This document shows positions 1-64,000 of a stretch of DNA of 64,000 nucleotides, one piece after another. The stretch covers positions 95,434,804 to 95,498,803 of the forward strand of contig CM026390.1 of the NCBI GenBank assembly GCA_014843695.1. The letters run 5' to 3'. Every line of letters starts with the position of its first letter. Position 1 is the stretch's first letter. The translations under genes and the position numbers were made by a program. The DNA is from Archivesica marissinica. Taxonomy: Eukaryota; Mollusca; Bivalvia; Venerida; Vesicomyidae. The notes beneath the pieces were generated by a model, which was not told the origin of the DNA, did not search any database, and saw only the letters and a list, made by a program, of their open reading frames with translations.

Positions 1-3000
1 AGCACCACCATCACACGATGACATCATATATACTGTACACTGAGACAGTATCACCATCACACGATGACATCATATATACTGTACATTGAGACAGTACCAC
101 CATCACACGATGACATCATATATACTGTACACTGAGACAGTACCACCATCACACGATGACATCATATATACTGTACACTGAGAGAGTACCACAAACACAA
201 GATGACATCATATATACTGTACATCTGAGACAGTACCACCATCACACGATGATATCATATATACTGTACACTGAGACAGCACCACCATCACACGATGACA
301 TCATATACACTGTACATACACTGAGACAGCACCACCATCACACGATGACATCATATACACTGTACACTGAGACAGCAACACCACCACACGATGACATCAT
401 ATACACTGTACACACTGAGACAGCACCACCATCACACGATGTCATCATATACACTGTACACTGAGACAGCACCACCATCACACGATGACATCATATACAC
501 TGTACACTGAGACAGCACCACCATCACACGATGACATCATATACACTGCACACTGAGACAGCACCACCATCACACGATGACATCATATACATTGTACACT
601 GAGACAGCACCACCATCACACGATGACATCATATACACTGTACATACACTGAGACAGCACCACCATCACACGATGACATCATATACATTGTACATACACT
701 GAGACAGCACCACCATCACACGATGTCATCATATACACTGTACACTGAGACAGTACCACATCACAGATGCATCATATACACTTCACATACACTGAGACAG
801 TACCACATCACACGATGACATCATATACATTGCACATACACTGAGACAACACCACCATCACACGATGACATCATATACACTGTACACTGAGACAGCACCA
901 CCATCACACGATGACATCATATACACTGTACATACACTGAGACAGCACCACCATCACACGATGACATCATATACACTGTACATACACTGAGACAGCACCA
1001 CCATCACACGATGACATCATATACACTGCACATACACTGAGACAGCACCACCATCACACGATGACATCATATACACTGTACATTGAGACAGACCACCATC
1101 ACACGATGACATCATATACACTGCACATACACTGAGACAGCACCACCATCACACGATGACATCATATACACTGTACATACACTGAGACAGCACCACCATC
1201 ACACGATGACATCATATACATTGTACACTGAGACAGCACCACCATCACACGATGACATCATATACATTGTACACTGAGACAGCACCACCATCACACGATG
1301 ACATCATATACACTGCACATACACTGAGACAGTACCACAATCACACGATGACATCATATACACTGTACAGTGTTTTGTTGGGTGTTTTGTTGGGTGTGTG
1401 TTTGTACACTGAGACAGCACCACCATCACACGATGACATCATATACACTGCACATACACTGAGACAGCACCACCATCACATGATGACATCATATACATTG
1501 TACATTGAGACAGCACCACCATCACACGATGACATCATATACACTGTACATACACTGAGACAGCACCACCACCACATGATGACATCATATACATTGTACA
1601 TTGAGACAGCACCACCATCACACGATGACATCATATACACTGTACACTGAGACAGTACCACCATCACACGATGACATCATATACACTGCACATACACTGA
1701 GACAGCACCACCATCACACGATGACATCATATACACTGCACATATACTGATACAGTACCACCATCACACGATGACATCATATACACTGTACACTGAGACA
1801 GCACCACCATCACACGATGACATCATATACATTGTACACTGAGACAGCACCACCATCACACGATGACATCATATACACTGTACACTGAGACAGCACCACC
1901 AGGTTTCACTGTACACTGAGACAGCACCACCATCACGGATGACATCATATACACTGTACACTGAGACAGCACCACCATCACACGATGACATCATATACAC
2001 TGTACACTGAGGCAGTACCACCATCACAGGATGACATCATATACACTGTACACTGAGACAGCACCACCATCACACGATGACATCATATACACTGTACACT
2101 GAGGCAGCACCACCATCACAGGATGACATCATATACACTGTACACTGAGACAGCACCACCATCACACGATGACATCATATACACTGTACACTGAGACAGC
2201 ACCACCATCACACGATGACATCATATACACTGCACATACACTGAGGCAGCAACACCACCACACGATGACATCATATACATTGTACACTGAGACAGCACCA
2301 CCAACACAGGAAGCCATCATATACACTGTACATACACTGAGACAGCACCACCAGCACACGGTGACATCATATACATTTACACTGAGACAGCACTACCATC
2401 ATACGATGACATCATATACATTGTACACTGAGACAGCACCACCATCACACGATGGCATCATATACATTGTACACTGAGACAGCACCACCATCACACGATG
2501 ACATCATATATACTGTACATACACTGAGACAGCACCACCAGCACACGATGACATCATATACATTGTACACTGAGACAGCACCACTAGCACATGATGACAT
2601 CATATACACTGCACATACACTGAGACAGTACCACCATCACACGATGACATCATATACACTGTACACTGAGACAGCACCACCATCACACGATGACATCATA
2701 TACGCTGTACATACACTGAGACAGCACCACCACCACACGATGACATCATATACACTGCACATACACTGAGACAGCACCACCATCACACGATAACATCATA
2801 TACACTGCACACTGAGACAGCACCACCATCACACGATGACATCATATACACTGCACATATATTGATACAGTACCACCATCACACGATGACATCATATACA
2901 CTGTACACTGAGACAGCACCACCATCACACGATGAAATGATATACACTGTACACTGAGACAGCACCACCAGCACACGATGACATCATATACACTGTACAC

Positions 3001-6000
3001 TGAGACAGCACCACCACCACATGATGACATCTTATACACTGTACATACACTGAGACAACACCACCAGCACACGATGACATCATATACACTGCATATACAC
3101 TGAGACAGCACCACCATCACACGATGACATCATATACACTGCACATACACTGAGACAGCACCACCATCACACGATGACATCATATACACTGTACACTGAG
3201 ACAGCACCACAATCACACGATGACATCATATACACTGTACACTGAGACAGCACCACCATCACACGATGACATCATATACACTGCACATACACTGAGACAG
3301 CACCACAACCACACGATGACATCATATACACTGTACACTGAGACAGCACCACCATCACACGATGCCATCATATACACTGCACACTGAGACATTACCACAA
3401 TCACACGATGCCATCATATACACTGTACACTGAGACAGCACAACCATCACACGATGACATCATATACACTGCACACTGAGACATTACCACAATCACACGA
3501 TGCCATCATATACACTGTACACTGAGACAGCACCACCATCACACGATGACATCATATGCACTGTACACTGAGACAGCACCACCATCACACGATGACACCA
3601 AATACACTGTACACTGATACAGCACCACCATCACACGATGCCATCATATACACTGTACACTGAGACAGCACCACCATCACACGATGACATCATATACACT
3701 GCACATACACTGAGACAGCACCACCAGCACACGATGACATCATATACACTGCACATACACTGAGACAGCACCACCATCACACGATGACATCATATACACT
3801 GCACATACACTGAGACAGCACCACCAACACACGATGACATCATATACACTGCACATACACTGAGACAGCACCACCATCACACGATGACATCATATACACT
3901 GCACATATACTGATACAGTACCACCATCACACGATGACATCATATACACTGTACACTGAGACAGCACCACCATCACACGATGAAATGATATACACTGTAC
4001 ACTGAGACAGCACCACCAGCACACGATGACATCATATACACTGTACACTGAGACAGCACCACCACCACATGATGACATCATATACACTGTACATACACTG
4101 AGACAACACCACCACCACATGATGACATCATATACACTGCACATACTCTGAGACAGCACCACCAGCACACGATGACATCATATACATTGTACACTGAGAC
4201 AGCACCACCATCACACGATGACATCATATACACTGCACATACACTGAGACAGCACCACCATCACACGATGACATCATATACACTGCACATACACTGAGAG
4301 AGTACCACCACCACACGGTGACTTCATATACACTGTACACTGAGACAGCACCACCATCACACGATGACATCATATACATTGTACACTGAGACAGCACCAC
4401 CATCACACGATGACATCATATACACTGCACATACACTGAGACAGCACCACCAGCACACGATGACATCATATACACTGTACACTGAGACAGCACCACCACA
4501 ACACGATGACATCATATACACTGTACATACACTGAGACAGCACCACCAGCACACGATGACATCATATACACTGCACATACACTGAGACAGCACCACCATC
4601 ACACGATGACATCATATACACTGTACACTGAGACAGCACCACCACCACACGATGACATCATATACACTGCACATACACTGAGACAGCACCACAATCACAC
4701 GATGACATCATATACACTGCACATACACTGAGACAGCACCACCATCACACGATGACATCATATACATTGTACACTGAGACAGCACCACCATCACAGGATG
4801 ACATCATATACACTGCACATACACTGAGACAACACCACCACCACAGCATGCCATCATATATACTGTACATACACTGAGACAGCACCACCAGCACACGATG
4901 ACATCATATACATTGTACACTGAGACAGCACCACCATCACACGATGACATCATATACATTGCACATACACTGAGACAACACCACCACTACCACACGGTGA
5001 CATCATATACACTGTACACTGAGACAGCACCACCACAACACGATGACATCATATACACTGTACATACACTGAGACAGCACCACCAGCACACGATGACATC
5101 ATATAAACTGTACATACACTGAGACAGCACCACCACAACACGATGACATCATATACACTGCACATACACTGAGACAGCACCACCATCACACGATGACATC
5201 ATATACACTGTACATTGAGACAGCACCACCATCACACGATGACATCATATACACTGCACATACACTGAGACAGCACCACCAACACAGGATGCCATCATAT
5301 ACACTGTACATACACTGAGACAGCACCACCAGCACACGATGACATCATATACATTGTTCACTGAGACAGCACCACCATCACACGATGACATCATATACAT
5401 TGTACACTGAGACAGCACCACCATCACACGATGCCATCATATACACTGCACATACACTGAGACAGCACCACCAGCACACGATGACATCATATACATTGTA
5501 CACTGAGACAGCACCACCATCACACGATGACATCATATACACTGTACACTGAGACAGCACCACCACCACAAGATGACATCATATACACTGCACATACACT
5601 GAGACAGTACCACCACCACACGGTGACATCATATACACTGTACATACACTGAGACAGCAGCACCATCACACGATGACATCATATACAATGCACATACACT
5701 GAGACAGCACCACCACCACACGATGACATCATATACACTGTACACTGAGACAGCACCACCATCACACGATGACATCATATACACTGCATATACACTGAGA
5801 CAGCACCACCATCACCCGATGACATCATATACACTGCACATACACTGAGACAGCACCACCAGCACACGCTGACATCATATACATTGTACACTGAGACAGC
5901 ACCAACATCACACGATGACATCATATACACTGCACACTGAGACAGCACCACCATCACCCGATGACATCATATACACTGCACATACACTGAGACAGTACCA

Positions 6001-9000
6001 CCATCACAGGATGACATCATATAAACTGCACATACACTGAGACAACACCACCAGCACACGATGACATCATATACATTGTACACTGAGACAGCACCACCAT
6101 CACACGATGACATCATATACACTGCACACTGAGACAGCACCACCACCACATGATGACATCATATACACTGTACACTGAGACAGTACCACCATCACAGGAT
6201 GACATCATATACATTGTACACTGAGACAGCACCACCATCACACGATGACATCATATACACTGCACATACACTGAGACAGTACCACCATCACACGATGCCA
6301 TCATATACACTGTACATACACTGAGACAGCACCACCATCACACGATGACATCATATACACTGCACATACACTGAGACAGCACCACCATCACACGATGACA
6401 TCATATACACTGTACATACACTGAGACAGCACCACCATCACACGATGACAACATATACACTGTACACTGAGACAGCACCACCATCACACGATGACATCAT
6501 ATACACTGCACATACACTGAGGCAGCAACACCACCACACGATGACATCATATACATTGTACACTGAGACAGCACCACCAACACAGGAAGCCATCATATAC
6601 ACTGTACATACACTGAGACAGCACCACCAGCACACGGTGACATCATATACATTGTACACTGAGACAGCACTACCATCATACGATGACATCATATACATTG
6701 TACACTGAGACAGCACCACCATCACACGATGGCATCATATACATTGTACACTGAGACAGCACCACCATCACACGATGACATCATATATACTGTACATACA
6801 CTGAGACAGCACCACCAGCACACGATGACATCATATACATTGTACACTGAGACAGCACCACTAGCACATGATGACATCATATACACTGCACATACACTGA
6901 GACAGTACCACCATCACACGATGACATCATATACACTGTACACTGAGACAGCACCACCATCACACGATGACATCATATACGCTGTACATACACTGAGACA
7001 GCACCACCACCACACGATGACATCATATACACTGCACATACACTGAGACAGCACCACCATCACACGATAACATCATATACACTGCACACTGAGACAGCAC
7101 CACCATCACACGATGACATCATATACACTGCACATATACTGAGACAGCACCACCATCACACGATGCCATCATATACACTGCACATACACTGAGACAGCAC
7201 CACCATCACACGATGACATCATATACATTGCACATACACTGAGACAGCACCATCACCACACGATGACATCATATACACTGTACACTGAGACAGCACCACC
7301 ATCACCCGATGACATCATATACACTGCACATACACTGAGACAGCACCACCAACACAGGATGCCATAATATACACTGTACATACACTGAGACAGCACCAGC
7401 AGCACACGATGACATCATATACATTGTACACTTAGACAGCACCACCATCACACGATGACATCATATACAATGTACACTGAGACAGCACCACCATCACAGG
7501 ATGACATCATATACACTGCACATACACTGAGAAAACACCACCATCACACGATTACATCATATACATTGTACACTGAGACAGCACCACCATCACACGATGA
7601 CATCATATACATTGTACACTGAGACAGCACAACCATCACACGATGACATCATATACACTGCACACTGAGACAGCACCACCACCACATGATGACATCATAT
7701 ACACTGCACACTGAGACAGTACCACCATCACACGTTGACATCATATACACTGTACATACACTGAGACAGTACCACCACCAAATGATGACATCATATACAC
7801 TGTACATACACTTAGACAGCACCACCATCACACGATGACATCATATACACTGCACATACACTGAGACAGTACCACCACCAAATGATGACATCATATACAC
7901 TGTACATACACTTAGACAGCACCACCATCACACGATGACATCATATACACTGCACATACACTGAGACAGTACCACCACCAAATGATGACATCATATACAC
8001 TGTACACTGAGACAGCACCACCATCACACGATGACAACATATACACTGTACATACACTGAGACAGCACCACCATCACTAGATGACAACATATACACTGTA
8101 CATACACTGAGACAGTACCACCAACACACGAATACATCATAAACTGTACATACACTGAGACAGTACCACCATCACACGAAGACATCATATACACTGTACA
8201 TACACTGAGACAGTACCACCATCACACGAAGACATCATATACACTGTACATACACTGAGACAGTACCACCATCACACGAAGACATCATATACACTGCACA
8301 TACACTGAGACAGTACCACCATCACACGAAGACATCATATACACTGTACATACACTGAGACAGTACCACCATCACACGAAGACATCATATACACTGTACA
8401 CTGAGACAGTACCACCATCACACGATGACATCATATACACTGCACACTGAGTCAGCAGCACCATCACACGATGACATCATATACACTGCACATACACTGA
8501 GACAGTACCACCATCACACGATGACATCATATACATTGTACACTGAGACAGCACCACCATCACACGATGACATCATATACACTGCACATACACTGAGACA
8601 GTACCACCATCACACGATGCCATCATATACACTGTACATACACTGAGACAGCACCACCATCACACGATGACATCATATACACTGCACATACACTGAGACA
8701 GCACCACCATCACACGATGACATCATATACACTGTACATACACTGAGACAGCACCACCATCACACGATGACAACATATACACTGTACACTGAGACAGCAC
8801 CACCATCACACGATGACATCATATACACTGCACATACACTGAGGCAGCAACACCACCACACGATGACATCATATACATTGTACACTGAGACAGCACCACC
8901 AACAAAGGAGGCCATCATATACACTGTACATACACTGAGACAGCACCACCAGCACACGGTGACATCATATACATTGTACACTGAGACAGCACCACCATCA

Positions 9001-11825
9001 TACGATGACATCATATACATTGTACACTGAGACAGCACCACCATCACACGATGACATCATATACATTGTACACTGAGACAGCACCACCATCACACGATGA
9101 CATCATATATACTGTACATACACTGAGACAGCACCACCAGCACACGATGACATCATATACATTGTACACTGAGACAGCACCACTAGCACATGATGACATC
9201 ATATACACTGCACATACACTGAGACAGTACCACCATCACACGATGACATCATATACACTGTACACTGAGACAGCACCACCATCACACGATGACATCATAT
9301 ACGCTGTACATACACTGAGACAGCACCACCACCACACGATGACATCATATACACTGCACATACACTGAGACAGCACCACCATCACACGATAACATCATAT
9401 ACACTGCACACTGAGACAGCACCACCATCACACGATGACATCATATACACTGCACATATACTGAGACAGCACCACCATCACACGATGCCATCATATACAC
9501 TGCATATACACTGAGACAGCACCACCATCACACGATGACATCATATACACTGCACATACACTGAGACAGCACCACCATCACACGATGACATCATATACAC
9601 TGTACACTGAGACAGCACCACCATCACACGATGCCATCATATACACTGCACATACACTGAGACAGCACCACCATCACACGATGACATCATATACATTGCA
9701 CATACACTGAGACAGCACCACCACCACACGATGACATCATATACACTGTACACTGAGACAGCACCACCATCACCCGATGACATCATATACACTGCACATA
9801 CACTGAGACAGCACCACCAACACAGGATGCCATCATATACACTGTACATACACTGAGACAGCACCAGCAGCACACGATGACATCATATACATTGTACACT
9901 GAGACAGCACCACCATCACCCGATGACATCATATACAATGTACACTGAGACAGCACCACCATCACAGGATGACATCATATACACTGCACATACACTGAGA
10001 AAACACCACCAGCACACGATTACATCATATACACTGTACACTGAGACAGTACCACCATCACACGATGACATCATATACATTGTACACTGAGACAGCACAA
10101 CCATCACACGATGACATCATATACACTGCACACTGAGACAGCACCACCACCACATGATGACATCATATACACTGCACATACACTGAGACAGTACCACCAT
10201 CACACGATGCCATCATATACACTGCACATACACTTAGACAGCACCACCAACACAGGATGCCATCATATACACTGTACATACACTTAGACAGCACCACCAT
10301 CACACGATGACATCATATACACTGCACATACACTGAGACAGTACCACCACCAAATGATGACATCATATACACTGTACACTGAGACAGCACCACCATCACA
10401 CGATGACAACATATACACTGTACATACACTGAGACAGCACCACCACCACTAGATGACAACATATACACTGTACATACACTGAGACAGTACCACCACCACA
10501 CGAATATATCATATACACTGTACATACACTGAGACAGTACCACCATCACACGAAGACATCATATACACTGTACATACACTGAGACAGTACCACCATCACA
10601 CGAAGACATCATATACACTGTACATACACTGAGACAGTACCACCATCACACGAAGATATCATATACACTGTACATACACTGAGACAGTACCACCATCACA
10701 CGAAGACATCATATACACTGTACATACACTGAGACAGTACCACCATCACACGATGACATCATATACACTGCACACTGAGTCAGCACCACCATCACACGAT
10801 GACATCATATACACTGAGACAGTACCACCATCACACGAATACATCATATACACTGTACACTGAGACAGCACCACCATCACACGATGCCATCATATACACT
10901 GCACACTGAGACAGCACCACCAACACAGGATGCCATCATATACACTGTACATACACTGAGACAGCACCACCAGCACACGATGACATCATATACATTGTAC
11001 ACTGAGACAGCACCACCATCACACGATGACATCATATACATTGTACACTGAGACAGCACCACCATCACACGATGACATCATATATACTATACATACACTG
11101 AGACAGCACCACCAGCACACGATGACATCATATACATTGTACACTGAGACAGCACCACTAGCACACGATGACATCATATACACTGCACATACACTGAGAC
11201 AGTACCACCATCACACGATGAAATCATATACACTGTACACTGAGACAGCATCACCATCACACGATGACATCATATACGCTGTACATACACTGAGACAACA
11301 CCACCACCACACGATGACATCATATACACTGCACATACACTGAGACAGCACCACCATCACACGATAACATCATATACACTGCACACTGAGACAACACCAC
11401 CACCACACGATGACATCATATACACTGCACATACACTGAGACAGCACCACCATCACACGATAACATCATATACACTGCACACTGAGACAGCACCACCATC
11501 ACACGATGACATCATATACACTGCATATACACTGAGACAGTACCACCAACACAGGTTGCCATCATATACACTGTACACTGAGACAGCACCACCATCACAG
11601 GATGACATCATATACACTGTACACTGAGACAGCACCACCATCACAGGATGACATCATATACACTGTACACTGAGACAGCACCACCATCACACGATGACAT
11701 CATATACACTGCACATACACTGAGACAGTACCACCATCACACGTTGACATCATATACACTGCACACTGAGACAGCACCACCATCACACGATAACATCATA
11801 TACACTGCACATACACTGAGACAGC
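1..11825. repeat. Very large minisatellite, 46/50-bp unit
   Basis: About 240 head-to-tail units, each with CACCACCATCACACGATGAC and ATCATATACACTG. Units are 46 bp, or 50 bp with an extra ATAC near TGTACATACACTG. The array continues off the left edge. Blocks of variant units recur in order, so it has higher-order structure. One foreign patch (GTTTTGTTGGGTG twice) lies near 1370-1405. Short open frames here are repeat artefacts. Confidence 0.97.
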
Positions 11826-14690
11826 ACTTTATATGCCTCAGATCGACACACTACAATAGGTCCTACAAGACCTGTATATGCCTCAGATCGACACACTACA
11901 ATTGGTCCTACAAGACCTGTATATGCCTCAGATCGACACACTACAATAGGCCCTACAATACCTTTATATGCCTCAGATCTACACACTACAATAGGTCCTC
12001 CACGACCTGTATATGCCTCAGATCGACACACTACAATAGCTCCTACAAGACCTGTATATGCCTCAGATCGACACACTACAATAGGTCCTACAAGACCTGT
12101 ATATGCCTCAGATCGACACATTACAATAGCTCCTACAAAACCTGTATATGCCTCAGATCGACACACTACAATAGCTCCTACAAGACCTGTATATGCCTCA
12201 AATCGACACATTACAATAGCTCCTACAAGACCTGTATATGCCTCAGCTCGACACACTACAATAGGTCCTCCAAGACCTGTATATGCCTCAGATCGACACA
12301 TTACAATAGGCTCTACAAGACCTGTATATGCCTCAGATCGACACACTACAATAGCTCCTACAAGACCTGTATATGCCTCAGATCGACACACTACAATAGG
12401 CCCTACAAGACCTGTATATACCTCAGATCGACACACTACAATATGCCCTACAAGACCTGTATATGCCTCAGATCGACACACTACAATATATCCTACAAGA
12501 CCTGTATATGCCTCAGATCGACACACTACAATAGCTCCTACACGACCTGTATATGCCTCAGATCGACACACTACAATATATCCTACAATACCTGTATATG
12601 CCTCAGATCGACACACTACAATAGGCCCTACAAAACCTGTATATGCCTCAGATCAACACACTACAATAGGCCCTACAAGACCTGTATATGCCTCAGATCG
12701 ACACCCTACAATATATCCTACAAGACCTGTATATGCCTCAGATCGACACACTACAATAGGCACTACAATACCTGTATATGCCTCAGATCTACACACTACA
12801 ATAGCTCCTACAAGACCTGTATATGCCTCAGATCGACACACTACAATAGCTCCTACAATACCTGTATATGCCTCAGATTGACACACTACAATAGGCCCTA
12901 CAAGACCTGTATATGCCTCAGATCTACACACTACAATAGCTCCTACAAGACCTGTATATGCCTCAGATCGACACACTACAATAGGCCCTACAAGACCTGT
13001 ATATTCCTCAGATCGACACACTACAATAGGCCCTACAATACCTGTATATGCCTCAGATCTACACACTACAATAGGTCCTACAAGACCTGTATATGCCTCA
13101 GATCGACACACTACAATAGGCCCTACAAGACCTGTGTATGCCTCCGATCGACACACTACAATAGCTCCTACAAGACCTGTATATGCCTCCGATCGACACA
13201 CTACAATAGCTCCTACAAGACCTGTATATGCCTCAGATCGACACACTACAATATGCTCTACAAGACCTGTATATGCCTCAGATCGACACACTACAATAGG
13301 TCCTACAAGACCTGTATATGCCTCAGATCGACACATTACAATAGGCTCTACAATACCTGTATATGCCTCAGATCGACACACTACAATAGCTCCTACAAGA
13401 CCTGTATATGCCTCAGATCGACACACTACAATAGGCCCTACAATACCTGTATATGCCTCAGATCGACACACTACAATAGGCCCTACAAGACCTGTATATG
13501 CCTCAGATCGACACACTACAATATATCCTACAAGACCTGTATATGCCTCAGATCGACACACTACAATAGGCCCTACAAGACCTGTATATGCCTCAGATCG
13601 ACACACTGCAATAGGCCCTACAAGACCTGTATATGCCTCAGATCGACACACTACAATAGGACCTACAAGACCTGTATATGCCTCAGATCGACACCCTACA
13701 ATATATCCTACAAGACCTGTATATGCCTCAGATCGGCACACTACAATAGCTCCTACAAGACCTGTATATGCCTCAGATCGACACACTACAATAGATCCTA
13801 CAAGACCTGTATATGCCTCAGATCGACACACTACAATATATCCTACAATACCTGTATATGCCTCAGATCGGCACACTACAATAGCTCCTACAAGACCTGT
13901 ATATGCCTCAGATCGACACACTACAATAGATCCTACAAGACCTGTATATGCCTCAGATCGACACACTACAATATATCCTACAATACCTGTATATGCCTCA
14001 GATCGGCACACTACAATAGCTCCTACAAGACCTGTATATGCCTCAGATCGACACACTACAATAGATCCTACAAGACCTGTATATGCCTCAGATCGACACA
14101 CTACAATATATCCTACAAGACCTGTATATGCCTCAGATTGACACACTACAATAGGCCCTACAAGACCTGTATATGCCTCAGATCGACACACTACAATAGC
14201 TCCTACAAGACCTGTATATGCCTCAGATCGACACACTACAATAGGCCCTACAAGACCTGTATATGCCTCAGATCGACACACTACAATAGTTCCTACAAGA
14301 CCTGTATATGCCTCAGATCTACACACTACAATAGCTCCTACAAGACCTGTATATGCCTCAGATCGACACACTACAATAGGCCCTACAAGACCTGTATATG
14401 CCTCAGATCGACACACTACAATAGCTCCTACAAGACCTGTATATGCCTCAGATCTACACACTACAATAGGTCCTACAAGACCTGTATATGCCTCAGATCG
14501 ACACACTACAATAGCTCCTACAAGACCTGTATATGCCTCAGATCGACACACTACAATAGGCCCTTCAAGACCTGTATATGCCTCCGATCGACACACTACA
14601 ATAGCTCCTACAAGACCTGTATATGCCTCAGATCGACACACTACAATAGCTCCTACAAGACCTGTATATGCCTCAGATCGAACCCCATTT
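11826..14690. repeat. Minisatellite, 45-bp unit, about 63 copies
   Basis: Units read CCTGTATATGCCTCAGATCG then ACACACTACAATA plus a variable dinucleotide and CCTACAAGA. Since 45 is 15 codons, several frames stay open for kilobases on both strands, giving false proteins of up to 1,077 residues. A 135-bp three-unit block repeats about three times at 13725-14110. It abuts the first array with no spacer. Confidence 0.97.
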
Positions 14691-14835
14691 ATTTGCTCCG
14701 TCCAGTGACTAGTAGGGGTCGGAGCACATCCCCTAATACCCTTACATGCTTTATATATACTTATCAACAATATATAGTGTACCCGATAAATGTTATTTTG
14801 ATAACGTTGCACTTATTTAGTTTTCCCAAACATGA

Positions 14836-15053
14836 CTATTTATCGTCGATACCGGTTGCCCATATGAGTGACGCCTCCTGAAGAGATAAGTCATTTTAGA
14901 TTGTTCTACACGGTGTAAAGCACCGACACGAGAACTCGGGTTAAAGTCCATTCTGAAAGACTGTTACTTTTATTAGGGTCAGACGGGGGATCGAACCTGC
15001 GATCCCTGGATTACCAGTCCAACGTGCTAACCATTTGACTACAGATCCGTCCG
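14836..15053 (-). mobile_element. SINE family 1 copy (internally deleted)
   Basis: Minus-strand copy. The tRNA-like head reads back from 15053 (ACGGATCTGTAGTC, box B GGTTCGATCCC); the tail holds CCGGTATCGACGATAAAT. The middle (GGAGGATAGTGCAATGATAC region of other copies) is missing. Confidence 0.85.
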
Positions 15054-15068
15054 TAACGTAACCCTGTT

Positions 15069-15237
15069 TGTGTTTTACGTTTATTTATCATCGCTACCGG
15101 TTGCCCATATGAGCGACGTCTTCTGAAGATATTAGTCATATGGTTTAAAGTCCCAATGAAAGACTGCTAATTTTATTAGGGTGAGACGGGGTATCGAATC
15201 TGCGATCACTGAATTACCAGTCCAGTGTGTTAACGTA
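15069..15237 (-). mobile_element. SINE family 1 copy (truncated)
   Basis: Second minus-strand copy directly after the first. It keeps the tail (ACGTTTATTTATCATCGCTA) and part of the tRNA-like head up to CCAGTCCAGTGTGTTAAC, with a large internal deletion. Confidence 0.8.
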
Positions 15238-15857
15238 ACCCGATAGATTCTTCCCTTTACGTAGTGCGCATTGTCTGAAAGTAGTACGAGGACTATTTTA
15301 TGAGGGAGGGGTGTTTTGCGAGAGGTAATAAGTTTAATCGTTTAGATGATTAAACTAAACACAACGCAAGAACACGTTCAGCATGTACGTTCAGCAGGCA
15401 TTTATTTAAAATAAATTAATGGCGAATACTTGCCATGGCTGGTGGAATTCATGTATATATAAAGAGATATTATACTGTAATATACACGTACAATGTAATG
15501 GAAAATCTTTTTGCTCCGGTATCCGTAGCAAATACACACATTATGCTAATACATGTACATGTCTAAAAGGGGCTCGAGAGACCTTTCCGCCAAAGCGGCA
15601 TAGTGTAAATGTACCAGCCCTGACCAATCGCCATACTGTAATTCTCGTAAAATTTACAAATTAAGACAAAACAGAAACATAATAATTATAACTATTATTA
15701 TAATGTGTATCTTGCACGCTTTTCCGGTTTGGCATGATGTCTAGCAGTAAATGTAAAATTTGAAATCATAATAGTGTTTATTGCAACTCATTGTTTAACT
15801 GCATGACAGTGAGGCCCCTAAAGCTGTAAATGTACCTTGCTATTGCATGTCCTTAGA
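15238..15857. other. Unique-looking intergenic or intronic sequence
   Basis: I see no gene, RNA or repeat with confidence here. A short open frame at 15419-15664 has no recognisable motif. If the ABCA gene continues left, this is intron. Confidence 0.4.
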
Positions 15858-16030
15858 TGAACGTATAGTCCATGCTCATCACAAACCATAAAGAACGTAT
15901 AGTCCATGCTCATCACAAACCATAAAGAACGTATAGTCCATGCTCATCACAAACCATAAAGAACGTATAGTCCATGCTCATCACAAACCATAAAGAACGT
16001 ATAGTCCATGCTCATCACAAACCATAAAGA
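15858..16030. repeat. Tandem repeat, 34-bp unit, 5 copies
   Basis: Near-perfect units starting GAACGTATAGTCCATGCTCA and ending CAAACCATAAA. Confidence 0.95.
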
Positions 16031-16569
16031 AACACAAAACACAATATGCCTTTGCCGGCCGGACACGACGTGTAGATTGCCGCACATGTAATGTTTTACC
16101 ACGAGTAATAGCATTTCATAACAGGCTATATATACATACGATTTATGTTCACATTTTGAGCAATATGCTTTGGTTGAAAATATTACACAAACGTATATGT
16201 GCTAACTATGATGGTAATATGTGGTCGACGTACTCGCCCAGGAAAAACCAGAGATAAACAACTCTTAATTTTAAGTGAAAAATACAGCTGGAAACCTGTG
16301 CCCGATTGTCAAAGTCATACCACTCTACGACGGGCCTCGTAAACAATACGCATAGTTCATACAATACAATTTTAATATAGACATTAACTTAGGTCTACGA
16401 TGTGTGAACGCGTCCGGTAGAATGACCATAACTTCACTACACATTATACATTACACATTTGCCACGCAAAACACGTGCCCCTGCAAAACCGACCAATATT
16501 AACAACTATTGTGAACCCGCTATGCGAAGACAATCGTTTCACGCTATTACTACCGAAACGCGTGAACAT

Positions 16570-17222
16570 TATATACCCTGATTGCCAACAATTTCACATG
16601 AGGGGTTCCAACTAATGATATGCAGCTTACACGCGCACTTGAAGATATACATCCTAGAATTCTTAGATCAACCTCAGAATATCAATTATACACACCAAGA
16701 CCAAATTGTGAATTATTTCGTAATACATTTGAATTTTCAGGATCATCTATTTGGAATTCATTGCCTCACTCAGTTCAAAATGCTCCAACTATCCAACAGT
16801 TCAAAATTCTCTACTTAAGGTGGCACTATAACAATTCAAACTAATCGCGTACTTCTACTGTTATTATAAACGTCTATTGCCATTGCTATATTTATTAGAA
16901 TCGGAAAATTGCTGTCCTTAAGTTGATTTCATACATATTTTGAAGATACCACTACAAGTCAAATCTGCACATTGTTAGATAGATCTAGTATCATTAATTG
17001 ACTCATTCCCATTTTCTACTCTGCTAGCCAATTCCATATATCATCATATTCCATTACATATTAAATATAGTTTCTCTATTTTTCAGCTTTTACATTACTA
17101 TATTATTCCAATGTGCAGTTCTCACTTATAGTGCTATCTTTTGATTGCATTTGATTGTATATATGTTGAGGGCCTCATGGTAGATTAACTTTTGTTAATT
17201 GAGTACTCTCGTTAAAAAAGTC

Positions 17223-17258
<36 letters not shown>
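16570..17258 (+). mobile_element. LINE 3' fragment: ORF2 C-terminus, 3' UTR and TTA-repeat tail
   Basis: The frame encodes RNTFEFSGSSIWNSLPHSVQ, the typical C-terminal end of jockey/CR1-like reverse transcriptase proteins (F-x-x-S-x-x-x-WNSLP). A noncoding 3' region and a (TTA)n run near 17227-17258 follow. It is 5'-truncated and carries no catalytic domain. Confidence 0.8.
17227..17257. repeat. (TTA)n microsatellite
   Basis: About ten TTA units at the end of the LINE fragment, probably its replication tail. Confidence 0.9.
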
Positions 17259-17851
17259 AGCTACGGACATGCGCATTCACATTATTAGGCAACGCTCGTC
17301 GCGAGAAAGGGCGTATCTTATAGATTACGCTGTTCCAATGATGATCTATTTACCTGTTCCGAGACACAGTAGGTTTCAAATCGGGACTAAAACAGTCTAA
17401 AAGCGAAGTGTGCTATATTTCCATTGTGTCATTAAAAGAATAATGAATGTAAATATAAGTAATGAATCGCAGGTTAATAGTTTCCATCGGGGTATGAACT
17501 ACATTGGCTCTGTTTAAAGTTACCGTGGATGCCTTCGGCCTCCACACACTCGACCTGTATAATAATAATAAATTGCATTCAACGCCATGTTCAACATATG
17601 AAGTGAAAAATCAGCATAATTTGTTTCATTCAACCTTGACCTATCTGACCTTTATCCATTTTGATATCGACGTGTAGCTAGAATAGGCATACTTTGCAGG
17701 ATCAGTGAAATTACCCCCCCCCCCAATCTAGAAAATGATGTGTGCTTAGCTGCAATTTATAAATGTAGGGTCTAACAACATGACCTGAAAACAGAGAACA
17801 TATCCGGTGCGAACCCCTAGAACACGTAATGCTGAGATCAACTGGATAGGC

Positions 17852-18022
17852 AGACCCACCGACCCACCTATATCTGCCGACCCACCCACCGACCTATATC
17901 TGCCGACCCACCTATATGTGCCGACCGACCGACCGACCTATATCTGCCGACCCACCGACCCACCTATATCTGCCGACCCACCCACCGACCTATATCTGCC
18001 GACCCACCGACCCACCTATATC
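17852..18022. repeat. CCGACC/CCTATATCTG short tandem repeat at gap edge
   Basis: Irregular units of CCGACCCACCTATATCTG with extra CCGACC or CCACC blocks. It runs straight into the N gap, so the gap probably starts inside this array. Confidence 0.9.
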
Positions 18023-19022
18023 NNNNNNNNNNNNNNNNNNNNNNNNNNNNNNNNNNNNNNNNNNNNNNNNNNNNNNNNNNNNNNNNNNNNNNNNNNNNNN
18101 NNNNNNNNNNNNNNNNNNNNNNNNNNNNNNNNNNNNNNNNNNNNNNNNNNNNNNNNNNNNNNNNNNNNNNNNNNNNNNNNNNNNNNNNNNNNNNNNNNNN
18201 NNNNNNNNNNNNNNNNNNNNNNNNNNNNNNNNNNNNNNNNNNNNNNNNNNNNNNNNNNNNNNNNNNNNNNNNNNNNNNNNNNNNNNNNNNNNNNNNNNNN
18301 NNNNNNNNNNNNNNNNNNNNNNNNNNNNNNNNNNNNNNNNNNNNNNNNNNNNNNNNNNNNNNNNNNNNNNNNNNNNNNNNNNNNNNNNNNNNNNNNNNNN
18401 NNNNNNNNNNNNNNNNNNNNNNNNNNNNNNNNNNNNNNNNNNNNNNNNNNNNNNNNNNNNNNNNNNNNNNNNNNNNNNNNNNNNNNNNNNNNNNNNNNNN
18501 NNNNNNNNNNNNNNNNNNNNNNNNNNNNNNNNNNNNNNNNNNNNNNNNNNNNNNNNNNNNNNNNNNNNNNNNNNNNNNNNNNNNNNNNNNNNNNNNNNNN
18601 NNNNNNNNNNNNNNNNNNNNNNNNNNNNNNNNNNNNNNNNNNNNNNNNNNNNNNNNNNNNNNNNNNNNNNNNNNNNNNNNNNNNNNNNNNNNNNNNNNNN
18701 NNNNNNNNNNNNNNNNNNNNNNNNNNNNNNNNNNNNNNNNNNNNNNNNNNNNNNNNNNNNNNNNNNNNNNNNNNNNNNNNNNNNNNNNNNNNNNNNNNNN
18801 NNNNNNNNNNNNNNNNNNNNNNNNNNNNNNNNNNNNNNNNNNNNNNNNNNNNNNNNNNNNNNNNNNNNNNNNNNNNNNNNNNNNNNNNNNNNNNNNNNNN
18901 NNNNNNNNNNNNNNNNNNNNNNNNNNNNNNNNNNNNNNNNNNNNNNNNNNNNNNNNNNNNNNNNNNNNNNNNNNNNNNNNNNNNNNNNNNNNNNNNNNNN
19001 NNNNNNNNNNNNNNNNNNNNNN
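18023..19022. other. Assembly gap, exactly 1,000 N
   Basis: A round 1,000-base run of N between two different tandem arrays. The size is probably a placeholder. Missing sequence here could include the next ABCA exon. Confidence 0.98.
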
Positions 19023-20322
19023 GTGATGATTGAGCTTATTTACCCTCGACTCCGGCAAACCATGTGGGCGAGTGCCAATTAGGGCTGGTGATGATTGAGC
19101 TTATTTACCCTCGACTCCGGCGAACCATGTGGGCGAGTGCCAATTAGGGCTGGTGATGATTGAGCTTATTTACCCTCGACTCCGGCAAACCATGTGGGCG
19201 AGTGCCAATTAGAGCTGGTGATGATTGAGCTTATTTACCCTCGACTCCGGCGAACCATGTGGGCGAGTGCCAATTAGGGCTGGTGATGATTGAGCTTATT
19301 TACCCTCGACTCCGGCAAACCATGTGGGCGAGTGCCAATTAGGGCTGGTGATGATTGAGCTTATTTACCCTCGACTCCGGCCAACCATGTGGGCGAGTGC
19401 CAATTAGGGCTGGTGATGATTGAGCTTATTTACCCTCGACTCCGGCAAACCATGTGGGCGAGTGCCAATTAGGGCTGGTGATGATTGAGCTTATTTACCC
19501 TCGACTCCGGCGAACCATGTGGGCGAGTGCCAATTAGGGCTGGTGATGATTGAGCTTATTTACCCTCGACTCCGGCAAACCATGTGGGCGAGTGCCAATT
19601 AGGGCTGGTGATGATTGAGCTTATTTACCCTCGACTCCGGCAAACCATGTGGGCGAGTGCCAATTAGGGCTGGTGATGATTGAGCTTATTTACCCTCGAC
19701 TCCGGCAAACCATGTGGGCGAGTGCCAATTAGGGCTGGTGATGATTGAGCTTATTTACCCTCGACTCCGGCGAACCATGTGGGCGAGTGCCAATTAGGGC
19801 TGGTGATGATTGAGCTTATTTACCCTCGACTCCGGCGAACCATGTGGGCGAGTGCCAATTAGGGCTGGTGATGATTGAGCTTATTTACCCTCGACTCCGG
19901 CAAACCATGTGGGCGAGTGCCAATTAGGGCTGGTGATGATTGAGCTTATTTACCCTCGACTCCGGCGAACCATGTGGGCGAGTGCCAATTAGGGCTGGTG
20001 ATGATTGAGCTTATTTACCCTCGACTCCGGCCAACCATGTGGGCGAGTGCCAATTAGGGCTGGTGATGATTGAGCTTATTTACCCTCGACTCCGGCCAAC
20101 CATGTGGGCGAGTGCCAATTAGGGCTGGTGATGATTGAGCTTATTTACCCTCGACTCCGGCAAACCATGTGGGCGAGTGCCAATTAGGGCTGGTGATGAT
20201 TGAGCTTATTTACCCTCGACTCCGGCAAACCATGTGGGCGAGTGCCAATTAGGGCTGGTGATGATTGAGCTTATTTACCCTCGACTCCGGCAAACCATGT
20301 GGGCGAGTGCCAATTAGGGCTG
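19023..20322. repeat. Satellite, 65-bp unit, 20 copies
   Basis: Exactly 1,300 bases of highly uniform units: GTGATGATTGAGCTTATTTA, CCCTCGACTCCGGC, then CATGTGGGCGAGTGCC. Variation is nearly limited to one site (CGGC followed by A, G or C). The array starts at the gap edge. A lone related copy lies at 52174-52232. Confidence 0.97.
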
Positions 20323-20505
20323 GCTTATCAGTTCAACACAGTTTCTATTGGATATGATTCATATGAAACATCTTTACAACAGTATATATTGATATGAAAA
20401 CAAACATTATAAGCCTCAACCATACACACACATTGTTTATAAGAAAACATTAAAATTATTATTCGTGGTATAAAGTAACCCAGTTGTTATTAGATATTCA
20501 CTTAA

Positions 20506-20797
20506 GACGGATCTGTAGTCCAGTGGTAACATGCTGCTCTGGTAATCCAGGGATCGCAGGTTCGATCCCCGGTCTGACCCTAATAAAATTAACAGTCTTT
20601 CTGATGGGACTTTAAACAGAGGTCTCGTGTCGGCCCTGTACACCATGCACGTAAAATAACCAGAGGAGACTCTGGAATGGGTCTCTGTCTGTATCAATGC
20701 ACTATCCTCCAAAAATCTAAAATGACTAATCTCTTCAGGAGGCGTCGCTCATATGGTGTAACCGGTAGCGAAAATAAATAAACGTAAAACACACACT
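20506..20797 (+). mobile_element. SINE family 1 copy, near full length
   Basis: tRNA-like head ACGGATCTGTAGTCCAGTGG with box B GGTTCGATCCC. The body has TAATAAAATTAACAGTCTTT and GGAGGCGTCGCTCATATGG; the tail is AAATAAACGTAAAACAC. Confidence 0.9.
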
Positions 20798-20848
20798 AAA
20801 TATTCACTACCGGTACTTTAAAATTTGACTTCTGTAAAAACTACTTAC

Positions 20849-21158
20849 ACATCTTGTGTGTGGCATGGGAATGGGAACTGGTTGGTTGTTGTCGTAGGCA
20901 ATGTCACGTTTGGTCCTACATGCAAGGAGATTATGGCTCTATCAATCATGTCCTGTAGTTGCGTAAACCCTCGGAAATATCGCATTTCAGTGAAAAAGTC
21001 ATCATACGGTTGCGGTCTCCACATAGGTGGCTTTATTTCATTTGTGTTAGCTACATTGTCTACCTCCATGCGGATCTTATAGTGAATATGCGTTGAAATA
21101 GATGGTGCAACGTCTCGTTTCTTTCTCACGAATCCACCAGAGGTGTCAAACACGATAC
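20849..21158 (-). CDS. e31, ABCA core exon, IVF...HYKIRM...LQDMIDRAII (phase 1-2)
   Basis: 310 bp between AATTGCAG and GTAAGT. It encodes IVFDTSGGFVRKKRD, HYKIRMEVDNVANTNEIK, YFRGFTQLQDMIDRAII and FPFPCHTQDV. All are hallmarks of the end of ABCA ectodomain 1, just before membrane helix 2. An RKKR basic site near the start is unusual. The next exon (helices 2 onward) is not found between 1 and 20848. Confidence 0.96.
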
Positions 21159-21330
21159 CTGCAATTAATTGAAGAGTCAAATGAACAATAGAAGCATATG
21201 TGTTGCTATCCAATAGATCAATACAGTATCAAAATAAGAAACTGTACAGGGCAATAAATAAGTTGAATGAAAGAAGTAAATTGTTCTAGAAACTAGAACC
21301 ATTTATCTTTACTAAGTTAGTTAAAAAAAA

Positions 21331-21450
21331 GTTTAAACTTTATTTATTTTACGATTGAGAAGCAAGTTCTAACAACTTATATTAATCACTCTCGCTGGCG
21401 CTGATGAAAGCATAAATGTGGTCATCGAACCAGGGTTTCATTGGTGAAAA
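21331..21450 (-). mobile_element. SINE family 2 fragment
   Basis: Minus-strand tail (AAACTTTATTTATTTTACGA, then TTATATTAATCACTCTCGC). Its tRNA-like head merges into the 44-bp array that follows. Confidence 0.8.
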
Positions 21451-22021
21451 TCGAGTGCGCTAACAACTGCGCTAATCAGACAACAAAGTTAGTTAACAGC
21501 GCGCTAACCACTGTGCTAATCGGACAACAAAGTTAGTTAACAGTGCGCTAACAACTGCGCTAATCAGACAACAAAGTTAGTTAACAGCACGCTAACCACT
21601 GTGCTAATCGGACAACAAAGTTAGTTAACAGCGCGCTAACCACTGTGCTAATCAGACAACAAAGTTAGTTAACAGCACGCTAACCACTGTGCTAATCAGA
21701 CAACAAAGTTAGTTACAGTGCGCTAACCACTGCGCTAATCAGACAACAAAGTTAGTTAACAGCGTGCTAACCACTGCGCTAATCAGACAACAAAGTTAGT
21801 AAACAGCGCGCTAACCACTGTGCTAATCGGACAACAAAGTTAGTTAACAGCGCGCTAACCACTGTGCTAATCAGACAACAAAGTTAGTAAACAGCGCGCT
21901 AACCACTGTGCTAATCGGACAACAAAGTTAGTTAACAGCGCGCTAACCACTGCGCTAATCGGACAACAAAGTTAGTTAACAGCGCGCTAACCACTGCGCT
22001 AATCAGACAACAAAGTTAGAT
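21448..22021. repeat. Tandem repeat, 44-bp unit, about 13 copies, made from a SINE head
   Basis: Units read GCGCTAACCACTGTGCTAAT, CGGACAACAAAGTTAGTTAA. The reverse complement contains GTCCGATTAGCACAGTGG, the A-box region of the family-2 SINE next to it. Confidence 0.92.
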
Positions 22022-22236
22022 AACATATTTATGAACTATACATTTGCATTAGTATTAAAATAATGCATAATTATGTATGTTACACAGTAATACAATTGTA
22101 CCGAGAAAATCAGTTTATGCCGTCAGAAAGTTTCTGAATGTGTCGGGCCTGCTCAGACAGGGGCATTTATCCGATAATAACCCTAGGTAATAATGCACAT
22201 TATAATGTGACGTCAATAAGGACGTCATTAGCCTGG

Positions 22237-22320
22237 TCTAGAGAGTGATTAGTTGTAAGAACTTGTTTCGCAATCGAGCTAAAATAAATTTATATAGACT
22301 GATTAGCCTACAACTTCTAA
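22237..22320 (+). mobile_element. SINE family 3 tail fragment
   Basis: GTCTAGAGAGTGATTAG and AACTTGTTTCGCAATCGAGC followed by AAATAAATTTATATAGACT match only the 3' end of family 3. Confidence 0.7.
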
Positions 22321-22360
22321 AATAATGGCTTCGGATGAGCTTACACTAGAGAACTTGTCT

Positions 22361-22458
22361 AAAGACCGTTAATTTTATTAGGGCAGACGGGGGATCAAAC
22401 CTGCGATCCCTGGATTACCATTCCAGTGTGTTAACCACTGGACTTCAGATCCATCTGC
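22361..22458 (-). mobile_element. SINE family 1 head fragment
   Basis: Minus-strand tRNA-like head with box B and the start of the body (GTTAATTTTATTAGGGCAGA). It is cut off after about 98 bases. Confidence 0.75.
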
Positions 22459-22592
22459 AATATTGTAATATACTCAATTCCAATTCAGTGATTTTAAATA
22501 AGACACAGAAAAAACAAATATTATACGTCGCTGGAGCAATTATCACTAAAAGTCACTCATCAGTCATATATTATTCTTTCAAACTTTCAAAC

Positions 22593-22845
22593 CTGCAAGG
22601 AGCTCATTTTTCTTTGCTAACGGGACTGCTTCCTTCACGAGGTCCGCTTCAGTTGAATAACCAATAAATCTATCTAACTGTATACATGCTATGTAATCCT
22701 TCAATAAACTCGCAACTTTGCTGATTCCTTCCATAACCTCCGTGTCGGTGTCTTCAAGAGTGTATAAAATGTCATCCAGATCTTTGGAATTCACTCCACC
22801 CACTTCAGTCAGCATACTTTTAATTATTTTGCTGTCCAACAAATC
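22593..22845 (-). CDS. e30, ABCA core exon ending at the AGIVF motif (phase 0-1)
   Basis: 253 bp between TTGTAG and GTTTGA. It encodes DLLDSKIIKSMLTEVGG and a helical run, then ACIQLDRF and LAKKNELLAG. CIQLDRF corresponds to CVNLNKL of ABCA1, and NELLAG joins e31 to give AGIVF. The intron upstream holds a 34-bp array. Confidence 0.94.
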
Positions 22846-22934
22846 CTACAACAACCAATACACACTATTACGATGCTGTAGTAGCTGACTTGGTGTCAGG
22901 TGTCAATTCAAATAACTAATAATCTTGTAATCCA

Positions 22935-23690
22935 AAGAAATTATTATAAACCATCCACATAGGGTTCAACAAATTATTATAAACCATCCACATAAGGTTG
23001 CAACAAATTATTATAAAACATCAACATAGGGTTCAACAAATTACCTTATAAACCATCCACATACGGTTTCAACAAATTATTATAAACCATCCACATAAGA
23101 TATCAACAAATTATTATAAACCATCCACATAAGGTTTCAACAAATTATTATAAACCATCCACATAAGGTTTCAACAAATTGTTATAAACCATCCACATAC
23201 GGTTTCAACAAATTGTTATAAACCATCCACATACGGTTTCAACAAATTGTTATAAACCATCCACATAAGGTTTCAACAAATTGTTATAAACCATCCACAT
23301 ACGGTTTCAACAAATTGTTATAAACCATCCACATACGGTTTCAACAAATTATTATAAACCATCCATATACGGTTTCAACAAATTGTTATAAACCATCCAT
23401 ATACGGTTTCAACAAATTGTTATAAACCATCCACATACGGTTTCAACAAATTATTATAAACCATCCACATACGGTTTCAACAAATTGTTATAAACCATCC
23501 ATATACGGTTTCAACAAATTGTTATAAACCATCCACATACGGTTTCAACAAATTGTTATAAACCATCCATATACGATTTCAACAAATTGTTATAAACCAT
23601 CCACATACGGTTTCAACAAATTGTTATAAACCATCCACATACAGTTTCAACAAATTATTATAAACCATCCATAGAAGGTTTCAAGAAGCT
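22935..23690. repeat. Tandem repeat, 34-bp unit, about 22 copies
   Basis: Units AAATTGTTATAAACCATCCA followed by CATACGGTTTCAAC. It lies in the intron upstream of e30, about 90 bases before its acceptor. Confidence 0.96.
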
Positions 23691-23907
23691 TGATGGATGG
23701 ATGTCTAATAGCCTTCTCATCTGCTCATGTCATTGAAATAATAGAGAAATATTTGTTGTTGTAATGATCTGCAACAATTCGCTATCAATCAAGATTTAGG
23801 AATTGTCTGAGAGGTGAATAAATATTATGCCACTCGGTATGTTATGCCAAGACTTATACTAATATAAACAACACCAGCGATCAACTTGGTTAAAACGCAC
23901 AGTATAC

Positions 23908-24018
23908 CTGCAATTCCTTAGCATTTCGACCAGTCAATTCCCCGAGAGCAACGGATCCGTCAGCCCAATTAACCGCCAAGTCGATGAACTCCTCAAGCGA
24001 CGAAAACGTTGTATTTAT
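23908..24018 (-). CDS. e29, ABCA core exon (phase 0-0)
   Basis: 37 codons between TATGCAG and GTATAC. It encodes INTTFSSLEEFIDLAVNWAD and ends RNAKELQ. It follows LYTPNTPEVQAIVGQ directly, as VNKTF follows the same motif in ABCA1. Too short to stand out as an open frame alone; found from phase and position. Confidence 0.9.
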
Positions 24019-24219
24019 CTGCATAAGGATAGCATTAGTCTTAGAAACATGCATGTTCAATTTGTTCTGCTATATATGAAGCAAACTGTTCACTAGCAAT
24101 AAACTATTTTTCTAAACTAAATGCAGCGTTCTATCCAATTCGAAGATTAGAGAAATGTGTGGGTGTAGTTTACGCATCAATGTCAGCATTTCGCAACAAT
24201 GGAATTCTCCATTTTTTTA

Positions 24220-24820
24220 TCTTGGAAGTTTTTTGACAATTCTTTTGACCCTCCATTTTGTAATGGAACTGAGTTCCGGATATAAGTCCACTGTTTAGTT
24301 CTGAATTATAGTCCAATCTTTTGATTGCATAAGATTTGAGGACGTGATGGTAGATTACCTTTTGTTAACCCTTTCTCCCATAGAAGCACCTCTTGACGCC
24401 ATTACCAATACGACATACATTAACCCTTTCTCCCATAGAAACACCTCTTGACGCCATTACCAATACGACATACATCGACAATGTAGTAGCCAAGCCAATG
24501 GTCATAATAAAGGTCAGAATCTCATGTAGTCCCAGTAATATCTATTGAGGTGGGATAGATATGGCGACTACTTATCCACTGCATGATAGCTAAATGGCTG
24601 TCGTTTGTATGGAGATATAATAGTATATTAACCTAAATCTCTATGAAGTCCCAGTAATATCTATGGAGGTGGGATAGATATGGATACTGCTTATCCACTG
24701 CATGATAGCTAAATGGCTGTCGTTTGTATGGAGATATAATAGTATATTAATCTAAATCTCTATGAAGGTTAGGGTTAAATGATTTCTCTCGCTAAATAAA
24801 GTCTTTATTTTTTTATTATA
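24220..24820 (+). mobile_element. LINE 3' UTR copy interrupted by a MITE
   Basis: TTTTGATTGCATAAGATTTG, GATGGTAGATTACCTTTTG and TAAATAAAGTCTTTATT match the 3' region of the LINE at 17140-17240. The two halves are split by a TTAA-flanked insert at 24369-24774. Confidence 0.75.
24365..24778. mobile_element. piggyBac-like MITE with TTAA target duplication
   Basis: The insert runs from CCCTTTCTCCCATAGA to GGTTAGGG and is flanked on both sides by TTAA. The related LINE near 17202 keeps the empty TTAA site. Inside are two copies of a unit of about 57 bp and two of about 128 bp. No transposase is present. Confidence 0.7.
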
Positions 24821-24830
24821 TACTCGAGAG

Positions 24831-25183
24831 AGGTTGCGAGTCCTAATCTCGCCAGAACAACGGGGTGGTGATGTGTCTTGGGCAACACTACAATATATTG
24901 TCTCTTCTCTCTCCCTCGTTGCAATGAATTCCATCAGATATATCAGCACAGTTGTTAGCGTGCTTGCTTATCACCAATGTAACCCGGGTTCGATCCTCGG
25001 ACCGTGAAGAATGTGAGATGGTACGATGTTCGCCAGATCGGACAGTTGGGTTTTTCTCCGGGTACTCCAGTTTCCGCCCACAGGAATGACCACATTTACG
25101 CTTTCATCCACGCCAACGAGAGTGATTAACATAAGTTGTTAGAACTTGCTTCGCAATCGTTGTAAAATAAATAAAGTTTAAAC
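24831..25183 (+). mobile_element. Chimeric SINE: family 3 head/body joined to family 2
   Basis: 24831-24940 matches family 3 (ending TTGCAATGAATTCCATCAG). It then switches to a near-complete family 2 copy: box B GGTTCGATCC, TTTCTCCGGGTACTCC, and the tail AATAAATAAAGTTTAA. Confidence 0.7.
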
Positions 25184-25235
25184 TAATGATGCAGCATTGA
25201 ATATTATCATATCTGATGATCAACTCTAGTTTTTT

Positions 25236-25402
25236 TTTTAAACTTTATTTATTTTACAATGATTGCAAAGCAAGTTTTAACAACTTATATTAATCACTCT
25301 CGTTGGCATGGATGAAAGCGTAAATGTGGTCATTCATGTGGGAGGAAACCGGAATACCCAGAGAAAACCCACCTGTCCGATCTGGCGACCACCGTACCAT
25401 CT
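25236..25402 (-). mobile_element. SINE family 2 copy (5' truncated)
   Basis: Minus-strand tail and body (AAACTTTATTTATTTTACAA to GGCGACCACCGTACCATCT). The tRNA-like head is missing. It ends about 34 bases from the donor of e28. Confidence 0.85.
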
Positions 25403-25435
25403 TATCTAGTTATGTGGGATAGAATATGTCTATAC

Positions 25436-25575
25436 CTGACCAACTATTGCCTGAACTTCAGGAGTATTAGGTGTGTAGAGAATCTTCCCACGGAGGAACG
25501 GTTTCAGGTATGTCCATATTATTGGTCCATTTCTATCTTTCATAATATTAACATACATATCCTTGCAAGGATTGC
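25436..25575 (-). CDS. e28, ABCA diagnostic exon, LKP-GKILYTP motif (phase 1-0)
   Basis: 140 bp between TTTCAG and GTATAG. It encodes NPCKDMYVNIMKDRNGPI and IWTYLKPFLRGKILYTPNTP. The IW-x-x-LKP-x(3)-GKILYTP-x-TP string is the strongest ABCA ectodomain signature in the window and is nearly identical to that of vertebrate ABCA1-type proteins. Confidence 0.95.
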
Positions 25576-25688
25576 CTGAAATAAATTAGAGTATGTTCTT
25601 TGATAAATTAGTTGCATAACATCTGCTAATACTATTGTTCTTTACAGTAAAACTACCAAGAAGATGTAACTAGTCTTTAACTATATAA

Positions 25689-25932
25689 TGTGGAAGTCGT
25701 GACAGCGCAGTGGTAGTGAGTTCGCTTCATGTGCGAAATGCCCAGAGTTCAAGCCCCGCTGGAGCCATTATGATTGTGCTCTTAGGCAAGGCATTTATAT
25801 TCGATGTTGCCTCTTCTCTCTCCCTCGTGACAATGGATTTCATCAGGAATGAGGTCTCGAGAGTGATTAATATAAATTGTAAGAACTTGTTTCGCAATCG
25901 AGCTAAAATCAATTTGTATAAACTAATTATAT
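25689..25932 (+). mobile_element. SINE family 3 copy
   Basis: tRNA-like head GTCGTGACAGCGCAGTGG and box B-like GAGTTCAAGCCC. The body is TTAGGCAAGGCATTT; the tail AACTTGTTTCGCAATCGAGC. Confidence 0.85.
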
Positions 25933-25944
25933 AATGGTTACTTG

Positions 25945-26200
25945 AAGTGGTTTTTGTTTTATTTGTTCATTTGTTTTTGGGATATAACATTGCACACACA
26001 TATTGGGTGCTATTGCGACTTTCCAGCTATTATTCGTACAGGAAGACTCCGGGTGCCCCTTCGAGCAGTATGTTATGTGTGGGTGGGCAGCCATGTAGAA
26101 CCACCAACCTTCCACAAGGCAGCTGGATAGCTTCCTCACGTGAAATAATTCGGCACCCCGAGACGGATTAGAACCTACAGCGGTGAAGGACTTGAAGATG
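25945..26200 (-). mobile_element. SINE family 4 copy
   Basis: Minus strand, shares GGAAGCTATCCAGCT, ATAATAGCTGG and an A-rich end with copies at 30396 and 37212. It ends about 24 bases from the donor of e27. Confidence 0.65.
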
Positions 26201-26224
26201 TGCAAACAGATTGGGAAATCTCAC

Positions 26225-26368
26225 TAGGAAGCTCTTTCATTTCCTCTCGCTGGGTCTCCGAGAGATCAGGCTGACTTTCAAGAACATCTCCAGTGATGAA
26301 ATCCTCCTTGATTATTGGCAATGCATTACCACAAAGCATTGCCGATACCGATCCAAACTCATCGTCAC
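26225..26368 (-). CDS. e27, ABCA core exon (phase 1-1)
   Basis: 144 bp between GATTCAG and GTGAGA. It encodes DDEFGSVSAMLCGNALPII and ends QREEMKELP. The MLCGN block lines up with the VCGH block of ABCA1. The frame stays open past the donor into a SINE, but e28 needs the phase given by GTGAGA. Confidence 0.88.
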
Positions 26369-26652
26369 CTGAATCACAATAAAAAGTAATGAAGTTTAAG
26401 TTTAATCATAAAAAGTGATTAGAAGGTTGATTCAAATTTATCAAAGTAAAATGATAGATAATCAATCCAAAACATTTACGTCATACTGTTTTCATATAAA
26501 CGGGAACAAATTCATAATTGTGTTACATGTTCTAGACACCTACAGATATCTGTTAGATGTTCTTATTATGTATGCAAATAAATTGTACCTATAGGCAAAA
26601 CACAGCGTCATGTCTTAGATTGCGCAAGATAGTTTTAACTGATAATTCTCAC

Positions 26653-26833
26653 CTGTTTGTGCTGCTGCAAGACTGGTAAAGGCTTCAGGGATTGTCGCTG
26701 CAAATTCGTTAAATGTTCTTGTAATTTCACGCAGGTCATCATTGGATTTAACAATACTTGCAACAGCAGCTTTCGTATCATCTAACGATACATTTGCATT
26801 CTGTAGTATTCCGCTTATTCCATTCAAAACCAT
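26653..26833 (-). CDS. e26, ABCA core exon (phase 0-1)
   Basis: 181 bp between TCCCTAG and GTGAGA. It encodes MVLNGISGILQNANVSLDDT, then a helical run and EAFTSLAAAQTG. It departs from the cassette phase rule (0-1 rather than 0-2), marking the end of the repeated region. Confidence 0.9.
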
Positions 26834-27419
26834 CTAGGGAAAAAAACGAAAATGCAGCTGAATTACGACAGGAAAGTAGATATATATTGTCAATGAAATA
26901 GATCCTGATTATGGCACTGAGAGAGATCCTGATTATGGCACTGAGAGAGATTAACTTAGTGACATTTTCTGGTAACATTTCGTCAGCGAGTCGATGAAAT
27001 CTAATAAAATCTCGCGACGGCCGAGAACTAACGAGATTACCCCACCGTGACATGATCCTGCCAATCAAATATACCGGATTACGGCAATGGGCTTCGATGT
27101 AATAACAAATAGCTAGGCATTAGATATTCTGCTTCTGAACGGAAATCTTCTCCATGAGTCACTATTCTATATAATCTAATTTAATTTAATATAATGCTAT
27201 TGCTATTGCTGATATAGTTCTCAGATTTATTATCGATCGGCGTCAGATCCGTAGCATCGCTGGTGCAAAACCTGACTCATACCAATGTAACTTTATCGCC
27301 GTTATGAATTCAGATTGCAATACCGTTCTAATATAAACTATTTACGGATCTAGCATAAGTTTAAAAACTTTAACATCATTTACACAATTTCACAGAACCA
27401 TGAAGGTGAATGAACCAAC

Positions 27420-27620
27420 CTCTTCCATAAGCGGTCCTATATCTAGCTGCAACATTACTTCATCCATCAATGCAGTCAGCGTGTCAGTATCCAAACCACA
27501 GAACTGCTCACTTAGGAGTTCAGCGTTCACCACTGTCTCGTCTTTTATCTTTATCACTTCTGCAAGTTGAATGCTGTTGCAAATCCAATCCAAGTAGTCT
27601 GACTGCGCTGCCGATAGAAG
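27420..27620 (-). CDS. e25, ABCA core exon with the ancestral cysteine pair (phase 0-0)
   Basis: 67 codons between TGTGTAG and GTTGGT. Cysteines are 26 residues apart (WICNS...SEQFCGLD). The second matches the SE-x-CGL motif of ABCA1. It is a type-1 exon by phase and content, so it is the likely founder or closest relative of the amplified type-1 exons. Confidence 0.9.
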
Positions 27621-27882
27621 CTACACAGGAAAATAAACCAAAATGTATTACTAGTGGAAAAATAGCCTGGGTGTTAGTCTGTCGATTTTTCACTGTTTAA
27701 CTTCTGGCAAAATGACATTTGTTGATATGATCAGAAACTCAATACGACCCAATTAATAGGCCCAATTAATAGTCTCGGTGTTAAAATATATTTATTTCAC
27801 TGACCAGGCAAAATATATCGAAGCCTGTTCCCAGGCTAGTGGAAATAATGCTTTTATACAAGACAGTCTGATTTCATGTACA

Positions 27883-28064
27883 TACAGTCAAACCTGTGTT
27901 AGTGGTCACATCCATTAAGCAGCCAACCTGTATTAAGTAGTCAGTTTCCAGATTCCCAATCGGTTATTTTATTATATATTTGACCTCTATTAAGCAGCCA
28001 CCTGTGCTAAGCAGCCACTTTCTCTGACTCCCTTGGCTGGCTGCTTAACACAGGTTTGACTGTA
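27883..28064. mobile_element. MITE family A (TACAGTCAAACCTG ends)
   Basis: Terminal inverted repeats TACAGTCAAACCTGTGTTAG and its reverse complement, with TA at the ends. Inside, ATTAAGCAGCCA motifs repeat. Non-coding. Consistent with a Tc1/mariner or pogo-type non-autonomous element. Confidence 0.8.
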
Positions 28065-28157
28065 TACTAATTAGTCTGATTTCATGTACATATAATAATT
28101 ATTCATACTTAACACATACTTAATTCAAATTTAAATAGGTAACAAATATGTCTTTAA

Positions 28158-28226
28158 ATGTAGTTCAGTGGTTAAAACGTTGGCTTGGTAATCCAGGGAT
28201 CGCAGGTTCGATCCCACATCTGACCC
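28158..28226 (+). mobile_element. SINE family 1 tRNA-like head only
   Basis: GTAGTTCAGTGGTTAAAACG, then GGGATCGCAGGTTCGATCCC. The copy stops at TCTGACCC, where the next tandem array starts. Confidence 0.75.
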
Positions 28227-28674
28227 ATGAGATAAGTGATCCACTCAGCATTGTGTGTTATATTCATCAGAGATAAAACATGTACAACATAATCCACTCA
28301 GCATTGTGTTATATCCATTAGAGATAAAACATGTAAAACATAATCCACTCAGCATTGTGTTATATCCATTAGAGATAAAACATGTACAACATAATCCACT
28401 CAGCATTGTGTTATATCCACCAGATATGTACAACATAATCCACTCAGCATTGTGTTATATCCATTAGAGATAAAACATGTAAAACATAATCCACTCAGCA
28501 TTGTGTTATATCCACCAGATATGTACAACATAATCCACTCACCAGTGTGCTATATCCACCAGATATGTACAACATAATCCACTCAGCATTGTGTTATATC
28601 CACCAGATATGTACAACATAATCCACTCAGCATTGTGTTATATCCACCAGATATGTACAACATAATCCACTCAC
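28227..28674. repeat. Tandem repeat, 44/51-bp units, touching the e24 splice donor
   Basis: Units start AATCCACTCAGCATTGTGTT and continue with ATATCCACCAGATATGTACA (44 bp) or a 51-bp variant. The last unit runs to the exon edge, so AATCCACTCAC is at once repeat and donor. Confidence 0.94.
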
Positions 28675-28793
28675 CACTTCAATGTTGATACTGCCATCTA
28701 TGATTGCATCTGTAACATTCTCCGGAAGTTCCAGACTATTAATCATATAGTCTCGCAGATAAGCTGTGTCCTTCACAAAATCCTTGACCTTAA
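28675..28793 (-). CDS. e24, cassette 6 exon type 4 (phase 1-0), start of conserved ABCA core
   Basis: 119 bp between ATTTAG and GTGAGT. It encodes VKDFVKDTAYLRDYMINSL and LELPENVTDAIIDGSINIEV. This matches the ABCA ectodomain pattern L-x-LP-x-xV-x-D-x-(I/L) known from ABCA1. The GTGAGTGGATT donor shares its core with every unit of the adjacent array. Confidence 0.9.
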
Positions 28794-28869
28794 CTAAATA
28801 TACAATATTTTATGAAATTAAGCACTCATTTACAGTTACACAATATATGACAGAATAAGATGATACTTA

Positions 28870-30004
28870 TATTTATATCCAACAGCTGTAGTTATATCCT
28901 ACAGCTCTGTATTTATATCCTACAGCTGTATTTATATCCTACAGCTGTATTTATATCCTACAGCTGTATTTATATCCCACAGCTGTATTTATATCCTACA
29001 GCTGTATTTATATCCTACAGCTGTATTTATATCCCACAGCTGTATTTATATCCTACAGCTCTATATTTATATCCTACAGCTGTATTTATATCCTACAGCT
29101 GTATTTATATCCTACAGCTGTATTTATATCCTACAGCTCTATATTTATATCCTACAGCTGTATTTATATCATACAGCTGTATTTATATCCTACAGCTCTG
29201 TATTTATATCATACAGCTGTATTTATATCATACAGCTGTATTTATATCCTACAGCTGTATTTATATCCTACAGCTGTATTTATATCCTACAGCTCTGTAT
29301 TTATATCCTACAGCTGTATTTATATCATACAGCTGTATTTATATCCTACAGCTGTATTTATATCCTACAGCTCTGTATTTATATCCTACAGCTGTATTTA
29401 TATCCTACAGCTGTATTTATATCCTACAGCTCTGTATTTATATCCTACAGCTGTATTTATATCCTACAGCTGTATTTATATCCTACAGCTCTGTATTTAT
29501 ATCATACAGCTGTATTTATATCCTACAGCTGTATTTATATCATACAGCTGTATTTATATCCTACAGCTGTATTTATATCCTACAGCTCTGTATTTATATC
29601 CTACAGCTCTGTATTTATATCCTACAGCTGTATTTATATCCTACAGCTGTATTTATATCCTACAGCTCTGTATTTATATCCTACAGCTCTGTATTTATAT
29701 CCTACAGCTGTATTTATATCCTACAGCTCTGTATTTATATCCCACAGCTGTATTTATATCCAACAGCTGTATTTATATCCTACAGCTGTATTTATATCCT
29801 ACAGCTGTATTTATATCCTACAGCTGTATTTATATCCTACAGCTCTGTATTTATATCCTACAGCTCTGTATTTATATCCAACTGATGTATTTATATCCTA
29901 CAGCTGTATTTATATCCTACAGCTGTATTTATATCCAACAGCTGTATTTATATCCTACAGCTGTATTTATATCCTACAGCTGTATTTATATCCTACAGCT
30001 GTAT
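28870..30004. repeat. Tandem repeat, 19/21-bp unit, about 57 copies
   Basis: CTGTATTTATATCCTACAG with a 21-bp variant (extra CT). The unit has CTGTA...TACAG inverted ends. The long frame on the plus strand is a repeat artefact. A few units continue after the SINE at 30229-30260. Confidence 0.96.
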
Positions 30005-30228
30005 TTTGTGTGTTTTACGTTTATTTATCGTCGCTACCGGTTGCCCATATGAGATTAGTCATCTTAGATTTTGGAGGATAGTGCAATGATACAGACAGAG
30101 ACCGATTCCAGAGTCTCCTCTGGTTCTTTTACGTGCACAGTGTAAAGCACCGACACGAGACCTCAGTTTAACGTCCCATCTGAAAGACTGTTAATTTTAT
30201 TAGGATCAGACGGGGGATCGAACCTGTT
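30005..30228 (-). mobile_element. SINE family 1 copy inserted in the 19-bp array
   Basis: Minus strand, from TGTGTTTTACGTTTATTTAT to GGGGGATCGAACCTG, lacking the start of the tRNA-like head. Array units lie on both sides. Confidence 0.88.
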
Positions 30229-30395
30229 TACATACTACAGCTGTATTTATATCCTACAGCGTACAAAATTAAATAAAGCTCACCATAGTCTGAATCTAAC
30301 ATAATTAATATCCAAAACAATTCAGAAGATAATATCACATTTAGATCTTTACAAATACTATGTGCTTCATATCAATACATGGTTTACCATATGCC

Positions 30396-30668
30396 ACGAG
30401 GGCCTCCGTCATCACAGAGGCTCGAGTGTTTACGGTCGTTGACTTCAAATCACTTGACACTCAAGGCTGTGGGTCCAAATCCCATTGAGGGTATCACATT
30501 ATTTTAAGCATGGAAGCTATCCAGCTAGCGGAAGGTATCTATATCCGTGCATAAAATACTGCTTGGGAGCATCTTCCTCCACCAATAATAACTGGAGAGT
30601 CGCCATGTAACCTAAGATGTTGGTGCACCGTTAAACTACAAGTACTAACAAAGAAACAAGCAGACAAA
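30396..30668 (+). mobile_element. SINE family 4 copy ending at the e23 donor
   Basis: Shares GGTCGTTGACTTCAAA, a box B-like GGTCCAAATCCC and the tail ACAAAGAAACAAGCAGAC with the copy at 37212. Its 3' end meets the first coding base of e23. Confidence 0.75.
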
Positions 30669-30669
30669 C

Positions 30670-30803
30670 CATTTGCCATGAACACTGTCCTTAATGACGA
30701 GACTGCCAATATGCCATTAGCTATCAGCTTAATATCATCCAGAACTGCGTTCGTCATGTTGCTATCATCCAGGGTCTTAAAGTCGTCCAACAATGTATTC
30801 AAG
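30670..30803 (-). CDS. e23, cassette 6 exon type 3 (phase 2-1)
   Basis: 134 bp between GTTTAG and GTTTGT. It encodes LNTLLDDFKTLDDSNMTNAV and ILAVSSLRTVFMAN. The donor and the first intron bases match the 3' tail of a family-4 SINE lying directly downstream. Confidence 0.86.
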
Positions 30804-31024
30804 CTAAACAATAAATACAAATTATTTATTTTAGTGGTAGCATTACATGATTTTCAGTATTTCTATTATATCAAAATGATGCATACGCTCGTAAGAAATA
30901 GTCTATAGTTGTTGAACATGCCGCCGTATGCCATTTCTAATAGGGTTCACAATGGAATGTAATGTTATACTTTGCCTCAGATTATATTCTTTATGGATAG
31001 CTATAGCATCATAGCTTGTCTACA

Positions 31025-31272
31025 TGTCCGATTAGCGCAGTTGTTAGCATGCTCGCTTCTCACCAATGCAACCCGTGTTCGATCCTCGGACCGGGAAGTA
31101 TGTGAGATGGTACGGTGGTCACCAGATCGGACAGATGAGTTTTTTCCGTGTACTCCGGTTTCCTCCCACACGAATGACCACATTTACGCTTTCATCCGAG
31201 ACAACGAGAGTGATTAATATAAGTTGTTAGAACTTGCTTCGCAATCGTTGTAAAATAAATAAAGTTTAACCT
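31025..31272 (+). mobile_element. SINE family 2 copy, full length
   Basis: Head GTCCGATTAGCGCAGTTGTT, box B GTTCGATCC, body CTCCGGTTTCCTCCCAC, tail AAATAAATAAAGTTTAA. It ends about 62 bases from the e22 donor. Confidence 0.92.
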
Positions 31273-31334
31273 TTAAACCCTACATATATGTACACAAATA
31301 TTACTACAGCATTGATCATGAATTCATATATTAC

Positions 31335-31552
31335 TTTTCTAGGATTGCATCCGTGCCATTGTCCACCAACACTTGTTGAATGGTGCTCAGCAACTCCTTA
31401 TCTTCTGCCAGTGTGGATATGTTGACTGCACCAAGTATATCCATGAGGCGGGTCAGTGTCGACAGTCCTTCTATGTTACCAATTAGAGCTGATAAGTCAG
31501 TGGAGATCATTTCCCAGAATACCATAGAATCGTACTCATCCAAACTTTGAAG
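31335..31552 (-). CDS. e22, cassette 6 exon type 2 (phase 0-2)
   Basis: 218 bp between GATTAG and GTAATA. It encodes LQSLDEYDSMVFWEMISTDL, then helices around LSALIGNIEGL and LTRLMDILGAV, sequons NIS and NGT, and ends AILEN across the junction. Confidence 0.9.
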
Positions 31553-31609
31553 CTAATCGAAAATATTTGTTGGATATAAGAACAGAGCCATGAATAGACT
31601 ATTCATCTT

Positions 31610-31910
31610 TTATTTATTTTTTTATTATTTATTTTTAGACTATTCCTTGTACAGAGATATGCATGCAGAGACTATTGATGTAAATGATGCAGGTATCAAC
31701 ATAGCTTTCACTATATTATTATTTATTTCTACACTATTCCTTGTACATGTACAGAGATATGCATGCAGAGACTATTGATGTAAATGATGCAGGTATCAAC
31801 ATAGCTTTCACTATATTATTATTTATTTCTACACTATTCATTGTACAGAGATATGCATGCAGAGACTATTGATGTAAATGATGCAGGTATCAACATAGCT
31901 TTCACCAATG
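31610..31910. repeat. Tandem repeat, about 100-bp unit, 3 copies
   Basis: Units hold CAGAGATATGCATGCAGAG, GTAAATGATGCAGGTATC and TATTATTTATTTCTACAC. Confidence 0.88.
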
Positions 31911-32226
31911 CTCATAATTTATAAAATTATGTCGAGTACATTTTGAGTGAAATATCAACATAACCTTAAAATTTTAACTGCTACCTTCTGAACTGATTTT
32001 ATAAAAATAGATACATGTAAAATATGGTCGACCTGAATGATGTAATGTCTGAATGCATCTTATACATGAACAAACAAACACAGCGTTACAAATTTCAGTT
32101 TGCTAATCCGTCTTGAATAAAGAGATGAGCAACAGCATGAAGAGCTAAGACCAACACATGTCGCTTGACCCACAGAAACAATAAATTATACACTATTTAT
32201 AGATAATTTGTTTGCTACATTGGAAA

Positions 32227-32962
32227 AATAGTGAAACATATGAATAGCATTTGAGATGGTACGGTGGTCGCCAGATCAGACAGGTGGGTTTTCTCCAGGT
32301 ACTCCGGTTTCCTCCCACACCAATAACACATATACGCTTTCATCCACGCCAACGAAAGTGATTAATATAAGTTGTTAAAACTTTCTTTGCAATCGTTATA
32401 AAATAAATAAAGTTTAAGTCGTTAAATAGATAATTTGTTTGCTACATTGGAAAATAGTGAAACGTATGAATAGCATTTGAGATGGTACGGTGGTCGCCAG
32501 ATCAGACAGGTGGGTTTTCTCCAGGTACTCCGGTTTCCTCCCACACCAATAACACATATACGCTTTCATCCACGCCAACGAAAGTGATTAATATAAGTTG
32601 TTAAAACTTTCTTTGCAATCGTTATAAAATAAATAAAGTTTAAGTCGTTAAATAGATAATTTGTTTGCTACATTGGAAAATAGTGAAACGTATGAATAGC
32701 ATTTGAGATGGTACGGTGGTCGCCAGATCAGACAGGTGGGTTTTCTCCAGGTACTCCGGTTTCCTCCCACACCAATAACACATATACGCTTTCATCCACG
32801 CCAACGAAAGTGATTAATATAAGTTGTTAAAACTTTCTTTGCAATCGTTATAAAATAAATAAAGTTTAAGTCGTTAAATAGATAATTTGTTTGCTACATT
32901 GGAAAATAGTGAAACGTATGAATAGCATTTGAGATGGTACGGTGGTCGCCAGATAGTGAAAC
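32227..32962. repeat. Tandem array of a truncated SINE, 227-bp unit
   Basis: A 5'-truncated family-2 SINE plus flank (GTTTGCTACATTGG, GTGAAACGTATGAATAGC) is repeated three times and part of a fourth. GAGATGGTACGGTGGTCGCC recurs at 227-base spacing. It ends close to the e21 donor. Confidence 0.93.
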
Positions 32963-33016
32963 GTATGAATAGCTGTGTAGTTGTGTAGAGAAAACTAAAT
33001 AAATAAACATACAAAC

Positions 33017-33175
33017 CTCCTGTAATATGTTTGCATATTCCATAAGGTTGTTAGCAACCTCCGCAGCAAGTGCTTTATCTTCTCCACATAGAGTAGCATT
33101 GAGGTTCGGGTCAAGCATACCAAGGTCACCAGTTGAACACAATTTTTCAATGATCTCCTCACTTGTACTGTTCTC
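33017..33175 (-). CDS. e21, cassette 6 exon type 1 (phase 0-0)
   Basis: 53 codons between TTGTAG and GTTTGT. The type-1 cysteine pair is closer here (16 residues, LC...TLC) with NAT between. A compact version of the unit. A SINE-derived tandem array ends about 60 bases past the donor. Confidence 0.87.
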
Positions 33176-33337
33176 CTACAATAAACATTATCTATCATTA
33201 TCCGTGGAGGCTAGAGATACAAGCTGTACACACCATACCCATGTGCATGTGCACTGATACACAGCATAGTGAAAAGAAATGACAATTATATATATATTTA
33301 GTGTCATATTTTTAATACCGAACTTTACTATAATAGC

Positions 33338-33838
33338 TTTAAAGCGACACTATATCGGTGAAAATGCAAATGTCTGCAGAATGTAATTTGCTATTATATG
33401 GTAATATTTTTTCGAAATAATTGCCTCATAAACTTAGTATTTCAACAAATAAACAAACGTCCTATATGCGGTTTGTTGACATAATAATAGAAAATAATGA
33501 CATTCATGCGAAATACAATGCCTTTATCCTGAATAACATGAGATATGGTACATATTTACAGTGATATCTCACATTTGTGCTTAATCTTAGTTAAATTATC
33601 TCTAAACAAAAGTATCGCATGTTTAGTTATTGACTCTAATGACAAGCAATTCACGAGCGTGGATGTCCGTTATATGAAATCCTACTTTCACTTTTGAAAG
33701 ATTGTATATGACAAAAACACTGTTTATTGACTCAATGTTAGTGTTCGAATGTATTCGGAAGAATTTGTAGTAGCAATGCATTCATACGTTAAAAAAATGC
33801 ATTTTATTTCCTTTTTGGCGATGTAATGTCGCCTTAAA
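33338..33838. mobile_element. MITE-like element, TTTAAAGCGACA ends
   Basis: Begins TTTAAAGCGACACTATAT and ends GATGTAATGTCGCCTTAAA, an imperfect inverted repeat. A diverged relative lies at 51586-52047. Non-coding. Confidence 0.65.
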
Positions 33839-33931
33839 TGTGTCCCTTAATATTCAGTTTACATCATAGCCGAGTGTCCATACCCCAGTCAATTGATTAA
33901 ATTTGATAGACGACTGAATATCTATTAACTA

Positions 33932-34094
33932 TACAGTCAAACCTGTATTAGTGGTCACCTGTATTAAGCAATCAGTTTTCAAATTCCCAATATGCTGGTT
34001 TACTATACAATTGACCTCTATTAAGCAGCCATCTGTATTAAGCAGCCACTATCTGTGATTCCCTTGGCTGGCTGCTTAAGACAGGTTTAACTAT
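33932..34094. mobile_element. MITE family A copy
   Basis: TACAGTCAAACCTGTATTAG to ACAGGTTTAACTATA, with internal AAGCAGCCA motifs. Confidence 0.8.
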
Positions 34095-34195
34095 ACTGCC
34101 CAATTTCATGAACTGAGATCAGAGTAAACAGAGAATTTGCAACAACATTGTACTTGATATAACATTAGACATAGACTATTTAATAATCCCCTTAC

Positions 34196-34323
34196 AGCAT
34201 TCTGTAGGTACGACATATTCACTGCAGACAGTAATGAGTCCATGTTAGATGACAGAGTATCTTGTAAGAAGGATGAGATGTCTGTTAGATTCATTTCTAA
34301 TCTTTCTTGGAGCTCTTTCACCG
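34196..34323 (-). CDS. e20, cassette 5 exon type 4 (phase 1-0)
   Basis: 128 bp between TTTTTCAG and GTAAGG. It encodes VKELQERLEMNLTDISSFLQ and MDSLLSAVNMSYLQNA. It resembles e24 (VKDF...LRDYM...), supporting a common origin of type-4 exons. Confidence 0.88.
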
Positions 34324-34555
34324 CTGAAAAACAAACATTTATGATAATATTTATACAAATTATGTTTAATAATATTTTATTGCATTTTTTTCATACATTA
34401 CATTACAATTATACAGACAATGAAATACGTGGAAAACAATATGAAATGATTAATTATTATTGCTGCATACGATTCAAATCTGGAAAATAAAATGAGTTGG
34501 GCTACAAGTTAAGTTATGACAACATTATTTACAGCTCTCCTCATACAGTTAGGGG

Positions 34556-34804
34556 TTGTCCGATTAGCGCAGTGGTTAGCATGCAGGCTTCTCATCAATG
34601 CAACCTGGCTTCGATCCTCGGACCGGGAAGTATGTGAGATGGTATGGTGGTCGCCAGATCGGACAGGTGGGATTTTTCCGGGTACTCCGGTTTCCTCCCA
34701 CACGAATGACCACATTTACGCTTTCACCCGCGCCAACGAGAATGATTAATATAAGTTGTTAGAACTTGCTTCGCAATCGTTGTAAAATAAATAAAGTTTA
34801 AACT
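34556..34804 (+). mobile_element. SINE family 2 copy, full length
   Basis: Head GTCCGATTAGCGCAGTGG, box B-like CTTCGATCC, body GGGTACTCCGGTTTCCTCCC, tail AAATAAATAAAGTTTAA. Confidence 0.92.
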
Positions 34805-34929
34805 AAGTTATTTGTTAGACAGTTCAGATTGTTGCAGAATCGAGGAAGCTATAATGGCAAATATAGCTGCTGTAATATTATGCCAATTCTACATACACCC
34901 TTCACACAAGGTGGATTCAACTTGAATTT

Positions 34930-36410
34930 GAATGCAGCTTGGTACATATATCTGGAATGCAGCATGGTACATATATCTGGAATGCAGCTTGGTACATATA
35001 TCTGGAATGCAGCTTGGTACATATATCTGGAATGCAGCTTGGTACATATATCTGGAATGCAGCTTGGTACATATATCTGGAATGCAGCTTGGTACATATA
35101 TCTGGAATGCAGCTTGGTACATATATCTGGAATGCAGCTTGGTACATATATCTGGAATGCAGCTTGGTACATATATCTGGAATGTAGCTTGGTACATATA
35201 TCTGGAATGCAGCTTGGTACATATATCTGGAATGCAGCTTGGTACATATATCTGGAATGCAGCTTGGTACATATATCTGGAATGCAGCTTGGTACATATA
35301 TCTGGAATGCAGCTTGGTACATATATCTGGAATGCAGCTTGGTACATATATCTGGAATGCAGCTTGGTACATATATCTGGAATGTAGCTTGGTACATATA
35401 TCTGGAATGCAGCTTGGTACATATATCTGGAATGCAGCTTGGTACATATATCTGGAATGCAGCTTGGTACATATATCTGGAATGCAGCTTGGTACATATA
35501 TCTGGAATGCAGCTTGGTACATATATCTGGAATGTAGCTTGGTACATATATCTGGAATGTAGCTTGGTACATATATCTGGAATGCAGCTTGGTACATATA
35601 TCTGGAATGCAGCTTGGTACATATATCTGGAATGCAGCTTGGTACATATATCTGGAATGCAGCTTGGTACATATATCTGGAATGCAGCTTGGTACATATA
35701 TCTGGAATGCAGCTTGGTACATATATCTGGAATGCAGCTTGGTACATATATCTGGAATGCAGCTTGGTACATATATCTGGAATGCAGCTTGGTACATATA
35801 TCTGGAATGTAGCTTGGTACATATATCTGGAATGTAGCTTGGTACATATATCTGGAATGTAGCTTGGTACATATATCTGGAATGCAGCTTGGTACATATA
35901 TCTGGAATGCAGCTTGGTACATATATCTGGAATGCAGCTTAGTACATATATCTGGAATGCAGCTTAGTACATATATCTGGAATGTAGCTTGGTACATATA
36001 TCTGGAATGTAGCTTGGTACATATATCTGGAATGCAGCTTGGTACATATATCTGGAATGCAGCTTGGTACATATATCTGGAATGCAGCTTGGTACATATA
36101 TCTGGAATGCAGCTTAGTACATATATCTGGAATGTAGCTTGGTACATATATCTGGAATGTAGCTTGGTACATATATCTGGAATGCAGCTTGGTACATATA
36201 TCTGGAATGCAGCTTGGTACATATATCTGGAATGCAGCTTGGTACATATATCTGGAATGCAGCTTGGTACATATATCTGGAATGCAGCTTGGTACATATA
36301 TCTGGAATGCAGCTTGGTACATATATCTGGAATGTAGCTTGGTACATATATCTGGAATGCAGCTTGGTACATATATCTGGAATGCAGCTTGGTACATATA
36401 TCTGGAATCA
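34930..36410. repeat. Minisatellite, 25-bp unit, about 59 copies
   Basis: Very uniform AATGCAGCTTGGTACATATA plus TCTGG; the main variant is GTAGC for GCAGC. All large frames over it, on both strands, are artefacts because the unit has no stop in several frames. Confidence 0.97.
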
Positions 36411-36553
36411 ACTGTTTCAACATCCATCTATCATACTCACATCTATTTCATAAACACACACACACACCAATGATCCTTCTATAAAATCTTAAAACGTGCA
36501 GGACAGGAACACCCACATGACCGAACAGGAGGACACAAATGCTCCCTGGTCAA

Positions 36554-36772
36554 TATTATGAAGTCGTTTCAGGTGTGAAAGGTCCGGAGTTCGAGCCCCG
36601 CTGGAGCCGTTACGATTGTGCCCTTAGGCAAGGCATTTAAATTCCACGTTGCCTCTTCTCTCTCCCACATGGCGATGAATTCCATCAGGAATGAGGTCTC
36701 GAGAGTGATTAATATAAGTTGTAAGAACTTGTTTCGCAATCGAGCTAAAATAAATTTATATAAACTATGAAA
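36554..36772 (+). mobile_element. SINE family 3 copy
   Basis: Starts GAAGTCGTTTCAGGTGTGAA with box B GAGTTCGAGCCCC, body CCCTTAGGCAAGGCATTT, tail CGAGCTAAAATAAATTTA. The extreme 5' end is lost. Confidence 0.85.
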
Positions 36773-36934
36773 ATCCAATAAGGGGCTTGGGACTACACTT
36801 GCAGTGCATACTAGCTTTATTTCTGTTTGTGTTTGGTGTTTAAAGTCTGGAAGCACATAGGTAGCGGGCATTAATGGCATAAACATCAGGTAATGTCTGT
36901 TCGAAATGATACGCACACATATCCAGAATCTTAC

Positions 36935-37074
36935 CCTGTTCTTGTTGATTGTAAATCTGGAGCATTGTGTCAATGATCGCTGAGGAATCGTTAGTCCTCA
37001 GCAACTGAGAGAGCACAGCCTGCAGCTCCTTGTCCTGCAGTAATGCGAGCACATCTGAACCAGTGCTGAATAAC
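36935..37074 (-). CDS. e19, cassette 5 exon type 3 (phase 2-1)
   Basis: 140 bp between TTTCAG and GTAAGA. It encodes LFSTGSDVLALLQDKELQAV, LSQLLRTNDSSAIIDTML and ends QQEQ. The frame runs on past the donor, but only GTAAGA gives the phase that e20 needs (Ala codon). Confidence 0.88.
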
Positions 37075-37211
37075 CTGAAATCAAATCAAAACTATAAATA
37101 TTTTCATTCAATTTGAGATGTCGTCAATATTCAAATTCTTCGATTGTATAACATATAATTTCATGCATTATTTACCAACATGTTTATAATATTACTATGC
37201 CTACTAGATAC

Positions 37212-37495
37212 ACAGTGGGGTCTCCATGGCCGAGTGGTCGTTGACTTCAAAGCACCGTTCACCCTCACCGTTGTACGTTCGAATCCCACTGGTGATATTA
37301 CATTGTTTCAAATGAGGAATTCAGCTTATTTGTGGATTGTCGATCATTCTACCCATGTACGCGTCGATGCCTGAAATACTGCTCAGAAGGACATATTGGG
37401 GTCTTCCTTAAGCAATAATAGCAGAATAGTGGCTATATAACCCAAGTTGTTGATGTGAAATTATATCCCCCAGGAAACTAAGAAACAAACAGACA
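37212..37495 (+). mobile_element. SINE family 4 copy
   Basis: Head CATGGCCGAGTGGTCGTTGA, box B-like CGTTCGAATCCC, later AGCAATAATAGC and the tail ACTAAGAAACAAACAGAC. Confidence 0.75.
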
Positions 37496-37504
37496 TAGCA
37501 GTGA

Positions 37505-38700
37505 TAATCCCCTAAATTATGCCGTGTTACCCATGGGATGTGTCTGAACTATGCCATGTTTCCCATGGGATGTGTCTGAACTATGCCATGTTTCCCATGG
37601 GATGTGTCTGAACTATGCCATGTTTTCCATGGGCTGTGTCTGAACTATGCCATGTTACCCATGGGATGTGTCTGAACTATGCCATGTTTTCCATGGGCTG
37701 TGTCTGAACTATGCCATGTTTTCCATGGGCTGTGTCTGAATTATGCCATGTTTTCCATGGGATGTGTCTGAACTATGCCATGTTTTCCATGGGCTGTGTC
37801 TGAACTATGCCATGTTTTCCATGGGCTGGGTCTGAACTATGCCATGTTTACCATGGGCTGGGTCTGAACTATGCCATGTTTTCCATGGGCTGTGTCTGAA
37901 CTATGCCATGTTTTCCATGGGATGTGTCTGAACTATGCCATGTTTTCCATGGGCTGTGTCTGAACTATGCCATGTTTTCCATGGACTGGATCTGAACTAT
38001 GCCATGTTTTCCATGGGATGTGTCTGAACTATGTCATGTTTCCCATGGGCTGTGTCTGAACTATGTCATGTTTTCCATGGGCTGTGTCTGAACTATGCCA
38101 TGTTTCCCATGGGATGTGTCTGAACTATGCCATGTTTCCCATGGGATGTGTCTGAACTATGCCATGTTTTCCATGGGCTGTGTCTGAACTATGCCATGTT
38201 TTCCATGGGCTGTGTCTGAATTATGCCATGTTTTCCATGGGATGTGTCTGAACTATGCCATGTTTTCCATGGGCTGTGTCTGAACTATGCCATGTTTTCC
38301 ATGGGCTGGGTCTGAACTATGCCATGTTTACCATGGGCTGGGTCTGAACTATGCCATGTTTTCCATGGGCTGTGTCTGAACTATGCCATGTTTTCCATGG
38401 GATGTGTCTGAACTATGCCATGTTTTCCATGGGCTGTGTCTGAACTATGCCATGTTTTCCATGGACTGGATCTGAACTATGCCATGTTTTCCATGGGATG
38501 TGTCTGAACTATGTCATGTTTCCCATGGGCTGTGTCTGAACTATGTCATGTTTTCCATGGGCTGTGTCTGAACTATGCCATGTTTCCCATGGGATGTGTC
38601 TGAACTATGCCATGTTTCCCATGGGATGTGTCTGAACTATGTCATGTTTTCCATGGGCTGTGTCTGAACTATGTCATGTTACCCATGGGCTGTGTCTGAA
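37505..38700. repeat. Minisatellite, 32-bp unit, about 37 copies
   Basis: CTGAACTATGCCATGTTTTC then CATGGGCTGTGT. A block of 15 units (480 bp) is duplicated, seen from CTGAATTATGCC at 37737 and 38217. It ends about 70 bases from the e18 donor. Confidence 0.96.
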
Positions 38701-38769
38701 CTGATTCAGTTTGGGAATAGCTGAGTGTGGCTAGTACCTGTGTGCCACTAATGTCTTTAAATAGCTTAC

Positions 38770-38954
38770 TTTGAGATATCATTGCGTAACTCATCTGACT
38801 CAGAGATGACATCAGTCATACACTGTACCAAGTTGTGTGATCCATTGAGGAGTTTCGTCATAGCATGTGTATGCGTGGCAGCAAACTCCATGTAGACAGG
38901 GTAACTATCGCACGAGAATTCTGTCCTTGTCTCTCCTGACATCATTTGACGGAT
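38770..38954 (-). CDS. e18, cassette 5 first exon (phase 0-2, hybrid)
   Basis: 185 bp between CGACAG and GTAAGC. By phase it is a type-2 exon, but by content it looks like type 1: two cysteines 29 residues apart (FSC...VQC) with an NGS sequon. Cassette 5 therefore lost one exon, or types 1 and 2 merged. The 32-bp array starts about 70 bases past the donor. Confidence 0.87.
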
Positions 38955-39037
38955 CTGTCGTTTAAGTCATATTTTATTTAAAGTTAATTAAATTGGAAGT
39001 GAAACTAATTCAACATATAATCCGTATAATAACACAT

Positions 39038-39285
39038 CCGTGGCCTAGTGGTTAAGGCGTCCGCCTACGGAGCGGGAGGTCGAATGTTCGAACCACGTCA
39101 GGGGTTTGTTCTGATATGGACGGTTGGTGAGAACCGTCAGCTAGTTAAATAATGGTTACCGATTGCCTACCGCCTGGCATACAAGCATAGGATGCGGGAA
39201 GTACTGATGTTCATAAAAAGAGGTGTCTCATAAGTCAGAATTGACTGGCCCTTTAAATAGGGGTGACACTATAATAAACAAACAC
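39038..39285 (+). mobile_element. SINE family 6 copy
   Basis: tRNA-like head CGTGGCCTAGTGGTTAAGGC with box B-like TGTTCGAACC. Then CTGATATGGACGGTTGGTGA, AAGAGGTGTCTCATAAGTC and the tail ATAATAAACAAAC. An inverted relative lies at 44975. Confidence 0.8.
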
Positions 39286-39499
39286 TATAGCCTATATATA
39301 TAAATAACACATATAATATAAGCTTACCTCGCTCTTGTGCGCACTAGTACAATCTCTAATCACAATTTATCGCACAGTATTATTTCATTTCCATCTATAT
39401 GGAAATAATGTGGCAATCCAGGAGATATGAACTTAATGCATCATTTTGTTGTGATTCTTGAGAGCAGTTCCATCCATGGTAATACACGAGATTGAATTA

Positions 39500-39738
39500 G
39501 GTGGAAGTCGTGATAGCACAGTGGTAGCGCGTTCACTTCAGGTGCGCATGGCCCGGATTTCGAACCCTGCTGGAGTCGTTACGATTGTGTCCTTAGGCAA
39601 GTCATTTAAATTCCACATTGCCTCTTCTCTCTCCCTCATAGCGATGGATTCCACCAGGAATGAGGTCTCGAGAGTGATTAATATAAGTTGTAAGAACTTG
39701 TTTCGCAATCGAGCTCAAATAAATTTGTATAAACTAAA
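39500..39738 (+). mobile_element. SINE family 3 copy, full length
   Basis: Head GAAGTCGTGATAGCACAGTG, box B-like TTCGAACCC, body TTAGGCAAGTCATTT, tail TCGCAATCGAGC plus AAATAAATTTGTATAAACT. Confidence 0.88.
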
Positions 39739-39774
39739 TTAAGACACAAAGAATGAAGTAAAACACTACTGTAC

Positions 39775-39869
39775 CTTTTCAATTTCCATGGGAACACCTA
39801 GCTCTTCCATGAGTTGAATAATCGTTGTTATATTTGTAGTATTCGAGTTACAGACAGCTTTGTCTATAT
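39775..39869 (-). CDS. e17, cassette 4 exon type 4 (phase 1-0)
   Basis: 95 bp between TTATAG and GTACAG; the shortest type-4 exon. It encodes IDKAVCNSNTTNITTIIQLM and ends MEIEK. One cysteine and the sequons NTT and NIT are visible. Confidence 0.84.
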
Positions 39870-39929
39870 CTATAAAACAATGGCATAGATAAGATAGTGT
39901 TTGTCCACACTTCCAAAATAGGTACGTTT

Positions 39930-40075
39930 AGGAGGTGGGTTTTCTCCGGGTACTCCGGTTTCCTCCAACACGAATGGCCACATTGAAGTTTTCATCCGCG
40001 CCAACGAGAGTAATTAATACAAGTCGCTAAAGCTTGTTTCGTAATCGTTGTAATATAAATAAACTTTAAACTTAA
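39930..40075 (+). mobile_element. SINE family 2 copy (5' truncated)
   Basis: GGTGGGTTTTCTCCGGGTAC to TATAAATAAACTTTAAAC. Confidence 0.82.
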
Positions 40076-40202
40076 AAGTTAAGGATATATGCGTTAAATT
40101 TTATGTAAATATTTTGCATTTTTGTATATAATATTGCATTACAAAACAATATTGCTAACGTTTATTATATGAACATATATATTTCTATTAATGATGTTTA
40201 TC

Positions 40203-40351
40203 TAGACGTTGCGAAGGATACTGACCTAGATGGACGAAGGATACTGACCTAGATGGACGAAGGATACTGACCTAGATGGATGAAGGATACTGACCTAGAT
40301 GGACGAAGGATACTGACCTAGATGGACGAAGGATACTAACCTAGATGGACA
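40203..40351. repeat. Tandem repeat, 23-bp unit, about 6 copies, overlapping the e16 splice donor
   Basis: Unit GAAGGATACTGACCTAGATG plus GAC. The last unit covers the last 11 coding bases of e16 and its GTTAGT donor. The other units carry the same junction as CTAG-GTCAGT. Confidence 0.93.
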
Positions 40352-40474
40352 TTCATTATGGAGAATGAAATCATCACAAATGAATGGTAGGTGTCTATGT
40401 ATGGTTTCACCCAGTCATAGTACATCGGGACAGAACTGACATACTGGTATACACGATCACACGTTTCTTCCGAA
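40341..40474 (-). CDS. e16, cassette 4 exon type 3 (phase 2-1)
   Basis: 134 bp between ATTGCAG and GTTAGT. It encodes SEETCDRVYQYVSSVPMYY and DWVKPYIDTY and ends NVHLD across the junction. It has one cysteine, perhaps paired with the lone cysteine of e17. Its last bases and donor form part of a 23-bp unit repeated six times downstream, so the true donor sits beside near copies of itself. Confidence 0.84.
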
Positions 40475-40539
40475 CTGCAATAGGAAGGCAAGTCTCTGGT
40501 AAATAAGTTAGTTTTATGAAACATTAGTGTGGTTGTTTA

Positions 40540-40768
40540 TTAACCCATTTCATTCTGGATACCGTTCAAACAGTATCAGATCAGCTGCCATGGAACGTTC
40601 CGTCTGATCAGGCTCTATGCTGTTTGCTATTCAGATGATCTTGCTAAGACACTTGGCTATGTAGCAAACAACATAGATCCTGAACAGCTTGCAGCGTCAC
40701 ACTGTGGCTGATCTGGATCTATGTTGTTTGCAAAAGCCTTTAAATATATCCAGAATGAAATGGGTTAA
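40540..40768. mobile_element. piggyBac-like MITE, TTAA flanks
   Basis: TTAA then CCCATTTCATTCTGGAT, ending ATCCAGAATGAAATGGG then TTAA: 17-bp perfect terminal inverted repeats. Internal parts (GATCTATGTTGTTTGC) are shared with 50090-50287. Confidence 0.85.
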
Positions 40769-41428
40769 TAATACTGTATTATTGTGTGAAGTTCTATCGC
40801 AATAAACACTAACATACATCGTTCCCAATGTGAAAATAGTCAAAACACTGATAAGATCTTATCTTGGCCGCCATTTTGTTTGGCACCAATTATAAACTGC
40901 AATTTCAGGATTTTCCTTGTAATTCTTTAATTACAATAACATAATTAATTTTTGTTTGTTAATATAAAATGTGGTATCATTTTAAAGGTAATTTAATTTT
41001 TGACAGTGATGTATGGATTATAATTTATATGAATTTAACATGCACCTATTTTTGAAAGTCTATTTTCACAGTTGAAATATTAATATACAGGTACATTATT
41101 ATTTATTCGTTAGTGATACGAAATTTGTGAAATGATACAAAAAACATTTGCCATTGAGAGCTTTCCAACAACGTATGAACCATAGCGATGGGATGAACAA
41201 TAAATATGTTATGAAGAAAACAAATTTACGCTACTATACAATATATATGATATCTGCTCAACATTGCCAAACAAAATGGAAGCCACAGTACATCTACATG
41301 GTACTCCCAACACTCAGACGCGAGTATGACTGGGAGGTGCTTGTCAGGGACAGTGGTTAAATATTCATAATTAGTGAGATAGAGAGTGTTAAAAGAACTA
41401 CATACTACGGTTAAAAACAGACATTATG
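40769..41428. other. Unassigned intron sequence
   Basis: AT-rich. No exon with matching phase, no recognised repeat. A short open frame at 41148-41360 has no known motif. Confidence 0.4.
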
Positions 41429-41940
41429 TTACATTAGTGGTACCGTGGCCAACCGCTCAGCAAAAATGGTTAAGCTGGGGCTGGACTGTACATAGTAGGG
41501 GAGACCATTCCAGAGATGTATTGTTCGGGGGGAAAAAGAGTTTATATGGTATTGGGTTCGGGAGTAGTTTAGGTTCCTTGTGTGTGTTAAGTGGTTGTGG
41601 TCGGCGCATACCAAGTTATGTTTGATTTTATATAGGTATATTACTGATGATTGTATGCGTCAATATTCAAGTGTTTGCCAGTTCAGGGAGTTGATCATTT
41701 TTGTTACACTGCTTGTATAGTTATAGTCATTGCAGACATAGCGTGCGGCTGATCTTTGCACACTTTCTGCTTTATAGGTTAGAGACTTTTGCCAGGGGTG
41801 CAAGACAGTTGAGCAATACTCCAGTAGGAATGATAACGCTACATGAGAACTATGAATATACTCAAGCCGCTGAAGCGCATATATACATGTACAGCTGTCA
41901 AATATTGGCCATGCTTTACAACATATGAAAGTGTACATCG
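41429..41940 (-). pseudogene. LINE reverse transcriptase C-terminal remnant
   Basis: Two minus-strand frames separated by stops encode ESVQRSAARYVCNDYNYTSS and later NSFSPRTIHLWNGLPYYVQ. Both are well-known segments near the C-terminus of jockey/CR1-like retrotransposon proteins. Frames are broken and the catalytic part is absent. Confidence 0.82.
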
Positions 41941-42036
41941 TTCATGTTTCATTTACAGGTAAAAGTTTCATCAAGCCATGTACAATATGGCGAGAAACAG
42001 CCTCCAACTTCTCAACAGAGACTGATATAAAAAGTA

Positions 42037-42578
42037 TACAATCAAACCTGTCTTAAGCAGCCAGCCTAGGGAATCACAGAACGTGGCTGCTTAGCACAGG
42101 TGGCTGCTTAAGAGGTGAATTATATAATAAAAAGTAACATATTGGCAATCTGGAAACTGGCTGCTTAATGCAGGTTGGCTGTTTAATAGAGGTGACCACT
42201 AACACAGGTTTGACTGTATTGGGAATCTGGAAACTGGCTGCTTAATACAGGTTGGCTGCTTACTAGAGGTGACCACTAACACAGGTTTGACTGTATTGGG
42301 AATCTGGAAACTGGCTGCTTAATATAGGTGACCACTAACACAGGTTTGACTGTAATGGGAAACTGGCTGCTTAATGCAGGTTGGCTGCTTAATAGAGGTG
42401 ACCACTAACACAGGTTTGACTGTATTGGGAATCTGGAAACTGGCTGCTTAATGCAGGTTGGCTGCTTAATAGAGGTGACCACTAACACAGGTTTGACTGT
42501 ATTGGGAATCTGGAAACTGGCTGCTTAATGCAGGTTGGCTGCTTAATAGAGGTGACCACTAACACGGGTTTGATTGTA
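42037..42578. repeat. MITE family A expanded into a 77-bp tandem array
   Basis: Begins as MITE family A (TACAATCAAACCTGTCTTAA). The distal half (TTGGGAATCTGGAAACTGGC to AACACAGGTTTGACTGTA) is then repeated about five times. Confidence 0.88.
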
Positions 42579-42681
42579 AAGTAATATCTGTGCTATCATA
42601 CGGGTAGTGATTGTTACATGTCATTCCCATAAATACATCAGAGAAATGTTAGACATCATATTATATGTAAATACTAAAAGG

Positions 42682-42850
42682 AAGACGTGATAGCGCGGTG
42701 GTAGCATATTCGCTTCAGGTGCGAAAGGCCCTGCTGGTGCCGTTACGATTGTGCCCTTAGGCAAGGCATTTCAATTCCACGTTGCCTATCTCTCTCCATC
42801 GTGGTGATTGATTCCATCAGGAATGAACAAAAATAAATTTGAATAATCTA
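42682..42850 (+). mobile_element. SINE family 3 copy (internal deletions)
   Basis: GAAGACGTGATAGCGCGGTG, then GCCCTTAGGCAAGGCATTTC and a shortened tail. Confidence 0.8.
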
Positions 42851-42864
42851 AATAGTAATATATG

Positions 42865-43059
42865 TACAATCTACATCCGCTATGTCAAAGTCGGTTATGT
42901 CGAATTCTCCGGTTATCTCGAAGTCAGATCAAATTCCCGTTTCAGACACTATCATTTTACATATAAATGATTCTGTTTACATCGAATTTCGCTAAGTCAA
43001 ACTTTGGCTATGTGGAAGTATTTTGTTCGGTCCGACGGAATTCGATATATCTGACTGTA
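42865..43059. mobile_element. MITE family B (pogo/Tigger-like ends)
   Basis: Relative of 48672-48865: TACAATCTACATCCGCTATG at one end, GACGGAATTCGATATATCTG near the other. TA flanks. Confidence 0.7.
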
Positions 43060-43115
43060 TCTGCTTTCAGTAAAAAATTAAATTAGTAAAATTCAGTAAG
43101 ATTGATATCAGATAC

Positions 43116-43309
43116 CTTGGTTCCTGTGAGTTATTTGTGTATGGCTGCAGTGAGCCAAGGGCCATTTCTATCCATCCTCCCCATTTTGTTGAATTTACGT
43201 TCCCTAGATCAAACAATCGTTCTGTAATTCGCTCTACCAAACTAGACATATACGCCCACGTATCATTGTTAACAACCACTGTACCGTTGGTCGTCAGTAT
43301 GTCTTCAAT
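43116..43309 (-). CDS. e15, cassette 4 exon type 2 (phase 0-2)
   Basis: 194 bp between TTTTCAG and GTATCT. It encodes IEDILTTNGTVVVNNDTW, the helix LVERITERLFDL and sequons NGT, NDT, NST and NNS. AG plus T of e16 makes Ser, which fixes the donor although the frame stays open beyond it. Confidence 0.88.
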
Positions 43310-43397
43310 CTGAAAAGGTATTTTACAAAATCACTTCACTTGTATTCTTCTACTAATGGAACACAGGGCTCATTCTATGTCATATTTATTGTTTTCA

Positions 43398-43650
43398 TTC
43401 TAGGTCATCTCCCCCGTCTGAACCTAATAAAATTAACAGTCTTTCAGATGGGACGTTAAACCGAGGTCTCGTGTCAGTGCTTTACACCATGCACGTAAAA
43501 GAACCAGAGGAGACTCTGGAATGGGTCTCTCTCTGTATCACTGCACTATCCTCCAAAATCTAAAATGACTAATATCTTCAGGAGGCGTCGCTCATATGGG
43601 CAACCGGTAGCGACGATAAATAAACGTAAAAAACAAACAATTCTAGGTCA
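43398..43650 (+). mobile_element. SINE family 1 copy, 5' truncated, with target site duplication
   Basis: Body from CCCCCGTCTGAACCTAATAA to AATAAACGTAAAAAACAAAC. ATTCTAGGTCAT flanks it on both sides, an 11-12-base target duplication. Confidence 0.88.
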
Positions 43651-43969
43651 TATTTATTGTTTGGGAGAAGTGAGAAAGTGCGAGATTGTGTCTTTAAATA
43701 GTGTTATTTAATATAATTCAACATAATTTAAGTTAAAATACACAATGTGACCATTAAAAAGAACATTATGATTAAAAGAAGTGCTTTATAATGGTCAGTG
43801 TATCATACTGGACAAAATTATGTATGAAAATTCAAAAAGAAAGATTTTTGTTTTAATTGTTTTTTTTAATTAACCCAAAGACATCTTCTGAATATTTGTT
43901 CTTCATTGATTCAAGGCACTCCATTGGTTTAACACTCTACGATGACATGCAGACCATATCTGGTTCCTG

Positions 43970-44670
43970 GAGGCATCGCCCCGATAAACCAGGAGATGAC
44001 TAATATATTCCTAGAGGTTTGCCCCCAATTAACCAGAAGATGACTAATATATTCCTAGAGGCATCACCCCGATAAACCAGGAGATGACTAATATATTCCT
44101 AGAGGTTTGCCCCCAATTAACCAGGAGATGACTAATATATTCCTAGAGGCATCACCCCGATAAACCAGGAGATGACTAATATATTCCTAGAGGTTTGCCC
44201 CCAATTAACCAGGAGATGACTAATATATTCCTAGAGGCATCACCCCGATAAACCAGGAGATGACTAATATATTCCTAGAGGTTTGCCCCCAATTGACCAG
44301 GAGATGACTAATATATTCCTAGAGGTTTGCCCCCAATTAACCAGGAGATGACTAATATATTCCTAGAGGTTTGCCCCCAATTAACCAGGAGATGACTAAT
44401 ATATTCCTAGAGGCATCACCCCGATAAACCAGGAGATGACTAATATATTCCTAGAGGTTTGCCCCCAATTAACCAGGAGATGACTAATATATTCCTAGAG
44501 GCATCACCCCGATAAACCAGGAGATGACTAATATATTCCTAGAGGTTTGCCCCCAATTGACCAGGAGATGACTAATATATTCCTAGAGGCATCACCCCGA
44601 TAAACCAGGAGATGACTAATATATTCCTAGAGGTTTGCCCCCAATTGACCAGAAGATGACGATAAATAAG
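43970..44670. repeat. Tandem repeat, 44-bp unit in two alternating forms
   Basis: Form a: GAGGTTTGCCCCCAATTAAC; form b: GAGGCATCACCCCGATAAAC; both then CAGGAGATGACTAATATATT. They often alternate as an 88-bp pair. The end nearest e14 reads GATGACGATAAATAAGC, like the tail of SINE family 1. Confidence 0.93.
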
Positions 44671-44691
44671 CATATATAAATAATTATTAAC

Positions 44692-44886
44692 CTTTTGCAT
44701 CAGCATTCCCATATCAACAGCATTCATTATGTCATCTAGATATGGCTGCCGAGAAGCATATTCCGTGCAGAGATCGTGTTGCAAAGATGTCACGTTAACA
44801 TCATCTGGGAAGCTGAATGTTTCCAGGAATAGGGTCATGTTGCAGACGGTCGAGTTCCAGTCGTTATTGAACATTAAAGTTATGAA
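44692..44886 (-). CDS. e14, cassette 4 exon type 1 (phase 0-0)
   Basis: 65 codons between TTTCAG and GTTAAT. Type-1 cysteine pair 24 residues apart (VCNMT...HDLC) with sequons NMT and NVT, then PYLDDIMNAVDMGMLMQK. The 44-bp array ends about 26 bases past the donor. Confidence 0.89.
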
Positions 44887-44974
44887 CTGAAATTAGAGCG
44901 ATGGAAATTTAAAAACATATTGCGAATACACTTACTGGTGTACATGCCACAACAAGGTTAATAAAGTAAAAGTA

Positions 44975-45232
44975 AAGTGTTTGTTTATTATGGTGTCACC
45001 CCTATTGAAAGGGCCAGCCATTTCTGACTTATGAGACACCTCTTATGAACATGAGTACTTCCCGAATCATATCCTTGAAGGCCAGGCACTTGGCTGATAG
45101 TCAATCGGTAACCATTATTTAACTAGCTGGCGGCTCACCAACCGGCCATATCAGAATGAACCCCTGACGAGTTTCAAACCTTCAACCTCCCGCATCGTAG
45201 GCAGATGCCTAAACCACAAGGCCATGGAGACG
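44975..45232 (-). mobile_element. SINE family 6 copy
   Basis: Minus strand: GTTTGTTTATTATGGTGTCA to CTAAACCACAAGGCCATGGA, the reverse complement of the 39038 copy with many changes. Confidence 0.78.
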
Positions 45233-45756
45233 GTGTAATATACAAGGAAATCGGTGTGAGATCTCATACCCCATCCACTAAATTCACAGCAGCTTATTAG
45301 GGCAGCTATTAAACTTTTTTTTTCTCAATTCTTCTTGTTAATTTTTAGTATTCTCTTAAGCGTATCCTGTCAATTACTTATTTAATCAAAACAATAATTT
45401 TCTTGAAAAACTTACTTATATTAGTACTATACATCGGAACAAATTGATAGCAAATTTGACATTTTGAAAGGGCTATTGCTAATGTTTTCAAAACTCGTAG
45501 CCCAATCCTTTTGCATTTTGAAAATGTCATGTATATGTATATCATCAGGTTTATCATGTATGTTATAATTGTGACAGTTATGTTATTGTGAGTTGTAAAT
45601 TGTATTCGTCATTACGAAAAAGTTGCAATCAAATATTATTAAATTTAAAAAACTAAATTCCCTCACTGCTGTGTCGTAACATAGCTTAACTGATACTGAT
45701 CAACCATTTGAAAATGCTACGAAAATATCACAGTTGATTTCATATCAGTATCCTAC

Positions 45757-45881
45757 CTTAGCTGGGTCTATGTATGACATCGTCAACGAGGATAATGACT
45801 CATTACCAGCCAAACTATGTAAGAACCTTGACATGGCATCAGCATTGGGCAGGATATCTGTGATTGGAATTCTCTCGTTTC
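45757..45881 (-). CDS. e13, cassette 3 exon type 4 (phase 1-0)
   Basis: 125 bp between TTATAG and GTAGGA. It encodes NERIPITDILPNADAMSRFL and ends MSYIDPAK. The MSRFLHSL helix matches the type-4 helices of e5, e20 and e24. Confidence 0.87.
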
Positions 45882-45915
45882 CTATAAAGATAAATGTATA
45901 CAAATGATCCTGCAT

Positions 45916-46165
45916 CAGTCTGCCTCCTTGGTCGTGTGGATAAGGTCGTTGACTTGCATACCACTGTAACCTATCACCACTGATGGTCATGGGTTCGAGC
46001 CAGCTCAGACCATGTATCGTTATATGAAATAGTTGGCAGTTTCTTACTGGGGTTGGTGCACCAAGTACTTGTTAACTGCTGGAACCTGCACAGGAAAGGT
46101 GTTGCTAGGAAATTGCCCATCGCTCGAATGGGCAACTGGTAGCAACATTAAATAATCTTAAATAA
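45916..46165 (+). mobile_element. SINE family 5 copy
   Basis: tRNA-like head (GTCGTGTGGATAAGGTCGTT, box B GGGTTCGAGCC). Its tail ATGGGCAACTGGTAGCAACA resembles the tail of family 1. Confidence 0.7.
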
Positions 46166-46418
46166 AAAACAAACATCCCACATAGCAATCACGAAACATC
46201 AGTCACACTCAAACATAATTAAGATTAGAGTTTAGTTTCAAAATACAGACCTAAATAAGGAATATTGTCAAAACTTTAAATGCATACTTACTTATATAAT
46301 AAGCGACATAAACTATTCATTCAATTAATTCAATTCAAATCAAAATGTATATCTCTAGTCTATTTGTATATGGAAGGGCACATGGCACTATAAATCACTG
46401 TGATTTAGTTATACACAC

Positions 46419-46537
46419 CAGTAAGTTGTCCAAGGATCATGTCGATGTATTCCTGCACTTCCACAACTACCAACAACATTCTTTTAAATTCTACGAGCTG
46501 TTCCTGTGAGGTCATCATTCCCAATACGTCCATTAAC
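46419..46537 (-). CDS. e12, cassette 3 exon type 3 (phase 2-1)
   Basis: 119 bp between TTGCAG and GTGTGT. It encodes LMDVLGMMTSQEQLVEFKRM and ends EYIDMILGQLTG. It is strongly helical, without cysteine. It joins e13 through a split Gly codon. Confidence 0.87.
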
Positions 46538-46813
46538 CTGCAATTTAGATTTCTTGTTTTATAAGGTGATGCGGGGAATAGAGCATAACCTACGACAAAG
46601 GACATACCTCTAATTTAACTCATGTCTCCTCAGAATGCTTAGAACATAATTATCTGTATTGTTTGTCAGTGTGTATTCTTGCTATCTTGCCGACTCAAAA
46701 TAAAATTTATCTTATCTTATCTCAGTGTGTAGCAGACAATTTATATGGTTCGATAAATATGTCATCATGCTTTGTTTAAAGACACTCACGTAGCTATCAA
46801 ATACAATACTTAC

Positions 46814-46983
46814 CCGGTTAATCCCGCTGTCGGATTCTTCTGCAGCCAATAATCTGTTGTCGAGTTATTCATGAGACCATTCAGTTTCAGCTTCTCAAAC
46901 ATCTCCAAAATGTTTTGCATTGTCATAGTGTTGTTTTTACCAGCTTCATATTCCGCCATTTTTTCATACACAATATAGTCAAA
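46814..46983 (-). CDS. e11, cassette 3 exon type 2 (phase 0-2)
   Basis: 170 bp between ATTGTAG and GTAAGT. It encodes FDYIVYEKMAEYEAGKNNT, a helix (MQNILEMFEKLKL) and NNSTTDYWLQ. GG plus the first G of e12 makes Gly. Confidence 0.88.
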
Positions 46984-47180
46984 CTACAATATACAAACGC
47001 TTCATAAAATATTATATTACAGCCTCTTCTTCTATGTGCTCTAACGTTCATACCATAATTTATCAAAGGAAGGTTTTAACGAATTGAAATATACTACATG
47101 CATGTACAGTTTCAGCATGTACAGTTTCACCATTGTTAGTAAATGTGGGTATTACGGATTTTGACGATTAACAACGTTGG

Positions 47181-47343
47181 ATGTCCGATTAGCGCAGTGG
47201 TTAGCACGCTCGTTTCTCACGAATATAACACGGGTTCGATCCTCAGACCGGGAAGTATGTGAGATGGTACGGTGGTCACAAGATCGGACAGGTGGATTTT
47301 CTCCGGGTACTCCGGTTTCCTCCCACATGAATGACCACATATA
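47181..47343 (+). mobile_element. SINE family 2 copy (3' truncated)
   Basis: Head GTCCGATTAGCGCAGTGG, box B GGTTCGATCC, body to CCACATGAATGACCACAT. The tail is replaced by other AT-rich sequence. Confidence 0.85.
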
Positions 47344-47701
47344 TAATAATCCTTTTATTACCTCCATATACATGAAGAGCACAAGTGAACATACATAATA
47401 TACAATTACACGTTTTACATGGACACATATAAACATACATATATACAAAGTAGTACAAGTGTACAATAATGGTCATAAGAACTGACATAACCATGCAGCT
47501 ATTAATTAGTGTATACCGATCATCATAACTTGCCGAAGATGAACTCGCTATGAATCCTTCATGTTATGCAATGCCCAAAATTGAAATTAAAACCGCATAT
47601 TAAAGTAAGGGAAATGCCAAGATACTCAAACATATTTTTAATTTTAATATTACCTGAACAATTGTTATTTACGAATACGTTCATAAGGATCGCTAACATA
47701 C

Positions 47702-47911
47702 CAATGCCTGTATTGTCTCAATGTCTGCTGTCGTAAACACTGCCATTGACAAGCTATTGTTCCAGTCAGACTGATTGCTCATACACAGTTTCTTTATCCA
47801 GTCCTTGTCCTGTGTAAGATTGGCTTGCAAATACATTATGTATTTTTCAAACTCTTCGTCATCACAAACAAATGCATTTAGTATGCCTTCCCTTGTCGGT
47901 GCTTCTTTGCC
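47702..47911 (-). CDS. e10, cassette 3 exon type 1 (phase 0-0)
   Basis: 70 codons between an AAG acceptor (GTTTTAAG) and a GTATGT donor. The type-1 cysteine pair is 26 residues apart (VCDDEEFEKYI...KKLC) with NLT between, followed by SNQSDWNNSLSM. The acceptor is weaker than its neighbours, but phase 0 fits both sides. Confidence 0.85.
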
Positions 47912-47939
47912 CTTAAAACATGAACAATGCAATAGGTAG

Positions 47940-48402
47940 TCCAAAATCCATTATGTAAGATGTAATCCACGTATTATTATTATAACTTAACTACATGCAT
48001 TAACACTATATAGCCATCATGTAAGATGGAATCCACGTAATATTATTATAACTTAACTACATGCATTAACACTATATAGCCATCATGTAAGATGGAATCC
48101 ACGTAATATTATTATAACTTAACTACATGCATTAACACTATATAGCCAACACACAAGATGGAATCCACGTAATATTATTATAACCTAACTACATGCATTA
48201 ACACTATATAGCCACCATGTAAGATGGAATCCACGTAATATTATTATAACCTAACTACATGCATTAACACTATATAGCCATCACACAAGATGGAATCCAC
48301 TTAATATTATTATAACCTAACCACATGTATTAACACTATATAGCCACCATGTAAGATGGAATCCACGTAATATTATTATAACTAGTTACACACATTAACA
48401 CT
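47940..48402. repeat. Tandem repeat, 66-bp unit, about 7 copies, filling the e9-e10 intron
   Basis: Units CATGTAAGATGGAATCCACG, TAATATTATTATAACTTAAC, TACATGCATTAACACTATAT. The intron is 517 bp and nearly all of it is array. Confidence 0.95.
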
Positions 48403-48428
48403 ATATAAAAATAAAGACATTGATTTAC

Positions 48429-48544
48429 CGAAATATCGCCAAAAACACTGGATAGAACAGTCAGCCAATCTTGGGTGGATGTAATAGATTCCACCAATGA
48501 TAGGAGTCTTTCTGGATCATTGAAAATGCTCTCCATGTCTCCAC
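48429..48544 (-). CDS. e9, cassette 2 exon type 4 (phase 1-0)
   Basis: 116 bp between ATACAG and GTAAAT. It encodes GDMESIFNDPERLLSLVES and ends VFGDIS. The type-4 helix (RLLSLVESI) is clear. The whole intron downstream is a 66-bp tandem array that begins about 28 bases from the donor. Confidence 0.86.
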
Positions 48545-48671
48545 CTGTATACACAATGTATAAAATACATATAATTTTATATAAGCACAGGTTATTGAAT
48601 CAAATGACACAGGCATATATTGTATACTTTACTATTGCTGTCCATATACTATTAAACGTATTGTATCTATA

Positions 48672-48865
48672 TACAGTCTACATCCGTTATGTCGAATTCC
48701 GTCGGACCGAACAAAATACTTCGACATAACCGAAGTTTGACTTAGCGAAATTCGATATAAACAGTTCCAGTATATGTTATATGTGTCTGAAACGGGACTT
48801 TGGTCCGACTTCGAGATAAGCAGAGATCGACATAACCGCCTTTGACATAACGGATGTATACTGTA
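48672..48865. mobile_element. MITE family B, complete (pogo/Tigger-like ends)
   Basis: TACAGTCTACATCCGTTATG at the left and CATAACGGATGTATACTGTA at the right form inverted ends with TA flanks. Body contains repeated TTCGACATAACCGAAG-like parts. No transposase. Confidence 0.82.
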
Positions 48866-48869
48866 TGTA

Positions 48870-50089
48870 ATATTGATGTACATCAAGTGCGTGTGTGTGT
48901 AGAATCAACGTAGGACAGCAACAAGGATGATTGGTGATACTAACTGTTACTGTGACGGTGTCAATGGAATAGGGTACATATATTCCATGGGATGTTTAAA
49001 TTGAATACCGATGTCCTAAACTGTCTTCCAATTTCTGCTTCCTGGTACACTGCTACTAGTTATTGCGTTACTGTAGCCATAGTTCATAACTGTTCAACTG
49101 ACTACATGCTTAGTGACACACACATGTACAAATGACATCAATTTCAGTTTGCATTTCTAAAAAAACATTTTATCTCGAGGGCAAAGCCCCTTTTATTCAC
49201 ATACAAGTACATAATTATACATAAATACATTATGTAATCATTAACATAAAACATATGACAATTATATGAGATGCAATTAACGGTAATCAATATTAGACTC
49301 TTTTATATATATATTGTTGTTTCTTTGTTGTTGTTGTTGTTGTTGTTGTTGTATTCCCCCAACCTCCACACGTAAATACTGTTGCATTACGCCGAAATCG
49401 AAATGTAATACGATGTACATGTATTGTGAAAGATGAATATTCTTAGTATCTCATACCATTTGCCTCCCTGTTACCACTAAAATGCCAAAAGAAAGGTATA
49501 TGTATATGTTTTTGCTATAGTTCGTAATTTGTTTCAAACATATTAATAATTTGATCATCAGATTGCCATTTTATTTTATTATAAACGTTCGTTTTTCTAT
49601 AATTAAGTTTACCCTTCCGAATAGCATATGCATCTGTTTGCCTTTCTATATGATACATGTAGATCAGTTTTGTTTTCTTTCAATAAAACATGTGTACAAC
49701 ATCAGTTTAATGTCATAATATTATACTGTACCCAGTTTTCTATTATATAATGTTTTTACATATACCTCAGTTTATCGTTATATAATGTATGTAGTCGATA
49801 TCACTGGTCAGATTGGAGCGATATCCACTTATTATCAACATTTTCAATTTAAATGGGCAAAACGTGTTATAACAGAAAATTCAGTCAGTTTATATTAGCA
49901 GTATTATGTGTAAATGTGTGTCAGGTTACTCTATTTGACAATAACAATGGATAAACATGAATATCTCACTGTATTAGTTACAGTATTATTTGTAAACGTG
50001 TGTCAGGTTACTCTATTTGACAATAATGATGGATAAACATGAATATCTCACCGTATTAGTTACAGTTTTCGTTAATGCATTTCTTCCAC
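48870..50089. other. Intron sequence with (TTG)n run and a 94-bp duplication
   Basis: A TTG/GTT microsatellite lies near 49315-49351. GTGTGTCAGGTTACTCTATT recurs at about 49917 and 49998, marking a short tandem duplication. The rest is AT-rich and unassigned. Confidence 0.55.
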
Positions 50090-50287
50090 TTAACCCCTAA
50101 ATTGCTAAATAAATTTGAAGGATGTGCAAACAACATAGATCCAGATCAGTAATGCAACGTCTGATCAGGATCTATGTTGTTCGCTATTCAGCCAAGAGTA
50201 TTGGCTCCTGGACTATCCGAATAGCAAACAGCGTCTGATAGAACGTGCTGGCTGATCTTTAGTTGTGATTAGCAGGTTACGGGTTAA
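50090..50287. mobile_element. piggyBac-like MITE, TTAA flanks
   Basis: TTAA-CCCCTAAATTGC at one end, GGTTACGGG-TTAA at the other. Internal GATCTATGTTGTTCGCTATT is shared with the 40540 element. Ends are more diverged. It stops about 37 bases from the e8 donor. Confidence 0.72.
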
Positions 50288-50323
50288 GAAGACAATGTAC
50301 AGCTGACTGGTGGAAGGACGTAC

Positions 50324-50424
50324 TTTGAAGTTGCTCCAACAATGGCATAATGAGCCGGTTAATGGTACTTGTCAAATTCGTCATCTCGTTTCCAGGGTAA
50401 TAAATGTTCATCACATTCCACAGC
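50324..50424 (-). CDS. e8, cassette 2 exon type 3 (phase 2-1)
   Basis: 101 bp between ACTGCAG and GTACGT. It encodes LWNVMNIYYPGNEMTNLTS, then INRLIMPLLEQLQ. The last A plus GT of e9 makes Ser. A frame also continues into the intron, but the phase of e9 fixes the donor. Confidence 0.85.
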
Positions 50425-50712
50425 CTGCAGTAAATACAAGTTAAGTTAGCAAGGTAATAGATAGACAACATTCTCAAATAAATATCATAAAGTGATATCG
50501 GTTACCAAATGCGTATCACGTTTTGAACAGGTTACGAATAGGTTACAAAATTACCAAAGGACTGGTTACAAAGTCACAAAATTATCATGTTGCGAAATAA
50601 CATAGTTACAAAATCACTAACATTAGCTGAGCATATCTCAAACTGTATGGAACTTATATATAATAATCTGAACTCTGAATGTTGCAGGTGAAAAAATGTT
50701 TCAACAGTAAAA

Positions 50713-50875
50713 TACAGCCAAACCTGTCTTAAGCAGCCAGCCAAGGGAATCACTGAATGTGACTGCTTAGCACAGGTGGCTGCTTAATAGAGGTCAAATG
50801 TATAGTAAACTAGCATATTGGGAATCTTGAAACTGGCTGCTTAATATAGGTTGGCTGCTTAATAGAGGTGACTGT
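50713..50875. mobile_element. MITE family A copy
   Basis: TACAGCCAAACCTGTCTTAA to AATAGAGGTGACTGTA. The right inverted end is shortened. Confidence 0.75.
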
Positions 50876-51005
50876 ATATGCTTACATGTATATGCATGTC
50901 CACAACATAATTGTAATTACTATGTATCCCCAAGAATGCAAACAATCTGTTCCTATACGACAACATATATATATAAGTATACAATTAGTATTAACATCGC
51001 GAGAC

Positions 51006-51290
51006 AGACGGATCTGTAGTCCAGTGGTTAACACGTTGGACTGGTAATCCAGGGATCCCTTGTCTGACTGTAATAAAATTAACAGTCTTTCAGATGGGAC
51101 GTTAAACCGAGGTCTTGTGTCGGTGCTTTACACCGTGCACATAAAAGAACCAGAGGAGACTCTGTAATGGGTCTCTATCTGTACCATTACACCATCCTCC
51201 AAAAATATATAATGAAAAATCTCTTCAGGAGGCGTGGTTCATATGGGCAACCGGTAGCGATGATAAATAAACGTAAAACACAAACATCCC
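51006..51290 (+). mobile_element. SINE family 1 copy, near full length
   Basis: Head GACGGATCTGTAGTCCAGTG with box B lost to a small deletion. Body TAATAAAATTAACAGTCTTT, tail AAATAAACGTAAAACACAAA. It ends about 50 bases from the e7 donor. Confidence 0.88.
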
Positions 51291-51339
51291 GAGTTATATT
51301 TCAAGAGATATATTATATTTTACTGGAAAGAAAGCTTAC

Positions 51340-51530
51340 ACGTTTGGATCCATCAATGCAGATGATAGGAATGACATTATACCATCCCAGTCGGGCGCCT
51401 GTGATAGGGGATTGCTAGCGTTTAGAGATGATACATTCCAGTCCATCAAGAGCCCAATAAATGTCTTCATGTTGGAAGATAACGAAGTCCAGTTCAGGTG
51501 TGCGTCAGAACTGTTCCATATGCTCATGAG
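51340..51530 (-). CDS. e7, cassette 2 exon type 2 (phase 0-2)
   Basis: 191 bp between TTTCTAG and GTAAGC. It encodes LMSIWNSSDAHLNWTSL, then a helical run and SQAPDWDGIMSFL. Sequons NSS, NWT, NVS and NAS are present. A nearer GT would give the wrong phase; ending at GTAAGC leaves two bases that join e8 as Val (MDPNV-LWNV). Confidence 0.88.
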
Positions 51531-51585
51531 CTAGAAATCAATCGACAATATTAATTAATTACATTATTAGACAATTATTAAAATA

Positions 51586-52047
51586 TTTAAAGCAAATTTC
51601 TACAGAATGTATTTTCCTATTATAAGTTATAATTGTTTTCCAAATATGTGTGAAATCGTCTGATAGAATGAACACGTATACCCAATTATCGACCCAATTA
51701 TCTACAATTCCAGTGCACATAACTGACCAATACATTCACAGTATTGAATACGTTCCGCGAAGACAAATATTTCACGCTATTCTAACGAAACGCGTGACAT
51801 TAATATTAAAATACCTCTAAACGTCAGTAGCACGCGCTTGGTATTGACTCCAATTATAGTAAACAACTTCAATTCTGACCGCTATATGAAATCCTACTTT
51901 CACTATTGAGAGTTTGTATACCACAAAAATACTGTTTATGTATAGTAAGTTAGTGTTCGAATTATTTGGGAAGTATTTGTAGTAGCAATGCTATATATAC
52001 GTAAAACAGCATTTTCTGGGCTTTTTGCGATGTAATGTCGCTTTAAA
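51586..52047. mobile_element. MITE-like element, relative of 33338-33838
   Basis: TTTAAAGCAAATTTCTACAG at the left, GATGTAATGTCGCTTTAAAG at the right. The inner part also resembles 16500-16570 (CGCGAAGACAA, TTCACGCTATT, CGAAACGCGTGA). Confidence 0.62.
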
Positions 52048-52173
52048 GAACAAGGGTGAATCATTAATATTGTGCCCACATTTTGTTTACATTAATTATA
52101 TCTGCTACAAATTCAGTTATGTGTCTGACAGACTACGTGCATATATAATATCATATTATTGCAAACATAGATC

Positions 52174-52232
52174 GACTCGCCCACATGGTTGCTGGCGGTG
52201 AGGGTAAATAAGCTCAATTATCATCATCATCA
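52174..52232 (-). repeat. Single dispersed copy of the 65-bp satellite unit
   Basis: Reverse complement reads GATAATTGAGCTTATTTACC, then CAACCATGTGGGCGAGTC, matching the satellite at 19023-20322. Confidence 0.85.
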
Positions 52233-52270
52233 AGCATACATCTAGATATTATACTAATCACACCGTTTCG

Positions 52271-52503
52271 GCTGTCCGATTAGCGCAGTGGTTAGTACGC
52301 TCGCTTCTCACAAATGCAATCCGGGTTTGATCCTCGGACCGGGATGTATGCGAGATGGTACGATGGTTGCAAGATAGGATAGGTGGGTTTTCTCCTGGTA
52401 CTCCGGTTTTCTCCCACACGAATGATCACATTTACGCTTTCATCTATGCCAACGAGAGTGATTAATATAAGTTGCTAAAACTTGCTTCGCAATCGTTGTA
52501 AAA
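52271..52503 (+). mobile_element. SINE family 2 copy next to the e6 donor
   Basis: Head GTCCGATTAGCGCAGTGG, body CTGGTACTCCGGTTTTCTCC, tail TTGCTTCGCAATCGTTGTAA. It ends 8 bases before the last intron base next to e6. Confidence 0.9.
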
Positions 52504-52511
52504 ACACACAC

Positions 52512-52703
52512 CTTTTCCTCGAACATGGCTAGATTAATTTCATTTTGAAGGACTCGCTGCCACGTGACTGTATCCATGCACATCACCTCTGTCAGCGCTA
52601 TGGATGTGGTACTTGCAGTACCGTTGGCAGATATGTACTCGGCAACGGTGTCATTGTTACACATAGCCCTCAGCAGAACGGGAGCCAGGAGGATTTCGAT
52701 GAG
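52512..52703 (-). CDS. e6, cassette 2 exon type 1 (phase 0-0)
   Basis: 64 codons between a TTATAG acceptor and a GTGTGT donor. The type-1 cysteine pair is 26 residues apart (MC...MC), with sequons NDT and NGT between. A family-2 SINE ends about 8 bases past the donor, so the early intron is SINE sequence. Confidence 0.88.
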
Positions 52704-52774
52704 CTATAAATACATTTGCATAACGTTAGTTACTGAAACATAGTTTATGTTATACATAGCAACACGGTCCTGTA

Positions 52775-52956
52775 TACAGTCAAACCTGTGTTAGTGGTCA
52801 CCTCTATCAAACAGCCAACCTGCATTAAGCAGCCAATTTCCAGATTCACAATATATTGTTTTGCTATAAATTTGACCTTTATTAAGCAGCCACCTGTGCC
52901 AAGCAGCCACATTCTGTGATTCCCTTGGCTGGCTGTTTAAGACAGGTTTGACTGTA
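52775..52956. mobile_element. MITE family A, complete
   Basis: TACAGTCAAACCTGTGTTAG to GACAGGTTTGACTGTA with TA ends. Confidence 0.85.
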
Positions 52957-53019
52957 CTTTATATTTACTCTAAACCAGTACAGTACATTCAAACAAATGA
53001 ATTGACCTAATTTTATTGT

Positions 53020-53262
53020 TTAACCCATTCAACACCAAGTAACTGACATGGACTGGTCCATGAATTTTTAGACCAATAAATTTATAACAAAATTACATTT
53101 GGATCAGTTCATTTATCAAAATGGGTTTTTTTTTTTCTAAAAATAGTTATATTACTTGAAAAAAGTGCAGATCCTGATGAGACGACTCGTCACGAGCCGG
53201 CTCATCTGGATCTACACTTTTTTGTAAGCCAATTTAGAGGTCTGTGGTGTTGAAAGGGTTAA
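53020..53262. mobile_element. piggyBac-like MITE, TTAA flanks
   Basis: TTAA-CCCATTCAACACC at the left and GGTGTTGAAAGGG-TTAA at the right. Inside are inverted GTGCAGATCCTGATGAG and CTCATCTGGATCTACAC. Confidence 0.8.
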
Positions 53263-53397
53263 CTCTATCTTTCTATTTTGCCCAAATGTTCTGTTGTACT
53301 TGGATGTGACATAAGCACAGTAGGAACTATTTAATGTTGATGTGCTTGAATAATTTGCAAATACCAAACAAGATTGAAATACTGGCTTCTGATTTCA

Positions 53398-54337
53398 CAT
53401 GACCTAGTTCAGGCATCAAAGAAGATACGACATAGACCTAGTTCAGGCCTCAAAGACGATACAGCATATACCTAGTGCAGGCATCAAAGATACAACATGG
53501 ACCTAGTCCAGGCATCAAAGAAGATGCGACATAGACCTAGTCCAGGCATCAAAGAAGATGCGATATAGACCTAGTCCAGGCATCAAAGAAGATGCGACAT
53601 AGACCTAGTCCAGGCATCAAAGAAAATACGACATAGACCTAGTCCAGGCATCAAAGAAGATGCGACATAGACCTAGTCCAGGCATCAAAGAAAATATGAC
53701 ATAGACCTAGTCCAGGCATCAAAGAAGATGCGACATAGACCTAGTCCAGGCATCAAAGAAGATGCGACATAGACCTAGTCCAGGCATCAAAGAAGATACA
53801 ACATGGACCTAGTTCAGGCATCAAAGAAGATATGACATAGACCTAGTCCAGGCATCAAAGAAGATGCGACATAGACCTAGTTCAGGCATCAAAGAAGATA
53901 CAGCATGGACCTAGTTCAGGCATCAAAGATACAGCATGGACCTAGTTCAGGCATCAAAGAAAATATGACATAGACCTAGTTCAGGCATCAAAGAAGATGC
54001 GACATAGACCTAGTTCAGGCATCAAAGAAGATACAGCATGGACCTAGTTCAGGCATCAAAGAAGATACAGCATGGACCTAGTTCAGGCATCAAAGAAGAT
54101 ACAGCATGGACCTAGTTCAGGCATCAAAGAAGATACAGCATGGACCTAGTTCAGGCATCAAAGAAGATACAGCATGGACCTAGTTCAGGCATCAAAGAAG
54201 ATACAGCATGGACCTAGTTCAGGCATCAAAGAAGATACAGCATGGACCTAGTTCAGGCATCAAAGAAGATACAGCATGGACCTAGTTCAGGCATCAAAGA
54301 AGATACAGCATAGACCTAATTCAGGTGTTAAAGAAGA
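53398..54337. repeat. Minisatellite, 34-bp unit, about 27 copies
   Basis: GACCTAGTTCAGGCATCAAA then GAAGATACAGCATG. TAGTCC and TAGTTC variants fall in separate blocks. It passes directly into the next array. Confidence 0.95.
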
Positions 54338-55222
54338 TTAGTACACTGATATCGTTAGTGCACTGATATCATTAGTGCACTGATATCGTTAGTACACTGA
54401 TATCGTTAGTACATTGATATCATTAGTGCACTGATATCGTTATGAACTGATATCATTAGTACACTGGTATCGTTAGTACACTGATATCGTTAGTACATTG
54501 ATATCATTAGTGCACTGATATCGTTAGTGAACTGATATCATTAGTACATTGATATCGTTAGTATACTGATATCATTAGTACATTGATATCGTTAGTACAC
54601 TGATATCGTTAGTGCACTGATATCGTTAGTACACTGATATCGTTAGTACACTGGTATCGTTAGTACACTGATATCGTTCGTACACTGATATCGTTAGTGC
54701 ACTGATATCATTAGTACATTGATATCATTAGTACACTGATATCGTTAGTGCGCTGATATCATTAACACAATTATTATCATTAGTACACTGATATCGTTAG
54801 CACACAATTAGTATACTGATATCGTTAGTGCACTGATATCGTTAGCACACTGATATCATTAGTATACTGGTATCGTTAGTACACTGATATCGTTAGTACA
54901 TTGATATCGTTAGTACACTGATATCGTTACCTACTGATATCGTTAGTACACTGATATCGTTAGTACACTGATATCGTTAGTACACTGATATCGTTAGTAC
55001 ATTGATATCATTAGTACACTGATATCGTTAGCACACTGATATCGTTAGTACACTGATATCGTTAGTACACTGATATCATTAGTACACTGATATCGTTAGT
55101 ACACTGATATTGTTAGCACACTGATATCATTAGTACACTGATATCGTTAGTACATTGATATCGTTAGTACACTGATATCGTTACCTACTGATATCGTTAG
55201 TATAATGATATCATTAGTAAAT
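54338..55222. repeat. Minisatellite, 17-bp unit, about 52 copies
   Basis: TTAGTACACTGATATCG with common A/G changes at two sites. Each unit carries the palindrome GATATC. Confidence 0.95.
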
Positions 55223-55480
55223 AACGTGGGTCTCCCGGAACAAGACTAAATTCACCAAGTCATGATACCTACCATAGCATTAATTTTAAGTATGTCATAG
55301 GAGAGCAAACAGCATCTGGTGATAGACGGTGCGTATCAAATCTTAACTTAAATCACTAATCACCACGATCCATCCAGTACCAAATGATTGAAATCTACCA
55401 TGGAATTGGTGTGTTTATTGTAGCAATTGTACAGCACAAATATATATGTGCATAGAAGAACTGTATACATAATGTCATAC

Positions 55481-55605
55481 CTTTTCTTTATCAATTGTAT
55501 TGTTGGCGTATTCGGAATTGGTAACATCTTTTAGATTTGCCAACGCTTCCAGGAATCTAATGATATCTGAGGAATTCTTGGAAAGTGCCTCAACTGTGAA
55601 ATTAT
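55481..55605 (-). CDS. e5, cassette 1 exon type 4 (phase 1-0)
   Basis: 125 bp between TTGTAG and GTATGA. It encodes NFTVEALSKNSSDIIRFLEA and ends NNTIDKEK. Type-4 exons share a helix like IIRFLEAL followed by a short loop. Sequons NFT, NSS and NNT point to a glycosylated extracellular segment. Confidence 0.87.
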
Positions 55606-55693
55606 CTACAATACAATTTTTAGAAAATAAAGTATGTGTTAACTATATATTATATCTATGCAATGAAAACAATACTAGTATATTAGATCTATG

Positions 55694-55936
55694 TTTAGTT
55701 TATACAAATTTATTTTAGCTCGATTGCGAAACAAGTTCTTTCAACTTTTATTAATCACTCTCGAGACCTCATTCCTGATGGAATCCATCGCCATGAAGGA
55801 GAGAGAAGGGGCAATGTGGAATTTAAATGCCTTGCCTAAGGGCACACTCGTAACGGCTCCAGCGGGGCTCGAACTCCGGACCTTTCGCACCCGAAGTGAA
55901 CGTGCATCCACGGCGCTATCACGACTTCCACAGTTC
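55694..55936 (-). mobile_element. SINE family 3 copy
   Basis: Minus strand: tail TTTATACAAATTTATTTTAG, AATCACTCTCGAGACCTCAT, box B complement GGGGCTCGAACTC, head complement GCGCTATCACGACTTCCAC. Confidence 0.88.
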
Positions 55937-55961
55937 TATGTTTAATACAGCAGATAAATGT

Positions 55962-56390
55962 TAGCTACAAACAGACACACATATAGATCGTGACTAATAG
56001 GATAGAGATTACACATACTTATCACATATAGATCGTGACTAATAGGATAGAGTTTACACATACTTATCACATATAGATCGTGACTAATAGGATAGAGTTT
56101 ACACATACTTATCACATATAGATCGTGACTAATAGGATAGAGTTTACACATACTTATCACATATAGATCGTGACTAATAGGATAGAGTTTACACATACTT
56201 ATCACATATAGATCGTGACTAATAGGATAGAGTTTACACATACTTATCACATATAGATCGTGACTAATAGGATAGAGTTTACACATACTTATCACATATA
56301 GATCGTGACTAATAGGATAGAGTTTACACATACTTATCACATATAGATCGTGACTAATAGGATAGAGTTTACACATACTTATCACATACA
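55962..56390. repeat. Minisatellite, 45-bp unit, 9 copies
   Basis: TTATCACATATAGATCGTGA, CTAATAGGATAGAGTTTACA, CATAC. The unit is 15 codons long, so the minus strand stays open as a false repeat protein. Confidence 0.96.
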
Positions 56391-56445
56391 ACCTCCTTAG
56401 AGGATACCACGTATATGTAATCCATTATGCTTGATATTTGTAGCT

Positions 56446-56850
56446 ATAGAGGTAGGTAACGTACGGGATTGGTGTAGTGGACACTGATAGAGAATAGGTA
56501 GGTAACGTACGGGATTGGTGTAGTGGACACTGATAGAGAATAGGTAGGTAACGTACGGGATTGGTGTAGTGGACACTGATAGAGAATAGGTAGGTAACGT
56601 ACGGGATTGGTGTAGTGGACACTGATAGACAATAGGTAGGTAACGTACGGGATTGGTGTAGTGGACACTGATAGAGAATAGGTAGGTAACGTACGGGATT
56701 GGTGTAGTGGACCCTGATAGAGAATAGGTAGGTAACGTACGGGATTGGTGTAGTGGACACTGATAGAGAATAGGTAGGTAACGTACGGGATTGGTGTAGT
56801 GGACACTGATAGAGAATAGGTAGGTATCGTTGGGGATTGGTGTAGTGGAC
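56446..56850. repeat. Minisatellite, 46-bp unit, 9 copies
   Basis: GTAGGTAACGTACGGGATTG, GTGTAGTGGACACTGATAGA, GAATAG. Very uniform. Lies about 56 bases from the previous array. Confidence 0.96.
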
Positions 56851-57114
56851 ACTGAAGGATGATACAGATGGATAGTGGAATGGAGAATATGAGGGATACT
56901 CATATATTATATATTCTGTGTTCATATAAATATTTTTAGATTTCAAAAGAAGCACAACGAGGGGGGTATTTGTTGTATAATGGACAGTGTTATATATATC
57001 CATACACTTATGAACTTGTTTATATTTGACGGTCTATATGCAAATAATAGGGTAATACGTAATTTAATTAATGGACTAGTCTATTCTGATTGAGAAAGTA
57101 TTTCCATTATTAGT

Positions 57115-57660
57115 TTAAACAATATTTTATTTCAATGAATATACATAGTCTAATGATCACAATATGAAAATACATGTAGGATTGAGGAGAAAGCAACTTG
57201 CTTATATGGTTACCTCTTTCCATTATTATCGTACATTTCAATTTTATCTTTAATTGTTGCAATGTTCAATGTGTATGGTCTGATTGAGATATATACTAAG
57301 CATGATAATTGATGGTATTGTTGAATTACATTTACTCTGGAAAATAAAGTATTTTGCTAATAGAATTATGAAGTTTATGACAGTTTTTGTTTTACTAGAA
57401 TGTGCAGTATTTGCATTGCAGAATGATATATTTTCATAGGTAGATTTGATGCAAGTTCTAATCTTCTAGAACGTAGAAGTTGTTTAATTCCAGAGCAAAA
57501 TGATTGCACAATATTACATTCCAAAAACATATGTTTATTTGAGTCGATTGACATCAGACAATCAGACAATAAATCGCAGTGATTATATGGTATTAGTTAT
57601 TCGGCACAATTCGCATGAGATATTTATATTGGAATGCCATAAGTTTTGTACTTTAAATTG
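57115..57660 (-). pseudogene. LINE fragment with zinc-binding reverse-transcriptase tail
   Basis: Minus strand encodes FKVQNLWHSNINISCELC, a stop, then CLMSIDSNKHMFLECNIVQS and FCSGIKQLLRSRRLEL. C-x-x-C followed by H-x-FLEC is the zf-RVT pattern at the C-terminus of some LINE proteins. The frame is broken. Confidence 0.72.
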
Positions 57661-57958
57661 ATGAATGTATGTTATAATTTATTTACTTATTCATGAACGA
57701 AAAAACACAAACATATGTTATAATTTATTTACTTATTCATGAACGTATGTTATAATTTATTTACTTATTCATGAACGTATGTTATAATTTATTTACTTAT
57801 TCATGAACGTATGTTATAATTTATTTACTTATTCATGAACATATGTTATAATTTATTTACTTATTCATGAACGTATGTTATAATTTATTTACTTATTCAT
57901 GAACGTATGTTATAATTTATTTACTTATTCATGAACGTATGTTATAATTTATTTATGA
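57661..57958. repeat. Tandem repeat, 32-bp unit, about 9 copies
   Basis: GTATGTTATAATTTATTTAC then TTATTCATGAAC. The last partial unit reaches within about 7 bases of the e4 donor. Confidence 0.95.
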
Positions 57959-57965
57959 TCATTAC

Positions 57966-58072
57966 CTGAAACGTCCGAAAGCCTATCTATCATGTATTCC
58001 AAGAATATATCAATGGTTGCAAACGTCTTCTTCACATCTGAATCCAACATGCCCAACTCTATTAGCGGCGCC
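57966..58072 (-). CDS. e4, cassette 1 exon type 3 (phase 2-1)
   Basis: 107 bp between a TCTAG acceptor and a GTAATG donor, encoding APLIELGMLDSDVKKTF and a following amphipathic helix (IFLEYMIDRL). The final G plus AT of e5 makes Asp. The 32-bp AT-rich array ends only about 7 bases beyond the donor. Confidence 0.88.
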
Positions 58073-58329
58073 CTAGATAGAAAAAATACAAAATATGAAA
58101 TCCGTTGTATTGATTGTAGGTGTGTATGTTTTATGTTTATTTTCCGTCGGTACTCCAATTAGCTCCCACAGGAATCACAATATATATACGCTTTCATCCA
58201 CCACAAACGCGCAACATGTCTACGTGTTTTGACGCGCAACATGTCTACGTCCCCGCGAGGGGTTCGACATTAAAGGAAGATAGATAGATAGAAACGGAGT
58301 GATGAACATTTGGGGAAGATAGGAATACG

Positions 58330-58622
58330 TGTGTGTTTTACGTTTATTTATCGTCACTACCGGTTGCCCATATGAGCGACGCCTCATGAAGAGATTAGTC
58401 ATTTTAGATTTTTGGAGGATAGTGCAATGATACAGACAGAGACCCATTCCAGAGTCTCCTCTGGTTCTTTTACGTGCAATGTGTACAGCACCGACAAGAG
58501 AGACCTTGGTTTAAAGTCCCATCTGAAAGACTAATAATTTTATTAGGGTCAGACAGGGGATCGATCCTGCGCTCCCTGGATTACCAGTCCAGCGTATTAC
58601 CACTGGACTAGAGATCCGTCAG
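58330..58622 (-). mobile_element. SINE family 1 copy, near full length
   Basis: Minus strand: tail GTGTGTTTTACGTTTATTTA, middle GGAGGATAGTGCAATGATAC, head complement CACTGGACTAGAGATCCGTC. Confidence 0.9.
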
Positions 58623-58675
58623 ATTGAGGGTTAACTAATATATTATTTATATCATACTACCATCTATTACGTGCT

Positions 58676-58906
58676 TCATACAAATTTATTTAGCTTGATT
58701 GTGAAACAAGTTCCTACAACTTATATTAATCACTATCGAGACCTCATTCAAGGTGGAATCCATCGCCACGAGGGAGAGAAAAAGAGACACTGTGGAATTT
58801 AAATGCATTGCCTAAGGGCACACTCGTAATGGCTACAGCTGGGCGCAAACCACAGGCATTTCGCACCTGAAGCGAACGTGTTACCACTGCGCTATCACAA
58901 CTTTCT
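58676..58906 (-). mobile_element. SINE family 3 copy
   Basis: Minus strand: AATTTATTTAGCTTGATTGT, AATCACTATCGAGACCTCAT, then CATTTCGCACCTGAAGCGAA and TGCGCTATCACAACTTTC. Confidence 0.85.
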
Positions 58907-59184
58907 TACAATTCTGCTATTGAGTAATGGATCTGTGCAGCTCTGTCTAATGACCCTGTGCTATGTTTTAATTCATGTGCATATACATAGATGAAACATT
59001 AACAATGATCACAGCCAGCCAATTAAACCTACATACTAAGTAACTAGCAAACATGTATTCTGTCTGAATATGGTACTCACAAACCAAAGCAATTCCATAA
59101 CCTTGAGATTATGAGAGACATTTACCAATTCACTTCAAATTTATTTATTGTCGGAGTTTCTACAAAACAATTAACAACGATTAT

Positions 59185-60010
59185 AACTATTTACCGAAAC
59201 AATACATTATAACTATTTACCGACACAATACATTATAGCTATTAACCGACACAATACATTATAGCTATTTACCGACATAATACATTATACTGGTAACTAT
59301 TTACCGACATAATACATTATAACGATTTACCGACACAATACATTATAACTATTTACCGACACAATACATTATAACTATTAATAATTTACCGACATAATAC
59401 ATTATACTGGTAACTATTTACCGACACAATACATTATAACTATTTACCGACATAATACATTATACTGGTAACTATTTACCGACACAATACATTATAGCTA
59501 TTTACCGACATAATACATTATACTATTAACTATTTACCGACACAATACATTATAGCTATTTACCGACACAATACATTATAACTATTTACCAACACAATAC
59601 ATTATAACTATTTACCGACACAATACATTATAACTATTTACCGACACAATACATTATAACTATTTACCGACACAATACATTATAACTATTTACCGACACA
59701 ATACATTATAACTATTTACCAACACAATACATTATAACTATTTACCGACACAATACATTATAACTATTTACCGACACAATACATTATAACTATTTACCGA
59801 CACAATACATTATAACTATTTACCGACACAATACATTATAACTATTTACCGACACAATACATTATAACTATTTACCAACACAACACATTATAACTATTTA
59901 CCAACATAATACATTATAGCTATTTACCAACACAATATATTATAACTATTTACCAACACAATATATTATAAATAACTATTTAGCAACACAATATATTATA
60001 ACTATTTACC
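59185..60010. repeat. Minisatellite, 26-bp unit, about 31 copies
   Basis: AATACATTATAACTATTTAC plus CGACAC. Occasional variants carry ACTGGT or an added TAACTA. Confidence 0.95.
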
Positions 60011-60209
60011 GATTACCGCACATTTATCATACAACATCTGGTTACGTAACAGACAAAGGAATTCACCACAAAGGTCGAATATACATTACAGGATAAATCA
60101 AACTTTATTACCAAGGGAGGTAAGAGAAAGAAAAAGCAGAGTCGCTCATTAAAACTGGTTGCTTATACTACAATGAAGTATATACATGTTGAAAATGAAA
60201 TCCTCTTAC

Positions 60210-60469
60210 AAGGAGTTGATGAGACCCGTGTACTGGCCTCCGAGGAAGTTCTCCATTCCTTCTAGAAGGGTCGCTACAGAGGAATTACCATCATTTGCTG
60301 CCTGGGCTCCATTGAGCAATTCTAGCAGGTCAAACCAGTATGTGGAGTTTTGCCAGTCCAACGGCAGCTCGATAGCCGGCGGATTCTCTAACAACATCTG
60401 AAGCCGCTGCATAAGCTGCGTGTTTTGCTTTGCGAGTTCTGTCCAATTGGTACTAGTATTCGGTGATAG
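60210..60469 (-). CDS. e3, cassette 1 exon type 2 (phase 0-2)
   Basis: 260 bp between TGCAG and GTAAGAG; the longest type-2 exon. It encodes a mostly helical, cysteine-free segment with sequons NTS, NWT, NST and NSS and the tryptophans WQNSTYWFDLLELL. The last two bases join e4 to make Leu (INSL-APLIELG). The intron downstream carries the 26-bp array. Confidence 0.9.
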
Positions 60470-60523
60470 CTGCAGTGATATGAACATTGACATTGACTAC
60501 CCTCTGTTATGGTATTGCAAGAT

Positions 60524-61150
60524 TGAATTGAACATACATATCATGTAGGCCAATACAGGACAAACATATCATGTAGGCCAATACAGGACAAACATATAAT
60601 GTAGGAGGTTACTGGACATACATATCATGTAGGAGGTTACTGGACATACATATCATGTAGGAGGTTACTGGACATACATATCATGTAGGAGGTTACTGAA
60701 CATACATATCATGTAGGACGTTACTGAACATACATATCATGTAGGCCAATACAGGACAAACATATCATGTAGGATGTTACTGGACATACATATCATGTAG
60801 AAGGTTACTGGACATACATATCATGTAGGAGGTTACTGAACATACATATCATGTAGGACGTTACTGAACATACATATCATGTAGGCCAATACAGGACAAA
60901 CATATCATGTAGGATGTTACTGGACATACATATCATGTAGAAGGTTACTGGACATACATATCATGTAGGAGGTTACTGAACATACATATCATGTAGGACG
61001 TTACTGAACATACATATCATGTAGGCCAATACAGGACAAACATATCATGTAGGATGTTACTGGACATACATATCATGTAGGAGGTTACTGGACATACATA
61101 GCATGTAGGACGTTACTGACCATACATATCATGTAGGATGTTACTGAACA
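60524..61150. repeat. Minisatellite, 28-bp unit, with about 140-bp higher-order blocks
   Basis: ACATACATATCATGTAGGAG plus GTTACTGG, with interspersed variants CCAATACAGGACAA. The order of variants repeats about every 140 bases. Confidence 0.94.
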
Positions 61151-61615
61151 TACATATCATTTATGACGTTACTACAATTGGCAATACATATCATGTATGA
61201 CGTTACTACAATTGGCAATACATATCATGTATGACGTTACTACAACTGGCAATACATATCATGTATGACGTTACTACAATTGGCAATACATATCATGTAT
61301 GAGATTACTGGCAATACATATCATGTATGACATTACTACAACTGGCAATACATATCATGTATGACGTTACTACAACTGGCAATACATATCATGTATGACA
61401 TTACTACAATTGGCAATACATATCATGTATGACGTTACTACAATTGGCAATACATATCATGCATGACATTACTACAATTGGCAATACATATCATGTATGA
61501 CATTACTACAATTGGCAATATATATCATGTATGACGTTACTACAACTGGCAATACATATCATGCATGACATTACTACAATTGGCAATACATATCATGTAT
61601 GACGTTACTACAACT
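61151..61615. repeat. Minisatellite, 34-bp unit, about 13 copies, next to e2
   Basis: GACGTTACTACAATTGGCAA then TACATATCATGTAT. It shares ACATATCATGTA with the array before it, so one may descend from the other. Confidence 0.94.
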
Positions 61616-61623
61616 GAACTTAC

Positions 61624-61824
61624 TATATTCATTATGTCCTCGACGTGGAAAACCCCGAAAAATTCCTGCATCAAGATTCCTAAATTAAGTTTACAGAAGT
61701 TTTCCTTGACATGGGTGATGTTTGCCGTGACATTAGGTGGAATTGTCAGGTATTTGGTTACATCAGAGCTGCATACGTCCTCCAACACTACAGTTGTATT
61801 GCTATTTTCAAACATTTTTTGAAA
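61624..61824 (-). CDS. e2, cassette 1 exon type 1 (phase 0-0)
   Basis: 67 codons between a TTTCCAG acceptor and a GTAAGT donor. It has the type-1 signature: two cysteines 25 residues apart (VC...FC) with the sequons NVT and NIT between them, then an amphipathic stretch (LGILMQEFFGVFHVEDIMNI). The 34-bp tandem array starts about 8 bases beyond the donor. Confidence 0.85.
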
Positions 61825-61999
61825 CTGGAAAGTAAAGGTAAAATGTGTGAGTTGATACATTCATTGGCAATACATAGCATGTATGACGTCACGACACTAC
61901 ACTCACATCTCGGGTATATCAACTTATGCTTCTTCATCTTAGTTCAAAATACTATAACATGTACAATTTGTCTTTATTTCAGAAACGTTTGATTCTGTA

Positions 62000-63596
62000 T
62001 TGATTTAAATGCCATGTATCACGTCGATGTATGTACTGTATATATATTTAAATGCCATGTATCACGTGCTGTATGTACTGTATATATATATAAATGCCAT
62101 GCATCACATCGATGTATGTACTGTATATATATATATAAATGCCATGTATCACGTCAATGTATGTACTGTATATATATATAAATGCCATGTATCACGTCGA
62201 TGTATGTACTGTATATATATATAAATGCCATGTATCACGTCGATGTATGTACTGTATATATATTTAAATGCCATGTATCACGTCGATGTATGTACTGTAT
62301 ATATATATAAATGCCATGCATCACGTCGATGTATGTACTGTATATATATATAAATGCCATGTATCACGTCGATGTATGTACTGTATATATATATAAATGC
62401 CATGTATCACGTCGATGTATGTACTGTATATATATATAAATGCCATGTATCACGTCGATGTATGTACTATATATATATATAAATGCCATGTATCACGTCG
62501 ATGTATGTACTGTATATATATATAAATGCCATGTATCACGTCGATGTATGTACTATATATATATATAAATGCCATGTATCACGTCGATGTATGTACTGTA
62601 TATATATATAAATGCCATGTATCACGTCGATGTATGTACTGTATATATATATAAATGCCATGTATCACGTCGATGTATGTACTGTATATATATATAAATG
62701 TCATGCATCACGTCGATGTATGTACTGTATATATATATAAATGCCATGTATCACGTCGATGTATGTACTGTATATATATTTAAATGCCGTGTATCACGTC
62801 GATGTATGTACTGTATATATATATAAATGCCATGTATCACGTCGATGTATGTACTGTATATATATATAAATGCCGTGTATCACGTCGATGTATGTACTGT
62901 ATATATATATAAATGCCATGTATCACGTCGATGTATGTACTGTATATATATATAAATGCCATGTATCACGTCGATGTATGTACTGTATATATATATAAAT
63001 GCCATGTATCACGTCGATGTATGTACTGTATATATATATAAATGTCATGCATCACGTCGATGTATGTACTGTATATATATATAAATGCCATGTATCACGT
63101 CGATGTATGTACTGTATATATATTTAAATGCCATGTATCACGTCGATGTATGTACTGTATATATATTTAAATGCCATGTATCACGTCGATGTATGTACTG
63201 TATATATATATAAATGCCATGTATCACGTCGATGTATGTACTGTATATATATATAAATGCCATGTATCACGTCGATGTATGTACTGTATATATATTAAAA
63301 TGCCATGTATCACGTCGATGTATGTACTGTATATATATTTAAATGCCATGTATCACGTCGATGTATGTACTGTATATATATAATTAAATGCCATGTATCA
63401 CGTGATGTATGTACTGTATATATATATAAATGCCGTGTATCACGTCGATGTATGTACTGTATATATATTTAAATGCCATGTATCACGTCGATGTATGTAC
63501 TGTATATATATATAAATGCCATGTATCACGTCGATGTATGTACTGTATATATATATAAATGCCATGTATCACGTGCTGTATGTACTGTATATATAT
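62000..63596. repeat. Minisatellite, about 42-bp unit, about 37 copies
   Basis: AAATGCCATGTATCACGTCG, ATGTATGTACTG and a TA run of variable length (TATATATATA). Lies between e1 and e2. Confidence 0.96.
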
Positions 63597-63981
63597 TTGC
63601 TATGTTATGAATATCTCATGTTGTTGCAAATCTGCTTCCTGAGAATATGCAAATAAACTGAAACTGAAGCTGATTTGTGACAATTTACTGATTTCTAATA
63701 ATTAATTAATTTATTTTCCGACGTAATTATGATTAATTCAATTGCTAATTGTTATGACTACTGATTGTTATTCTTAGTTAATTATTGATACAACCTATTT
63801 CATGCTTAGCCATTGCCAAGTTTAGTGTATGTGTTTACTTTGCAAGGTCTAATATATCGAAAGAGGAGCGAACACATGTACTGATCAAACTATACTTCAC
63901 TCACGAGAAACAGTGTTTATAAAATATCTCAACATTTAATAATTTAAAGAAAACGATCTGAAGACAAAATATTCAGATTAC
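63597..63981. other. Intron sequence next to e1
   Basis: AT-rich, with no recognised repeat or exon. Confidence 0.45.
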
Positions 63982-64000
63982 CTTTGGGGTATTGACTGAC
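63982..64000 (-). CDS. e1, partial exon at window edge (ABCA-like ectodomain)
   Basis: Only 19 coding bases are visible, reading SVNTPK up to a GTAATC donor. It must end in phase 0 to join e2, which fits the cassette rule that the fourth exon type ends in phase 0. The basic last residue is also like other fourth exons (IDKEK, IDPAK, MEIEK). Its start lies outside the window. Confidence 0.45.

What the first reader, a model, noticed from the sequence alone, without database searches (positions are those of the whole stretch)
28675..64000. ABCA ectodomain built from an amplified four-exon cassette
Seen: exon phases in gene order run 0-0, 0-2, 2-1, 1-0 and repeat. Full sets are e2-e5, e6-e9, e10-e13, e14-e17 and e21-e24; e18-e20 is a three-exon version. 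Coding sizes are 693, 600, 624, 618, 453 and 630 nt, each a multiple of three, so whole cassettes can be copied without breaking frame. Known: ABCA12 and ABCA13 have a longer first ectodomain than ABCA1. Inference: repeated exon-cassette duplication made this giant ectodomain. I know of no description of such a cassette structure, but could not search.
Basis: partly seen in the sequence, partly recalled or inferred. Interest (0 to 1): 0.93.

Follow-up and report, generated by a model that had tools for sequence, protein, structure and literature searches.

The report
Giant ABCA ectodomain of repeated exons
A giant ABCA-type lipid transporter gene in a bivalve mollusc has a huge extracellular part built from about a dozen tandem four-exon units, and two of the four exons can be traced by sequence to exons that an ordinary ABCA1-type gene carries once, which suggests how such oversized ectodomains arise.

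Summary
The array runs on about 50 kb past the window: 12 units in all (ten four-exon units with identical phases, one of six exons, one of three) in one 3,301-residue open frame, matched colinearly by a Mactra antiquata protein. Profile comparison shows the units are related: 15 of 66 pairs beat every reversed decoy, involving 10 of 12 units. Each unit carries one Cys pair, about every 210 residues; seven molluscs have 11-17 pairs, most units cluster by position across gastropod and bivalves, and species differ by about whole units. An ABCA1-like paralogue in the same genome has the exons N2-C-D-A with phases 1-2, 2-1, 1-0, 0-0, and both array ends align to that part of ABCA4/ABCA1. Best reading: tandem amplification of an ABCA1-type ectodomain exon block. 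A and D exons show this by sequence, C only by phase, B not at all. Not shown: transcripts, structure, function. Exons for TM2-TM6 and the start of NBD1 were not found at this locus, which has assembly gaps.

The parts
63982..64000 (-).
61624..61824 (-). A7 (e2), 0-0, Cys pair
60210..60469 (-). B7 (e3), 0-2
57966..58072 (-). C7 (e4), 2-1
55481..55605 (-). D7 (e5), 1-0
52512..52703 (-). A8 (e6), 0-0, Cys pair
51340..51530 (-). B8 (e7), 0-2
50324..50424 (-). C8 (e8), 2-1
48429..48544 (-). D8 (e9), 1-0
47702..47911 (-). A9 (e10), 0-0, Cys pair
46814..46983 (-). B9 (e11), 0-2; only 11 of 56 residues identical to Mactra
46419..46537 (-). C9 (e12), 2-1
45757..45881 (-). D9 (e13), 1-0
44692..44886 (-). 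A10 (e14), 0-0, Cys pair
43116..43309 (-). B10 (e15), 0-2
40341..40474 (-). C10 (e16), 2-1; weak by coding score, supported by Mactra alignment (17 of 44 residues identical)
39775..39869 (-). D10 (e17), 1-0; 10 of 31 residues identical to Mactra, 14 of 31 to Mya
38770..38954 (-). B11 (e18), 0-2; carries the unit's Cys pair (first Cys at exon residue 15), perhaps an A-like exon; profiles do not decide
36935..37074 (-). C11 (e19), 2-1
34196..34323 (-). D11 (e20), 1-0
33017..33175 (-). A12 (e21), 0-0, Cys pair
31335..31552 (-). B12 (e22), 0-2
30670..30803 (-). C12 (e23), 2-1
28675..28793 (-). D12 (e24), 1-0; with A13 aligns to ABCA1
27420..27620 (-). A13, 0-0, Cys pair; last A exon, aligns to ABCA1
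26653..26833 (-). exon after A13 (0-1), start of the canonical ABCA ECD1 remainder
26225..26368 (-). z1 exon (1-1)
25436..25575 (-). z2 exon (1-0), IIW.YLKP..GKILYTP motif shared with ABCA1
23908..24069 (-). z3 exon (0-0)
22593..22845 (-). z4 exon (0-1)
20849..21158 (-). z5 exon (1-2), conserved ECD1 end (YKIRM.VDNV ... FTQLQD)

Best explanation
This is the first extracellular domain of a giant ABCA12/13-like transporter of a bivalve (closest annotated protein: Mactra antiquata, 40% identity over the ECD). SHOWN by computation: the ECD is an array of 12 units, ten of them four exons with phases 0-0, 0-2, 2-1, 1-0; units are related to each other (10 of 12 shown above all decoys); their A and D exons are homologous to the A and D exons at the ABCA1-like ends of the array, and the ABCA1-like paralogue of the same genome has N2-C-D-A exons with phases 1-2, 2-1, 1-0, 0-0; both array ends align to that ABCA4/ABCA1 segment; mollusc species differ by about whole units. 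INFERRED: tandem intragenic duplications of an ABCA1-like exon block, in-frame because each unit starts and ends in phase 0, multiplied this segment; the Cys pair of each unit forms a disulphide that pins one helical module; the N-glycosylated module chain lengthens the ABCA ectodomain, either extending the lipid path away from the membrane or acting as a long tether to an extracellular acceptor, barrier or matrix. Whole units, and A exons singly, could be skipped without a frameshift.
For: Exon chain and phases: 10 of 10 four-exon units share the pattern. Independent protein: Mactra colinear, model 1-3240 to 23-3267, exons aligned at 19-70%; two Mya annotations show no difference of 8 or more residues before residue 3508, i.e. 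none in the ECD. Unit homology: 66 pairs, median 27.4 against 16.4 for 132 reversed decoys, 15 of 66 above the decoy maximum; cassette 7 against the whole ECD, E 6e-9 to 1e-5 for k6, k5, k3, k4, k8, in register to within about 10 residues, best reversed score 31.8; 79 of 132 off-diagonal window hits above the decoy maximum. Cys pairs: 13 here, 11-17 in six other molluscs, one in a fish ABCA1. Source block: ABCA1-like paralogue exons; N-terminus to ABCA4 1-236; D12-A13 onward to ABCA1 143-630; A family against A1 and A13 95.6% and 95.5%, D family against D0 81.6%, targets left out of the families; k12 against moth residues 1921-2111 (92%) and 44-185 (81%). Whole-unit evolution: tree of 99 units. 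Ectodomain: 81 sequons against 34.4 +/- 5.2 shuffled. Rest of gene in order from the second part of NBD1 to NBD2.
Against: Single-sequence leave-one-out profiles reach p<=0.05 for A 10 of 12, B 7 of 12, C 0 of 14, D 5 of 13, and the own type scored best in only 10, 6, 4 and 4 of these. 51 of 66 pairs do not beat the decoy maximum; k9 and k11 never do. Of the five cassettes run against the whole ECD (7, 5, 3, 10, 1), k10 barely exceeds its reversed control (44.7 against 38.6) and k1's control reached 44.9. C family against C0 is not distinguishable from the reversed target (15.6% against 12.1%); B matches neither N2 nor the exon after A13, so half the unit is of unproven origin. In the paralogue only N2 and A were hit by tblastn; C and D there rest on the exon scan, phases, lengths and resemblance by eye. 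The ABCA1-like protein of Dreissena has three Cys pairs by my loose rule, of which one matched the A profile. Inserted lengths are alignment gaps placed inside units, not at their edges. Exons for TM2-TM6 and the first part of NBD1 were not found at this locus (0 of 9 matches). A-exon structure prediction was low-confidence (pLDDT 57.6). No transcripts, no functional data.
Confidence: 0.82

Rival explanations
1. The repeated phase pattern is convergence or chance in an unrelated helical ectodomain; exons are not copies.
For: C and D exons alone show little similarity; 51 of 66 cassette pairs score no better than the best reversed decoy.
Against: The period-4 phase score was never reached in 100,000 shuffles; in-register profile matches far above decoys; a Cys pair in each unit; A and D families match the ABCA1-like end exons.
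Confidence: 0.05
2. The array grew mainly by exon-level events (copying or conversion of single exons) rather than whole four-exon units, so unit phylogeny mixes exon histories.
For: Crassostrea virginica units 5 and 6 share a ~77-residue identical block that coincides roughly with one B exon; unit k1 holds an extra 1-2/2-1 exon pair and k11 has one exon fewer.
Against: Between-species gains and losses total about one, two or three units, and most units cluster by position over their whole length. The Crassostrea block may be an annotation or assembly artefact.
Confidence: 0.2
3. The long ectodomain is ancestral to all ABCA12/13 and vertebrate ABCA13 holds the same array with its introns lost, rather than this being a protostome expansion.
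For: Weak internal repeats in vertebrate ABCA13 with offsets 228, 112 and ~725; k12 and k13 align weakly to its end (24% and 17%; 13% and 13%); a 4.8-kb ABCA13 exon is known (title in the reference lists of PMC7948424 and PMC13161189).
Against: Only 3 of 100 self hits exceed the decoy maximum in the widest alignment; inner cassettes do not match ABCA13; no periodic Cys pairs there.
Confidence: 0.25
4. The locus is a decaying pseudogene or an assembly composite.
For: Exons for TM2-TM6 and the first part of NBD1 not found at this locus; 1-kb N runs and large tandem arrays in that interval.
Against: 61 exons, 3,301 residues and no stop, aligned end to end with Mactra; C-terminal exons in order to NBD2. 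Splice dinucleotides are GT-AG by construction of the model and are no evidence.
Confidence: 0.07

Closest known systems
ABCA1 / ABCA4 / ABCA7 (canonical ABCA, solved structures)
   Same: Same N-terminus and ECD1 end; the ABCA1-like paralogue of this genome has N2-C-D-A exons of the same phases as the array start; ABCA1-type proteins show an A module with a Cys pair
   Different: One such exon block found instead of 12 units; ECD1 ends near residue 620-715 in the ABCA1-type proteins P0042 and P0047 instead of ~3,300
ABCA12 / ABCA13 of vertebrates
   Same: Full ABCA layout with an abnormally large ECD1; the last ~500 residues of ECD1 align to turtle ABCA13 at 26%
   Different: No periodic Cys pairs and no clear match of the inner cassettes; part of the ABCA13 ECD lies in a single 4.8-kb exon (title of Prades 2002, seen only in reference lists)
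ABCA12-like giants of molluscs (Mactra, Mya, Sinanodonta, Potamilus, Haliotis, Crassostrea) and of a millipede and moths (one moth record named 'lipid droplet defective')
   Same: Cys pair about every 210 residues and unit orthology among the molluscs; first gap 300-381 in molluscs, millipede and moths
   Different: Unit number varies (11-17 Cys pairs in molluscs); exon phases there not tested; arthropod pairs become irregular after the fifth or sixth, and arthropod self-comparison is not or hardly above decoys (0 of 22 moth, 2 of 31 millipede)

Membership tests
ABCA subfamily, full transporter | N-terminal cytosolic helix + TM1 followed by the ECD1 start motif | tested here: met
   aligns to ABCA4 1-236, E 6e-19; to ABCA1 and ABCA7 over residues 3-82 only
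ABCA subfamily, full transporter | conserved ECD1 C-terminal part | tested here: met
   aligns to ABCA1 143-630, E 1.7e-29
ABCA subfamily, full transporter | second part of NBD1, TMD2 and NBD2 downstream on the same strand, in order | tested here: met
   13 of 32 matches of the Mactra C-terminal part lie at C5:95,223,453-95,257,616, same strand, in order, query 385-1461
ABCA subfamily, full transporter | TM2-TM6 of the first TMD and the first part (Walker A) of NBD1 | tested here: not met
   0 of 9 matches of the Mactra residues for this part lie at this locus, 114 candidates scored; the interval contains N gaps, so absence from the animal is not shown; the colinear Mactra protein has this part
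ABCA12/13-like giant ECD1 | ECD1 much longer than in ABCA1 | tested here: met
   3,301-residue N-terminal frame from exon 1 to the end of z5
ABCA12/13-like giant ECD1 | closer to ABCA12/13 than to ABCA1 in a tree of NBDs or TMDs | not tested
   names come from annotated hits only; no NBD tree was built
Intragenic exon-block duplication | repeat units delimited by introns of equal phase | tested here: met
   10 of 10 four-exon units start and end in phase 0; all 12 unit lengths are multiples of three
Intragenic exon-block duplication | sequence homology between units in register | tested here: met
   not shown for k9 and k11, and C exons alone not significant

The most novel reading that the evidence does not exclude
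The giant ectodomains of all ABCA12/13-type transporters, vertebrate ABCA13 included, descend from one ancient tandem amplification of the ABCA1 ectodomain exon block; vertebrates erased the cassette borders by intron loss (the large ABCA13 exon) and lost the Cys pairs, while molluscs still show the original exon-cassette architecture and keep gaining and losing whole modules.
Probability: 0.25. Interest if true: 0.82.

Novelty: new variant of a known kind. Interest (0 to 1): 0.66.

Why it matters
A paper on ABCA13 states that its N-terminal region has no homology to any known human protein and no well-conserved domain (PMC7948424, passage seen), and a 2026 structural review notes abnormally large ECDs in ABCA2, ABCA12 and ABCA13 and does not contain the word 'repeat' (PMC13161189, passages seen). 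The mollusc gene offers a concrete origin: multiplication of an exon block that the ABCA1-type gene carries once. It defines a unit (~210 residues, one Cys pair) that can be expressed and solved on its own, and it turns the question of what a giant ABCA ectodomain does into tests of module number. In the Mactra and moth proteins scanned, no Pfam family reaches its cut-off within the array; a newer family, PF26955, is listed for most of these giants and for ABCA1-type proteins, but I do not know where in them it lies.

Tried and rejected
Vertebrate ABCA13 as an obvious carrier of the same repeats: 6 of 85, 6 of 89 and 3 of 100 self hits above the decoy maximum in three alignments; left open. 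B exon as a chimera of the exon after A13 and N2: no detectable similarity to either. Extra exon x1 as a second N2, and e18 as a plain A or B exon: no support by profile. Small proteins carrying single units: none. Wider search with a four-sequence profile: 6 hits, none a new non-vertebrate giant ABCA (capped candidate list). My first model gave unit 6 only three exons; the Mactra alignment exposed the missed exon C6 (66530-66394) and the model was corrected. Literature: 10 searches of an open-licence library without preprints; four returned no paper and two listed only a small part of many. I saw no listed title about ABCA ectodomain repeats; only two papers were looked into, by passages.


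Full report
OBSERVATION. The window is C5:95,434,804-95,498,803 of a 1.54-Gb assembly. Fetching 150 kb upstream and 50 kb downstream showed that the array continues: the first A exon is at window coordinate 113,749, TM1 at 126,020, and exon 1 (MGVFRQLGALFWKN...) starts at 135,067. The final N-terminal model has 61 exons, 9,905 coding bases, 3,301 residues and no stop. Units k2-k10 and k12 have four exons, 10 of 10 with phases 0-0, 0-2, 2-1, 1-0. k1 has six exons (981 nt; an extra pair with phases 1-2, 2-1) and k11 three (453 nt). All 12 unit lengths are multiples of three. Over 59 of the 60 introns the phase at position i equals that at i+4 in 46 of 55 cases; 100,000 shuffles reached at most 35.

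IS THE MODEL REAL? A protein annotated in Mactra antiquata (P0001, 'ABCA member 12', 4,801 aa) aligns colinearly with residues 1-3240 of the model at 40.3% identity; in a global alignment all its exons are aligned, at 19-70% identity. That alignment exposed one exon I had missed (C6, 66530-66394), which restores unit k6 to four exons. Downstream, 13 of 32 matches of the Mactra C-terminal part lie on the same strand and in order at C5:95,223,453-95,257,616, query 385-1461, from the second part of NBD1 to NBD2, so the gene would span about 346 kb. Against this, the exons for the part before that (TM2-TM6 and the Walker-A part of NBD1) were not found at this locus: a dedicated search scored 114 candidates and gave 9 matches, all in other ABCA loci; direct comparison found none in the window or the 100 kb fetched downstream. 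N runs lie at window 18,023-19,022 and in L031. I read this as an assembly gap, but it is not proven.

ARE THE UNITS COPIES? With single sequences, leave-one-out profiles recognised A exons (10 of 12 at p<=0.05) and B exons (7 of 12), D poorly (5 of 13), C not at all (0 of 14). With profiles from this gene and six other molluscs, 66 unit pairs had median hhalign score 27.4 against 16.4 for 132 reversed decoys; 15 of 66 exceeded the decoy maximum of 37.8 (best k6-k7 97%, k5-k7 96%), and these 15 involve 10 of 12 units, not k9 or k11. Unit 7 against the whole ECD returned k6, k5, k3, k4 and k8 in register to within about 10 residues, E 6e-9 to 1e-5, scores 54-79 against 31.8 for the best reversed hit. 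Of the other four units tried, k5, k3 and k1 also beat their controls (62.9 against 27.0, 52.5 against 31.2, 65.5 against 44.9), k10 barely (44.7 against 38.6). In windowed self-comparison 79 of 132 off-diagonal hits exceeded the decoy maximum. Each unit carries one Cys pair: in the ECD beyond residue 150, 26 of 32 Cys fall in 13 pairs (neighbouring Cys 17-34 apart) spaced 201-229, except 325 after k1 and 149 after k11. The k11 pair lies in exon 38954-38770 with its first Cys at exon residue 15 (13-18 in A exons, by eye). That suggests an A-like exon with a shifted 3' phase and B lost, but neither the A nor the B profile recognises it.

ORIGIN OF THE UNIT. The N-terminus including A1 aligns with ABCA4 residues 1-236 (to ABCA1 and ABCA7 over 3-82 only), and D12-A13 onward with ABCA1 143-630: both array ends map to the same ABCA-type segment, and they are the strongest off-diagonal self-match (offset 2,648, 97.8%). 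The ABCA1-like paralogue of the same genome on C12 has exons TM1 0-1, N2 1-2, C 2-1, D 1-0, A 0-0, lengths 100, 142, 134, 125 and 267 nt, the same phases as the start of the array. There N2 and A are hit by tblastn with Dreissena P0047; C and D rest on the exon scan and resemblance by eye. By profile the A family matches A1 (95.6%) and A13 (95.5%) and the D family matches D0 (81.6%); the C family is not separable from a reversed control and B matches nothing. So A and D link to ABCA1-type exons by sequence and phase, C by phase and position only, and B, which must close the phase cycle, is of unknown origin.

HISTORY. Cys pairs number 13 in this gene and 13, 11, 15, 14, 16 and 17 in Mactra, Mya, Sinanodonta, Potamilus, Haliotis and Crassostrea; the long first gap (322-381) and the short late gap (149-154) are in all seven. 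Among differences over 40 residues, four species have about three units' length extra at one place (632, 631, 620, 579 aa), Crassostrea a further 202 aa; Mya lacks 460 (about two units) and the two unionids 221 (one); the remaining ones are 42 aa extra in Mya's x1, 67 aa missing in Potamilus, exactly exon A13, and overhangs at the end of the alignment. A midpoint-rooted tree of 99 units groups most by position: 8 groups hold all 7 species (support 0.87-0.999 for seven, 0.30 for one), 4 hold six, 3 hold four; k5 of this gene, Mactra and Mya lies next to group 4, and Crassostrea 4-6 form a local expansion. Most units therefore predate the gastropod-bivalve split. Moths and a millipede have first gaps of 300-350 and then four gaps of 205-253 before the pairs become irregular; the A profile hits the millipede protein (E 6.5e-12) and, weakly, two of three moths, reversed sequences none; k12 hits moth residues 1921-2111 and 44-185 (92% and 81%); but arthropod self-comparison is not or hardly above decoys.

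FUNCTION (inference). 81 N-glycosylation sequons against 34.4 +/- 5.2 in shuffles fit an extracellular chain. ABCA ECDs are described as base, tunnel and stalk, with tunnels ~60 A high (PMC13161189, passages seen). I propose that the array lengthens this ectodomain with Cys-pinned helical modules, as a longer lipid path or a tether. The only structural attempt was low-confidence.

VERDICT. Added here: the link of the block to an ABCA1-type gene, the positional orthology of units across molluscs, and their gain and loss. Vertebrate ABCA13 remains open.

Noticed in passing
window 1-14681; 18023-19022; 19023-20323: Huge tandem arrays (about 50 bp x 246, 45 bp x 63, 65 bp x 20) and a 1,000-N gap lie in the intron after the ECD1 end; exons for TM2-TM6 and the first part of NBD1, expected beyond it, were not found at this locus.
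   Followed up: partly
window 28870-63596: Many introns of the array hold a different minisatellite (for example 19 bp x 58, 25 bp x 59, 32 bp x 37, 43 bp x 37); 121,430 of 264,000 bases around the gene were masked as tandem repeats.
   Followed up: no
window ~31020-31270, ~32250-32410, ~34560-34800: Dispersed, SINE-like elements recur in the introns: two with a tRNA-like head (GATTAGCGCAGT.GTTAGCATGC...), all with similar tails (...TTCGCAATCGTTGTAAAATAAATAAAG or near it); the reading as SINEs is by eye only.
   Followed up: no
L025 (C5:95,411,418-95,412,717): Two good exon candidates of an apparently unrelated gene lie on the same strand inside the presumed long intron downstream of ECD1; possibly a nested gene.
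   Followed up: no
protein P0008 (Crassostrea virginica) ~1253-1330 and +239: Two neighbouring units share an identical ~77-residue block coinciding roughly with one B exon: recent exon copy or conversion, or an annotation artefact.
   Followed up: partly
protein P0006 (Potamilus), opposite model residues 2839-2905: The annotated protein lacks exactly the residues of the phase 0-0 exon A13: exon skipping or an annotation miss, and a hint that the exon borders are the same there.
   Followed up: no
vertebrate ABCA13 (P0017) ~900-2780: Weak internal repeats with offsets 228, 112 and ~725 residues, hardly above reversed decoys.
   Followed up: partly
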